NCBI GenBank assembly: GCA_947044365.1
Contig: OX345637.1
Coordinates: 10,745,576 to 10,809,575 of the forward strand
Direction: 5' to 3'
Length of the DNA stretch: 64,000 nt
Origin: Petrosia ficiformis
Lineage: Eukaryota > Porifera > Demospongiae > Haplosclerida > Petrosiidae
The translations under genes and the position numbers were made by a program. A model generated the notes under the pieces. That model was not told where the DNA came from, ran no database searches, and saw nothing but the letters and a program-made list of their open reading frames with translations. Shown piece after piece: positions 1 to 64,000 of this stretch (positions are counted from its first letter, which is position 1; every line of letters starts with the position of its first letter).

Positions 1-934
1 GTAGTATTAGCTCCACCTCTATAATTAATTATAATTGTCATAGATATAATTTACTCTCCCCTACTGGTATACGTTATGTAAGCTGTATATATGGCATTTA
101 TTGTGGGTTCAACATAAATTAGCATATTGTTCGTTGTTTGAAAATTTTAGTGTTGTTTTAGCTAACTACAACTAAAACCCCTTTTAGTAAGGCATTTTGA
201 CTTTAGTTAGCTAAACTATAACTAAATTGCAAGTCTGCAGCAATAACTATAACTAGCTAACTGAAATCAAAATTTGCCAGTAATTGACACATTTAGTTAG
301 TTAACTAAATATTGTAAGTGTAAAATTATTTTAACTATAAATAAAATTGTGAGAAACTAGTTGTATTATCACTAAAAGCGGTCACACTGAAGCAACGCTA
401 TTTGGAATCTCTGTGCCGAGGGACCCGACACAGGTTGTTTTTGTGTATGGGGATATCAAACGGAATTTCCATAAAAGGACTTTTACTGTTAATAACTGAG
501 ATTTCTGCGAAGATTTCATGATTTCAGCAACTGAAGTGTACAAGTTTTCGGCACTGTGTTGCTATTGGTCATCATAAAGCAATTAGAGATACTTTTTTTT
601 CCATATATCTTGTTACAGCCCAACCCACAGGACCATCCCAATGATTGGTTTCTCACAGGTTCGATGTATGCTTATATATTTGTTTGTGTCACATTTGTGT
701 ATATCTATTGTATATGTAGTTAATCATTCCAAGGGCTTGGTCAATTAATGGGTGCAACGCATAATAAAACATGCACTCAACCAGTAGGAAGAAAGCTGCT
801 TGTAGCTTATGTAGAAACTGCAACTAATCCCTGTTCTATCTGAAGTATATATTCCTAAGGTTCTAGAAGATTCCTACAAAGTTAAGAAGAGTAGATAATC
901 AAAATAATAGGCTGTTGTGCTTCAGTCAGCCTGG

Positions 935-987
935 ATTACTGAATGTTACACACCATGCACAAAGCATGGTGTGTAACATTCAGTAAT
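935..987. repeat. Perfect 24-bp hairpin
   Basis: Two 24-bp arms (935-958 and 964-987) are perfect reverse complements around a 5-base loop, ACAAA. The hairpin sits about 60 bp before the Ig exon of copy 1 and replaces the end of the foldback element found there in copy 2. Confidence 0.85.
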
Positions 988-2008
988 ACTAGTACTTGTA
1001 CTTGTTTTATTCTCCAATAAAGTTAACTCAAACTCTAACATACAGGTGTTCAGTTTTCATTTATTCCATCTCAAGCTATTAAGCAGTGTACAAGTGTTCA
1101 GTGGATAATAATGGAGTAGTCATTAATTGGCTTGTGAATGGCAATTCCTCAACTGATTCTTCTATCACTAATCTTGGGATAATCACGAATGGTTTTGGTA
1201 CACAGGATTCAAGTCTCGTTATACCAGGAAATCCTGAACTAAATATTACTATAGTGAGATGTATTGCATCAGGACAGGTTGATATGATGGGGTATTTTAA
1301 TACAAGTAGTGCTACATTGTTTATACAAGGTATGACATGGGACTTATGTCACTACAATTGATAATAAAAAAGTATGACCGAATAAATTGTCACTATAGGT
1401 AAACCTGATCCTGTAGATTTGACTTGTGTTATCAGTTTACTATACACTATTCAGTGTAACTGGAACACTCCATATACTATACCTGAATTCACAATATCAA
1501 AATATAATATTAATATCACTAATGAAGATGAACTTGTTAAACAAGCATCACTAACCGGAACACTTGATACTCAATACACATATAATGTTAGTGAGTTTGG
1601 TACCTATACTATCAGTATAACAGCTGTTATAAGTGAAGATCTGGAGGGAGAAAGAAATGAAACTAGTATAAACATTACAACAGGTACTATGTATAATGTA
1701 CTTACTAAATATAATTTACTAGTAAATTATATTTGAATAGATGTTGTCAGTAATTATTACTATTCTATTGTTTATAGTACATATAATGAATCCTGATATT
1801 GGAATTAGACTTGAAAATAGAAATTGGATGATAAATGCTACTATTAAAGTGAGTTATTGATACCAAGTAAGAATGTTATAGATTTAATTGCATATATCAC
1901 TTGATATTCTAGTGCATTTACACAGATAACTGTGCATTAAATAGTTAATATTCTTAAGTGTGCATTACGTACTAATAGCTCTGATACTCTATTAATATAC
2001 TATTATAG

Positions 2009-2281
2009 GTATAGTATTGGCCGATTGACAAAAGTGTAGCAACACTCAGTTTTATTATATGTGTAATATAAAATTTAGACTGCTTATATACATGTAGCAA
2101 CATGAAATTAAACTGACTAGACACAATACTGTAAATGTACAATGAAATTATAAGAAAGAGACAATCATCTGAAGACATTGTGAGATACAATGACAATTAT
2201 AATAAACTAATAACACATAGAAGACTATCTGACTGAACAACAATAACAAAGTCAATGTTCTTAACCACATTATTACAATAG
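2009..2281. repeat. Insertion in the fourth receptor intron, copy 1
   Basis: Copy 4 has a short intron ending ACTATTATAG directly before the exon that begins GATACTATTC. In copy 1 about 273 bp separate that same TATTATAG from the exon and end in a second acceptor, ACAATAG. Equivalent insertions are 12215-12488 (copy 2) and 22015-22242 (copy 3). It gives two candidate acceptors, only the second of which fits the exon. Confidence 0.6.
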
Positions 2282-2881
2282 GATACTATTCTCATGAATC
2301 CACAACCTAGTGTAATATATGTATGTATTACTGAACTGAGTGATGAATCAGGATCTTGTGTGTATAACAGAACAGGTATTATAACACAATATTCAACAGT
2401 AATAACAGGAGAGATTAATGTTGAGTTTCTGAATGATAATACAAAATGGAGTGTCATTATAGTTTTGATATACGAGACTGGATTGGAAGTTGTTTCCAAT
2501 TTTCAAAACAATATAAGTGAGTATAATAACATATTTCAAATAATAAAGAATGAGTATATACACAGGTACATTTGATGTACAAAGAGGAGATGTAGTTGTA
2601 CGAGACTCCACAACAGGACTAGTTTGTTTCACAAGTATATTTGTTGAAGGAAGTCAGTCATTAGGATGTTCCATTGAATACCTGTGTACAAAGACTGAAT
2701 ATAATGGTCAACTCAATATCAATAGGTCCTTGGGTAGCCAGAATGTTACAAAGTGTATAGATGGAATTTATACTAGTGATTATAACATATCATTTTATGA
2801 TATTGAACATGATGGTGTTATCAGCAACCAGCCAGCTTATCAGTTAATACAACAAAGCGTTGATGGACTGTCTCCTCCAAT

Positions 2882-2960
2882 CATGTCGTCATCATCATTA
2901 TCATCATCACCATCATTATCATCCTCATCATTATCACAGACAAGCATGACAATGTCATCT
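2882..2960 (+). repeat. Trinucleotide-rich stalk of copy 1
   Basis: Imperfect (TCA)n/(TCATCA)n DNA encodes the poly-Ser membrane-proximal stalk. The matching tracts in copies 2 (13091-13200), 3 (22846-22890) and 4 (63860-63960) differ in length and composition: Ser-rich, shortened, or Ser-Pro-Thr. Slippage here would change stalk length without breaking frame. Confidence 0.7.
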
Positions 2961-4094
2961 ACACCTCTTGAATCTCCAACTATTGGTAGACAAGAAGGTA
3001 TGATATGCAATCACTTATGAAATATTCATTATATTTATTAATAATAACAGATGGTGGACTATCATCTACAATAATAGTTATAATTGTGACTGTTATAGTT
3101 ATTGTGATATTTATTATTGGTGAGTTTATTAAGTTGTTATTAACACTTAATGATTGTTATAAATTAATATTAGTGATTGTTTTGGTGGTAATTAAAGGCA
3201 AAAGTAAAGATTTAAAACCATCAGGTGAGTATAATTATATAATTACATAATATTCCTTGATTTCATGACAGTGACTTTACTTGTATAGTTACAGTAATGT
3301 ATTATGATGATACTACTAGCAATGAAAATAAGAGTAATGACGAAGTGAGTAATCAATATATGTATTTCTATATGAAAGTATAATATACATTTAATAATTC
3401 ATGTACGTACACAATCTGTATGATGACATGTATGGTGAAAATGTGAGTGTTGTGTTTCATTATTATTTTATAACACTTTCTATATATATACCAGTGTCGT
3501 AACTATGTTGAGACAGAGGAGGCAAATGCCTTCTCGCTTTTTCGTGAGGTACTTCCTCTAGCTCATTTACCACACCCCCTGATTATAGTGGGTGGTGAAT
3601 ATTACTAGTGCATTTATAATTATGGCTCAATAAAGCTTGTAAGAAAAGGTCTAGTGGAGCTACAGTGCTGCTATCACATGTTTCTTTCCAAGAATAGCAA
3701 AATTTTAACAAACTTATTATTCAAAAGTAAGTAATAGGAAAAGTAGGTAAAATAAAATTATTGATTTTTATTTTTCAAATGATTATATATATATAATTAT
3801 ATACATAATTATAATTATTATATATATAATGTATGTGTGGTGCTGGAATGAAACATCAAACGAGACTTGGGTAAGTTCCAAATTGGATCAATGCCTCCTC
3901 CCTTCCAAAATCCTAGTTACCCCTTGTATACATGTTTGTACAATAATTACAATATAATATAATTATAAGATATACTGTGTGATCAATATAATTATTTATT
4001 ATTAAACAGCATTCTTCTAATTATATACTAGCTCAATACTGTGGACACTACAGTACATTCAAATACTACTATACCTGCCTTTCATTTATGGTGA

Positions 4095-5240
4095 TGTGGA
4101 TCCTACAATCCAACCCGTCAACAGTTAATGAACCACAACATGTACAACAAATTAGGACAGCATGGAAAATGTTAACTATATTAACATCTCTGTGTGATCC
4201 TATAAAATATGTAATTGTTTATATTTATATGTATTTATAGTTTATGCCTTTTTCTTATTATCATAATATTTGATTAATGTTAATTAATTAATAAGCCACA
4301 ATGGTACAAAGAATCTACAACAGACATGGGCTAGTCATGCATGGTAAATGTCATCACATCAGTCATAGTTCTCTTATTGAAAGAGGTCTTCTATAATTAT
4401 GAGATAGTAATCTGTTCTACTACTTTAACATAATGAATGTCTAGTGGACAAGGATGCTGTTAATCAGGAGGAATGTATAACTACAATCAATTAGTTAATG
4501 TCTATTAACCAGTCATGAACTAACTAACCTATGTTGTATAAATAATGTTCTCAGTTTCATCAGCCTTTGCCTAGAGAAAGAACAATATGATCGTGTACAC
4601 ATGTAACTAGTATGATGTCAGGGAGTGATTTGTGAACAGCTTGAGAAGACATGTTTATATAACCCTGAAATTAACCTATTACTACACCACTATTATTCTA
4701 TGAGAATACATGTAAGCATGTGACCTTGCATGTCAAGTGCAAGTCACTAACAACCTCTAATCAATAACTCCCACCTACATACCAACTTGTAATCAATAAT
4801 TCACACCAATGTGCATGGATAAATTAACATCTTGCATCCATATAGAAAATGTTATTGCTATCACATTGTAAACTCTAAAATTATAAACTACATGTAGCTA
4901 AGTACCTTGATGTGGATAATTATTAATTACCTTATTTTGCTACAAGTTCATGGAGCAAAGACCAAACTTGCACCATTGTGTAATGTAAAACATCTATGAT
5001 CATCATGTTTTGTTTAACAGCACACTATCAGGTTTTGGATTACCTATAGGATTACAAGTCATGGAATACTCCCAAGATGGTCAAATGTCTGGGTTGTAAA
5101 CACAGTTGTATTCACAGTAGATAACCAGAACAAAACACATTAATATATAATTATATTAATATTACACAATTACCTATATATAGCAATCACTTGAAACAAA
5201 ATTAATTTAGCTTTGACAACACTTCCAGTTATTCCTAATT
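4095..5240. other. Unit-1 spacer with remains of the Death-domain exon region
   Basis: Right after the stub stop, sequence matching the far 3' end of copy 3's Death-domain exon appears (ACAGTTAATGAACC, then GTACAACAA), followed by its 3' flank. The intervening coding part is gone. The rest is AT-rich spacer conserved in units 2 and 3, with no convincing gene. Confidence 0.6.
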
Positions 5241-5248
5241 ATTATGAT

Positions 5249-5445
5249 GGGGGGGGGGGGGGGTTAGTGTCAAAATTATCAATGGTATACTGTTTGTCAT
5301 GAGGTAGTGGTACTCTATCATGAGGTGGTACTAACTCGTCATGAAGTAGTGGTACTTCGTCATGAGGTAGTGGTGAGGTGGCACTACTTATTGTGAGGTG
5401 TATTACTTCGTCATGAGGTGGTACCCTATCATCGTGAGGTGTTAT
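5249..5445. repeat. Poly-G run and GTCATGAGGTAGTGGTAC minisatellite
   Basis: A run of 15 G at 5249-5263 is followed by imperfect copies of a roughly 18-21 bp motif (TCATGAGGTAGTGGTAC) to about 5445. It is absent at the matching place in units 2 and 3. The minus-strand reading as repeated PPHDE is a by-product of the repeat. Confidence 0.75.
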
Positions 5446-5827
5446 TAGTACATACATAATGTAAGAGTTGAATGAACATAAAGCGCATCAGCATTTGAGC
5501 ACTTGCAGATATTAACTTAACATGTGTGGGATGGCCTTTGTAGCACAGCAAAAATCCAGTTTCTTCATGACTCTGGAGAGACATTGGCCACTGTGATCTT
5601 ACTTTGAGGATCCCATCATTCTACCACAATAATGCAGACAAGTTTGACAAAAAAATGATTTTAAGTTTGAAGGGATATATAGGTTTTGGTAGGGTGTAAC
5701 TGGTGTTTTCTATAATCAAATTCAAATTCATGTTGTAATCATAAAATTGTTTACTTTATGCAGTGTTGAGTACAGATTCAATCTCAAATTGCAGTATTAG
5801 TAATGTTTAATGCTACTTTGAACAAAG

Positions 5828-6830
5828 GAGCATACCCTCATGTATGTGTCAATGCCATATGAACCATCAGTTGATACATCTTGTGGAATAGTTTCCTGTA
5901 GTAAGCTGTAGTCTGCATCTGATAGTGGACAACCAATTTCTGGAACTATCACTGCTCGTCTTCCTCGGTAGTCAATGGTCCATCCCAATCTACACCATAG
6001 TTGCTATCCTGATTAAATAGTGACATACATAAATAAATCATTAATTTATTGCACTCTATAGCTGTGAGGTCACAACACACAAGGAAATAGTATATATATA
6101 CTATTTGGGTAATCACCCACCAATAAAAAATTGACAGCAACAGATTTTCATTATGGGGTCACATATATATATAGTAAATACATAAATTGCATTATTTGTA
6201 ATTAAATTAATCATGTGATGCAAGGTAATATACAGGGATATAGTATGTTACTATGAAATAATAATTATTTGATTATTAATAATTATAATAGCTACTATGC
6301 ATTGTTCTGGTATGTACCATGTTCCATAGGTTCATGATTCAAATGTTTGGTTACAGACAGAATTTTCCAACAATATTATTATCCTTTAATAGCTAAGGTA
6401 GGCCATATACACAACATATAATATATTTCAAATAACTGAGAAACTTCACTATTTATGGTGATCACAGGTGTCAATATTCATTACCGAGAAGAAAAGTATA
6501 TATATATACACACACACTATATAACTATGCACAATGCCATTCATTCAACCATCCATTCATCAGCATCCATTCATCTCATATACTCATGTCTATCATTGTG
6601 TTAACCTCTAAATTGTACCAGAAGTATACATAACAAGTGAATATAAAACTTACACCCTGTAATATGTAAAGATATTCACATAAATCAATAACTATTGTCA
6701 ATTGTCTTAAATCCCAAAGCAACAGTCTATTGTGAACGTTATCATTATCACATGTATTAGTGATGTTTGTTATGACATAAGACCAAACATGGCTAAATAG
6801 CCTGATCACATCCTCATTAATAAACTGCAT
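5828..6830 (-). pseudogene. Possible minus-strand exon relics in the spacer, unrecognised
   Basis: Two open segments look coding. One, 6636-6830, starts MQFINEDVIRLFSHVW and ends near CEYLYILQG at a plausible donor. The other, about 5832-6009, reads LGWTIDYRGRRAVIVPEIGC and on to YGIDTYM. Their unit-2 counterparts (about 15500-15650 and 16340-16510) carry in-frame stops and deletions, and unit 3 keeps only traces. That pattern suggests a gene or pseudogene decaying after duplication. I do not recognise the family and cannot show that the exons join. Confidence 0.3.
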
Positions 6831-7167
6831 ATTTAGTGTGAAAATTAATTACTCTTAGTACTATACAGACTTACAGTCAGTGTTTGTGATGTGGCAGGAG
6901 GGTAACACAAAGCTACACTTGAGCTATATTAACATCTCATGGTACATCAAAACAATAAAGCAATGGCAATATGTGAAAATTGAGGAAGAAATTTTCGATC
7001 ATTTAAATACTCATATATAATTTGACTATTTTATACGTGAAGCTACTAAAATGAGGAGTCAATATCTCCCTCTAAATGAAACCTGAAAAGATTACACATT
7101 TAGTACACTTCCATTGTGGTTTATTAATAGTCAACAAAAAGGTTGTTATTCCAACCAATGATGTTAG

Positions 7168-7440
7168 TTGATTACATGTCAACATACTGAATTGAGGTGT
7201 AGAAGAGTAGGTTTGTATTCTTATCTTTTAGTATGTGACATCACCACTCCAATGGTTAATTTACATAATAAGGCAGCATATATATTGGACTATTATTATA
7301 ATCAATACTACCCAGATCTTATGATCAAGGACATTGCTCCTGTGTACGAAGAGGACAAGGTAGAATTAGGACAGAATCTTTTTGGGTTCGAGTATGGTAA
7401 TGCCATTTACAAATTGCTGAACTGCTTTAATAAACAATAA
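7168..7440 (+). CDS. Unrecognised 90-codon frame in the spacer, possible terminal exon
   Basis: The open frame reads MITCQHTELRCRR and ends YKLLNCFNKQ at a stop followed by AATAAA-like sequence. The 3' half (YPDLMIKDIAPVY to FNKQ) is conserved in unit 2 (17180-17333) with an in-frame 12-bp length difference, and decayed in unit 3 (29430-29577). In unit 2 the 5' half is broken. It may be a real short gene, a last exon whose partner I cannot find, or chance. No domain is recognised. Confidence 0.3.
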   Translation: MITCQHTELRCRRVGLYSYLLVCDITTPMVNLHNKAAYILDYYYNQYYPDLMIKDIAPVYEEDKVELGQNLFGFEYGNAIYKLLNCFNKQ

Positions 7441-8929
7441 AATTAATGTTAGCAAAAACTGGCCATGGTTATGAGTATATAGAATATCAACTTCTGGGTC
7501 ATTAATTGAGTTAGCAATTAATACAAATTAAAATGTGTGAATTAGCCCTTAGAGCAACGAGCTTGTTTTTTCAAACATCTTCCCGTTTCCAACATTGGTG
7601 TCTTTGCTGCAGATATCTTGGCCACTGTCACTGAATCCCAACTAATTGTTAACTTAATGTTTACTTCTACTATAATATCTCAAGTAAATAATTATATACA
7701 CGTACGCATACATATTCAGTCATTAGACAAGTAAGCTTTCTGTAGACTGATGGCTCGGATTTCATAGTAGCAAAACAGCTAATTCAGTATAATTGTATAT
7801 ACAATATACATATATAATTATTATAATTATTATTATGTACATATACTATGATTTCATGATCCTGCAGAATGTTTTAATTTGTATACATAGCTAAAGTAAC
7901 TAAATAATTCTTATTGTGAAGTGATGAACATACAACTTCATTTTCTTAGATTTACTATCAGTTTCCTTATTAGTTTGCTTAGCCACAAACATTCTATAAA
8001 ATCATGCATGCAAGCATGAGAGAATAGAAACAAAGGAAAACTGAAAGTCAGGAATCTGACTAGGAACCACTAAATATTAACCTCTGCTTGTGCATGTGAA
8101 CATGTTACTGAACGGAATAGAAACTTTCCTATAGCTATCATTGTTAGATTATGTAATATTTGTGTACTAATTTTAGCAATTTATACATTATTTGGTGGGT
8201 ATTAAACTATATATTAATTTTAATATATCAATTTAGGACTTGAAAATTAAAAAAATCGCCTTTGACCATTTCAAACTGGAGGGGAACCTTATGTGTATTA
8301 GTGTCCTTAGGGCATTATTATAGAAGTAATACATGCTATCTATTGCATATATGTATTATTATAGAAATACATTTTTTTTCCGTGGTGATGGTAGCTAGTA
8401 GGTGGCATTTTTGAGTAAAAAGCTGTTTTACACTTACACTTGTTCAATAAGGTTGTGTACTGGCAGTCTCTTACGCTATCGTCTTCACAATTGATCTACT
8501 CAGTCCAGCGCTAACAGCCAAAAGTATTTGAGAATCTCATCGCTGTTTCTCTCTGTATGCATATAATATTATAATCATGTAGCTCTGACTCTTCTAACTT
8601 CAAGTTGTGTTGTGGTAGGTCTCTTTCACGATGTCATAATTATCTCTCCACATCTATACTTTACAGGTGTATTTTTAATATTATGATCGATAAATATAAT
8701 ATCTATACTGTATAGGCCCTACGTAAATAAAAATTAGAATATACGGTACACGCTACAGACAAACGCCACTTGACTAAGAAAAGAATTCACAGACAAAATT
8801 GCAGTCAGATTGATGACGACTGACCTTGCAGGCTGGATACTGTTACTGTATGGTGTATGGACTTCAACCAGACAATAATATCACATCGCAGAAGAGAGAA
8901 AATCCCCTGGAGAAAACAACTGACAAGAG
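7441..8929. other. Unit-1 spacer and putative promoter/5' UTR of copy 2
   Basis: No coding exon is supported up to the signal-peptide exon. The last 60 bp (8870-8929, including CAGACAATAATATCACATCG) are conserved before all three signal-peptide exons (8930, 18509, 48757), as expected for a transcribed leader. No TATA box is assigned, because the whole region is AT-rich. Confidence 0.45.
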
Positions 8930-11900
8930 ATGTCTTGTACAAAACGAAACTACAGTATTGAGATAATGCTGTGGATGTGTATTTTGCTGTCAGCAGCTGT
9001 AACTCCATTACATGGTACGGTCATATCAATAACGAAGCATCTTGAGCACACACATTTGTGTTTTAACACTATCATGTATTAATTTGTGCATCACCAGTGT
9101 TGTGCATGTGGATAGTGTAGTATCTCAAAAATTATGAATCAGAGCAACAAACTATTTGATTTGTTTAACAGACTTTGTTTATAGCCAGTGAATATATTAC
9201 ATTTAGGACTGGTAGCTATGACGTGTAAAGAACACACAAGTATAAAAGCAAGCTACACTAAGTGATACTGCTAAAATGACTTAAGTCAATGCTGTATTGA
9301 TACTGTATTAATTGAAGGAAGCTATATACCGAAGCAAGAAATGTTACCAGAGTATTAGCTCCACCTCTATAATTATAATTATCATAGATATAATTTACCC
9401 TCCCCTACTGGTGTACGGACTATTATTATCTATTATTATGTAGGCTTTATATATGGCATTTATTGTAGGTTCGGATATATACATAAATTCATTAACCATG
9501 TCCTAATAATAAGCCTATTATTCATTGTTTGGAAATTTTAGTGTTTAAACTTTTAATCACTATAACTAAAACCCCCGCATTTTGATTTTTAGTTAACTAA
9601 ATTACAAGTCTGCAGCAATAATTAAAACTAACTGAAATGAAAATTTGCCAGTTAGTTAACTAAAAACTAAAACCCTTTTAGTATTGTAAGTGTAAAATTA
9701 TTTTAGTTGATTAACTATAACTAAAATTGTGAGAAACTAGTTGTAAAGTGGTCACACTGAGCACTATTTGGAATCTCTGTGCCGAGGGATCCGACACAGG
9801 CAAACATAAAAGAACTTTCATGACTTCAACCACTAAAGTATACAAAATTTCAGCCCCATGTTTACTCGTCCAAGTCAAGTAGTGTAGTGAAATAAATATA
9901 GCTATATATAGGTGAACTTAGAAAGAGAAAAACAGAGAAGAAGCTATAGAAATACAACTAGTGTGATCAAAGTTATAAAGATGCTAAGGTGGGTGTTGTC
10001 ATTAAACACTGTACAATCAAATGGTCACCTTGCTTGAACTCATATGTGCTCTGCAGTTTTCATAACTAATTTAAACTGGTCTAGCATTTCCAATGGGCAA
10101 GTGAATCTGATTGGTTGGAATAATTATAATTACCAAAATGCTTTTTGACCCTTCCTCTGCCAACCAGCTTATCTCAAAGGACAAGGGACTAGCACACTAG
10201 ACTAATAGGAACTACATTGCAAAACATATACAACAAGCATTAAGAATGGAAATACATGTATAAGTAAATATAATGATTTGTTGGGTATCAGACACGTGAA
10301 AGTTGTTATTGGTCATCACAAAGCAATTGGCAATACTTTTTAAACATGAATCTTGTTATGGCCCAGTCCACAGGGCCATCCCTATGATTAGTGCTCGAAT
10401 TAAGCGTATATGGAAGCATACGCCGTATAGATTGTTCTGAAGTTGTTTAAAAATCATTTACTTTGTAAAAATAATTGCTAAAAATATTAATGGGTGTAGT
10501 CAAAAAAGCATGGGTGCGACGCATAATAAAACATGCACTCAACCAGTAGGAAGAAAGCTGCTTGTAGCTTATGTAGAAACTGCAACTATTAGCTATCTGA
10601 AGTATATATTCCTAAGGTTCTACAAGATCCTTAAAAAGATAAGAGTAGATAATCAAAATAATAGGCTTTTGTGCTTCAGTCAGCTATGATTACTGAGTTT
10701 TGGACACCAAAAAGCAATCATTGGGACATCTTTGCTCTATAGTTATATCTTGTTTTTATTAACCCTTGTTGTACATGTGAAATATCACTTAGTCTTGATT
10801 ACATCTTATATTGTATATATATATACAGGTGTTCAGTTCTCATTTATTCCATCTCGAGCTATTACTATACAACATACAGCAGTGTACAAGTGTTCAGTGG
10901 ATAACAAGGAACTAACAATTCAATGGACTGTGAATGAATCACTCTCAACTCTTCCTTCTATTATTGATCTTGGAATAGTCACATATGGTCATGGTACACA
11001 GAATTCAAATCTCACTATACCAGGAAATCCTGAACTAAATAATACTATAGTGACATGTATTGCATTTGAATTGGATGGTTTTACACAACATGCTGTTAAC
11101 ACAACTAATGCTACATTGTTAATACAAGGTATGGTAATGAGTGTTGTTTTGTCATCTAATACTCAATAACTGTTATTTTTGATTGATGCTAAGCAAGATA
11201 TTACTTTATTATAACTTATTTTTATGTTTGTTTAGTTATAATAAAACCATATTATAGTATTTATTTTAATTATAGCAGTGATATAATTATGTATTGTCAT
11301 CAATTCACTCCTAAATAGTTATGTGTATGAAATATCAGTAATATAATATATAATATACAATAATCACCATATATACATATGTCCTGATGTACAACAGCTG
11401 ATAGTCTTGTGTACAGTACTATATTGATACACAATATTATTGAGACTGAGTTTAGAGTAACTTCAGGTTTAAAGAAAGGTCCTGATTATTTTGTTCACAA
11501 AATGTATAATATTGAATTTTTATAAATCTATAAACCTGTTCCATGATCGGTCAACTGTTCATAATACATGAATTTGTGACCCCCATATATATTGTTCACT
11601 ATAGGTAAACCTGATCCTGTAGATTTGACTTGTGTTATCAGTTTACTATACACTATTCAGTGTAACTGGAACGCTCCATATACTCTACCTGAATTCACAA
11701 TATCAAAATATAATATTAATATCACTGATGAAGATGAACTTGTTAAACAAGTATCACTAACTGGAACACTTGATACTCAATACACATATAATGTTAGTGA
11801 GTTTGGTACCTATACTATCAGTATAACAGCTGTTATAAGTGAAGATCTGAAGGGAGAAAGAAATGAAACTAGTATAAACATTACAACAGGTACTTTGTAT

Positions 11901-13861
11901 AATGTACTTACTAAATATAATTTACTAGTAAATTATATTTGAATAGATGTTGTCAGTAATTATTACTATTCTACTGTTTATAGTACATATAATGAATCAT
12001 GATATTGGAATTAGACTTGAAAATAGAAATTGGATGATAAATGCTACTATTAAAGTGAGTTATTGATACCAAGTAAGAATGTTATAGATTTAATTGCATA
12101 TATCACTTGATATTCTAGTGCATTTACACAGATAACTGTGCATTAAATAGTTAATATTCTTAAGTGTGCATTACGTACTAATAGCTCTGATACTCTATTA
12201 ATATACTATTATAGGTATAGTATCGGCCGATTGACAAAAGTGTAGCAACACACAGTTTTATTATATGTGTAATATAAATTTAGACTGCTTATATCCATGT
12301 AGCAACAAGTTAATTAAACTGACTAGACACAATACTGTAAATGTACAATGAAATTATAAGAAAGAGACAATCATCTGAAGACATTGTGAGATACAATGAC
12401 AATTATAATAAACTAATAACACATAGAAGACTATCTGACTGAACAACAATAACCAAAGTCAATATTCTTAACCACATTATTACAATAGGATACTATTCTC
12501 ATGAATCCACAACCTAGTGGAATATATGTATGTATTACTGAACTGAGTGATGAATCAGGATCTTGTGTGTATAACAGAACAGGTATTATAACACAATATT
12601 CACCAGTAATAACAGGAGAGATTGATGTTGAGTTTCTGAATGATAATACAAAATGGAGTGTCATTATAGTTTTGATATACGAGTCTGGATTGGAAGTTGT
12701 TTCTATTTTTCAAAACAATATAAGTGAGTATAATGACATTTCAAATAATAAAGAATGAGTATATACACAGGTACATTTGATATACAAAGAGGAGATGTAG
12801 TTGTACAAGACTCCACAACAGGACTAGTTTGTTTCACATGTATATTTGTTGAAGGAAGTCAGTCATTAGGATGTTCCATTGAATACCTGTGTACAAGAAC
12901 TGAATACAATGGTCAACTCAATATCACTAGGCCTTTGGGTAGCCAGAATGTTACAAAGTGTATAGATGGAATTTATATTAGTGATTATAACATATCATTT
13001 TATGATATTGAACATGATGGTGTTATCAGCAACCAGCCAGCTTATCAGTTAATACAACATAGTATTGATGAACTGTCTCCTCCAATTTTATCGTCATCAT
13101 CATTATCATCATCACCATCATTATCATTCTCAGCATTATCACAGACAAGCATGATAATGTCATATTTATCACAGACAAGCATGACAATGTCATCAACACC
13201 TCTTGAATCTCCAACTATTTTTAGACAAAAAGGTATGATAATGATGTATAAAACAATCACTTATGAATATTAATTATATTTATTAATAATAACAGATGGT
13301 GGGCTATCATCTACAATAATAGTTATAATTGTGACTGTTATAATTATTGTAATTGTGGTGATAATTATTGGTGAGTTTATTAATTAACACTTAATGATTG
13401 TTATAAATTCCTATTAGTGATTGTTTTGGTGGTAATTAATGGCAAAAGTAAACCATCAGGTGAGTATAATTATGATAATTATATAATATTCTTGATTTCA
13501 TGACCGTGACTTTACTTTTATAGTTACATATAAGAGTAATGACGAAGTGAGTAATCAATATATGTATTTCCATATGAAAGTACATTTAATACACATGTAC
13601 ATACACAATCTGATAATGACATGTATGATGAAAATTTGAGTGTTGTGTTTCATTATTATTTAATGACACTTTCTATATATATACCACACCCCCTGATTAT
13701 AGTGGGTGGTGAATATCACTCGTGCATTTATAATTATGGCTCGATATGGCTTGTAAGAAAAGGTGTAGACCGTGTAGTGGAGCTACAGTGCTGCTATCAT
13801 ATGTTTCTTTCCCAGTAAACAAAGAAGTCCAAAAATAAGTAATAGAAAATGATTATATACA

Positions 13862-13916
<55 letters not shown>

Positions 13917-14412
13917 CTATTATATATACATATAATTATGTATATATATAATTATATTAATGTTCAGAAAAAAAAACTTGTGTTATTACTTAAATCTTAA
14001 ATGAAAATGAGGCACCTAGAATTACAGATCCCACGTATATATCTGATTGTGCTACTATGATTACATACAGTTATCTGGAAATAGAATCCTGCCAGCTAAC
14101 TGGTGGTTTCTGTTCTTATGTACCTCGTGTGGTGCTGGAATACAACATCAACGAGACTTGGGTAAGTTCCAAATTGGATCGATGCGTAACAGAGATGAAT
14201 GACCCTTTTTTTGATGAATGACCCTTTTCTTCCAAAATCCTAGTTACCCCTTGTATACATGTTTGTACAATAAATACAATGTAATAGATATACTGTGTGA
14301 TCAATATAATTATGTATTATTAAACAGCATTCTTCTAATTATATACTAGTTCAATACTGTAGACTCTACAGTACATTCAAATACTACTATACCTGCCTTT
14401 CATTTACGGTGA
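8930..14412 (+). CDS. Ig-FN3 single-pass receptor copy 2, short tail
   Basis: Splice model: 8930-9014, 10829-11128, 11605-11889, 11984-12054, 12489-12723, 12771-13232, 13296-13370, 13418-13459, 13524-13546, 14350-14412. Phases fit throughout and give about 546 aa. Exon 1 encodes a signal peptide (MSCTKRNYS start, hydrophobic MLWMCILLSAA core) ending in phase 1, which matches the Ig exon. The Ig domain has the Cys of YKCSV, the Trp of IQW and a second Cys in TIVTC. The FN3 domain follows (DLTCVIS to TYTISITAV), then two unrecognised modules, a Ser-rich stalk, a Val/Ile TM helix and a very short cytoplasmic end. The stalk contains a local duplication (LSQTSM twice). The tail exon stops after 20 codons, so no signalling domain remains. 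It could be a decoy or pair with a partner; that is inference. Confidence 0.75.
10355..10760 (+). mobile_element. Nonautonomous foldback element, family F, in intron 1 of copy 2
   Basis: The left end resembles TATGGCCC then CCATCCCTATGATT; the right end is AAAGCAATCATTGGGACATC. The fuller relative at 45662-46076 has TIRs CATCCCTATGATTGCTTT and its reverse complement. No coding capacity. It lies immediately upstream of the Ig exon. Degraded copies occur at the same place in copies 1 (about 600-935) and 4 (about 62290-62375). Confidence 0.6.
13860..13960. repeat. (TA)n microsatellite in the copy 2 intron
   Basis: A long alternating TA tract with palindromic TATATAATTATA flanks lies between the last TM-side exon and the tail stub of copy 2. 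It is shorter in copy 1 (3785-3825). Confidence 0.85.
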
Positions 14413-17400
14413 TGTGGATCCTACAACCAACCCGTCAACAGTTAATGAACCACAACTTTTACAACAATTAAATTAGGACAGCATGGAAAATGTTAACTAT
14501 ATTAACATCTCTGTGTGATCCTATAAATATTTAATTGTTTATATTTACATGTATTTATAGTTTATGCTTTTTTCTTATTATTATAATATTTGAATTAATT
14601 GATTAATGTTAATTAATTAATAAGCCACATTAGTACAAAGAATCTACAACAGACATGGGCTAGTCATGCATGGTTTAGCTACTTGAAGAATTTTCGCAAT
14701 TTTCATTAACATTTATTATGCATAATTACACAGTAATAGTTGGTCAATTAGTTTAATATTAAATGTCATCACATCAGTCATAGTTCCCTTATTGGGAGAG
14801 GTCTTCTATTCTATATAAATCGATTCTTTTTTGAGACAGGAATCTGTTCTTGTACTACTTTAACATAATCAATTTCTAGTGGAAACAAAACAAGGATGCT
14901 GTTAATCAGGAGGAACGTACAACTACAATCAATTAGTTAGTATCTATTATCATGAATTAGTACTAACTAACCCATGTTGTATAAATAATGTTCTCAGTTT
15001 CTGCCTAGAGAAATAACAGTATGATCGTGCACACATGTAACCAGAATGATGTCAGGGAGTGATTCGTGAACAGCTTGAGAAGACATGTACACATTACTAT
15101 ACCACTATATTGATTTTTCCATGAGAATACATGTAAGCATGTGACCTTGCATGTTGTCAGTTACAAGTGCAAGTCACTTAACAACTTCTAATCAATAATT
15201 CACTACATGGACACTCTAATCAATAACTCCCACCTACATACCAACTTCTAATCAATAATTCACACCAATGTGCAAGTCCTGTTGGATAAATTAACATCTT
15301 GCATCCTATAGAAAATGTTATTGCTATCATTGTGGTTTCATTCAAATTCATGTTGTAATCATAAAATTATTTACTTTATGCAGTGTTGAAATTTATTTAG
15401 TACAGATTCAATCTCAAATTTCAGTATTAGTAATGTTCAATGCTACCTTGAACAAAGGAGTGTACACTCATGTATGTGTCAATGCCATATGAACCATCAC
15501 TTATAGCAGTTAATACATCTTGAGAAATAGTTTACTGTAGTAAGCTGTAGTCTACATCTGATAGTGGACAACCATTTTCTGGAACTATTACTGCTCATCT
15601 TCCTAGGTAGTCAATGGTCCATCCCAATCTACACCATAGTTGCTATCCTGATTAAATAGTAACATACATAAATAAATAATTAATTTATTGCACTCTATAG
15701 CTGTGAAGTCACAACACACACTATTTGGGTAATCACCCACCAATAAAAAATTGACAGCAACAGATTTCATTATGGATAAAGAACGATCACATATATAATA
15801 CATAAATGCATAGGCTGAGTTGTGGGAAAGAATTGTGAATATTTATAATTACATTTAATCATGTGATGCAAGGATTATAGCATAGGCTTATGCAAAGTAA
15901 TATACAGGGATATAGTATGTTACTATAAAATAATAATTATTTGATTATTAATATAATAACTACTATGCATTGTTCTGGTGTGTACCATGTTCCATAGGTT
16001 CATGATTCAAAAGTTTGGTTACAGACAGAATTTTCCAACAATATTATTATCCTTCTTATGTCCTTGTTTTACAGCTAAGATAGGCCGTATACACAACTTA
16101 TTACCGGGTAATATATTTCAATTAACTGAGAAACTTCATTATTTATGGTGATCAACAGGTGTCAATATTCATTACTGAAAAGAAAAGTTTATATATACAC
16201 ACACGCATTAACTATGCCAAATGCTATTCATTCAACCATCTATTCATCAGCATCCATTCATCAGCATCCATTCATCACTATACTTGTCTCTGTCATTCTT
16301 AATTGTACCAGACGTACACATAACAAGTGAATATAAAACTTACACAGTGTGATATGTAAATATATTCACATGAATCAATAACTATTGTCAGTTGTCTTAA
16401 ATCACAAAGCAACAGTCTATTGTGAACGTTTATCAATTTTATCATTATCACATGTATTAGTGATGTTTGTAATGACAGAAGACTAAACATGACTGATCAC
16501 ATCCTCATTAATAAACTGCATATTTAGTGTGAAAAATAATTACCATTAGCATCCATACAGACTTACAGTCAGTGTTTGTGATGTGGCAGGAGGGTAACAC
16601 AAAGCTACACTTGAGCTATATTAACATCTCACGGTACATCAAAACAATAAAGCAATGGCAATTAAGGATTTTAGCAACTAACACAATGATCACTAAAATT
16701 AGTAGCTATCACATAAAATATATTTCGTGACCATTTTGTTAAGCTATTAAGAGTGTCTCAGAAATTTGCTAAAATTATTAATGCATGCTAAACTTAAATG
16801 TTTAAAATTCACTAAATGCAATTAACAGTAGGCTTAAGGTATGTGAAAATTGAGAAAGAAATTTTCGATCATTTAAATACTCATCATTTGACTGTTTTAT
16901 ATGTGAAGCTACTGAAATGGGGAGTCAATGTCCCCCTCTAAATGAAACCTGAAAAGATTACACATTTAGTACACTTAAATTGTGGTTTATTAAAAGATAA
17001 CAAAAAAGTTGTTATTTCAACCAATGACGTTAGTTGATTACATGTCAACATACTGAATTGAGGTGTAGAAGAGTAGGTTTGTATTCTTATCTTTTGTTAA
17101 TGTGTTACATCACCACTCCAATGGTTAATTTACATAAGAACTGATAATAAGGCAGCATATATATTGGACTATTAATATAATTAATACTACCCAGATCTTA
17201 TGATCAAGGACATTGCTCCTGTGTACCAAGAGGACAAGGTAGAATTAGGACAGAATCCCTTTGTGTGGTATCCCTTGGGGTTTGAGTATGGTAATGCCAT
17301 TTACAAATTGCTGAACTGCTTTAATAAACAATAAATGTCTGCTATAAACAACGCATTAACAGGAATTAGCAAAATATATATAAACAGAGTAATAAGTATA

Positions 17401-18508
17401 ATCGTATACAAAAATTGCTTCCTTCAATCATGTCACCAAATGATCAACTCATAATAATTAGAAATTTACATCACTCGGTGCATGCAACTGCATGTAACAA
17501 CAGTTTAGTTCAATTAACTATTAATATAATTATATATAATAATATGTACATATTGTATCTATCAGATCAACTGAGTTTTATCTTGATGAAATATTTGAAC
17601 TCTCCACAAGCGCTGTTTCTGGTATAACTGGTATATACTTCCATAGCTGTCACAAGTACATATTGGTTTTAAGAGGTACAGCGAGTGTTCATTTAAGTCC
17701 ATTTGTACAACATCATTACATGCTTGTGCATGTGAACATGTCACTGAAAGGAATAGAAACTTTCCTATATCTATCATTATGTTAGATTATGTAATATTTG
17801 TGTACTAATTTTAGCAATTTATATAGAAGTAGAGTACATTATTTGGTGGGTATTAAATATTAATTTTAATGTATCAGTTTAGGACTAAAAAAAAGGAAGA
17901 AATTGAACAGAAAATTTTAAAAATCACCTTTGACCACTTCAAACCTTACATGTATTAATGTCCTCAAGGTATTATTATAGAAGTAATACATGCTATCATA
18001 ATTATATGTATTATTATAGAAATACATATTTCTGTGGTGATGGTAGCTAGTAGGTGGCTGTTTTACAACTTACACATGTTCAATGAGGTTGAGTACTGGT
18101 ACTGTATTGAATTATTCTACTCAGCGCTGTTTCTCTCTGTATGCATATAATAATATAATTATGTAGCTTTGACTCTTCTAACTTCAAGTTTCTCGATGTC
18201 ATACCTCTCCACACACGTATTTTTTTTTTTTACAGGTGTATGATCGAAAGTACGGATACGTAAGTAAATTTATGTAGATCTATACGGCATATATAGGCCC
18301 TAGGCCCTACGTAAATAAAAATTAGACAAACGTCATTAGGCGGAACCGAGGGCGGAACTGAGAAGGACAAAATTGCTGTCAGATTGATCAGGACTGACCT
18401 TGCAGGCTGGATACTGTTACTGTACGGTGTATGTATTTCAACCAGACAGTTAATAATATCAAATCGCAGAAGAAAGAAAACCCCCCTGGAGAAAACAACT
18501 AACAAAAG
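14413..18508. other. Unit-2 spacer
   Basis: Colinear with 4095-8929. It holds the deleted remains of the Death-domain region (14413-14480), decayed copies of the two minus-strand exon-like segments, the 3' half of the conserved plus-strand frame (17180-17333) and the 5' leader of copy 3. No intact gene is seen. Confidence 0.55.
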
Positions 18509-21500
18509 ATGTCTTGTACAAAACGAAACTACCGTACTGGGATAATGCTGTTGATGTGTATTTTGCTGTCTGCAGCTGTAACTCCATTACATGGTACGAT
18601 CATATCAGTAATGAAACATCTTGAACACACACATTTGTGTAACACTATCATATATTAATTTGTGCATCACCAGCGTTGTGCATGTGGATAGTGTAAGTAT
18701 CTCGAAAATTATGAATCTGAGCAACAAACAATTTGATTTTTGTTAACAGAGTTTGTTTATGGCCAGTGAATATATTACATTTAGGACTGGTAGCTATGGT
18801 GTGTAAAGAACACGCAAGCATGAAAGCAAGCTACACTAAGTGATATTGCTAAAGTGACTTTTAAGTCGATACTGTATTGATACTGTATTAATTGAAGGAA
18901 GCTATATACAGAAGCAAGAAATGTTAGTATTAGCTCCACCTCTATATAATTATAATTATCATAGATATAATTTACCCTCCCCTACTGGTGTATGACTATT
19001 GTTGTGTAAGCTGTATATATGGCATGATTATGTGTTCGGTTATAAATATAAATTAATTAACGATGTCCTAATAATAAGCCTATTATTCATTGTTTGGAAG
19101 TTTTAGTGTTGTTTAACCCTTAGAGCACTGAGCCTGTTTTTCAAAATTCTTCCCATTTCCAACACTGGCGACTCTATTGCATATAATGTTTCTACCGTTC
19201 ACTTTCTCTACCCCAAACTTGGCTCCTTTTCCGACATGGAGTACTACTTCCACCAACTTGCTTACCGGGACTCGAAAGTCCCCAAGCGCTTCGTAGGATC
19301 AAATCAAATGCAGTGCTCTCCCTCTTTTGACTGGAACTGGGGCTAACAAAATGAATCCACTGCATGTTGGCACCAGCTACACCCACGATTTCAGGTTTCA
19401 CAGCAAGGAAAATGCCTCAGGTACCCACCAGAGTGTGTGGGCGGGGTCAAAAAATGCAAAATTCGTCCGAAGCGAGGGGGCTGCGCCCCCTTCCAACCCC
19501 CACATTAACGGGGGGACACCCCCCTTTAAAATTCCCCCCCGTATGTGTTATTTAGGCCAAAGGGCGGCTGAAAAACAATCAACTTTTTTAGCCACGCTCA
19601 TCAGCTTGCGCCTGACGCCAATTACAAGCATTTGGACAGCTTTGTGTAGCTAGGAACAGACGGCGAACCACGTAGGGGTGAAATGTCACATATATGTGAC
19701 ATCGGTCCTCTAAGGGTTAAACTTTTAATCACTATAACTAAAACTCCCTTTAGTAAGGCATTTTGACTTTTAGTTAACTAAACTACAAGTCTGCAGCTAA
19801 TTATAACTAACTGCAATGAAAATTTGCCAGTATATAGCTAATTGACACTTTTAGTTAGTTAACTAAAAACTAAAACCCTTTTAGTATTGTAAGTGTAACA
19901 AGTGTATATAAAGAAAAAAACATCCCTATGATCGCTTTACAAATTTAAGTGAAGATATGACTTCTTTGTGGTGTGCAGAATTCAGTAATCATGGCTGACT
20001 TTATCAAGCATGAAAGACAACAGCTTATTATAGTTAAAATAATATCTACTCTCCTGACCTTTCAAAGGACCTTGTAGAACTTTAGGAATATATTTCAGGC
20101 AGAATAGCTAGCTATTAGTTCCAGTTTCTACGTAAGCTCAACAGCTTTCTTTCTGCTGGTGTGTAGAGCTTGATCGCGCGTTCTTTTACGCGCCACGCCC
20201 ATTAATTGACCGAGCCCCCGGGAATGACGCAACTTCCTTAACTACGTATACAACGCATAGTCGCGCAAGTGACACAAACATATATATATATATATATATA
20301 TATATACATTAAACCCCGTGGAAAGCAATTATAGGGATGGCCCTACGGGCCATAAAAATATTTTAGTTGATTAACTATAACTAACATTGTGAGAAAGTAG
20401 TTGTACTATATAACTAAAGTGGTCACACTGAAACAGCACTATTTGGAATCTCTGTGCTGAGGGATCTAACACAGGCAAACATAAAAGGACTTTCATGATT
20501 TCAGTCACTGAAGTGTACAAGATTTCAGCCCCATTTTGGACCCCTCAGTCTGTATGTGCAACAGTAATAAAGTGAATTATTGTAATAATTACTTGTCCAA
20601 GTAGTGTAGTGAAATCTCGACCTTAGTTTGTGTGTATATATGTGTGTGTGTGTGACACTGTGTATGTCATGCTTCAGGATTGCAAATGTATGACCACAAC
20701 GCATATTCATGAGCCTCAACAAAAGAAACTATAAGAAAGGAACATATGTAACGCCTATATATAGCTACACTTAGAAAGAGAAAAACAGAGAAGAAGCTAC
20801 AGAAATACAGCTAGCCAGTCAACAGTGATCAAAGTTATAAAGATGCTAAGAGTGGGCTTTGTCACTAAACACTGTACAATCAAACGGTCACCTTGCTTGA
20901 GCTCGTATGTGCTCTGCAGTTTTCTACAGAGCAATCATATGGAATTAGGGATACTTTTTATATACTTATCTTGTTTTTATTAACCCTTGTTATACAGGTG
21001 TTCAGTTCTCATTTATTCCATCTCAAGCTATTACTATACAACAGACAGCAGTGTACAAGTGTTCAGTGGATAATGATGGAGTAACTATTCAATGGTTTGT
21101 AAATGAATCACTCTCAACTCGAACTTCTATTGCTAATCTTGGAATAATCACATATGGTGTTGGTACACACAATTCAAGTCTCACTATACCAGGAAATCCT
21201 GAACTGAATAATACTATAGTGATATGTGTTGCATCAGGACTGGTTGATGGCATGCAATATATCAATTCAAGTGAAGCTACATTGTTTATACAAGGTATAA
21301 TTATTATGTTGTACATTGGCTGATATAACTTGCAAAATAATTATGGTAGTAGTATTTGCATAATCGAGTTCATAACTGTGGTATTGTTCATTATTCACTA
21401 TAGGTAAACCTGATCCTGTAGATTTGACTTGTGTTATCAGTTTACTATACACTATTCAGTGTAACTGGAACACTCCATATACTACACCTGAATTCACAAT

Positions 21501-23868
21501 ATCAAAATATAATATTAATATCACTAATGAAGAAGAACTTGTTAAACAAGTATCACTAACTGGAACACTTGATACTCAATACACATATAATGTTAGTGAG
21601 TTTGGTACCTATACTATCAGTATAACAGCTGTTATAAGTGAAGATCTGGAGGGAAAAAGAAATGAAACTAGTATAAACATTGAAACAGGTACTATGTATA
21701 ATGTATGTACTAAATATAATTTAGCGGTAAATTATATTAGAATAGATGTTGTCAGTAATTATTACTATTCTATTATTTATAGTACATATAATGAATCATG
21801 ATATTGGAATTAGACTTGATAGTAATAGTAATTGGATGATAAATGCTACTATTAAAGTGAGTTATTGATACCAAGTAAGAATGTTAAAGATTTAATTGCA
21901 TATCACTTGATATTCTAGTAGTTTTGGTTGCATTTTCACAGATAACTGTGCATTAAGTAGTTAGTGTGCATTATATACTAATAGCTCTGATACTGTATTA
22001 ATATACTATTATAGGTATAGTATTGGCTGATTAACAAAGGTTTAGCAACACACAGTTTTTTATTATATGTGTCATGTAGCAACAAGTAATTAAACTGACA
22101 ATACTGTAAATGTACAAGAGACAATCATCTGAAGATATTGTGAGATACAATGACAATTATAATAAACTAATAACACATAGAAGACTATCTGACTGAACAA
22201 CAATAACCAAAGTCAATGTTCTTAACCACATTATTACAATAGGATACTATTCTCATGAATCCACAACCTAGTGGAATATATGTATGTATTACTGAACTGA
22301 GTGATGAATCAGGATCTTGTGTGTATAACAGAACAGGTATTATAACACAATATTCATCAGTAATAACAGGAGAGATTGATGTTGAGTTTCTGAATGATAA
22401 TACAAAATGGAGTGTCATTATAGTTTTGACATACGAGTCTGGATTGGAAGTTGTTTCTATTTTTCAAAACAATATAAGTGAGTATAATGACATTTCAAAT
22501 AATAAAGAATGACTATATACACAGGTACATTTGATATACAAAGAGGAGATGTAGTTGTACAAGACTCCACAACAGGACTAGTTTGTTTCACATGTATATT
22601 TGTTGAAGGAAGTCAGTCATTAGGATGTTCCATTGAATACCTGTGTACAAGAACTGAATATAATGGTCAACTCAATATCAGCAGGCCTTTGGGTAGCCAG
22701 AATGTTACAAAGTGTATAGATGGAATTTATACTAGTGATTATAACATATCATTCTATGATATTGAACATGATGGTGTTATCAACAACCAGCCAGCTTATC
22801 AGTTAATACAACATAGCCTTGATGGACTGTCTCCTCCAATCATGACTATGTTATCATCATTATCACTGACAATATCACCAACATCTTTGGAATCTCCAAC
22901 TATTGATCAACAAAAAGGTATAACAACCACTTATGAATATTAATTGTATTTATTAATAACAACAGATGGTGGAATATCCTCAAAAGTAATAGTTATAATT
23001 GTGATTGTTATAGTTGTTATTACTGTGGTGATAATTATTATTGGTAAGTTAGTTTATTAAGTTATTATTAACACTCAATGATTGTTATAAATTCATATTA
23101 GTGATTGTTATTGTGGTGATGAAAATCAAAAGAAAACATTCGAAACTGTCAGGTGAGTATAATTATGATAATTTTCTTGATTTCATGACAGTGACTTTAC
23201 TTATATAGTTACAGTAATGAACTATTATGATCATGTTACTATCGATGAAAGTAAAAGTAATGACGAAGTGAGTGATTAATATCTGATGTAATATTTGAAA
23301 AGGTACAATTTTCCCGCAAACGCTTACATTCAATCTTTTGTGATTCCACTATTATGTACAGAAAGTCAATGAAATTTGGTATCCAGGAAGAGCTGTTCTT
23401 CATCTTATATATACTGAAGTTTATTGACGAATTATTTTGTGGGAAAACAAGCTTTTTTCAGATATTAGATCTTATATATTTACAATTGGCTGACGACTTC
23501 TATAGTATGCATTTAATACACAAGTACATACACAATCTGTACAATGGAATGTATTGTGAAAATGTGATTATATTTATTATTTAATCACTTTCTATATATA
23601 TATACATGTATATATAGTATGCTAACAGATCCTATATGCAAAATATAGGACCTGAGTTTTGTGTCCGAGGATGTGACATAGCCTGAGCCTGCGAGGGCTA
23701 TATCACATCCGAGGACACAAAACAAGGGTCCTATATGCAGTATATAGGACCTAATAGCATACTATATACAATATAGTGTATGATGGTGACATCTCCTGCA
23801 TAGTGTGCACATAGAAGGTCTATATAGAACTCGGTCAACTCCACATCAAAGGAATGATGTCACCATCA

Positions 23869-23941
<73 letters not shown>

Positions 23942-25348
23942 ATCTATAAGATATAGATATATATATATACTATAGTTAATAGAAACATCAAAGAGCCGAC
24001 AGGGCGTATATATGGCATATATCCCCGACCACAGGGCAGTTATACAACCGCAGGAAGTTATACAACCACATCAAAGTTCGTTCATGAGTACAGCAGGGAT
24101 ATATGCCATATATCATCCCTAGTATGACGTCATGCACATGCGCAGTCACCGAAAGTCTACAGAGAATGAAGGCTATGAAACGTGTTCGACAAGTAAACAC
24201 ACAAAAGAAGCTCTCTTTGTCTCTTAAAAAAAAGAACCAATAGATGGGCGTTTTTCCCAGGAACTATTCACCCTATATCGCTGAAAGTGTAAGGTGTGTT
24301 AGTCTGTTACTCGTGTCCATTGTCCTGTTCTTCTTTGATGTTTCTGTTAGCTATAGAATATATTATATGTACCATGGCTTCTCGGTATATATGGTGAATA
24401 TAAGACCCTCGCACCTTGATATTGGCCCTCGGCTTTGCCTTTGGCCAATATCTCGGTGCTCGGGTCTTATATTCGCCATATATCCCTCGAAGCCATGGTA
24501 TATATATTACATATATATAATATATATATATATAATTTATAAATACAATTTTGTACAATAATTAACATAAATGTTAGACATAAGATATACTGTGTGATCA
24601 ACATAATTACATGTATGTGTAGTACAGTTTATTATTGAACAGCATTTTCTAATTATACACTAGCTCAATACTATGGACTCTACATTACATTCAAATGGTC
24701 CTACACCTTCATCTCTTATGGAACATAAGCCACTGCCTTTAAATTACGCTGATGTGGATCCTACAATACAACCAGATGCTCCTATAGCACCACTTCCTAT
24801 AGAACTTAAGCCAGTAACCTACAGTATGGTAGTACATAATCAACCTCAGGAACAACAGTATTCAACTTGTGGTCCATCTAACCCTCTTATGAATTTTCGT
24901 AGTGCAGGTTATGGGAAATTTCAGCATCCTCATACTGATTTCACAACACCTCAGCATCAGTCTACTGAAGGGGGATATGCCACTGAAAGGAAATCTCCAG
25001 AAACAAGTGAGGATATTTGTCACTGTCACTTCATTACTTCATATAATTATTTTTTATAAAGATGATCATAATCCTCAATTAACATATACGTTTCTGATGG
25101 ACCACATTGTATCTCAGATTCCTCACAAGTGGTTTGAGTTTGGATCAGCTTTGGCAATCACTCCACCTCAAATGGAAGAAATAAAGGAGAGTCATTCAAG
25201 TAATGGAACTAATGCATTTGCGAATGTTATCCAAATATGGCAGACAGAATATCCTCGTCCATTCACCTGGGAGACACTCTTGGTGGTACTAGAATCGTCT
25301 ACAGTTAATGAGCCTCAGATTGTACAACAGTTGATTGAACTAAATTAG
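18509..25348 (+). CDS. Ig-FN3 receptor copy 3 with C-terminal Death domain
   Basis: Splice model: 18509-18593, 20998-21294, 21404-21688, 21783-21856, 22243-22477, 22525-22917, 22966-23043, 23102-23152, 23209-23267, 24664-25006, 25062-25348. The sum is 2187 nt, exactly 729 codons including stop. Residues: signal 1-28; Ig about 29-127; FN3 128-222; unrecognised modules 223-325 and 326-440 (contains VCFTC and LGCSIEYLC); short stalk; TM about 460-485 followed by basic KIKRKHSK; Tyr-containing linker 520-633 (LNYADV, VTYSMV, QQYSTC); Death domain 634-728 (WFEFGSALAI, IQIWQTEY, FTWETLLVVL). Many N-x-S/T sites fit an extracellular location. Death domains recruit adaptors by homotypic contacts, so this protein could signal to death or inflammatory pathways; partners are unknown. 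It is the only copy here with the full set of parts. The intron before the tail holds several foldback elements. Confidence 0.82.
19117..19716. mobile_element. 600-bp piggyBac-like nonautonomous element (TTAA target)
   Basis: It is flanked by TTAA on both sides (19113-19116 and 19717-19720). Ends are CCCTTAGAGCAC and the imperfect reverse complement GTCCTCTAAGGG. Units 1 and 2 carry the empty site; unit 2 has a single TTAA in GTGTTTAAACTTTTAATC. It is GC-richer than its surroundings and contains no transposase. A related but larger TTAA-flanked block is at 44488-46202. piggyBac elements use TTAA exclusively, which supports the assignment. Confidence 0.75.
19900..20357 (-). mobile_element. Family F foldback element, reverse orientation, in unit 3
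   Basis: CATCCCTATGATCGCTTT near 19921 and AAAGCAATTATAGGGATGG near 20321 mark the ends, with internal sequence matching 45662-46076 in reverse. Unit 2 has uninterrupted GTAAGTGTAA-AATTATTTTAG at this place, so this is an insertion specific to unit 3. A (TA)n stretch lies at 20281-20307. Confidence 0.65.
23611..23768. repeat. Foldback element A (locus 1)
   Basis: A near-palindrome begins TATATAGTATGCTAACAG and ends CTAATAGCATACTATATA, with inner arms TTTTGTGTCCGAGGATGTG and reverse complement. Other copies: 37350-37509 and 49453-49576. No coding capacity. It always lies next to element B. Confidence 0.8.
23772..23878. repeat. Foldback element B (locus 1)
   Basis: Terminal inverted repeats GTATGATGGTGACATC and GATGTCACCATCATAC enclose about 75 bp. 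Other copies: 37243-37352 and 49584-49684. (TA)n tracts adjoin each copy, which suggests a preference for, or origin from, TA-rich targets. Confidence 0.8.
23879..23968. repeat. (TA)n microsatellite
   Basis: Nearly pure alternating TA between elements B and C, inside the intron before the Death-domain tail exon of copy 3. Confidence 0.85.
23969..24357. mobile_element. Nonautonomous element C (locus 1)
   Basis: Ends TATAGTTAATAGAAACATCA and its near reverse complement TGATGTTTCTGTTAGCTATA enclose about 390 bp. An inverted copy is at 48990-49373 with the same ends. An internal palindrome GGCATATATCCC... is also shared. No protein is encoded; the interior includes a poly-A run and moderate GC. 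Confidence 0.7.
24364..24510. repeat. Foldback element D (locus 1)
   Basis: A palindrome whose arms start ACCATGGCTTCTCGGTATAT and close with ATATATCCCTCGAAGCCATG, with inner arms GACCCTCGCACC and GGTGCTCGGGTC. An incomplete inverted copy (48876-48986) again adjoins element C. Confidence 0.75.
24664..25348 (+). other. Tyr-rich tail and Death-domain exons of copy 3
   Basis: Exon 24664-25006 encodes a Pro/Tyr-rich linker with three spaced Tyr sites. Exon 25062-25348 encodes the Death domain, whose pattern of hydrophobic helices fits (LTYTFLMDHIV, WFEFGSALAI, MEEIKESH, NVIQIWQTEY, TWETLLVVLE). These two exons are what copies 1 and 2 have lost. An alternative reading of the fold is another death-superfamily member such as DED or CARD, but the W..LA and W..(TW)..L spacing favours Death. 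Confidence 0.75.
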
Positions 25349-28300
25349 GTCTGTGTGAAAAACTTCAACTGTTAACATTCCTATAAAATATGTACATGTA
25401 ATTGCTTATATTTAATATATAGTTTATGCCTTTTTTATCTTTGAATTAAAAATTATTTTAATAAGCTACAATTAGTACAAAGAATCTACAACAGACATGG
25501 GCTAGTCATGCATGGTTTAGCTACTTGAAGAATTCTTGCAATTAACATTTACGTTTATTTTGCATAATTACACAGTAATAGTTGGTCAATTAGTTAAATA
25601 TTAAATTTCATTACTTCAGTCATATATAGTTCTCTTAGTGGGAGAGGTCTTCTATTCTATATAAGTCAATTCTTTTTTGAGACAGGAATCTGTTCTTGTA
25701 CTACTTTAACATAATCAATTTCTAGTGGAAACAAAACAAGGATGCTGTGGAGGAACATACAACTACAATCAATTAGTTAATGTCTATTAACCAGTCACAT
25801 GAATTAGTACTAACTAACCTACATGTATATTGTATAAATAGTGTTCTCAGTTTCATCAGCCTTTGCCTAGAGAAAGAACAATAGATTGTGCACACATGTA
25901 ACTAGTATGATGTCAGGGAGTGATTTGTGAACAGTTTGAGAAGACATGTACACATGTTTATTACTATACCCTTATTCTATGAGAATACATGTAAACATGT
26001 GACCTTATAGCTGTATGCATGTTGTCAATTAGTGTCACTTAACTTCTAATCAATAATTCCCACCTAACATCTGTACATACACCAACTCCTGATCCTAATC
26101 AATAATTCACACCAATGTGCAGGTCTTGTTGAACAAATTAACATCTTGCATCCTATAGAAAATGTTATTGAGGTATCACTATCATTACATTGTTATTCAA
26201 AAGTAAACTCTTATTTGTATTAAAATTATGTTAAGTACCTGGATGTGGATAATTATTAATTACCTCATTTTGCATACCAAGCTACAAGTTCAGGATGGCA
26301 AATGCAAAGATCAAACTTGCATGATTGTGTAAAATATAACATCTACAGTCATCATTTTTTTTGTTTACACAACTTGACAGCACACTGTCAGGTTTTGGAT
26401 TACCTATAGGATTACAGGTCATGGGATATCCCCAAGATGGTCAAATGAGAATGTGTCGTGTTGTACATGGTAACTTGGTAAGGCTCACACTAAAAATATA
26501 ACTACGTAAAGTTTCTTTAATTATGCAATATCCTGTTTTCACAATTTAGATAAACATAAATTCAGTTTACTTGGTCAAACCTTCCTCAAACAAGTTACTC
26601 CTTTAAATTTTAAGTGTGTAGAGAATTCAATTGTTCATAAAATATTTTGAATTGTAGTATGTATGTATATTCCCAAACCTGTATCAAATACACCTCCCAC
26701 TGAGAAGTATAGATTCTTAATATGGTAGGTGGAGAGATGAACAGTCACTCCTGTGCACAGGCTGACTTAGAGGAGAAAGGATGGGGTATTTCCCCAGGGC
26801 CTGGACAAGATGGGGGTGCCCAGCAGGGCCACACCATATGAAGGTCCCAATGAGGTTGATGGTACAATGTCTGTCAGTCAGTAATTTAAGGTTCAAGTAT
26901 TTGAACTGGTCACTTTGTCTGGGTTGTAAATCATGAAATATTCATTAAAATGCAGTAACAATTGACTATGCCACTCATAAAATAATTTGGTAAAAAACAT
27001 TTGCAGTGCATGGGATTCGCCTGCCATTTGATTAATAGAAATTTCACCCTGAGCCCAATCTACTCTTTCAGTGACCCTGCCTGTGTGTATTCACAGTAGA
27101 TGACCAGAACAAAACACATCACTATATAATTATATTATTAATATTACCAGGAGCACATGAATTGCATGATCCCTGCCTTCAGTGGGGTTCATGTGCTCCT
27201 GATATTACACAATTACAAAATATTATATATAGCAATCACTTGAAGCAAAATTAATTTAGCCTTGACAACACTTCTAGTTATTCATAATAAAACATATTAT
27301 GTAATTATTGCACTCTATAGCATAATATCCTGTGAGGTCACAACACATATATATGTACTATACTATTTGGGTAATCACCCACCAATAAAACATTGACACC
27401 AACAGATTTTCATTATGGATAAAAAATGATTCACATTTATACTATATCTATAGTACATAAATGTACAGGCTGAGTTGTGGGATAGAATTTATAATTACAT
27501 TTAATTAAATTAGCATAAGGCTTATGCAGCAAGGTGTTGTTATAATATACAGGGATATACTACTTACCATGAAATAATGACTATTTGATTGTTCTGGTAT
27601 GTACCATGTTCCATAGGTTCATGATTCAAAAGTTTGGTTACAGACAGAATTTTCCAACAATATTATTATCCTTTAATAGTTTATTATGTCCTTTTTTTAA
27701 AGCTAAGGTAGGCCATATACACAACATATAATATCTTTCAATTAAAATAAACTCTGAGAAACATCATTATTTACGATGATCAACAGGTATCAATATTCAT
27801 TACTGAGAAGAAAAGTATACACAAAAACACACATTAACTATGCCAAATGCCATTGATTCAACCATCTATTCATCAGCTATCAATTCATCCATTCATCATA
27901 CTTTACTCATGTCTATCATTGAGTTAACTTCTAAATTGTACCAGAAGTATATATAACAAGCGAATATTAAACTTATGTAAAGATATTCTACACAAATCAA
28001 TAACTAGTCTTACATCACAAAGCAACAGTTTATTGTGAACGTTTATTATTATCACATGTATTAGTGATGTTTGTTATGACAGAAGACCAAACATGGCTAA
28101 ATAGCTGACAGTCAGTCACATACACTGGTACCTGATATTAATAAACTGCATATTTAGTGTGAAAAAATAATTAGTATCATCAGGCTAAGTAGCATCCCTA
28201 CGGACTTACAGTAAGTGTTTGTGATGTGAGGGTTACACTTGAGCTTTATTAGCATGCACCTCATGCTATATCAAAACAAGATTTGCTACCAGACATGGTG

Positions 28301-29640
28301 CAAGCACTTGCAAAAGCCTATCCTCACTTCACATAGGTGTTGATGGAAGCATATCATGTTTACAGTGCAATGCACTGATATGCAGCAAGGCTTTGCATCA
28401 TTATGAGAACTAGCCTTAAGTCTTTGTGGGTAGTAGGAAGTTACATTCTTGTATGAATAAAACAGTTATCTTATAGTGCTCAATAATGAATTCATTACTT
28501 TTAATAACTCTGCCCAGAACAACATATAATGGTTGGATTTATGTAGTGCTAGATTTAGTAAGTGTACTGCATATAATTATATATATACACATCTATAATG
28601 TTTACTACATATATGTACATATATTTACCAGAACCAATATAAATAATAAAATTCTGTATAAAAAAAGCTATTTATTACCCGTATCAATTTCCAATAAATG
28701 AGTATATGCAAGATGAATCAGTTTGTCAGAAAATCATTTATCACATAGTAAGCCTTGACCATCATAAAAGTGCTATTACAAAAACCAAGAATACTAATGT
28801 ATGTACTGCAATAGTTATAACATATATATAAATTGAGTTATTTCTGTATGACATTTAACATGGCATCATGTGTCCTTAAGGTTTTAAAGAATCATTACAT
28901 GTCTGCATATGCATGTATCACACTAATTTGTGAACACATACCTAAAGTCTACTTTTAATTGCGTGTACTAATTTTAGCAATTTTAGCAATTTTAGCAATT
29001 TTAGCAATTGCAGCGACTAACACAGTGATCACTAAAACTAGTACACACTAAAAATATAATTGGTGATTATATTAGGTGTGGCTCAGAATCTCACTTAAAT
29101 TAATATTTGACACAATTAACACTAGGCTGGTATGTGAAAATTGACTGTTTGGAGGAAGTAATTTTTGATAATTTAAATAAGCTGTTTTATATATATACAT
29201 AAATAAAGTCACTGAAATGGGGAGCGAATGCCCCCCTCCCCCTCCATGCACATTTAGTACACTTCCATTTTGGCTTATGAATACACAAGAAAAGGTTGTT
29301 ATTCCAACCAATGATGTCAGTTGATTACATGTCTACATACAGAATTGAGGTGTTGAGGTTGTTAATATGTGACATCAGCACTCTAATGGTAAGTTTACAT
29401 AATAAGGCAGATATATTATTATAATCAATACTACCCAGATCTTATGATCAAGGACAGTGCTCCTGTGTACCAAGAGGACAAGTAGAATTAGGGCAGAATC
29501 CCTTTGTGTGGGGATTGTGATATCCCTTGGGGTTTGAGTGTCATTTACAAATTCCTGAACTGCATTAATAAACAATAAATGTCTGCTATAAACAAAGCAT
29601 TAACAGGAGTTTGCAAAATATATATAAACAAAGTAATATG
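25349..29640. other. Unit-3 spacer
   Basis: Colinear in pieces with the unit-1 and unit-2 spacers. It contains an extra GC-richer block near 26446-26919, a 54-bp hairpin (27148-27201), a short ATTTTAGCA-type tandem repeat near 28974-29007 and a decayed version of the conserved plus-strand frame (29430-29577). No intact gene is seen. Confidence 0.55.
27148..27201. repeat. Short hairpin
   Basis: Arms CAGGAGCACATGAA and TTCATGTGCTCCTG are perfect complements around about 26 bases. ATATTAC-like sequence is present on both flanks, as left by a small insertion. Confidence 0.75.
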
Positions 29641-31080
29641 TATATGTATATATCCTTGCATATATAATTACAGTGGATTATAATTTTCTGAATTGATTAG
29701 GTGATGACCTTTTGAACTTCATTATACATAAGAAAGATACATGGCTCTTTCTTGAAATGCACAGCATTACATTGTATTATATATCATGTTATGACACATA
29801 GCTATATACACACAAGTTAGTACAGTATTCCCAACTATGTGTAGCTGTCAAGGTCCTTTTCAAAATTCCATAGAAATTGTTTTAATGAAGAACTATCCAT
29901 TCCAGTTCTATGGGTTTCTTTTTCATGCTCTTTATCAAGTAAACTAATCCAGTATAATGAGATTGTCCCACAGATTGGCTGGTGTCAGTGGTGTGGCATG
30001 TAACCTATCATGAAAGTTACTTCTAAATATGATATTATGGTTGATGATTTAATTTAATTGTAAATGAACTGGTCTCATTATTAGTGTCGCTAGCAACACT
30101 GATGTCACTACCGTCGCTGATGTTACTATACTGTCACTAGTATCTTTGACAAACAGCCCTTTCCCAATTAGGCATTATCTTAGTTTACTAGTCTTGTGTA
30201 GCCAGACCCTACCCTCTGCTACGCGATGAGAAGTGTCTGGTCAACCCAGTGTGCAAACATTCGTCAAGAGTTAGGCTATTTTAGTGGGTGACAACCTGCT
30301 AATAATATTCATAATGACAATAACTATATTCATAACTATACTTTCTCGATATGCTAGCTGTATGACTACGAATGCTAGCACAGTACAGTACAATCGGTTG
30401 ACCAGACCCTTCCCATCGTGTAGCAGAGGGTTGAGTCTGGCTATGCGAGACTACTAGTCCACCCAAACAAATTATTTTTCTCAAACCTGTGCCAATTGTT
30501 CCGCTTTATTTATTACTCTTTCTCAGTTAGGACAATGGAGTTTACTCAATAATGAGGTAACTTCTGTAATATCATTACATGCATGACCTGTTGTATTTCA
30601 GATTCTGACTCAGTGCACACAACCATGTGCATGCGAGAATATATATAATATATATATATAATATATATATATATATAGCATGTGCGAATGTTTGACCTTG
30701 TATCTTCCTTTATCTAGTTATTCCTGTTTCTTCATCCGTTCTTGTGGGTTCTCATAATCCATATGATTGGCCATACAATCCCATTAGAAAGATGACGTCC
30801 ACGACTGATTTGCCTGCAGGAAATACGTACTACGTACGCACGAGCGCGTGTGCGCACTTAGCCACACCTTCATGAAGTATACTTGCAATGCAGTTATTTA
30901 TCATGACAATCTGAAGTAATCATTCTCATTATTATATGACCATACAAACAAGCAATGATAATTATAATCTCTTGGCATATTATATTTTGAAAAAAATTAT
31001 AGTTTGTATTACTTTGCCCACCCACGTAGTCGTTGATGTGGCTCATCACTAGCTAGCTCTTACCAGGCTGCCACCATTTT
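29641..31080. other. Intergenic, no gene seen; foldback element inside
   Basis: AT-rich sequence without a convincing exon. It includes the inverted-repeat element at 30187-30457, (TA)n near 30650-30676 and a GC-richer patch at 30820-30860. Confidence 0.5.
30187..30457. mobile_element. Nonautonomous inverted-repeat element, about 270 bp
   Basis: Left end ACTAGTCTTGTGTAGCCAGA and right end TCTGGCTATGCGAGACTACT are imperfect complements. Inner arms CCCTCTGCTACGCGATG and CATCGTGTAGCAGAGGG match as well. No open frame of note. Confidence 0.7.
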
Positions 31081-31249
31081 GTTCAGTGGTGTCCATGCGA
31101 GTGAAAACTCAGGACTGTCCTGTTCCATATGCACTAGAGGTAACATTGCATCTGGAGAATCCTTCCATGGCAGTACTGGAACAGTACAAGGGACATCCCT
31201 TCAACTATGTATTAGGTGTCCGGTGGATCCTTTAAAAGAATCACTGGGA

Positions 31250-31423
31250 GATACAAGGGATATCCTTTGAACAATGTATTAGGGTAACAAAGTGTATGGA
31301 GGTCCCTTTAAAGGAAGTACTAGGACAGTACAAGGAACATCCATTCAAATATTTATTAGGATAACCATGTCTTTTGAGGATCCTTTAAAGTAAGTACTAA
31401 GACAGTACAAAGGATACCCTTTG
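31250..31423. repeat. Minisatellite, left part
   Basis: Degenerate units of about 75-80 bp share TCCTTTAAAGGAAGTACTAG, ACAGTACAAGGGATATCC and TTTGAACAATGTATTAGG. The array continues at 35220-35640 on the other side of the transposon, which is inserted in it. Weaker units extend left to about 31090. Confidence 0.8.
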
Positions 31424-31818
31424 AACCAGTGTACTTTTGTGGCCATTCTGAAATCCTGAATTTTTTACTCAAGCTTATCTACGAGTGTCAGAAAATTTGA
31501 AACTTCAGAAAATTTGACTGGTGAAATTTCTGGAAATGGTAAATTAACAATCAAAATATTAGAACAATAAGAAAATACTAACCATCAAAACATTTCAACA
31601 TCTATAATTTTTAATATTTCAGAAAAAGCCAACATTGAAAAAAAAATGAACAAGTAAAAATTTTTGATATTTCAGAAAATCTTAAATTTGAAAAAAATTG
31701 AACAAGTAAAAATTTTGATATTTCAGTAACACATGCACAACTCATGCAAACTTATATAATTAATTAACTGAATAAGCCCACCCATTGCTCCACCCAAGCA
31801 CATGGTCATTGGTAAATC

Positions 31819-33316
31819 ATGTCTGTAGAACTAGACAAGTTGTTCACCCTAGAATATTGTGGCAAATCTAGAAGATTAAAAGAGTTTCAGCTAACAACCT
31901 ATTGGATAGGTAAAATTTTCAATGTATTTCCAGATAGCATAGTACTTGTTGGAAGTGATGGCACAACTGAAGTACCTGATGAAACTGGGCAATTTACTTT
32001 ACTTAGTCAGTATCTAGAGTATGAAGTCCAAGGGGACAGTAGTACCAGTGAGGGCAATGTTGAACCTGCAGTATCATCATATGCCTTTCCATATTCTACA
32101 TACAAGCCTTGTGCAGGAAAAAAAGCAATTGTCAAACAAACTGGTTACAAACACAAAGGACCTGTAAGCAAACCACCAGGTGTTGTATCCCAAGAAAGTG
32201 TGGAATCTGGCTCTAAACTGCCTAAGAAAGAGGAATGGAAAAAAAATGTTGAGATATGTGCATATACAGAACATGGGCGACTGAAGAAGATATCAAACTT
32301 TCCTATGACTTTGACCAATGACACAGCAAAGGTGGATTTTATTGCTGAGTCCATATCACAAGAGCTATTTGATGGAACGGTAGTATTCTTGATTGATGTT
32401 GACAATTTGAAAATAAGAGACTCCACAGTTACAAGAGGTTAGAGGTTATCTCTTACAAGTTTTCTTACTTATCAATTAAAACCTGTAATCAACAACATGG
32501 CTATAGTTTCTGCTCTAAATGCTAAGAAAAATGTATACTTTGATATTGAAATTTTCAGAAAGGCTTAAATGATTATATTTCTGCTTATTAGTCCTAGCTA
32601 TAGTACTTAAGAAAAGCCTTGCATCATTTCATAAGATATATGTGTGATCATGATAATTTTCTTCATTTTTATATACTCATGTAGGAAGTCGATACTGGAA
32701 GTCTGCAAGACGGATTAAAGCTCTCACTAAAGGAGACTATGAATTGTTGCATGGACGTGATGATCCTTTTGATAAAGAAGGGAGTGATGATGATTTCATG
32801 ACTTCACACAAGAGCAAGCATACATTGAGTTTTAAAAAACCTGTGAAAAAGTCGACTGAAACTGGCCAGTTAGATGTGCTTGAAGGACGTGTCAGTGTTG
32901 TGGAGGATGTAATCAAGGACTGGAGAAGACATGAAGATAATAAAGAGGAATTAAGAAGAGAACTCGCAGACTGTAAGGATTCTATAAAAGCAATGGAGTG
33001 TGAACTGTCAGCAAAGCGAAGAAAACTTGCAGATGCAAAAGCTTTTGTAGATGCAATTCAAGAAAACATGCGTTGTCTTATTTGTAAAACCATCTCATCT
33101 GGTGATTGTGTTGTATTTCCATGCTGCAAGCAATTTGGAACATGTTATTCATGTATTCATGAATGGCTACTTGAAAGCTCTTCCTGTCCACATTGTAGGG
33201 CACAAATGGATATTGATTGTTGCATCAAACTTCCTGATGCTGTTCAATTAAGAGCAATATTTTCAACAATTCAGACCTTCAAACAATTCAATGATGATGT
33301 CATCATTGAACTTTAA
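31819..33316 (+). CDS. Transposon accessory protein with coiled coil and RING-like finger
   Basis: Two exons, 31819-32437 and 32685-33316, join in phase 1 to give 416 aa. The N-terminal 200 residues are unrecognised (the first 60 are well ordered: TTYWIGKIFNVFPDS). A Lys/Glu-rich coiled coil covers about 280-335. A RING-like finger follows: C337-x2-C340, C353/C354, C360-x2-C363, C374-x2-C377, with the usual fourth-ligand His not evident. RING proteins commonly act as ubiquitin ligases; whether this one does, and how it helps transposition, is unknown. It converges on the transposase gene with a 56-bp gap. The start ATG is the first in the frame, shortly inside the left TIR. Confidence 0.75.
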
Positions 33317-33372
33317 TTACTTAAATTGAATGAAAGTTGGTTTTGTTTTGAGTTTGTACACATTTATTTTCA

Positions 33373-34794
33373 TTATATCAAATTAACTAGTCTCTCAGTC
33401 AGTTCCTTGAAATTCAATAAAGCATGCAAAAACATCTGCCCATCTGAAGATACGATGTTAGTAAATAACTGATCAAAATTAGGATTTTTTTTTTGGAATA
33501 AATGATCCCTCCTCCTTATCAGATCCTCTCTTTCAGCCAATGGATCTGTACCAAACATGCTAAATCTAGTAAGAACACCCTGATGTCGCTCATAATTTGA
33601 AACTGCTTCAAACAAAGATGGAATGGAGGAAGAAGGTATGGATGTAATACCACAATTCTGTTGTGCTAGCATATTAGGTATTCCTTTATCTATATGAACA
33701 AAGCAAGACATTGAGAATTATATAAAAGTTATTTTATACCTGATAACATGTGTGAATTCCAGGAATCAATGAAACGTTGCATTCCAATTGCTGAAGTCTT
33801 AACTGTTATGTTGGAGACACAAAATTGAGTAACTGGACAGCTCATATCAAGAATTCCATTTTCACACATTCTTAGTAGCAATCGTTTTAATGGATAGTTG
33901 ACTCGGCTGTTTACATGAGGCCATACCCTCTCTACCACTAGATTCTATAAACCATGAAAGATATTAAATTCTTCCTGTATACTAGCTGATTTACCTGAGT
34001 TGATGGAGTTTGTCTGAATGGTTGAATGTCATATGGACCAAACTGCCCTCTTAGCTCAGTCTGCACATATAGACAGAGATAGAATTCTTTCCCTTGATCA
34101 ACTCGCAGTTGATGCCATAACCCATGGTCTTGAACTGCTTTCCTGTTACACAAATGGAGATGATATCAATAATACCAGGCCAATAAACTTATTTACCTGT
34201 AAACATCCCTATAGATAAGCAAATTGTTTTTTATTGGAACAGTAACATGCCCAACAATCATCCTAGAATATCCATCTACTGCTATTATATGAGTGACTCC
34301 AAACATAACCAATTTTTCATTTTGGTCTAAATGAATCTTATGACCAAAGTAATGAGCTTCATATGGGATTGGATTTGTCTTATCAACAACATTGTGCCGT
34401 CGTTTTTCATGACTCTCTGGTGCTACATGCTGTAAGGAAGCAGCAATTTTATGTTCAGCAACCTTTATTCCCCTTGACTCCAGATACCCCTTCATCATAC
34501 TTCTACCATACACTTCGCCAACCTTTAATATAGTATTAAATTAATGCTAAAAATTATGGTAAAAGTAGATTTCTTTCCCCAATTCACCTCATCTACAGAT
34601 ATTTTTAGGACTTCATCAAGCTCATTTTCATCCATCTTTGTTATGCCCTCATTTGAACAGAATCGTCTTACACTTCTAACAGAAAATCCTCTTTGCTTCT
34701 CTGGAAATAAAACTTTCAGTTCATTACTTATCCACTCATAAGTATGTCCTTGCTTAATCCAGCTAGTTAACAAATGTGTGCTTATATTCTCCAT
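33373..34794 (-). CDS. Integrase-type DDE transposase
   Basis: Five exons (34794-34588, 34522-34197, 34142-33995, 33944-33740, 33689-33373) sum to 1203 nt, so 400 aa with consistent phases. The N-terminal 70 residues look like a helix-turn-helix DNA-binding region (RSVRRFCSNEG). The catalytic core shows D135 in HKIHLDQNE, D193 in LRVDQGKEF and E232 in NLVVERVW, giving a D-D-38-E spacing typical of rve-fold enzymes. It is expected to cut and join the element's ends. The C-terminal half (NYPLKRLLLRM, WNSHMLSG, GTDPLAER) is a conserved extension of this transposase family as I recall it from animal genomes. No stop or frameshift interrupts it. Confidence 0.82.
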
Positions 34795-35219
34795 TTTTCT
34801 AATTATTTAAATTCAATTAATAAATAACAAATCATTTTTTTTAATAATGAAGGTTTCAAACATGAATGAAACCTTCTGAAAAATTTTTACATGTTCAGTT
34901 TCTTCAAACATGGATGATGGAACTTTCTGAAATATCAAAATTTTTACTTGTTCAATTTTTTTTTAAATTTGGGATTTTTTGAAATATCAAAATTTATACT
35001 TATTCATTTTTTTTCAATGTTGGCTTTTTCTGAAATTATAGATGTTGAAATGTTTTGATGGTTAGTATTTTCTTATTGTTCTAATATTTTGATTGTTAAT
35101 TTACCATTTCCAGAAATTTCACCAGTCAAATTTTCTGAAGTTTCAAATTTTCTCACACTCATAAATAAGCTTGAGTAAAAAATTCAGGATTTCAGAATGG
35201 CCACAAAAGTACACTGGTT

Positions 35220-35645
35220 CCTTTGAACGATGTATTAGAGTAACCATGTGTCTGGAGGATTGTTTAAAGGAAGTACTAGGACAGTACAAGGGATATCCTT
35301 TGAACAATGTGTTAGGATAACCTTGTGTCCGGAGAATCCTTTAAAGGAAGTACTAGGACAGTACAAGGGATATCCTTTGTTAAGTATACATGTGTTAGGA
35401 TAACATTGTGTCCGGAGGATCAAAAAAAGAAACTACTAGCACAGTACAAGGGATATCCTTTGAACAATGTATTAGGATAACCATGTTTCTGGAGGATTCT
35501 TTAAGGGAAGTACTAGGACATCCATTCAAATATGTATTAAGATAACCATGTGTCTAGAGGATCCTTTAAAGAAATTCTCAGTCTAGGACATCCCTACAAC
35601 AAAGCTATATAGTATCCCGAGGATCTTTGAAGAGATTCTGAGGAC
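35220..35645. repeat. Minisatellite, right part
   Basis: About five units of 76-82 bp, with TTTGAACAATGTGTTAGG recurring near 35222, 35298, 35376 and 35458, then decaying. It is the continuation of the array at 31250-31423 and provides the transposon's target. Confidence 0.8.
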
Positions 35646-35659
35646 ATATATACACTTGA

Positions 35660-35756
35660 TCATTGAGCGTTGTTTTCTTGTCTTTTTCGATGGCAGGTGC
35701 TATATCTGACCGCAGTGCTATATATGTATGGTTTACTTTGATGTTTCGCCATATCG

Positions 35757-35812
<56 letters not shown>

Positions 35813-35815
35813 GTA
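35660..35815. repeat. Element E fragment plus (TA)n
   Basis: Sequence GGCAGGTGCTATATCTGACC and GTTTACTTTGATGTTTCGCC matches the end of the larger element at 38190-38510 and borders a pure TA tract at 35761-35812. No gene. Confidence 0.6.
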
Positions 35816-36065
35816 TAATATTAAATGTTGTTATATTTTATTAAAAAATATACTTAAAGTTTCAGTTTAATATCGTTGAAGCCCATTCACCATTCAATAG
35901 CTACGAGGCTACTAATAGCAATTAAGCTATCATGTACAATTTTACAGTTTGTAACTATATTCAGAAAGCATATGTATTTCAGTGATGTCTCTTATCAGTT
36001 TTATGGTTAAAGGTTTGTTTGGATAACAATTCAAACATTCCTTATTAATTCACTGTTTCTAATAG

Positions 36066-36406
36066 ATCAAAATGTATTAGTGGTGTCACTGATTGTAGTA
36101 TTCATGTCAATACTTAGTTTAGTTCTGACATTTGTTTTACTTGTTTTGATTTATATCTATGCAAGAAAAAAAAAGAGGAGGAGGAGAGGAACAACTTTGA
36201 ATGTGAATGTAAGTTGAACTTTATAAGCTTATTGTGCACACGTTTTATTTCTTCTTCCTATAATAATAATTAATGTAACTGTAGATCTGTTACATATGCA
36301 TTTTGTTTCATAAAAACAGATAACAGATAATTTACAAAATGAAGTTGTTTTTTTAAACCAGAAGACACAAGAGGTTGTGAATAATGAATATGGAGTTGTA
36401 TCATGA
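36066..36406 (+). pseudogene. Orphan TM and short-tail exons of a receptor paralogue
   Basis: Exon 36066-36208 encodes a clear TM helix (VVSLIVVFMSILSLVLTFVL then LVLIYIY) with a basic stop-transfer run RKKKRRRR. It enters in phase 1 like the receptor TM exons and ends in phase 0. Exon 36320-36406 continues to a stop and carries NNEYGVVS, a YxxV site. No Ig/FN3 exons are found upstream on this strand, so it is a fragment of a lost paralogue or an alternative 3' end for some distant gene. Function unknown. Confidence 0.55.
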
Positions 36407-36969
36407 GATACCACATCAGGTCACTTCAAAATGACATTGATAAATGAAACTGAAACACAGATTAATCCATCATAATAAGGATTATAATTCAGTTGATTTG
36501 AAATAAGATTTAGTCATGGTAAATTTCTTTTCTTGCTAGATAATGTTTATTATTTATTTTCTTGATTAGTATATAATGTACATAGTATTTATATACATCT
36601 ACTAACTTCTTGAATATAGCAATGGATGTTATTTACTATTATAAGTACAAATTCATGTACATAATTATACTAATTACTCTAGAATTAACTGCTGTTTTCA
36701 CAGATGTTAAAATTAGAAAACTAATAATATATAATACATCACAGCTGGTTATGCCTATAACACTATATATGCTACATAATTTATATAGCTACATTGTATT
36801 AATATGTTTGTTACCATATGCTTTATTATGACATGTACTTTATACTAGTCAATATAGATCGAGATCAAATGAACTGTGACTTGTAAATATTACTTAGCAA
36901 GAAAAACAAATCAGCATTGAAACTCCTGTACCCAACTGAAGATTAAAATAACCTTTTACTTTTTACAGT

Positions 36970-37046
36970 GATGCATTGTTGAAGTTTTTGGTAAATTCTG
37001 GTATGGGCTGACTTGGGTTTCAATTATCCTTTGTTACTGTGATGCA
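36970..37046 (-). pseudogene. Relic of an ITAM tail exon
   Basis: It matches 41437-41560 of the ITAM receptor tail (TTTTTGGTAAATTCTGGTAT, GACTTGGGTTTCA), but about 50 bp coding for the first ITAM tyrosine are deleted. Only the PYQNLP half-motif remains. Upstream exons are not found. Confidence 0.6.
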
Positions 37047-37103
37047 GTTTACTAACACCAGATATGTAAAAGTGCATATATAGCCATATATTCCATATAA
37101 TAT

Positions 37104-37119
37104 TATATATATATATATA

Positions 37120-37185
<66 letters not shown>

Positions 37186-37200
37186 ATAATTATATATATA

Positions 37201-37246
<46 letters not shown>
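37104..37246. repeat. (TA)n/(TG)n microsatellite
   Basis: A long TA tract with a short TGTGTG core. The long Ile/Tyr-only minus-strand frame across it is a repeat artefact. It abuts foldback element B. Confidence 0.85.
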
Positions 37247-37249
<3 letters not shown>

Positions 37250-37509
37250 TGATGGTGACGTGCATCATCCCTTTGATGTGGTGAGTTCTATATAACTATT
37301 GTATATAGACTTTCCATGTGCACACTGTGCAGGAGATGTCACCATCATGTATATAGTATGCTAATAGGTCCTATAAATGCATTTAAAAGACCCTAATTTT
37401 GTGTCCTCGGATGTGATATAGCCCTCGCAGGGTCGGGCTATATTACATCCTCAAACACATACTCAGGTCCTATATTTTGTATATAGGACCTATTAGCGTA
37501 CTATATATA
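37243..37509. repeat. Foldback elements B and A (locus 2)
   Basis: B at 37243-37352 (GTATGATGGTGACG ... GATGTCACCATCATG) is followed by A at 37350-37509 (TATAGTATGCTAATAGG ... CCTATTAGCGTACTATA). The order is B-A here, against A-B at loci 1 and 3. Confidence 0.78.
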
Positions 37510-37510
37510 T

Positions 37511-37551
<41 letters not shown>

Positions 37552-37830
37552 CATACTGTAGGGTGTTGCATGCACAGAGTAAATCAATAAATGTGCTTGG
37601 TGTTTGAGTTAGCCACATGATAGCAGAATGTATATATAGTTTGATTTCGTTTCATAATCATTTGTATAGTTTATTACATTGTAGCATTAAAAAATATGAG
37701 CATGTCAAGTGAGGAAGTATTAAACATTTACTGACAATACTATTGTATCAGTAAAATCAGTTAAACTAAAACATAATTACTATAACTCTTACATATATAC
37801 ACAGATCTAGACATGGAGGCAAAAGAAAAC

Positions 37831-40113
37831 CTAAGATACATTAGATATGAAACCATATGCAACACATGTTGAGGTAGTGATAGGTTCTTCTAATATAATA
37901 TCAACATCCTCATAAATAGCTTCTTCATCGGTGGGAAGTGTTGAGGTAGCTATGGAATCATGTTTTGTTCCGCCTGTAAAATATAATAATTATAATTATT
38001 ATCACCATTATATGTATGAAATACCTATTGTAATAATTGTATAATAATATTGTAAATATATCTCAATGTGGCAAAGCTAAGTAAAGTTTTTATAATCACG
38101 TCATCCTCAGGACTACAAGCACTTGGGCTCAGTGATTATAGGTGTGCTATAAACATAATATGCATGCTATAAAATTATATATATAGATATATATGTATAG
38201 GTTATATCACAGCACGAGTGCTATATCAGATTTATAAAAACCGAGCCCGAGGGTGAGGTTTTTATAAATCTGATATAGCATGAGTGGCGGTGATATATAT
38301 CACGAAAGACAAAACCTTTGTTGATGTCTGATGCTTCTCCTACCTTTTTGTTGGCACTTTGGAGAAAGTAAGCGTTGTTTTCTTGTAGTCTATTTCGACG
38401 GCAGGTGCTATATCTGACCGCAGGGTGCTATATCTGACCACAGGGTGCTATATCTTATATATAAACCTGTGGTTTACTTTGATGTTTTGTTGTATCGGGA
38501 TATATATATATAGCAAGATATACAAAGCCATGCATGATTACTAGCATTAATATAATTAAGTAAAATCACTAATTTATTGGTTAGTATATTTGCAAAGAAT
38601 AGGAAATTGTAATTTAACTGGTTATGTAGGTTGTTATGACTTCATGGTGACATATACATGCACTAGTATACTAATTATAATCTGCAGTTTCATTTCCTTA
38701 TCCTGTATAATACATGTACAAGGAAACAGAATAAATATCTTACTTTGTAGGTTTCTAAACCTTCTTTGTGTATCTAATGTGAGATAAAAAAACATGATAT
38801 AATTGGTTCAACTGTGCTAACCATTTCTTAATCTTATTTTAACAATTGTATTTTGCAGTGATAATTTATATATGAAATGTCAGTGTCAAATTGGTTCTTA
38901 CTACTCATATATGTTGTAGATATGTGAATAACAGGTATAGGTAAGAAAAGTGTATTTTTTAAATGCATGCACATTTCCCTGCTGTTCACTCACTTCAAAA
39001 AACAAATTGTCGTAATGATATTTATATTTTATATTAGTTTGTGTTGCTTCATCTAATGTTTCATGCATCAGGTAAGTGTCTGTCATTAGCAGGGTTTATT
39101 CATAAACCCTATTATGGTTACTTTGAAGTTTTTTTTGCATTGAGACAATATTTATTATAATTTTATAATAATTAGCTATGTAAACATTAAGTGGGTAAGT
39201 AAGCACATGTTCATTCTGTTCTCATAATCAGTATAAGGTTAATTTTAGCATGCAGTAACATAACATCATTCAATGAGATTAATCACATGTTGATGCATTT
39301 CCACAATACATTTCAGAAAATGTCCATATATGTTTTTTACCATCATTAATCATTTATAAACCATATTATGGTTAATTTAAAGTTTTGTTAACTGCATCGG
39401 GATATATTTATTATACTTTTATAATAATTGTAATTGTGTCATTATGATGACACACAGTTTTAGGTGGTTTTAGTTATATCCCTGGTTTCCTTATTGAATA
39501 TGAAATTTAGATAGTGTGGTTAATCAATGCCCTTGACATCATGCAGTTGTTATGGTTATGACCCCCAAAAGTTATTGAATGACACAAATTATCTCATGAT
39601 AATTATATTCTAGAATATAATTAAAAATTTAAAACAAACCATAGTAGGATTTATAATTAAATGATGGTAAAAAAATATTAATATTCGGGCATTTTCTGTG
39701 AAAAGATATCATCATGTGATTAATCTCATTGAATGATGTTGTCTTATACTGCTAAAATCAACCTTGACACTTATTACAAAAACAGAATAAACATGGGTTT
39801 GCCTGTGTAATGTTTATAGAATAAAATAATAAATGGGTAATTTGGGTAAACCCATGTTTATTATGTTTTTGTAATAAGTCGTAAGGTTGAATTCAACAGT
39901 AGGATGACATCATTCAATGAGATTAATCATATGAAGATATGTTTTCACAATACATTTCAGAAAATGTTTTTTTTAACGATAATATCAACTTACCTGTAGA
40001 AACTGTACATTCTTTCATCCTCTTCTTACAGGCTCGCTCCCATCGAAGACAAAGTAAAATGTGTGCAATACCTGTAAGTATCGCAATTATGAGTGCAATA
40101 CCAACCAATAAAG
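37831..40113 (-). CDS. Alternative or orphan TM exon and YEDV tail exon
   Basis: Exon 40113-39994 encodes a TM helix (ALLVGIALIIAILTGIAHIL) and basic RACKKRMK. It joins in phase 1 to exon 37973-37831, which reads GTKHDSIATSTLPTDEEAIY and ends after GFISNVS. The acidic Tyr site EAIYEDVDIILEE resembles SH2-binding or kinase-target motifs. The TM exon's incoming phase equals that leaving exon 42518-42135 of the ITAM receptor 2 kb upstream, so the ectodomain could be spliced to this second 3' end. It could equally be what remains of a paralogue. A further small open exon, 40230-40171 (AIENMSSNDC), is possible but its phase does not fit the ITAM gene. Confidence 0.5.
38190..38510. mobile_element. 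Nonautonomous element E with internal palindrome
   Basis: An internal hairpin 38215-38285 (GAGTGCTATATCAGATTTAT ... ATAAATCTGATATAGCATGA) is followed by two GGGTGCTATATCTGACC-type repeats and the end TTTGATGTTTTGTTGTATCG. A fragment recurs at 35660-35763. No coding capacity. It lies inside the intron before the YEDV tail exon. Confidence 0.6.
39165..39970. repeat. Imperfect inverted and direct repeats in the TM-tail intron
   Basis: The segment near 39230-39330 (CATCATTCAATGAGATTAAT, ACAATACATTTCAGAAAATG) recurs inverted near 39690-39770 and direct near 39885-39970. It looks like a decayed foldback element with one arm duplicated. No gene is seen, and the third copy runs to within 30 bp of the TM exon. 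Confidence 0.6.
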
Positions 40114-40230
40114 CTATAGTGAATATACAAGTGCATGGATGACTTTTTTCTTGAGTATATATAAATTATAATACCTCCAGTGTACATGGAAGGTAGATGA
40201 CAATCATTACTACTCATGTTTTCAATGGCT

Positions 40231-41378
40231 CTATACAAATGGAAATTTTGTGAAAACTAGTATTATTATAATTTTATTATTATACATAATTATATATACA
40301 AAATACATTGACGACAAGAATATTAAAATAAAATAATATAACATGCTAAAATTTAATCCAGACAATTAATTTAAAATAAACGTATCACTTACTGACAGGA
40401 TGAAGTAGCTGTAACTATCTATACACAGTCTTTCGGAGAGACGTTGCAATATAGGCAATGGGTGTTACCATGGGGGGTGTAACCCAGAATATCGCAGTAA
40501 TGCAGCGCAGTGTGCATCGAAATTAAACAAATGACATCTCTCGGATTAACAAACTATCAATTATAAGAGATAAAGTAATTCAACCAAGATACACTGGTGA
40601 TGTATTTATGTTGTAGGAGGGCCAACCAACAATCGTCAAAGTCTCCATTGATTGATGAAAAATGTCTTTATAATTATTGTGAAACATTGTGTAGTCTTCA
40701 TTGATTGATGAAACACAGATCCATAATGATAATTATATAGAATGAGGATTGTTTGGCATTAAAATTTGTAAAACATTCAAGTAAATATCTGAACGTAAGT
40801 GATTATGCAATGATAATAATTTATAATTATGATGAAAATTATAATGGAAAATTATTTACTCATAAATTAATATGTTTTAAAGGCTTTAACTTTCTGCTGA
40901 GCAAACTATAAAATTTTTATAGTTTGCTCAGCAGAAAGTTAAGGCCTTTAAAACATATATTATAAACGTAATTATAACATAATAATAGAAAGTCTATCTT
41001 CTGAAAAATACCACTTCTAAGAGCAGCAAATCACATGGCTGTCGCAAAATGTACTAGTGTACATGCATAGTTATATTGAAGTAAGATTTTGTGCTATAAG
41101 ATTGAGCTTAATACTGCTTAAAATTATTAATGTATAAAAACAATATTTTTATATGGTAATGCTGAAGTTTATTTTTCACCAATGTTCTAACGAACTAGTC
41201 TTGATTTATTATGAACAGTTATAGAAGAGTTTGTCAACTGAGAATAATAATATGACATGATATTACATACAAATATTGAAGCATGAAGATTTATTAAGTT
41301 TCTAATTTGTCAATGAGGAAATGGTTTATGTATAACTACAGGCAAATTAAATGAATTTTGTCATTTACACAATTACCA
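40231..41378. other. Intergenic or intronic, no exon seen
   Basis: AT-rich with a strong hairpin at 40870-40958. No Ig/FN3-like exon was found on either strand. Confidence 0.5.
40870..40958. repeat. Long near-perfect hairpin (about 42-bp arms)
   Basis: Arms TTTTAAAGGC[T]TTAACTTTC... and GAAAGTTAAGGCCTTTAAAA pair with a single difference around a tiny AT loop at the centre. Such a hairpin could be a MITE with no spacer or a hairpin-RNA source. Nothing shows expression. Confidence 0.8.
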
Positions 41379-43761
41379 TTAATGATTATCTTTATAACAC
41401 ATGCCATATGCTGGGCTTTGACTCATAATGATGTTCATTGTTGATGTTTTTGGTAAATTCTGGTATGGCAAATGTACATCATTGATTCTCTCATATTGTG
41501 GATCTTGTAGTTCCTGGTTGACTTGGGTTTCAGTTATCATTTGTCCCTGTGACTCTAATGTTTGAACAATGTCATTACCTGTATACAAGGTAAACAATAT
41601 ATAGGTATGTGATGAAAACTAAAAATGAGTAAGAGGCATATATTCTAAATTTGGATATTGCCTGGTTTTTGTACTACACCAGTAGTGGTTCAGATTTAAT
41701 AGGTGTTCTGTAAATTCATAATCTGTGGGTATTTATTGTTAAAATTTGGAACATCACCAGATATTAAGCCTTATTTCATCTTTTACAATCTATTTATCAT
41801 AACATTTACCAATATTAAATTTTCTTTTTCTATGACAAAATGTACCAATGTATATTCCTACAGCAAGCACCAATAACAATGAAGCCAATACTATGAGGAT
41901 ACCTGTTGAATGATGATTAAAATCACAATAATTATATATATTATTATATATATATTAGAATTGTATTAGAATTGTGTTCAAATGAATTTCTCTCGTGTAT
42001 AGAAATTGTTATGATATCAATATACCTCCTATGATAACTAGATAGTCGCTGCCTTTATTTCTTGGAGAACCAGTTACGTTATCTGTGTGTAATAAATTAT
42101 AATAGATCATACATTTTATAGAGAAATCACTCACTGTTATCATAGACACAATTCTTATATGTGCTGCTATATGTAACAGTGGCAATGCCCTCAATTGATT
42201 CCCTTGAAAATATTGGTGTGTTACTTATGTAAATGTTGTTTATAATTTTGTGCAAACTGTTTGTTATCTGACCATCCTTTGAAATCAAATAGAATTGAGC
42301 AGAATATGTTCCTTCAGTCACATCTCTGATACACTGGGTATTGTTTAAGCACATAAAACAAGAACGTAAAATTACAACACTGGTATTCCATATTATATTT
42401 TCAGCAAGAAATAATACAAAACATCCACTTGCTTGACTGCCAGCTACTAAGCCACAATGAAAACACACTTGTTCTATACTTGGTTGTGAAATTGCAGAAT
42501 ATTGAATATCATTTGTATCTGAAATTTAATAATAATTGATGTATGTATATATGTTACAGCAACTCACTTAAAAATAAGGTTTCAGAATATATGATAAACT
42601 TGGTCCCATAATACAAACTCAATTTAGCTTCCCACTCCATGTTGTCTCCAATGAGTATTGTTGTTGATGTTTTTATTGTACTATTACTTACAATTAGTAG
42701 AATTCCCACGGTTTCTATAACTACAGGATTTGTAGTTGATACGAATAATACTTTCATTGAAGCATTTATCTCATGACAGTATGGTAAGTTCTGAGAAACA
42801 AATACAATATTATAGCACAAGGATATAACATTTGCTTAAAGTTTGGTTTCCATTATGGCACAATGTTAAATTTTACAGTGATATTCTTACCAGAGCTCTT
42901 AAGTATAGAATCCAATGGTTAATTCCTTCTTTTACAAAACTCACTTCTGTGTCAATCGAAATATCTATTTAATAGATCTTGTTTATATGCATGCATACAT
43001 GATAACTTGCTTATACACTGACTTTGTGGCAGTTTGATTTGGGTATCACTCTTGACTCCCTCTCCAGCACTGTTCAGACCACTTACACTGATACTATATA
43101 CTCCAACTGTAGGTGGACAATACTGCAATGTTGTTTTGTTGGTCATTGTACTCTGTTGAGAGGTAATATTCACATTAAAACCTGATATATGTACTCCAGG
43201 CAAGCTGTATGGTTTAGTCCAGGAACATGTAAAGCAACAAGGTGTAGATCCTACACATGTTAGGTCACCAACTGCTGAAAGAAGTCCTGAATATGAAATA
43301 TAAAGGGCATGCAGTTACGAGAGAAGATTTGAAGTTTTACCTTGTATAAATAATGTCACATTTTGTGTCTTAAGAAATAAATTTCCATTAACTAATCCCG
43401 ATGCAATACAAGTCACTATGGTATTATTAAACTCTAGCTGGCCAGGAATAGTAAGGTTTGATTTCAATTCAGCCACTCCATGTGTGACTACACCAAGATC
43501 AGCAATACTTGAATCAGTTGATACAGTTCCATTGATAGTCCATTGAACAGAAATTCCATGGTGATCTACAGAACATTTGTAGATTGCTCTCTGATGTAAA
43601 GTAATGTTGGGAGAAGGACTGAATGAGAGCTGTATGCCTGTATATAGTTGTATAAAAATCATCATCAGAATAGCATTGAAAGAAAGTGATTGTACACAAT
43701 AATTAAAAATACCTCCTGCATATTCAAAGAGCAAAATGATAATCACTAAATTCATTCTCAT
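41379..43761 (-). CDS. Ig-FN3 single-pass receptor with ITAM tail
   Basis: Splice model: 43761-43713, 43637-43341, 43286-43023, 42964-42891, 42790-42568, 42518-42135, 42082-42026, 41902-41810, 41578-41379. The sum is 1641 nt, exactly 547 codons with stop. Residues: signal peptide 1-16 (MRMNLVIIILLFEYAG); Ig 17-115 (YKCSVDHHG, SVQWTING, TIVTCIASG); FN3 116-203; unrecognised modules 204-302 and 303-430 (VCFHC matches the VCFTC of the tandem copies); TM about 444-465 (YLVIIGGILIVLASLLLVLA) then CHRKRK; tail 481-546. The tail holds Y509-E-R-I, six residues, Y519-Q-N-L, a canonical ITAM, plus a third Tyr (AYGMCY). ITAMs are phosphorylated by Src kinases and bind Syk-type tandem SH2 domains, so an activating role is likely by analogy. 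Exon order and lengths mirror the tandem copies (Ig exon 297 nt, as in copy 3). Confidence 0.85.
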
Positions 43762-44487
43762 TCATCTGCATACACTCAGATAATTCTCTGTTAAGTTTCA
43801 ATGAATGAATGTAAAACATAATTATTACTAACATCTCCCAAGGGAATAGATGAAGTGTTTCTGTTATCCATTTCTAAATAACATATTAATATGTTATTAT
43901 TATAGGTTTTACTACAACTGATCCATTAAAAATGCAAATAAACAGTAAAATTCATGTATATCCCATACCTATAATGATTATACTATACTGTAATCTGTTT
44001 TTATAAACAGCATACAGACAGCTAGCTGTATGCTTACCTCATAATATCATGAACAGACATATATACCTAAGCAATGATAGGTTAAAATTCATTGATAACA
44101 AGCATAATCCATCATCTGAATTTTGTTCCTACACCTAAGGCAAGGTGTTTTTGAAAATTGGAGGGGGATTGGAATCGATTAATTGTGTCTCAACCATAAA
44201 CACTTGAGTGTACTGTGATAAGGACACCCCAATCTGTAATCAGGGCACTTTTAACTGGTCCCAATGGTGTCTAGATTACGGACGTTCATGTGACATCTAT
44301 ATATATACATACTTGCCTTGTTGATTGCAGAAAGTAATATCATCAGCCACTGCATAAATTATGGCCTAAAATAATTATATAGTATATCAATAGAAGTCAC
44401 ATACAAATGCCCCATTTTTGTATATATGGCATGTGGTTTTATAACAACTATTGTATTGTGTATTCTATTATTTTGTTAATTAATTAA
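43762..44487. other. Upstream region of the ITAM receptor
   Basis: No exon is supported. A promoter for the minus-strand receptor should lie here, but AT-richness prevents me naming elements. Confidence 0.4.
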
Positions 44488-46202
44488 CCCTTAAGGTTGT
44501 AGTCTTTTCCGTGGGCGAATGCTACTCCAATCAGTTTCTAGTCTTGCAAGCTTCTTGCTGCATACAATCTGTTTCCATTCTGTATTTTTGGAAGCCACAC
44601 CCACCCGGGAGTATAATTATTGGGCCTAAATGTTTTGACTGATAGTTTATTTTCCACGGGCGGTGGGTGGGAAACAATGGCGGGTAACTGTAGTTGCTGT
44701 CTGAGAAATATCGGAGTTTGATAGTGCCTAGAAAGCACTGATCCAAACAATCCAAGAGGGTCACCACTTTCCTCAATAGAAATACAAGCTATTGAGAGAA
44801 AAGAGAGGAGATATAAACACTACACTACTACATGTGCTCAAATAGCAGGTATTTTAATTTATTTTTCATGAGGTTGTGAGTATGTCAAGGTGGGACAATG
44901 TCAATTTACGGTTGATTGTTACTGTTATTTTAAAAAAGGTTTAAAATGTGAGTTTTTGTAAAGGATCATTAGGTCATAAACATCTGCATCAATTGCTTTC
45001 TTCAGCCTCTTGTAACTATAAAAGTAAAATGAATTTCCAGAAAACGGCTCTATTTGTTTTCTGTAAATGCATTGTACTTGGTGCACCCCATGATTGGTGG
45101 GCGTGGCTTTCTCGGTTTTGTACTTATTGAGATTGCAAAAATGGACATTTTATATATGTTTTATCAATTCCAGGACCCTATAAAGGTGATTAGAAGATAT
45201 GAAGGTTGCTACTACACCAGGTTAGAGTCATATTATATAATATTCCATTTTGAAACTGATTGGAGTCGCATCCGCCCACTCCCTAGTACCACCTTAAAAG
45301 AACTAAGCTTGCTTCTCAAATGTTTTTCATTTCATCTCTGCTGCATATATTTTGGCCACTGTTCACTTTCTCTACCCCAAACTTGGGTCCATTTCTGACA
45401 TGGAGTACTACTTCTACCGACTTGCTTACTGGGACTCGAAAGTCCCCAAGCCCTTTGTATGACTAATTCAAATGCAGTGTTCTCCCTCTTTTGACTGCAA
45501 CTGTGGCAAACAAAAATGACCCCACTGCATGTTGGCACCAGGGAAAATACCCACCAGATTGAGTGGGCGGTGTCACTGAAACCACAAACTGCGTGGGTGG
45601 CGAAGGGTTGCGCCCCTTTCGAATTCTCATTAACGAGGGGACATCCCCCTTTAAGATTTTTATGGCCCGTAGGGCCATCCCTATGATTGCTTTCCCACGG
45701 GTTCGAACTATAATTATATATATATAATTATAATTATATATTTTCTTGTGTCCACTTGCGCGAGTATGCGTTGTATACGTAGTTAAGGAAGTTGGGCTCG
45801 GTCAATTAATGGGTGTGGCGCGTAAAAGAACGCGCGCTCGAGCTATACAGAAAAGGTGCCTGTAGCTAAGTAGCTTACGTAGAAACTGGAACTAGTAGCT
45901 AGCTATTCTGCCTGAAATATATTCCTAAAGTTCTACAAGGTCCTTTGAAAGGTCAGGAGAGTAGATAATCAAAATAATAACTATAATAAGCTGATGTGTT
46001 TTAGGCATGATAAAGTCAGCCATGAATGCTGGACACCACAAAGCAATCATAGGGATGTTTTTTTTCTCTACATACACTTGTTTCAGTACTCATTATTTAG
46101 GCCAAAGGGCAGCCAAATTGGAGTGCTTTGCAATGCTAGGAACATACTCTGAACCACGCAGGGGTCAAATGTCAAATATATGTGACATCAGTGCTCTAAG
46201 GG
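44488..46202. mobile_element. TTAA-flanked block related to the 19117 element, with a nested insertion
   Basis: TTAA at 44484-44487 and 46203-46206 bounds ends CCCTTAAGGTTG and GTGCTCTAAGGG. The part at about 45355-45660 matches 19195-19550 (CTTTCTCTACCCCAAACTTG, GACTCGAAAGTCCCCAAG). A complete family F element (45662-46076) is nested inside. The left 0.8 kb has no counterpart in the 600-bp copy, so this may be a longer family member or two elements side by side. No transposase frame is found. Confidence 0.55.
45662..46076 (+). mobile_element. Family F foldback element, most complete copy
   Basis: It begins ATGGCCCGTAGGGCCATCCC and carries TIR CATCCCTATGATTGCTTT, closing with AAAGCAATCATAGGGATG and a short TCTACATACACTTG extension. 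The interior is GC-richer, with GGTCAATTAATGGGTG and ACGTAGAAACTGGAACTA shared with the receptor-intron copies. Nonautonomous. Confidence 0.65.
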
Positions 46203-46206
46203 TTAA

Positions 46207-48696
46207 TTATTAGCTAATGTCATAATACAAATCATATGACAACTGTTACAATGACTCAACAGGTATATAATAACTACTCATCTTTATCAGTTTTCATACT
46301 ATATCACGAGTGCTTTTGGAAAGTTACTAGCTATATATATGGTATGAAATAAATGTATTTGTAAAATACTACTTATATGACGACATTTGGTGTCTAAAAC
46401 TTACTCAGCCATTATAAAAAAAGTGTCAATATAAGCCCAGCACCAATTTTGATGATTCTTGATTCTGGGGTTTTGGATTCTGTGGTTTTGGTTTTATCAA
46501 GTTGTCCATGGTAGAAGTTAAATGAGTTCCAATAATCCATCGACCCCAAGGTTATATATCTGTTAAGTGTATACAGTTTTTATGGGTTTGTCATTGAATG
46601 ATTATGATCTGGTATCAAATATATCATTATGCAGAAATTATTTCTTTTAGTTTACTTATATTTTATTTGCATCCCACAGAAAAATACTAAAATCATGATT
46701 GTTACTAAGACATTTCTTTCTTTGGCTAAGGCCGGCTTCATTATTATATTTATCATTAATGGGAATTATTATGGTATGTTAATGTAATTTTGATAGAGTA
46801 GTTTTACTAGTAACCCTTGTCATGTGTAAGTGGAGCGTTATAATGGTCTGGTTGTGTGTGAGTATATGTGATTGTGTGTTACCAAAAATATCAAATGTTA
46901 CTTATGTTAATTTGAATAAATTCTGTGTATACAGCATGCACACTATGTTTGGACAGGATTTTATGATGAACTGTTGTGAGCGTCTCTCAGAGACTGGAGG
47001 GTTCAGGTTTAAAACCAAAAGCTCTAGCCCTCTTTTTCTCCATCCTTAAAGAGTATGTGTCACAGTAACTATATACGTATGCTGCAAAAATAATTTGGTT
47101 ATTTCAACAAATCAGTTGTAAATTTAATAAAATGCTTTTTAACACCATACTGCTGTATTCTGGTGTTGAAAGGTAGGTCAGTTTGCATTTGTAATTTTTG
47201 GTGTTGTTGTTCACAATGACTAAATTGATAGTGGAGGATGACTGATAAGATGTCAGTATATTTATAGTGGGGAAGTAGTGACATGTAAACTGTGAATCAT
47301 GACAAATTCACATGTTATTATGAACAACATTCCAACACCAAAGGTTAAGCTTGCCTGTTCTTCAACACCTAAATTCAGCAGTAATGGATATTTTAAATGC
47401 AATTGAAGTAATCCACTGATTGATTGAAATAACCAAACTGTTTTTGTAGTACACACTTTAAAAATTAATAAGTAATTTTAACCTTTTGTTGGTTACTGGA
47501 CTTTCAATGTATTTTTTCCTGCTAGGAATTACATGTATTTACAAATATTAGTTTCATATTGACTGATATATAAAGTACATGTCATAATAAAGCATAGTAA
47601 CAAAAACAATGTTAATGCAGTGTGTATAGTATAGTATTATTATACAACCTGTGGTATATATTATTACACTGTAAAAATGATTTGGTTCTTTTAAACAACC
47701 ATTAATTTGGTTACCTTATCACTACTTTTGTGCAAATACATACATATACTTCATACATTCATACATATAATATACATATCAATTATTGCTGAATTCAAAT
47801 AAGTCACAATTGTTTGTGTTCATAACCTTTGGTGTTAGAATGTGTTATTCACAATGATTACGTAAATTGACAGTGGAGGATGACTGATGTGACAGGTTTG
47901 AAAATCAGGATTCCCAAGTAATCAATCCTCCCACAAGATAAGATAAGTGATAACATTCATAATATGCACAAACTGACCTAATTCTTACTACAACACTTCA
48001 CATCAGCAGTAAGAATTAACATGCAATTCATATAGTATGTAAACATACATGTATGGTATGAATGTTTGTATTATATATATGAATGCATGTATATGTATGT
48101 ATACAATATTAATTACGTATGTATAATTATGTATAACAAATACAAATAAACAATGTGGTAGATTACATAATGTAATAAGGTATGCATGTATGCACGTATC
48201 ACTATAATATACATGGAGTGCTTGAAAATTAATAATTTCCAGCAATTGGCCATAAGCATTTTCTGACTAGTTACAAGAATTACACCAAAAGTAAAGTATC
48301 TTCATAGTGAGGTTAATTATTTGTCGAGAGCAGTCATGGCCTACTTCTTTATGCTATAAATATATAATTGTAGTGTGGGTTTGTGATATTTTTTTTACAG
48401 ACAAATTTCACAACTTGATGGGTCAATATCGTTTTGTCCAGATGATTCTGCTGGACACATTAAAAAAAACTATTTTGAGTACTGTACATGTATTAAGTAC
48501 TTATGACTCACTGTTGTAATAATGAAGTCATGTGTTCAGTATAAAGATGTCAAGAAATTATATCAGAAGATTTTGCTGATTTGTAATAAAATTGTGACTA
48601 TGGACAATAACAAGCCAGCACAGCAAGGACATGCGAATATATATGTGCAAATGCACTAGCGTGTTGTCTATAGCTGCTGTATTTCAAGTGCATGCA
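46207..48696. other. Intergenic, no gene seen; foldback repeats
   Basis: No supported exon. It contains the 47083-47449 inverted repeat, a partial second copy of it near 47665-47900 and TATG-rich simple sequence near 48035-48200. Confidence 0.5.
47083..47449. mobile_element. Long imperfect foldback element
   Basis: Ends CTGCAAAAATAATTTGGTTA and the near complement AACCAAACTGTTTTTGTAG. Inner arms GGTGTTGAAAGGTAGGTCAG and CTTGCCTGTTCTTCAACACC also pair. No coding capacity. Confidence 0.6.
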
Positions 48697-48756
48697 GACA
48701 ATAATATCACATCGCAGAAGAAATAAAAACCCCCTGGAGAAAATAACTAACAAAAG

Positions 48757-48841
48757 ATGTCTTGTACAAAACGAAACTACCGTACTGAGATAATGCTGTT
48801 GATGTGTATTTTGCTGTCTGCAGCTGTAACTCCATTACATG
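48757..48841 (+). CDS. Signal-peptide exon of copy 4
   Basis: It encodes MSCTKRNYRTEIM, a hydrophobic run LLMCILLSAAV and TPLH, then a split Gly codon at a GT donor. Copies at 8930-9014 and 18509-18593 are each followed by an Ig exon starting in the matching phase. Conserved sequence upstream (48697-48756 against 8870-8929) is the likely 5' UTR. Homology to the other units ends within about 10 bp after the donor. Confidence 0.75.
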
Positions 48842-51800
48842 GTACGATCTCATTATAATAAATTATGTATATGTAATATATATACCATGACTTCGAGGGA
48901 TATATGGCGAATATAAGACCCGAGCACCGAGATATTAGTCCGAGGCGAAGCCAATATCGAGGTGTGCAATATCGAGGTGTGCTATATTCTATAGCTAACA
49001 GAAACATCAAAGAAGAACAGGACAATGGACACGAGTAACAGGCTAACACAACTTACAATATGGGACAATCAAACGAATAGTTCCTGGGAGAAACGCCCAT
49101 CTATTGGTTCTTTTTTTTCTTTTTTTTTTAAGAGACAAAGAGAGCTTCTTTTGTGTGTTTACTTATCGAACACGCTTCATAGCCTTCATTCTCTTTAGAC
49201 TTTCGGTGACTACACATGTGCAAAACCATGACGTCATACCAGGGATGATATATGGCATATATCCCTGCTGTACTCGTGAACGAACCTTCCCTGCGGTTGT
49301 ATAACTGCCCTGTGGTCAGGGATATATGCCATATATACGCCCTGTCGGCTCTTTGATGTTTCTGTTAACTATGCATGGTATATTTATATATATATATATA
49401 TATAATATATATATATTATATATATATATATAATATATATATATATGTATATTATATAGTATGCTACAAAATATAGGACCTGCATGAGTTTTGTGTCCAA
49501 GGATGTGTGATATCACATCTGAGGACACAAAACAAGGGTCCTATATTCAGTATATAGGACCTATTAGCATACTATATACAATATATTGTATGATGGTGAC
49601 ATCTCCTGCATTGTGTGCAAATGGAAGATCTATACAATACATATGACTCACCACATCAAAGGGATGATGTCACCATCATACTATATATATATATATATAT
49701 ATATAGCTATATATACATATATGTATTAGTTAAAGCACCGGTTTCGCTCGTGTTGTCTTGGAAAATATAGCACTGGGGGTGGGGGTGGGGGTGGGGTCAA
49801 GAAGCTACGCCTCGTGCTTTATGAGCTTCTCGACCCCACCCCTCGTGCTATATTTTCCATACAACACTCGTACCGGTACTTTAACTGGATTATAGTACAG
49901 TATTAGTACTTTGGATTGATACAATGGAGAATAAGAATGAAGTACTTAGCGTTCTTGCACTAAACCCGAGGTAAGCGCGTTGTTTTCTAGTGTTATAAAC
50001 AACATCCGGAAAATATAGAACAGGATATGGTCAAAAAAGTGTGCTATATGAAAATATAGAACAGTCAGTACCTTTGATGTACTCAACTGAAGTTAGCCCC
50101 ACATACGTTCAGCCCCGCATTCTTGAGGTTTTGAAGTTAACCACAAAAATTTCCCTGCTAAATATCTGGCAACCTGCAGCCTCTCATTCAAAATTTATAA
50201 CAATACCCGCTACTCATATTTATAAAGGTAGGTTTTATAAATTATTGCTGCATCTAACAAGGTATATCTAATTCTGCATCTAACAAGGTATATCTAATTC
50301 TGTATTCTAACTGGCTCCAATGCTTTGGCTTCACATCATCCCAGTAGTTGGCTGTGCTCCAACATACTTATAAATTGTATGATTATATACACAATTATTA
50401 TATATATATATATTGAGTAGATATTCCTGTTAATACAAAATTACAAGCAACCTGCTACACAACATTAAACAATTCCACTGGTGTCAAAGAAACTATTTAA
50501 GACGTCAAGGAGTTTCCAAGTAATAAATTGCTCTTTATTAAAAACCAGAATGGACAAAGAATGTAATAAAGATAACTTGTTTGTAATTTTATGCATTGTA
50601 TATATGACAGAATGAACAGATCAAAAACGAACAATTGTGTAAAAATAATATGCTGTGGGTGAACATCGGAATAACAGGCACACTGGATAACTACTGTATT
50701 GCTGATCAGTGTGAGAGCAACCAGTGTACTTTTGTGGCCATTCTGAAATCCTGAATTTTTTACTCAAGCTTATCTACTAGTGTCAGAAAATTTGAAACTT
50801 CAGAAAATTTGACTGGTGAAATTTCTGGAAATGGTAAATTAACAATCAAAATATTAGAACAATAAGAAAATACTAACCGTCAAAACATTTCAACATCTAT
50901 AATTTTTAATATTTCAGAAAAAGCCAACATTGAAAAAAAAATGAACAAGGAAAAATTTTTGATATTTCAGAAAATCTTAAATTTGAAAAAAATTGAACAA
51001 GTAAAAATTTTGATATTTCAGTAACACATGCACAACTCATGCAAACTTATATAATTAATTAACTGAATAAGCCCACCCATTGCTCCACCCAAGCACGTGG
51101 TCATTGGTAAATCATGTCTGTAGAACTAGACAAGTTGTTCACCCCAGAATATTGTGGCAAATCTAGAAGATTAAAAGAGTTTCAGCTAACAACCTATTGG
51201 ATAGGTAAAATTTTCAATGTATTTCCAGATAGCATAGTACTTGTTGGAAGTGATGGCACAACTGAAGTACCTGATGAAACTGGGCAATTTACTTTACTTA
51301 GTCAGTATCTAGAGTATGAAGTCCAAGGGGACAGTAGTACCATTGAGGTCAATGTTGAACCTGCATATGCCTTTCCATATTCTACATACAAGCCTTGTGC
51401 AGGAAAAAAAGCAATTGTCAAACAAACTGGTTACAAACACAAAGGACCTGTAAGCAAACCACCAGGTGTTGTATCACAAGAAAGTGTGGAGTCTGGCTCT
51501 AAACTGCCTAAGAAAGAGGAATGGAAAAAAAATGTTGAGATATGTGCATATACAGAACATGGACGACTGAAGAAGATATCAAACTTTCCTATGACTTTGA
51601 CCAATGACACAGCAAAGGTGGATTTTATTGCTGAGTCCATATCACAAGAGCTATTTGATGGAATGGTAGTATTCTTGATTGATGTTGACAATTTGAAAAT
51701 AAGAGACTCCACAGTTACAAGATCCAACTTTGTTATGCCCTCATTTAAGCAGAATCGTCTTACACTTCTAGCAGAAAATCCTCTTTGCTTCTCTGGAAAT

Positions 51801-54800
51801 AAAACTTTCAGTTCATTACTAATCCACTCATAAGTATCTCCTTGCTTAATCCAGCTAGTTAACAAATCTGTGCTTATATTCTCCATTTTTCTAGTACTAC
51901 TTATTATTTTAATTCAATTAATAAACAACAAATCATTTTTTTTAATAATGAAGGTTTCAAACATGAATGAAACCTGAAAAATTTTTACATGTTCAGTTTC
52001 TTCAAACATGGAACTTTCTGAAATATCAAAATTTTTCCTTGTTCATTTTTTTTTCAATGTTGGCTTTTTCTGAAATATTAAAAATTATAGATGTTGAAAT
52101 GTTTTGACGGTTAGTATTTTCTTATTGTTCTAATATTTTGATTGTTAATTTACCATTTCCAGAAATTTCACCAGTCAAATTTTCTGAAGTTTCAAATTTT
52201 CTGACACTAGTAGATAAGCTTGAGTAAAAAATTCAGGATTTCAGAATGGCCACAAAAGTACACTGGTTGAGAGCAGATAAAGACATTGTCATAATATTAT
52301 TATAATAAAAGTATATTACATAAATATGTGTTTATACAACATACAGATATAAGTAATTTAATGAATTATATTTTTATAGAATTACTAATGCAGAGATGTC
52401 ACCATCAACATTAGCTAGCCTGTAAGTAAATAATTATATGTAAATTGTACTGATCACAATACACGCTAATAGTCTAACTTAAAAATATTTGTAAGTGACT
52501 GATACTATTATTAAAGTGATTTTCCTATTCATATGTATGCTAGGTATACATCTAAAAGTCACTTGGATTTAGTTGTTACTATGTTAGTTCAATGGCGAAT
52601 TCGGAACGCCCATTCAATGATCACAATATACGCTGATGGTCTATCTTAAATCGCTATACTTGTGAGTAACTGATACTATTATTAAAGTGATTTTCCGATT
52701 CATATGTATGCTAGGTATATATCTAAAAGTCACTTGGATTTAGTTGTTACTATGTTAGTTCAATGGCGAATTCAAATTTAAGGAACACCCATTCAATGAT
52801 CACAATATACGCTGATGGTCTATCTTAAATCGCTATACTTGTGAGTAACTGATACTATTATTAAAGTGATTTTCATATTCACATGTATGTTAGGGATCTA
52901 AAAGTCACTTGGATTTAGTTGTTACTATGTTAGTTCAATGGCGAATTCAAATTTAAGGAACGCCCATTCAATGATCACAATATACGCTGATGGTCTATCT
53001 TAAATCGCTATACTTGTGAGTAACTGATACTATTATTAAAGTGATTTTCATATTCACATGTATGTTAGGGATCTAAAAGTCACTTGGATTTAGTTGTTAC
53101 TATGTTAGTTCAATGGCGAATTCAAATTTAAGGAACGCCCATTCAATGATCACAATATACGCTGATGGTCTATCTTAAATCGCTATACTTGTGAGTAACT
53201 GATACTATTATTAAAGTGATTTTCCGATTCATATGTATGCTAGGTATATATCTAAAAGTCACTTGATTTAGTTGTTACTATGTTAGTTCAATGGCGAATT
53301 CAAATTTAAGGAACACCCATTCAATGATCACAATATACGCTGATGGTCTATCTTAAATCGCTATACTTGTGAGTAACTGATACTATTATTAAAGTGATTT
53401 TCATATTCACATGTATTTTAGGGATCTAAAAGTCACTTGGATTTAGTTGTTACTATGTTAGTTCAATGGCGAATTCAAATTTAAGGAACGCCCATTCAAT
53501 GATCACAATATACGCTGATGGTCTATCTTAAATCGCTATACTTGTGAGTAACTGATACTATTATTAAAGTGATTTTCATATTCACATGTATTTTAGGGAT
53601 CTAAAAGTCACTTGGATTTAGTTGTTACTATGTTAGTTCAATGGCGAATTCAAATTTAAGGAACGCCCATTCAATGATCACAATATACGCTGATGGTCTA
53701 TCTTAAATCGCTATACTTGTGAGTAACTGATACTATTATTAAAGTGATTTTCCGATTCATATGTATGCTAGGTATATATCTAAAAGTCACTTGATTTAGT
53801 TGTTACTATGTTAGTTCAATGGCGAATTCAAATTTAAGGAACACCCATTCAATGATCACAATATACGCTGATGGTCTATCTTAAATCGCTATACTTGTGA
53901 GTAACTGATACTATTATTAAAGTGATTTTCATATTCACATGTATGTTAGGGATCTAAAAGTCACTTGGATTTAGTTGTTACTATGTTAGTTCAATGGCGA
54001 ATTCAAATTTAAGGAACGCCCATTCAATGATCACAATATACGCTGATGGTCTATCTTAAATCGCTATACTTGTGAGTAACTGATACTATTATTAAAGTGA
54101 TTTTCATATTCACATTCTGTGGTGGTTGTTTTGATTGAGATTCATGGACTGGAGAAAAACAAAACTAAATAAATTGGTACCAACTGTAGTATACCATTAC
54201 CTTCCTTTTCCTTGGAAGTATTTGCACAACTAGAGAAGGTAACCAATGGTAGATCATTGTCATCATCATCTGAGACCTAATATCATTTGATTATGCTTTG
54301 CCAAATCGATGTTAGTACTGAACTATTTATACCTCTGTCACACCGGATATAGAAAGAGGAGCAATTTCTAATATTGTTGATCTCTTGTAAGCACTTTCAA
54401 CTTTTGTGTAATTATAATTATAGACTATGTTTTACAACTTTTAACACTTCAACTTACATTCATTGTCAATTCTTATCTTGTTTGTCATTATTTCATACAA
54501 GAATTGTTTCCTTGCTAGAGCAGCTGCTTCCTGTGGTCAACAAACTTAAAGACATGAAATTAGAGTGATATAATAATATTCACCACTGTGTATGACAGTT
54601 TACATTTCATTGCAAAACACCTGGCAGCCTTTAAATAACGATTATTATTGTTAATAAATATTGCACTGATATTAATGGACATATTTATTCTTACCATTAG
54701 CAAATAAATTCCACAGTCATAGCTATTCATTTGGTGCATAAGTTTAATGTCCTATAATTAAAATTATGTAAAGATACTTATGTAACAAATGAAATTTCAA

Positions 54801-57800
54801 TGTATTTGTCATTGTATTTGCACCTTAGAATTTGCGTATCTCCAATTACATCTTCTAAGTGTTGCATATCTTCTTTGTATGCTTTCCTGACATAAGTAAT
54901 ACCTATACAAAATGCAGAGATACAAATTCATAATAAAATTATTGTATATAAATTAGTGGTTATATACCATATCCAGTTCACAGTAGTGGGAGATTCATTG
55001 TGTAGATGATCTATGTAGTAGATGATCTGATCATCCATGCCTATCACCTGTATATAATAACCATGATGATTAATATTATTGCACACAATCTCTGAACTTA
55101 CAACAAGGACCCAATGTGATGACAAATGCACTGGAAATAGCAGGTATTCCATGGAAAATATATCGACATGCTATGCAAAGCAAACATAGAATTTATAAAG
55201 TGATTGAATGACTTGAATGGGTTACCTAAGTGAATTTTTGAACAGCATGGTAACCATTTGCTTTTAGTTTGGGTAAGAACACAGGATCAAAACAATGCAT
55301 TCTCGTTTTATTCTGTTTACAAAAAATAATATTCTTTACATGATGTGTACACAACAACACACTTTTAATTCAGTACAAAGTAGATGGAGATACTTCACAA
55401 TAGCCTATTATGGAAGTATTAGTTAATTTACAAATGAGTGATTCCAAGCAAACCTCAAATAAAAGCCAGGTTGTTCCTCTGAATGACTGCAGGTGGATGT
55501 CTGAGTTACTCTCAACCAAGTCATTCCATACCTAAATGAAAAAGTCAGCAATGCAGTGAGATTTACAAGTATACCTTAGTTGTGCAATGTAATCCAAATG
55601 TCTCACACTGTGCATGAATTGTGAAGATTATATATAATATATATAATACTAAATAATAATTATTTACTGGAGGCAATCTTGGAGAGAGTGGTGGTGGCCA
55701 TCCAGCTAATGGCTTCAAAAACACCTAATCAATACACTCACTATAATTATAAAGTACCAATGTCTACAACAAAACCATAGTGTATACATTTACCTTTGAA
55801 TCTGGTGATGTGTACACTGCTATTGCCACGTTTGTCTGCAATTGAAAGGTAAAGATATCATTAATGCTTTTGCTGACATCATACAAGTACATACTGCAAC
55901 ATATTCATCCAGGTGATAGTCTGCATTCTCGTATGTGACACTTGAATCGTTATAATGGATCCAACATTCATTATCCCATACCAGAGATGTATCTGTTAAT
56001 CCAATTAGATGTAATATTTTAATTTATTTTTGCAAAACTATTTACAATGTCCAGAGTTAGTCCCACCTCTGGTCCCACCATGATGAATCTGATGAAGTTC
56101 AAAGACATAAAAACACAATATAAAGTCTATAGTTTTGTCTTACAATAATAGAGGCCAATGTGTACGACATTATACTTGAATCATGAAGACTTGCAGAAAA
56201 GTATCTTGAAATGCAATGCAAATATGTTGTTATCAACATCATGTGTAATACATTCTTACAAACCTTTCCAAGATTACTCCACACTTTGATGGCATGGCAC
56301 CTCCAACACGACAAAAGCACATGAGTAATGTATCAGGTAGTTTGATCAGCTTGCCAGATACAGATAAATGTTTAGTACAAATTCCACAGGCACTGCACAA
56401 ACATTTGGCAAATACTATTACATTTCATTTATTTATTAAATTACATTACCTTTTGCAAGTTAACAATCCCTCAGATGTTGTCAAACTAAGAAATTGTGAA
56501 TACAACTCAGACACAGTGCTTGATTTCACTTGTATGGTCATATTCATTTCACAGTGATAATGTGTAACAACTTCTTGCTTAACCTTTTTTTGAAAAAGAG
56601 ACTAATATAATGGATAATAATAAATAATCACTTACAAAGTTACAATCTGAACAAATTCCTGTTCTTTCAATTAAAATGGAAGTTAGCTGATCATCATTGT
56701 CCTTTACAAAATTGAATTCAATAACAAGATAAAAGTCTGCATGAATATAAGACCTCCAAGTTGTTGCACAATATTAGCAATCCTTCTGCAGCATCATTTT
56801 GCAAAGTCATGTTCATAGAAGTGATCCCTTGCTGTGGAATGCAAAGCACATTAAGGAAAGAAACAAAAATACAATTTACCAGAAGAGTTGATGCATCACC
56901 AATCTTTCCTTTTTGTAAGCGACAATGTAATTCAAGGTAATCCTGTTGCATCTTATTCAATGGAATTCCTGTTGAGCGTGACATGCATGTTGAATATAAA
57001 ATGAGGTCAGTAGTGTAAGTTTACCTTGTAGAAAACGTGGCAGGCTAGTGCATTCCAGGGCTTGAATGACTGAGTTACCCCAACAATACTTCAAACATTT
57101 ATTAGAAATGCCCCTATTTGGCTGCTTTCTCAAGATTATAGGCAACGATGTAATATCCTAGACAAAGCATTTTGTGACATAGGATTGAGTATAATATCAT
57201 ATTTAATATTTACCTCAGTTTTCTGACTAGTTGCTCTTAAGCAAAATTGATAAATGAACAGCAAAAATTTTTATAAGTGCCACATACCTGCTGCTTTTAA
57301 TGATTACACAATCCAAAACTGGGTCCATTTTGTCTACTTCATCTTGCTCTGGGGTGCTATTATAGTGAATGCATATAGGGAATTACTGTGTGCATGCATG
57401 TTCGAATTCATTTGTAGTATAACCATACTTTAAAATTTTGAAGTTTTTTAATGGTGGTTGCTGATAAACTCCACGATTAGTAAAAGGTAACTTCCTCTTC
57501 TTAGGTCTCCTTGCCCACTCTTCCTTCAACGGTTTGTTCGGTTTATTCAAGGTTCTCTGCAAAAAAAGTTGATTATTACATACCATAACTAAAGTAAGGA
57601 AACACTGACTGTCAATTTTTTCTTCTGTTTAGAGGACAAATTGTCGATAAAAGCCATTTGCCTACCCTTAAGTATTGGGTAATGATCTTTAATAAAAATA
57701 TCTGGTCTCAGGCGATGGTTGGGATGGTCATTATTCTTTAATATACCATTCCAGGCCTCAATTGCTCCTGAAGTTCTCTCTACAGCAACTTGCTAAACAA

Positions 57801-60800
57801 ATTAAAGCAACTTTATTAACATGGTAGTTCAATATTGCAAACTCACTGCAGACACATCAGCAAACTCAGTAGACTGGGCACCTTGCCAATCCTTGTAACG
57901 AGATGGATCACCTATTTAATTGAAGACAAAGTGAGTTGCCAATTAAATGAATGTAGAATGATACCTCTTAGGATGCATGACCAAAATGGTGTTAGAGATA
58001 GCCACTTTCGTTCCATACTGTTCAGCCACCCAAACTGAAAGAGATTATTAGATTTACCATCACTATTACCTGATATATGTACATCGCTTATCCTTCCCAT
58101 TATATAAGGAAGGAAAGGCCTACTAGCTTCCATGTAAACTTCTCTTTCTTCAGAAGTATCTTCTGAAAAATCGTCACTGAGGAGATTATGATCAGTTAAC
58201 AATGGACTTTCATCACTCTCATTCTCTTCATTTGGCAGCTCTCTCATTATTTGCATTAACTGTTCGTAACTACTGTACACAGGTTCATCAACAGTAGGTG
58301 ACTGGAAAACAGTAACACAGAGTCTCAGTCTTGAAATAAATCGTTCTAAACTCCATGAATTAAGAAGGATGGAAAATGCATACATGGCAAATCGATAACC
58401 TTCACCTTTGCTGCAATAAATGAAATAGCAATGTGCAAATATTCTAAAATAAATGAATACTATACACTTACAAGAGCTTTTTGAAATCATTCCTAGCACT
58501 TTTCATCACATGACTTACACATGCATGGATGAACATTAAGTTATGATCACCTGTCTCTGCACACCCAGTCACTATTCTAAAACACCGATGTACATAATCA
58601 GAAAGAGACTCAGAATTATAAACTTTTAGAAAGCTCAACAGTAAAACTAAGCTCCTGTCAATGACCATGTGCTTTGGGATTATGAGGTTTTTTCGACCAT
58701 AAATGTTTCTTTCGTGATTTCGGAAATTTTCTAAGAAGAAACAAACAGCAAGAACAGAGTGTTCGTTTGATAAAAATTCTGCAAAGGCAACCGGAGGATG
58801 CTTGCCTGAAGGATGTCTCAAAACTAAGGCATAATACAAAGCTTTATCTTTGATGCAATTCTGACCTTTCATGGATACAATTGTTCCAGTAGCATCACAA
58901 AATAACGTACTGTCTTTGGCAAGGTAATGATACAAGCGAATTCCAATTGGAGTGTAGCACATCACATGGAAAGGAAATGCACAAATTCTTTGAATGTATT
59001 CGGCACATGCTCCATGGCCAGCTGAGTGAGTACCATCAAATTCACACTTCAGTATGTGAAGAGAGGTAATCAGATCAACATCTCTGTATTCCTCTTTTTT
59101 ACCCTCAGAGGAAATTTTTTGTAAGACAGACGGACTACTTCCAACTTTATCCCTATTTCCTGAATCAAGTTCTATCTCGGAGAGTTTGGAGAATCTTTTC
59201 ATATAAATGGAAGATGGTGAATTAAACTTCAACGAATGCTTAAGGAGAGAACGTTCTGACTTTTTGATTGGTCGAGAATGTTTCTCACCTTTTAAATGAA
59301 AAGGATTACCATTATAATAAATTTCTACATCAAGCGATTGGTGATTTTTTGGCTCAAATTTTGCATCCAAAACACAAAAACGGAAGGATACTTGGCAATT
59401 TGCAAAAGCACAGTGACCATAGCATCTAAAAAGATATTTAGACTGTTTTCGAAATGATTTCTTCACCCACTTTCTGTCAAACATCAACGTACAAAATGGG
59501 TTTGTTGCTGACAATAGTTTTATGACGGGAATATACCATTCATCACTGAGAGTATGTTGGGGACCTCCCATGGATTCCCACTCATCCCAAGAGAGCTTTA
59601 TCTTAACTTCCTTTTGAAGTGATGCACAAAAATAACTGTTTTCCTCCCAATCAGGAGAAGAAACATGGTGCTGTGTAGGAATAATGTCAATAATTCCAAA
59701 ATGATAATAAATTACTACAATAATATACTTGCAACTTTTTTTCTGACCATTCTAACGGAGTTGAAAGGTAAAGTGGAAGTCCAGCATCAAATTTTTCCTA
59801 CATTGATTAATGTTATGTGCATTAAGATAAATTAATTAAAACTATATATATACAATCATATCTATAGCCTATTCAATACCTCTCCATATGCAAGATTCAT
59901 AGCTGTTTTGTAGCGATTCTCTGAAAAGAGAAATGCTAATCAATCAAACAATTGTGGTTTCTAAAACATTTATGTATATACCTTCTTCATAAAGAACTTC
60001 TGTTTTCCCATTAATTTCACATAAAGAGCATTTATAAATTCCAATACTCTTTGCTTTTTCTTCAGATATATCCAGACCAATGCAATCTAAATGATAGAAC
60101 TGTAAGCAGAAGTTGCACATCAGCATAAACCTGCATGTAGTTCAGATAAATAAATAATGTGCATTGGTATGCTTAGGACATACCGCTCATCATAAGCTTT
60201 TTTACATAAACAATACAATTCAGCATTTTCTTCATCATATTTTCCTTCCGTTAACTGGTGTGGTATACTCATAGGGATTGTTATGGTTGGCACTGAACTT
60301 AATGTTGTGATATTAGGTACTGGTGTCATACTCACATCAGCAATATTTTTTGTACTCAAATTAGAAATACTTTCACTGCGAAGTAATCCTGTAATTTGAA
60401 AGTTAAAAATGGTGATAAAATTACCTTGCATATATAATTATTATACCAGTCACTGAGACATCTAAATTTAAATCTTTTTGCTTCTGCTTTGAAAACTGCT
60501 ATATTAAAATTTACATTTCCCAGTTAAATAATGTTTTTACAACTAAATTATCATTCTATACCAGCTCTCTTTCAAGTTGATCAGATTTTATTTGTGTCCT
60601 ACTATTAACTTGTTTCTAAGTAATAGTTAGTATCTCTAAAATATTATGCAATTATAATATGTAACAGTTCGTTACCTGATCATCATCTGGTAACAGTTGC
60701 ATAACTTGAGATTGTACAAGCTGTAAATCCTTATGCCAATAGCAGTATACTGCTTTGATAAATGCAGGAGAAGGTTTTGATCTTCCTGAAAGTTCCTGAG

Positions 60801-61749
60801 ACAGTCTCATCCAATACCCATCAGGTGTTGTGCGTGAACCTTTTTTACATTTTGGAGGCAAACCATGTAGACATATAAGCTCCACTAATCTCTTAGTACA
60901 GATTTTGTACTTTTTCCTTCGACCCTAAATGTCAATAGCATAATGTCATACAATTCAATGTTCTTGATCCATACCATGTCAACCGAGCTTGAATAACAAC
61001 TCTACTCCAACTACTAACCAGTACTATGACTATAAGGAAGTTAATCTTGACCACTTTTGTAATGGTTTTATATAGTGAAATGATTATAAGAAGAAATAAG
61101 TATTACACAATATGGAAGATTCTAGATTGAGCATTACACAACATAACACAAAATGTATTACACAACCTAAGAAAGTTCTAGACTATAAATATATAATTCT
61201 TGTGAAAAGTATTGCACAACATAACACTTAACAGAAAATTATTATGCAACTTAACATACTGATAGTAATACACAACATATATTATAGCACTTGTTAGACA
61301 AATAACAAAATAAAGTTCTAGACTGTATTATATGGTGACACTTGTAAAAATTATTATAAAACAATATTAAAAAAATAACAGAAGGTAGACCTAGACAAAT
61401 AGAACACAACATTACTGCTCTCAGCGAAATCCTAGATTATTCTTTCACTTTGTCCGTTTTGGAAACAACCAGTCCCTAAGTTTAACATGTTACATATATT
61501 ATATATTAATAATAATTATCATAAACTTAGTTATATATAATATATATAATAATTATCATATTATCGCAACTAGCCAGCCCCACCCGCACGATAGTTAAAT
61601 CAGCCCAACCCTTGTACATTCCACAACAAGTTAATAAACCAAAAGAATTTCGCTAGGCGGGGTTTACAGTGAGGTGTGGAATGCGAGGCTACTGAATGTG
61701 AGGCTAACTTCAATTGAGTCTTTGATGTTAGGCGTGAAAGTCTTTTAAA

Positions 61750-61780
<31 letters not shown>

Positions 61781-64000
61781 ATTATATACATGAGAGGTTA
61801 AAAGAATTAATGTGATCACGTTGTGCTTTGCCAGTGCTGTGGATGTGGTAGTGCAGTATCTCCTTAAAAAATGATGTAGACAAATCTATCAGACTTTGTT
61901 TATATTATATGTCCAGTGAATTTAGGACTGGTAGCTATATGGTGTGTAAAGAACACACAAGCATAAAGAAAGCTGAATACACTTAGTGATACTGCTAAAA
62001 TCAATGCGGTACTGATACTGTATTTAATGAGGAATGTTTTAGTTTGTAGCTGTTGGGCCAAAACTGGACTGACCAGAGAGTATTGGCTCGAACTCTATAA
62101 TTATAATTGTAGATATGCTACAATATAATTTACCCAACCCTACCCAAACAACTATTGTTATGTAAGCTGTATATTATTACATTGTATTGTGGTATATATA
62201 TGTGTAAATTCATTAACCATTTTCAAATAAGTATATTATTGTTTGTTTGGAATCTCTGTGCCAAGGGGTTCGACATGGGTTGTCAAAATAATAGTAGTGC
62301 TTCAGGCATGAGAAAGTCAGCCATGACTACTAAATGTTGGACACCACAAAGCAATCATAGGGATACTTCCTTTTCTATCTACAGCATCTTGTTTTTATTA
62401 ATCCTTGTTATACAGGTGTTGAGTTCTCGTTTATTCCATCTCCTAATATTACTATACAACAGACAGCAGTGTACAAGTGTTCAGTAGATAATAATGGAGT
62501 ATCCATTCAATGGAATGTGAATGAAGCTACCTCAACTGATTCTTCTATCACTGATCTTGGAATAATCACATATGGTCAGGGTACACATAATTCAAGTCTC
62601 ACTATACCAGGAAATCCTAAACTGAATAATACCATTGTAATATGTATTGCATCAGGATATGTTAGTGATGTTGGAAATGATATTATTTACATTATTTATT
62701 CAAAGTAGGAGCTCAATGTTGTCATGTGACTCAAAATAAAATATGACTGTGCAATGAAATCAGATGATCATTGTAATTATTCATGATTTTATTCATTATA
62801 GGTAAACCTGATCCTGTAGATTTGACTTGTGTTATCAGTTTACTATACACTATTCAGTGTAACTGGAACACTCCATATACTCTACCTGAATTCACAATAT
62901 CAAAATATAATATTAATATCACTAATGAAGAAGAACTTGTTAAACAAATATCACTAACTGGAACACTTGATACTCAATACACATATAATGTTAGTGAGTT
63001 TGGTACCTATACTATCAGTATAACAGCTGTTATAAGTGAAGATCTGGAGGGAGAAAAAAATGAAAGTATTATAACCATTGAAACAGGTAAATTGAACAGA
63101 TGTTGTTATAATAATTACTATTCTTTTGTTTATAGTACATATAACAGACTATGATATTGGAATTAGAATTGAAAATGGTAATTGGATTATAAACACAATT
63201 ATAAGAGTGAGTCACTGATACTAGTAGCTGTGATATTCTATTAATATACTATTATAGGATACTATTCTCATGAATCCACAACCTAGTGGAATATATGTAT
63301 GTATTACTGAACTGACTGATAATTCAGGATCTTGTGTGTATAACAGAACAGGTATTATAACACAATATTCACCAGTAATAACAGGAGAGATTAATGTTGG
63401 GTTTCTGAATGATAATAAGATGTGGAGTGTTAATATAATTTTAATATATGATTCTGGATTGGAAATTGTCTCTAACAATTCAATGGATATAAGTGAGTAT
63501 ATAATCAAATATAAAATATATTTGATGACCTTGTATATACAGGTACGTTTGACATACAAAGAGGAGATGTAGTTGTACAGGACTCCACAACAGGACGAGT
63601 TTGTTTCACATGTATATTTGTTGAAGGAAGTCAGTCATTAGGATGTTCCATTGAATACCTGTGTACAAGGACTGAATGTAATGGTCAACTCAATATCAAT
63701 AGGCCTTTGGGTAGCAGGAATGTTACAAAGTGTATAGAGAGTATTTATACTAGTGATTATAACATATTATTTTATGATATTGAACATGATGGTGTTATCA
63801 ACTACCACCCAGCTTATCAGTTAATACAACACAGTAGTGAGGAAATGTCTCCTTCGATCATGTCATCATCACCATCACTATCACCATCGCCAACTCCATC
63901 ACCAACTCCATCACCATCATCATCATCATCATCACCATCACCAACACCACCAACAACATCACAGACAGGCACAACAATGTTACCAACACCTTCAGAATCT
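48757..64000 (+). CDS. Ig-FN3 receptor copy 4, partial, 13.6-kb first intron
   Basis: Exon 1 at 48757-48841 is an 85-nt signal-peptide exon ending in phase 1, almost identical to those of copies 2 and 3. The next matching exons are Ig 62416 to about 62692, FN3 62802-63086, 63136-63206, 63258-63492 and 63543 to the window end, which reaches a Ser/Pro/Thr mucin-like stalk. Intron-1 sequence homologous to the other copies resumes at about 61800, tying the two halves together. The Ig exon end looks damaged: the best donor (after 62692, GTAGGA) leaves phase 2 instead of phase 1, and the G-strand residues seen in the other copies are missing, so the spliced frame breaks unless another site is used. 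TM and tail lie outside the window. Functional status is uncertain. Confidence 0.6.
48876..49373. mobile_element. Elements D and C (locus 3), inverted relative to locus 1
   Basis: D (48876-48986, partly deleted) is followed by C (48990-49373). Together they are the reverse complement of 23969-24510. C ends ATAGCTAACAGAAACATCAA and TTTGATGTTTCTGTTAACTA. The shared compound arrangement shows D and C moved or were copied together. Confidence 0.7.
49385..49446. repeat. (TA)n microsatellite
   Basis: Alternating TA between element C and elements A/B, the same arrangement as at locus 1. Confidence 0.85.
49453..49684. repeat. Foldback elements A and B (locus 3)
   Basis: A at 49453-49576 is shorter than at locus 1, with part of the centre missing. 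B at 49584-49684 keeps both TIRs GTATGATGGTGACATC and GATGTCACCATCATAC. Confidence 0.78.
49728..49886. mobile_element. Inverted-repeat element with G-rich tandem
   Basis: Ends AGTTAAAGCACCGGT and ACCGGTACTTTAACT are near-perfect complements. Inner arms GAAAATATAGCAC and GTGCTATATTTTC pair too. One arm holds (GGGGGT)3, absent in the other, a likely local expansion with G-quadruplex potential. Confidence 0.75.
49887..50718. other. Intronic, no gene seen
   Basis: Contains a 28-bp direct duplication (ATCTAACAAGGTATATCTAA) at about 50249-50304. Otherwise AT-rich sequence without exons. Confidence 0.5.
50719..52268. mobile_element. Internally deleted derivative of the 31424-35219 transposon
   Basis: Same TIRs (AACCAGTGTACTTTTGTGGC and reverse complement) with its own 6-bp duplication GAGAGC at 50713-50718 and 52269-52274. 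It keeps exon 1 of the RING gene, then jumps to the 5' end of the transposase gene. About 2.2 kb between roughly 32436 and 34643 of the full element are lost. It cannot encode transposase but keeps the ends needed for mobilisation. Confidence 0.88.
51114..51833 (+). pseudogene. Fused remnant frame of the deleted transposon
   Basis: The first 200-odd codons match exon 1 of the 31819 gene, with few substitutions and a 12-bp deletion near 51366. After DSTVTR the frame enters the antisense of transposase exon 1 and continues 30-odd codons to a stop. RING and coiled coil are gone. The open frame is a consequence of the deletion; any function is doubtful. Confidence 0.7.
52385..54117. repeat. Higher-order tandem satellite, 175/178-bp units
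   Basis: The landmark GATCACAATATACGCTGATG starts at 52619, 52798, 52973, 53148, 53326, 53501, 53676, 53854 and 54029, spacings of 179, 175, 175, 178, 175, 175, 178 and 175. A diverged unit precedes at 52452. Two unit types alternate in a 178-175-175 pattern (variants CCGATTCATATGTATGCTAG and CATATTCACATGTATG), giving a higher-order period of about 528 bp. Confidence 0.92.
54197..60977 (-). CDS. PHD, DDE transposase-like, USP-like and Ulp1-like protein (large mobile-element gene)
   Basis: Many short exons read in order from 60977 to a stop at 54197; the joins I checked keep frame. The start ATG sits at an exon end, directly before a donor. Order: basic N-terminus (GRRKKYKICTKRLVELICLH); PHD finger 60240-59990 (LYCLCKKAYDER, MLMCNFCLQFYHLDCIGLD, YKCSLCE); long exon 59670-58468 with FCDATGTIV and MVIDRSLVL, then TSGAIEAWNGILK (about 57760), candidate D, D and E residues; basic RRPKKRKLPF, a likely NLS; USP-like peptidase (about 57160-55800) with YCWGNSVIQAL, NDAAEGLLIL, IHHGGTRGGTNSGHC and CWIHYNDSSVT; Ulp1-like peptidase (about 55550-54690) with MHCFDPVFLPKL, PVHLSSHWVLVV, YYIDHL and QMNSYDCGIYLL. 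The transposase superfamily is uncertain (MULE- or KDZ-like). It may be two genes rather than one. Confidence 0.7.
54691..55560 (-). other. Ulp1-like (C48) peptidase region of the large gene
   Basis: Visible catalytic set: His in SSHW, Asp in YYIDH, Gln in MHQMN and Cys in DCGI, in the order expected for SUMO proteases. A preceding segment (FDPVFLPKLKANGYHAV) matches the usual Ulp1 lead-in. Introns of 50-100 bp separate the exons. The family cleaves SUMO or related modifiers; the substrate here is unknown. Confidence 0.7.
55800..57163 (-). other. USP-like (C19) peptidase region of the large gene
   Basis: Cys box YCWGNSVIQALE, a QNDAAEGLLIL segment like the DAqEFL motif of USPs, a C-x2-C (GICSDCN), His box IHHGGTRGGTNSGHC and a W-x-YND segment near the end. 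The catalytic His lies in GHC where GHY is usual. Assignment rests on motif order and spacing only. Confidence 0.55.
60978..61795. other. 5' flank of the large gene, short degenerate repeats
   Basis: ATTACACAACATAACAC-like motifs recur irregularly from about 61105 to 61275. They may be subterminal repeats of the mobile element. I found no matching inverted repeat at the 54-kb end. (TA)n lies at 61755-61783. Confidence 0.45.
61796..64000 (+). repeat. Duplication unit 4 (partial, resumes after insertion)
   Basis: Sequence from about 61800 matches 9080-9300 of unit 1 (the intron-1 region just after the signal-peptide exon), then passes the shared landmark near 62079 and enters receptor exons from 62416. 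Its matching 5' part, the signal-peptide exon, is at 48757. The unit is therefore split by roughly 13 kb and cut by the window end. Confidence 0.75.

Follow-up and report, generated by a model that had tools for sequence, protein, structure and literature searches.

Ig-FN3 receptor genes with predicted Death-like and tyrosine-motif tails in a cluster of the sponge Petrosia ficiformis

The genome of the sponge Petrosia ficiformis holds 58 loci of one Ig-FN3 receptor family (F1) and nine of a related family (F2), most of which are predicted to be spliced to a few signalling tails and which probably form one germline family for self/non-self recognition. F1 is the ectodomain family of four gene copies (copies 1–4) in the window, the 64,000-nucleotide stretch of chromosome 2 (C2) analysed here, and F2 includes its minus-strand receptor gene. 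We infer an immune role for these receptors.

The receptor cluster and the genes of the window

A genome-wide count of the ectodomain, which the original prediction proposed for related species, was run in the P. ficiformis genome. It returned 73 FN3-exon matches, comprising the 58 F1 and nine F2 loci, five second fragments and one stray on C5, and 56 of the 58 F1 loci lie inside 0.92 Mb. By what follows downstream, 17 F1 loci are assigned a Death exon (same strand, 0.9–3.7 kb away), 29 a class-TM exon and 12 neither. The copies share an exon order, the spacing of their tail exons is similar over dozens of copies, and the genes worked out have phases and open frames that agree with this order. 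For most F1 and F2 ectodomains, splicing to a signalling tail from a small set is predicted.

The same exon order was found in copies 1–4, as far as each runs, and in the minus-strand gene (Table 1), as originally predicted; the phases, also said to be shared, were worked out for copy 3 and the minus-strand gene. In copy 3, the Ig, FN3, E4, M1, M2 and TM exons are entered in phases 1, 1, 1, 0, 1 and 1, and the gene is joined to its Death-like exon via phase 0 and then phase 1. The F2 phases, from signal exon through Ig, FN3, E4, M1, M2, J and TM to tail, are 0, 1, 1, 1, 0, 1, 1, 1 and 1. All internal junctions of both genes are GT-AG. A search of the window turned up no convincing signal exon for any of copies 1–4, copy 1 having only 1 kb upstream. 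Copy 1 is probably a pseudogene because a 13-nt gap relative to its paralogue in L049 shifts the frame of its Ig exon, and copy 4 looks broken.

Table 1 Features of the window
Feature	Position	Strand	Remarks
F1 copy 1 (Ig to cyt2)	1046..3344	+	Ig exon frameshifted
Death-tail remnant of copy 1	4032..4153	+	internally deleted
F1 copy 2 (Ig, FN3, E4, M1, M2, TM, cyt1)	10828..13458	+	exons open; no convincing signal exon
Death-tail remnant of copy 2	14393..14470	+	internally deleted
Copy 3 Ig exon	20998..21294	+	phase 1-1
Copy 3 FN3 exon	21404..21688	+	phase 1-1
Copy 3 exon E4	21783..21856	+	phase 1-0; first part of third module
Copy 3 exon M1	22243..22477	+	phase 0-1; remainder of third module
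Copy 3 exon M2	22525..22917	+	predicted FN3 fold and Ser/Thr/Pro-rich stalk
Copy 3 transmembrane exon	22966..23043	+	
Copy 3 cyt1 exon	23102..23152	+	basic juxtamembrane
Copy 3 cyt2 exon	23209..23267	+	donor GAA/GTGAGT, phase 0; read-through gives short stub
Copy 3 tail exon Dt	24664..25006	+	phase 0-1
Copy 3 Death-like exon	25062..25348	+	up to stop codon
TM gene, YGVV tail	36074..36406	+	separate gene; end by eye
Small TM gene, YEDV tail	37831..40217	-	not joined to Ig-FN3 ectodomain; ends by eye
F2 tail exon	41379..41578	-	YERINDVHLPYQNL, ITAM consensus
F2 transmembrane exon	41810..41902	-	
F2 exon J	42026..42082	-	juxtamembrane
F2 exon M2	42135..42518	-	
F2 exon M1	42568..42790	-	
F2 exon E4	42891..42946	-	
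F2 FN3 exon	43023..43286	-	Pfam fn3 24.2 bits (cut-off 25)
F2 Ig exon	43341..43637	-	
F2 signal exon	43713..43761	-	MRMNLVIIILLFEYAGG
F1 copy 4 (Ig to M2)	62415..63919	+	Ig 3' end degenerate; TM outside window

The claim that one ectodomain is joined to several tails stands, by predicted splicing, in the form of two chassis that recur over the F1 loci, but two of the five tails originally named are not joined to it and the two copies with stubs arose by deletion. The YEDV tail (37831) belongs to a small TM gene that starts at 40217, as read by eye, and a third copy of that gene and the F2 tail closest to it are about 54 kb apart. The YGVV tail (36066) belongs to a different TM gene on the plus strand, and the 4 kb upstream of it contain no convincing Ig or FN3 exon, either in the window or in the paralogue at L044. 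Both were rejected as receptor tails, being separate genes to which no Ig-FN3 exon is joined. Copies 1 and 2 end in stubs because their Death tail was removed by internal deletion. Stubs as decoys by design were also rejected: copies 1 and 2 keep remnants of the deleted Death tail, and in the genes read the class-wide stub contains a splice donor that is followed, in phase, by a tyrosine exon.

Death-like, tyrosine and ITAM tails

A complete Death-class gene was read in L048 (285–4580); it runs from signal peptide to stop, encodes 759 aa and has GT-AG introns. The Death-domain tail first described for copy 3 is upheld as a Death-like exon in consistent phases that recurs at 17 of the 58 F1 loci, but its scores against PF00531 (18.3 and 14.3 bits) are below the gathering cut-off of 22.6. 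All five PDB matches of the exon were to FADD, all weak (E 0.27–0.48), and its pN/pS of 0.52, from one pair, looks constrained. A Death fold is predicted for this likely cell-death tail. Its distant genome matches showed no coincidence with the 150 PF00531 places scored of 1,013 candidates.

The second chassis is predicted to end in a conserved tyrosine exon (YDSV/YETV/YENV), which follows 9 of the 18 class-TM exons read and is decayed in one of the nine. At the other nine loci the sequence reaches only 227–539 nt past the TM; in L017, where 539 nt were available and no tyrosine exon was seen, this reach is about the longest TM-to-tyrosine-exon spacing found. Judged from the sequence, the class-TM ‘stub’ end is probably intron read-through. 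In L015 and L005, tyrosine-class frames are open over nine exons. A Death-class signal exon is present in three of six strict Death loci having an open Ig exon, and 13 of 14 tyrosine-class loci have their own signal exon. Seven full tyrosine tails were read, one of them beyond a third receptor gene, and six contain SHYENV, which fits the ITIM consensus [SIVL]xYxx[ILV]; two NPxY motifs are also found in the tyrosine tail. The tail exon looks constrained (pN/pS 0.55), and its tyrosine motifs are predicted docking sites. This tail lies outside the window and was invisible to the earlier reader.

The ITAM tail described for the minus-strand gene was confirmed, as YERI-x6-YQNL in the tail exon of that gene, and conforms to the textbook pattern YxxL/I-x6-8-YxxL/I. 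Taken alone it is modest evidence, because shuffling this tail 100,000 times gave the pattern 635 times, and 32 of 767 ORFs contain it. At three of the nine F2 loci the tail was read, and neither of the two outside the window has the motif; an ITAM as a family trait is unsupported. All nine intact F2 M2 exons have a tail match downstream, seven of these being weak (E 0.012–0.22). A search with the F2 protein scored 7,992 candidates and gave no match with an E value of 1 or less; the database is perhaps poor in sponge sequences.

Fold, variation and probable exchange of the ectodomain

Structure prediction of the ectodomain had been named in advance as a check on its Ig/FN3 nature. The Ig exon is modelled with an AlphaFold pLDDT of 95.3 and matches NCAM domain 1 (TM 0.76) and many antibody V domains; C21 and C76 are invariant in 30 rows and W32 is present in at least 90%. 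By modelled fold and by its paired Cys and core Trp, the N-terminal domain belongs to the immunoglobulin superfamily, and the last module, M2, is predicted to fold as FN3. The proposed Ig-FN3-module-module layout is supported at these two positions, but the second domain reaches only 24.2 bits against the fn3 cut-off of 25 in F2, and in F1 it matches Ig_J and FN3_Tor_3rd. The HMM searches suggested for the spliced proteins gave Ig_3, fn3 and PF00531 matches, but each was below its cut-off, with Ig_3 on the Ig exon at 17.3 against 30.

The Ig domain is the most varied part, with variation greatest in the C-D region and at the F-G tip. Its pN/pS is 0.95 (0.71–1.27) overall and 1.10 (0.77–1.58) in three variable regions, which were picked after the variation was seen; in neither case is it above 1 with confidence, as positive selection would require. 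The FN3 exon, by comparison, has a mean pairwise identity of 0.989 over its first 250 nt in 27 loci, with flanking introns at 0.49 and 0.70. An exon 99% identical between diverged introns points to exchange.

Ig identity is 0.863 within the tyrosine class, 0.844 within the Death class and 0.847 between them, and the Ig, FN3 and M2 exons show no significant sorting by tail class (nearest-neighbour P 0.15–0.57 over five exons), with the Ig exon leaning towards likeness within class (P 0.066). For E4 and M1, likeness is slightly greater inside a class than across classes (P 0.012 and 0.015, falling to 0.003 and 0.001 once remnants are included). The case for free exchange is weakened because these two exons carry a class signal, although Ig, FN3 and M2 are still unsorted. 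Between L030, of the tyrosine class, and copy 2, with its Death remnant, identity is 97% in the Ig exon and 78% in E4.

Possible function and relation to known systems

In the mechanism that we propose, the ligand read by the N-terminal Ig domain would be on an adjacent cell or on a microbe. Ectodomains of this kind would sit on a Death chassis, through which a FADD/caspase-8-like complex would be recruited, and on a tyrosine chassis (YDSV, YETV, YENV), through which SH2 or PTB proteins would be, with one F2 gene adding an ITAM, and the outcome would be set by the balance of the Death and tyrosine arms. Through exchange of ectodomain exons from one chassis to the other, for which gene conversion is the probable route, both arms would go on reading similar ligands. 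A more specific version, which is tentative and to our minds doubtful, is a sponge histocompatibility-like complex, in which a germline set of Ig heads is shuffled by gene conversion onto ‘kill’ (Death) and ‘restrain’ (YxxV/ITIM) chassis and the near-invariant FN3 exon acts as a recombination hinge. Such a complex, if real, would place the logic of paired receptors at the root of the animals and offer a system with one head coupled directly to death.

The ligands could instead come from microbes or symbionts rather than from other sponges, with tails that lead to death or phagocytosis, a possibility of some substance although we lean against it. The large F1 copy number would suit it, as would the 112 bacterial bins recovered with the P. 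ficiformis genome (PMC12648040, in the text available) and the Ig- and Death-domain genes that answer microbial signals in two other sponges (PMC6208332, available in part). Our data do not separate microbial from allogeneic ligands. An adhesion family of tandem Ig-FN3 proteins without an immune role, homogenised by ordinary gene conversion and using its tyrosine tails only to anchor or endocytose, is unlikely. NCAM is among its structure matches, NPxY motifs can be endocytic and pN/pS is near 1 rather than above it, but such a family would not be expected to carry two distinct chassis on one ectodomain, one of them Death-like, or to vary most in the C-D region and F-G tip.

That the tails are not spliced on, with the Death and tyrosine exons being relics or parts of adjacent genes and the real products stopping at the stubs, is very unlikely: some copies are dead and the open read-through stubs resemble each other from copy to copy, but phases and splice sites are consistent in copy 3, L048, L015 and L005, and the spacing recurs. 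An assembly artefact or pseudogene field is barely plausible. Copies 1 and 4 are broken and 4 of the 17 Death-exon loci are damaged, but most exons examined are open, the tail ratios look constrained, 26 of 27 open Ig exons are distinct from each other, and the assembly is given a QV of 62.8 (PMC12648040, available text). Self/non-self recognition by one germline family is the reading that we prefer.

Vertebrate paired receptors (KIR, LILR, NITR) combine similar ectodomains with chassis that signal differently, in clusters shaped by gene conversion. The Petrosia genes likewise combine a similar ectodomain, different signalling chassis (by predicted splicing) and one cluster, and the paired-receptor-like idea first raised for this non-bilaterian is strengthened by the copy number, the two recurrent chassis and the lack of significant sorting of Ig, FN3 and M2 exons by chassis. 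Activating vertebrate members often signal via adaptors with a charged TM residue, whereas none was seen by eye inside three Petrosia TM stretches. The layout likely arose independently in sponge and vertebrates.

Among invertebrates, ITAM/ITIM motifs are reported on the Hydractinia allorecognition complex (Alr), and the Botryllus fuhc family, which lies in an allorecognition locus, consists of Ig-superfamily receptors that bear ITIM and hemITAM (PMC12065747, available in part). Alr members have low overall identity, whereas the Petrosia cluster has one ectodomain, with an FN3 exon about 98% alike, on different chassis, one Death-like. Botryllus is a chordate, and the accessible text of PMC12065747 mentions no Death chassis for fuhc. 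Sponge Ig-TIR receptors also place an Ig ectodomain on an innate-signalling tail, but theirs is TIR and they number one to six genes per species (PMC6208332 and PMC12909245, partial texts); a scan of the Petrosia F2 and copy 3 proteins matched neither TIR nor kinase with an E value of 1 or less.

Invertebrate allorecognition mechanisms have been called a mystery, and conservation of the candidate proteins is said not to extend across sponges, cnidarians and ascidians (PMC12065747, same portion). The cluster is undescribed in the accessible portions of PMC12065747, PMC12648040, PMC12909245, PMC6208332 and PMC11067881, and a literature search, mostly outside subscription papers, found no published report of it or of a paired-receptor layout in sponges, the phylum in which our reading would place one. 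A single sponge locus whose similar IgSF receptors, dozens in number, sit on death and tyrosine chassis would make a concrete allorecognition candidate, testable with RNA-seq and the alternate haplotype, both of which already exist.

Elsewhere in the genome, two pairs of DED exons at 4.12 Mb of C4 are possible partners. At 5.53 Mb of C12, two SH2 exons and kinase pieces lie in order inside 5.5 kb, a candidate tandem-SH2 kinase and also a possible partner.

Extent and layout of the cluster

The window lies in a real and large sponge cluster of Ig-FN3 receptors, in which one ectodomain is common to two recurrent signalling chassis (splicing predicted). A search of the assembly with the FN3 exon gave 73 matches, comprising 58 loci of the family that includes window copies 1-4 (F1), nine loci of its relative F2 (34-39% identity), which includes the minus-strand gene of the window, five second fragments and one stray match on C5. 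The F1 loci are concentrated at 10.45-11.37 Mb of C2 (56/58), the remaining two being at 11.83-11.84 Mb. With few exceptions they run on the plus strand to ~11.05 Mb and on the minus strand at 11.23-11.37 Mb. The F2 Ig exon returned 88 matches, 78 of them on C2 at 10.45-11.84 Mb; ten weak relatives of this exon elsewhere on C2 may form a further Ig receptor array. The published assembly, odPetFici3.1, is reported to have 191,273,811 bases in 35 scaffolds, with chromosome 1 at 63.28 Mb and chromosome 2 at 16.0 Mb (PMC12648040).

A Death exon follows 0.9-3.7 kb downstream in 17/58 F1 loci (damaged in four), a second kind of TM exon ~0.9-1.4 kb downstream in 29 (with stops in one), and neither in 12. 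Nine intact F2 M2 exons are each followed by a tail match, strong in two cases and weak in seven (E 0.012-0.22), and a tenth M2 exon is decayed. The block of copy 3, Death, YGVV, YEDV and F2 recurs ~131-133 kb away, its order unchanged. Partial matches to the Death exon were also seen on another chromosome.

Locations of the features described
Feature	Location	Remarks
Window	G000:C2:10745576-10809575	Searched assembly: 191,215,263 bases, 29 contigs
M1 exon of copy 3 (F1), first 140 nt	window 22243-22382	Equivalents in other F1 loci
Apparent mobile element	window 31423-35220	Terminal inverted repeats 188 nt, 98%
Apparent mobile element	window 50718-52269	Terminal inverted repeats 242 nt, 100%
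Tandem array	window 52485-54267	At least 9 units of ~175-178 nt, several near-identical
F2 copy	10,654,394	90% identity across tail
Weak Ig-exon relatives	C2:13.0-15.1 Mb	10 matches, 26-34%
Partial Death-exon matches	C11:4.29-4.37 Mb	Three, 64-67%
Complete Death-class gene (predicted)	L048:285-4580	759 aa
Cysteine-bearing open exon	L044:3783-4124	Upstream of YGVV-gene paralog
Third, diverged Ig-FN3 receptor gene	L036:4716-7235	Weak profile matches
Tyrosine exon of F1 second chassis	L036:8161-8337	Past third receptor gene
SH2 exons	C12:5,536,177 and 5,533,798	Minus strand
Kinase pieces	C12:5,532,386 and 5,530,883	Same strand
DED exons	C4:4.12 Mb	Two pairs

Gene models and the two chassis

Copy 3 is predicted to comprise Ig-FN3-E4-M1-M2-TM-cyt1-cyt2-Dt-Death, with GT-AG at all internal junctions. 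No convincing signal exon was found for window copies 1-4; a complete Death-class gene model at L048 is open throughout from signal peptide to stop. The F2 minus-strand gene is predicted to encode 540 aa (signal-Ig-FN3-E4-M1-M2-J-TM-tail), and E4, the exon that switches from phase 1 to phase 0, is common to both families.

The original prediction of one ectodomain with several tails is strengthened by the cluster and its two predicted chassis. It fails for YGVV, which belongs to a different, plus-strand gene, and for YEDV, part of a small TM gene; neither is joined to the Ig-FN3 ectodomain. Copies 1 and 2, read earlier as ending in a 20-residue stub, are not designed decoys and carry Death-tail remnants; copy 4 is damaged. 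The open exon upstream of the YGVV-gene paralog is unrelated and perhaps that gene's own ectodomain.

The open stub end of the second TM exon reads RKIEVLSKCIKN(Q/E)VRI*, with a splice donor (GTGAGG or GTTAGG) immediately before VRI*. Some 90 to 510 bases past this donor lies an exon reading E/DDIHSDVNVDINPCYDSVQSNNQKTRMTMNPSYETVQNSTSDQLHIQTRQESHYENVNP, the tyrosine exon. In loci L015 and L005 it is predicted to join in phase 0, with all nine exons open; these models ended at 543 and 558 aa with a stop codon seen in neither, the L005 sequence ending with the model and L015 having CAA where other copies have TAA. The tyrosine exon follows 9/18 class-TM exons read (one decayed, one partial, one cut by the locus end), while the other nine loci stop 227-539 nt beyond the TM, the longest spacing seen being ~510. 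It also occurs in L023, a locus with no recognised TM. At L036 it lies past the third receptor gene and is perhaps a shared tail; that gene also has a separate TM and a tail piece reading PPPTYENI.

All three YxxV motifs are present in 7/7 full tyrosine exons, and S at -2 of the last in 6/7. Among seven distinct sequences of this exon, of which one is partial, pN/pS is 0.55; a single pair of Death exons gives 0.52. Among 14 tyrosine-class loci whose Ig exon is open, 13 have the signal exon MSICILLLLIPITQ, in one case with a single residue changed, and a different signal exon was found in 3/6 strict Death loci. The chassis thus differ 3' and, where seen, 5', the middle being common to both.

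Probable exchange and diversification of the ectodomain

Across 27 loci, mean pairwise identity is 0.989 over the leading 250 nt of the FN3 exon and falls to 0.49 and 0.70 in its flanking introns; the Ig exon has 0.747, and its F-G part 0.626. Exchange would account for the sharply bounded FN3 block, which nothing else here explains. For the Ig exon (15 tyrosine and six Death loci), identity is 0.863 among tyrosine loci, 0.844 among Death loci and 0.847 across the two classes. For Ig, FN3, E4, M1 and M2, respectively, the nearest-neighbour class test gave P = 0.15, 0.57, 0.23, 0.28 and 0.36, and the within-minus-between test P = 0.066, 0.95, 0.012, 0.015 and 0.14, the low values of the latter indicating a slight class signal in E4 and M1; with the remnant copies 1 and 2 added, they become 0.003 (E4) and 0.001 (M1). 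The tyrosine-class locus L030 lies ~0.48 Mb from copy 2, which has a Death remnant; the two are 97% identical in the Ig exon and 78% in E4. We infer that ectodomain pieces have probably been exchanged between chassis, most simply by gene conversion. A hinge at FN3 would suit a tail-independent Ig and slightly tail-tied E4 and M1; M2 fits less neatly. Within M1, identity drops sharply from 0.972 (first 140 nt) to 0.817 (last 95 nt), a second block boundary within an exon.

Divergence of the Ig head is under relaxed constraint or mildly favoured: pN is 0.147 and pS 0.154, a ratio of 0.95 (bootstrap 0.71-1.27), with 1.10 (0.77-1.58) in variable regions picked after variation had been seen and 0.69 (0.42-1.15) in the remainder. 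Positive selection is not demonstrated by pN/pS of the whole head or its variable regions. Ratios elsewhere are 0.65 (E4), 0.60 (M1), 0.52 (M2) and 1.08 (FN3, resting on very few changes).

F2 tail, candidate partners and other elements

The window F2 tail reads YERI-NDVHLP-YQNL, which fits the ITAM consensus; shuffling this tail gave the pattern at a rate of 0.6%. The predicted ITAM tail stands for the window gene but is not supported as a family trait: the two other F2 tails read, those of L046 and L048, have LYDAALHYQNL or LYDAPLHYQNL at the site and lack the initial YxxL/I at the distance expected of an ITAM. The three tails read have the YQNL and SPAY positions in common.

Judged by order only, the SH2-SH2-kinase series on C12 is a Syk-like candidate. 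C14 carries two SH2 within a single 576-aa frame, a spacing that would suit an SHP-2-like gene. The paired DED exons on C4 are further possible partners. Death function and tyrosine signalling of the tails are predictions from sequence. The cluster most likely works like a clustered recognition-receptor family with a putative immune role, and we do not assign it to any named family of allorecognition or paired receptors.

Of the two apparent mobile elements in the window, the first has RING-finger-like and integrase-like reading frames, as judged by eye.
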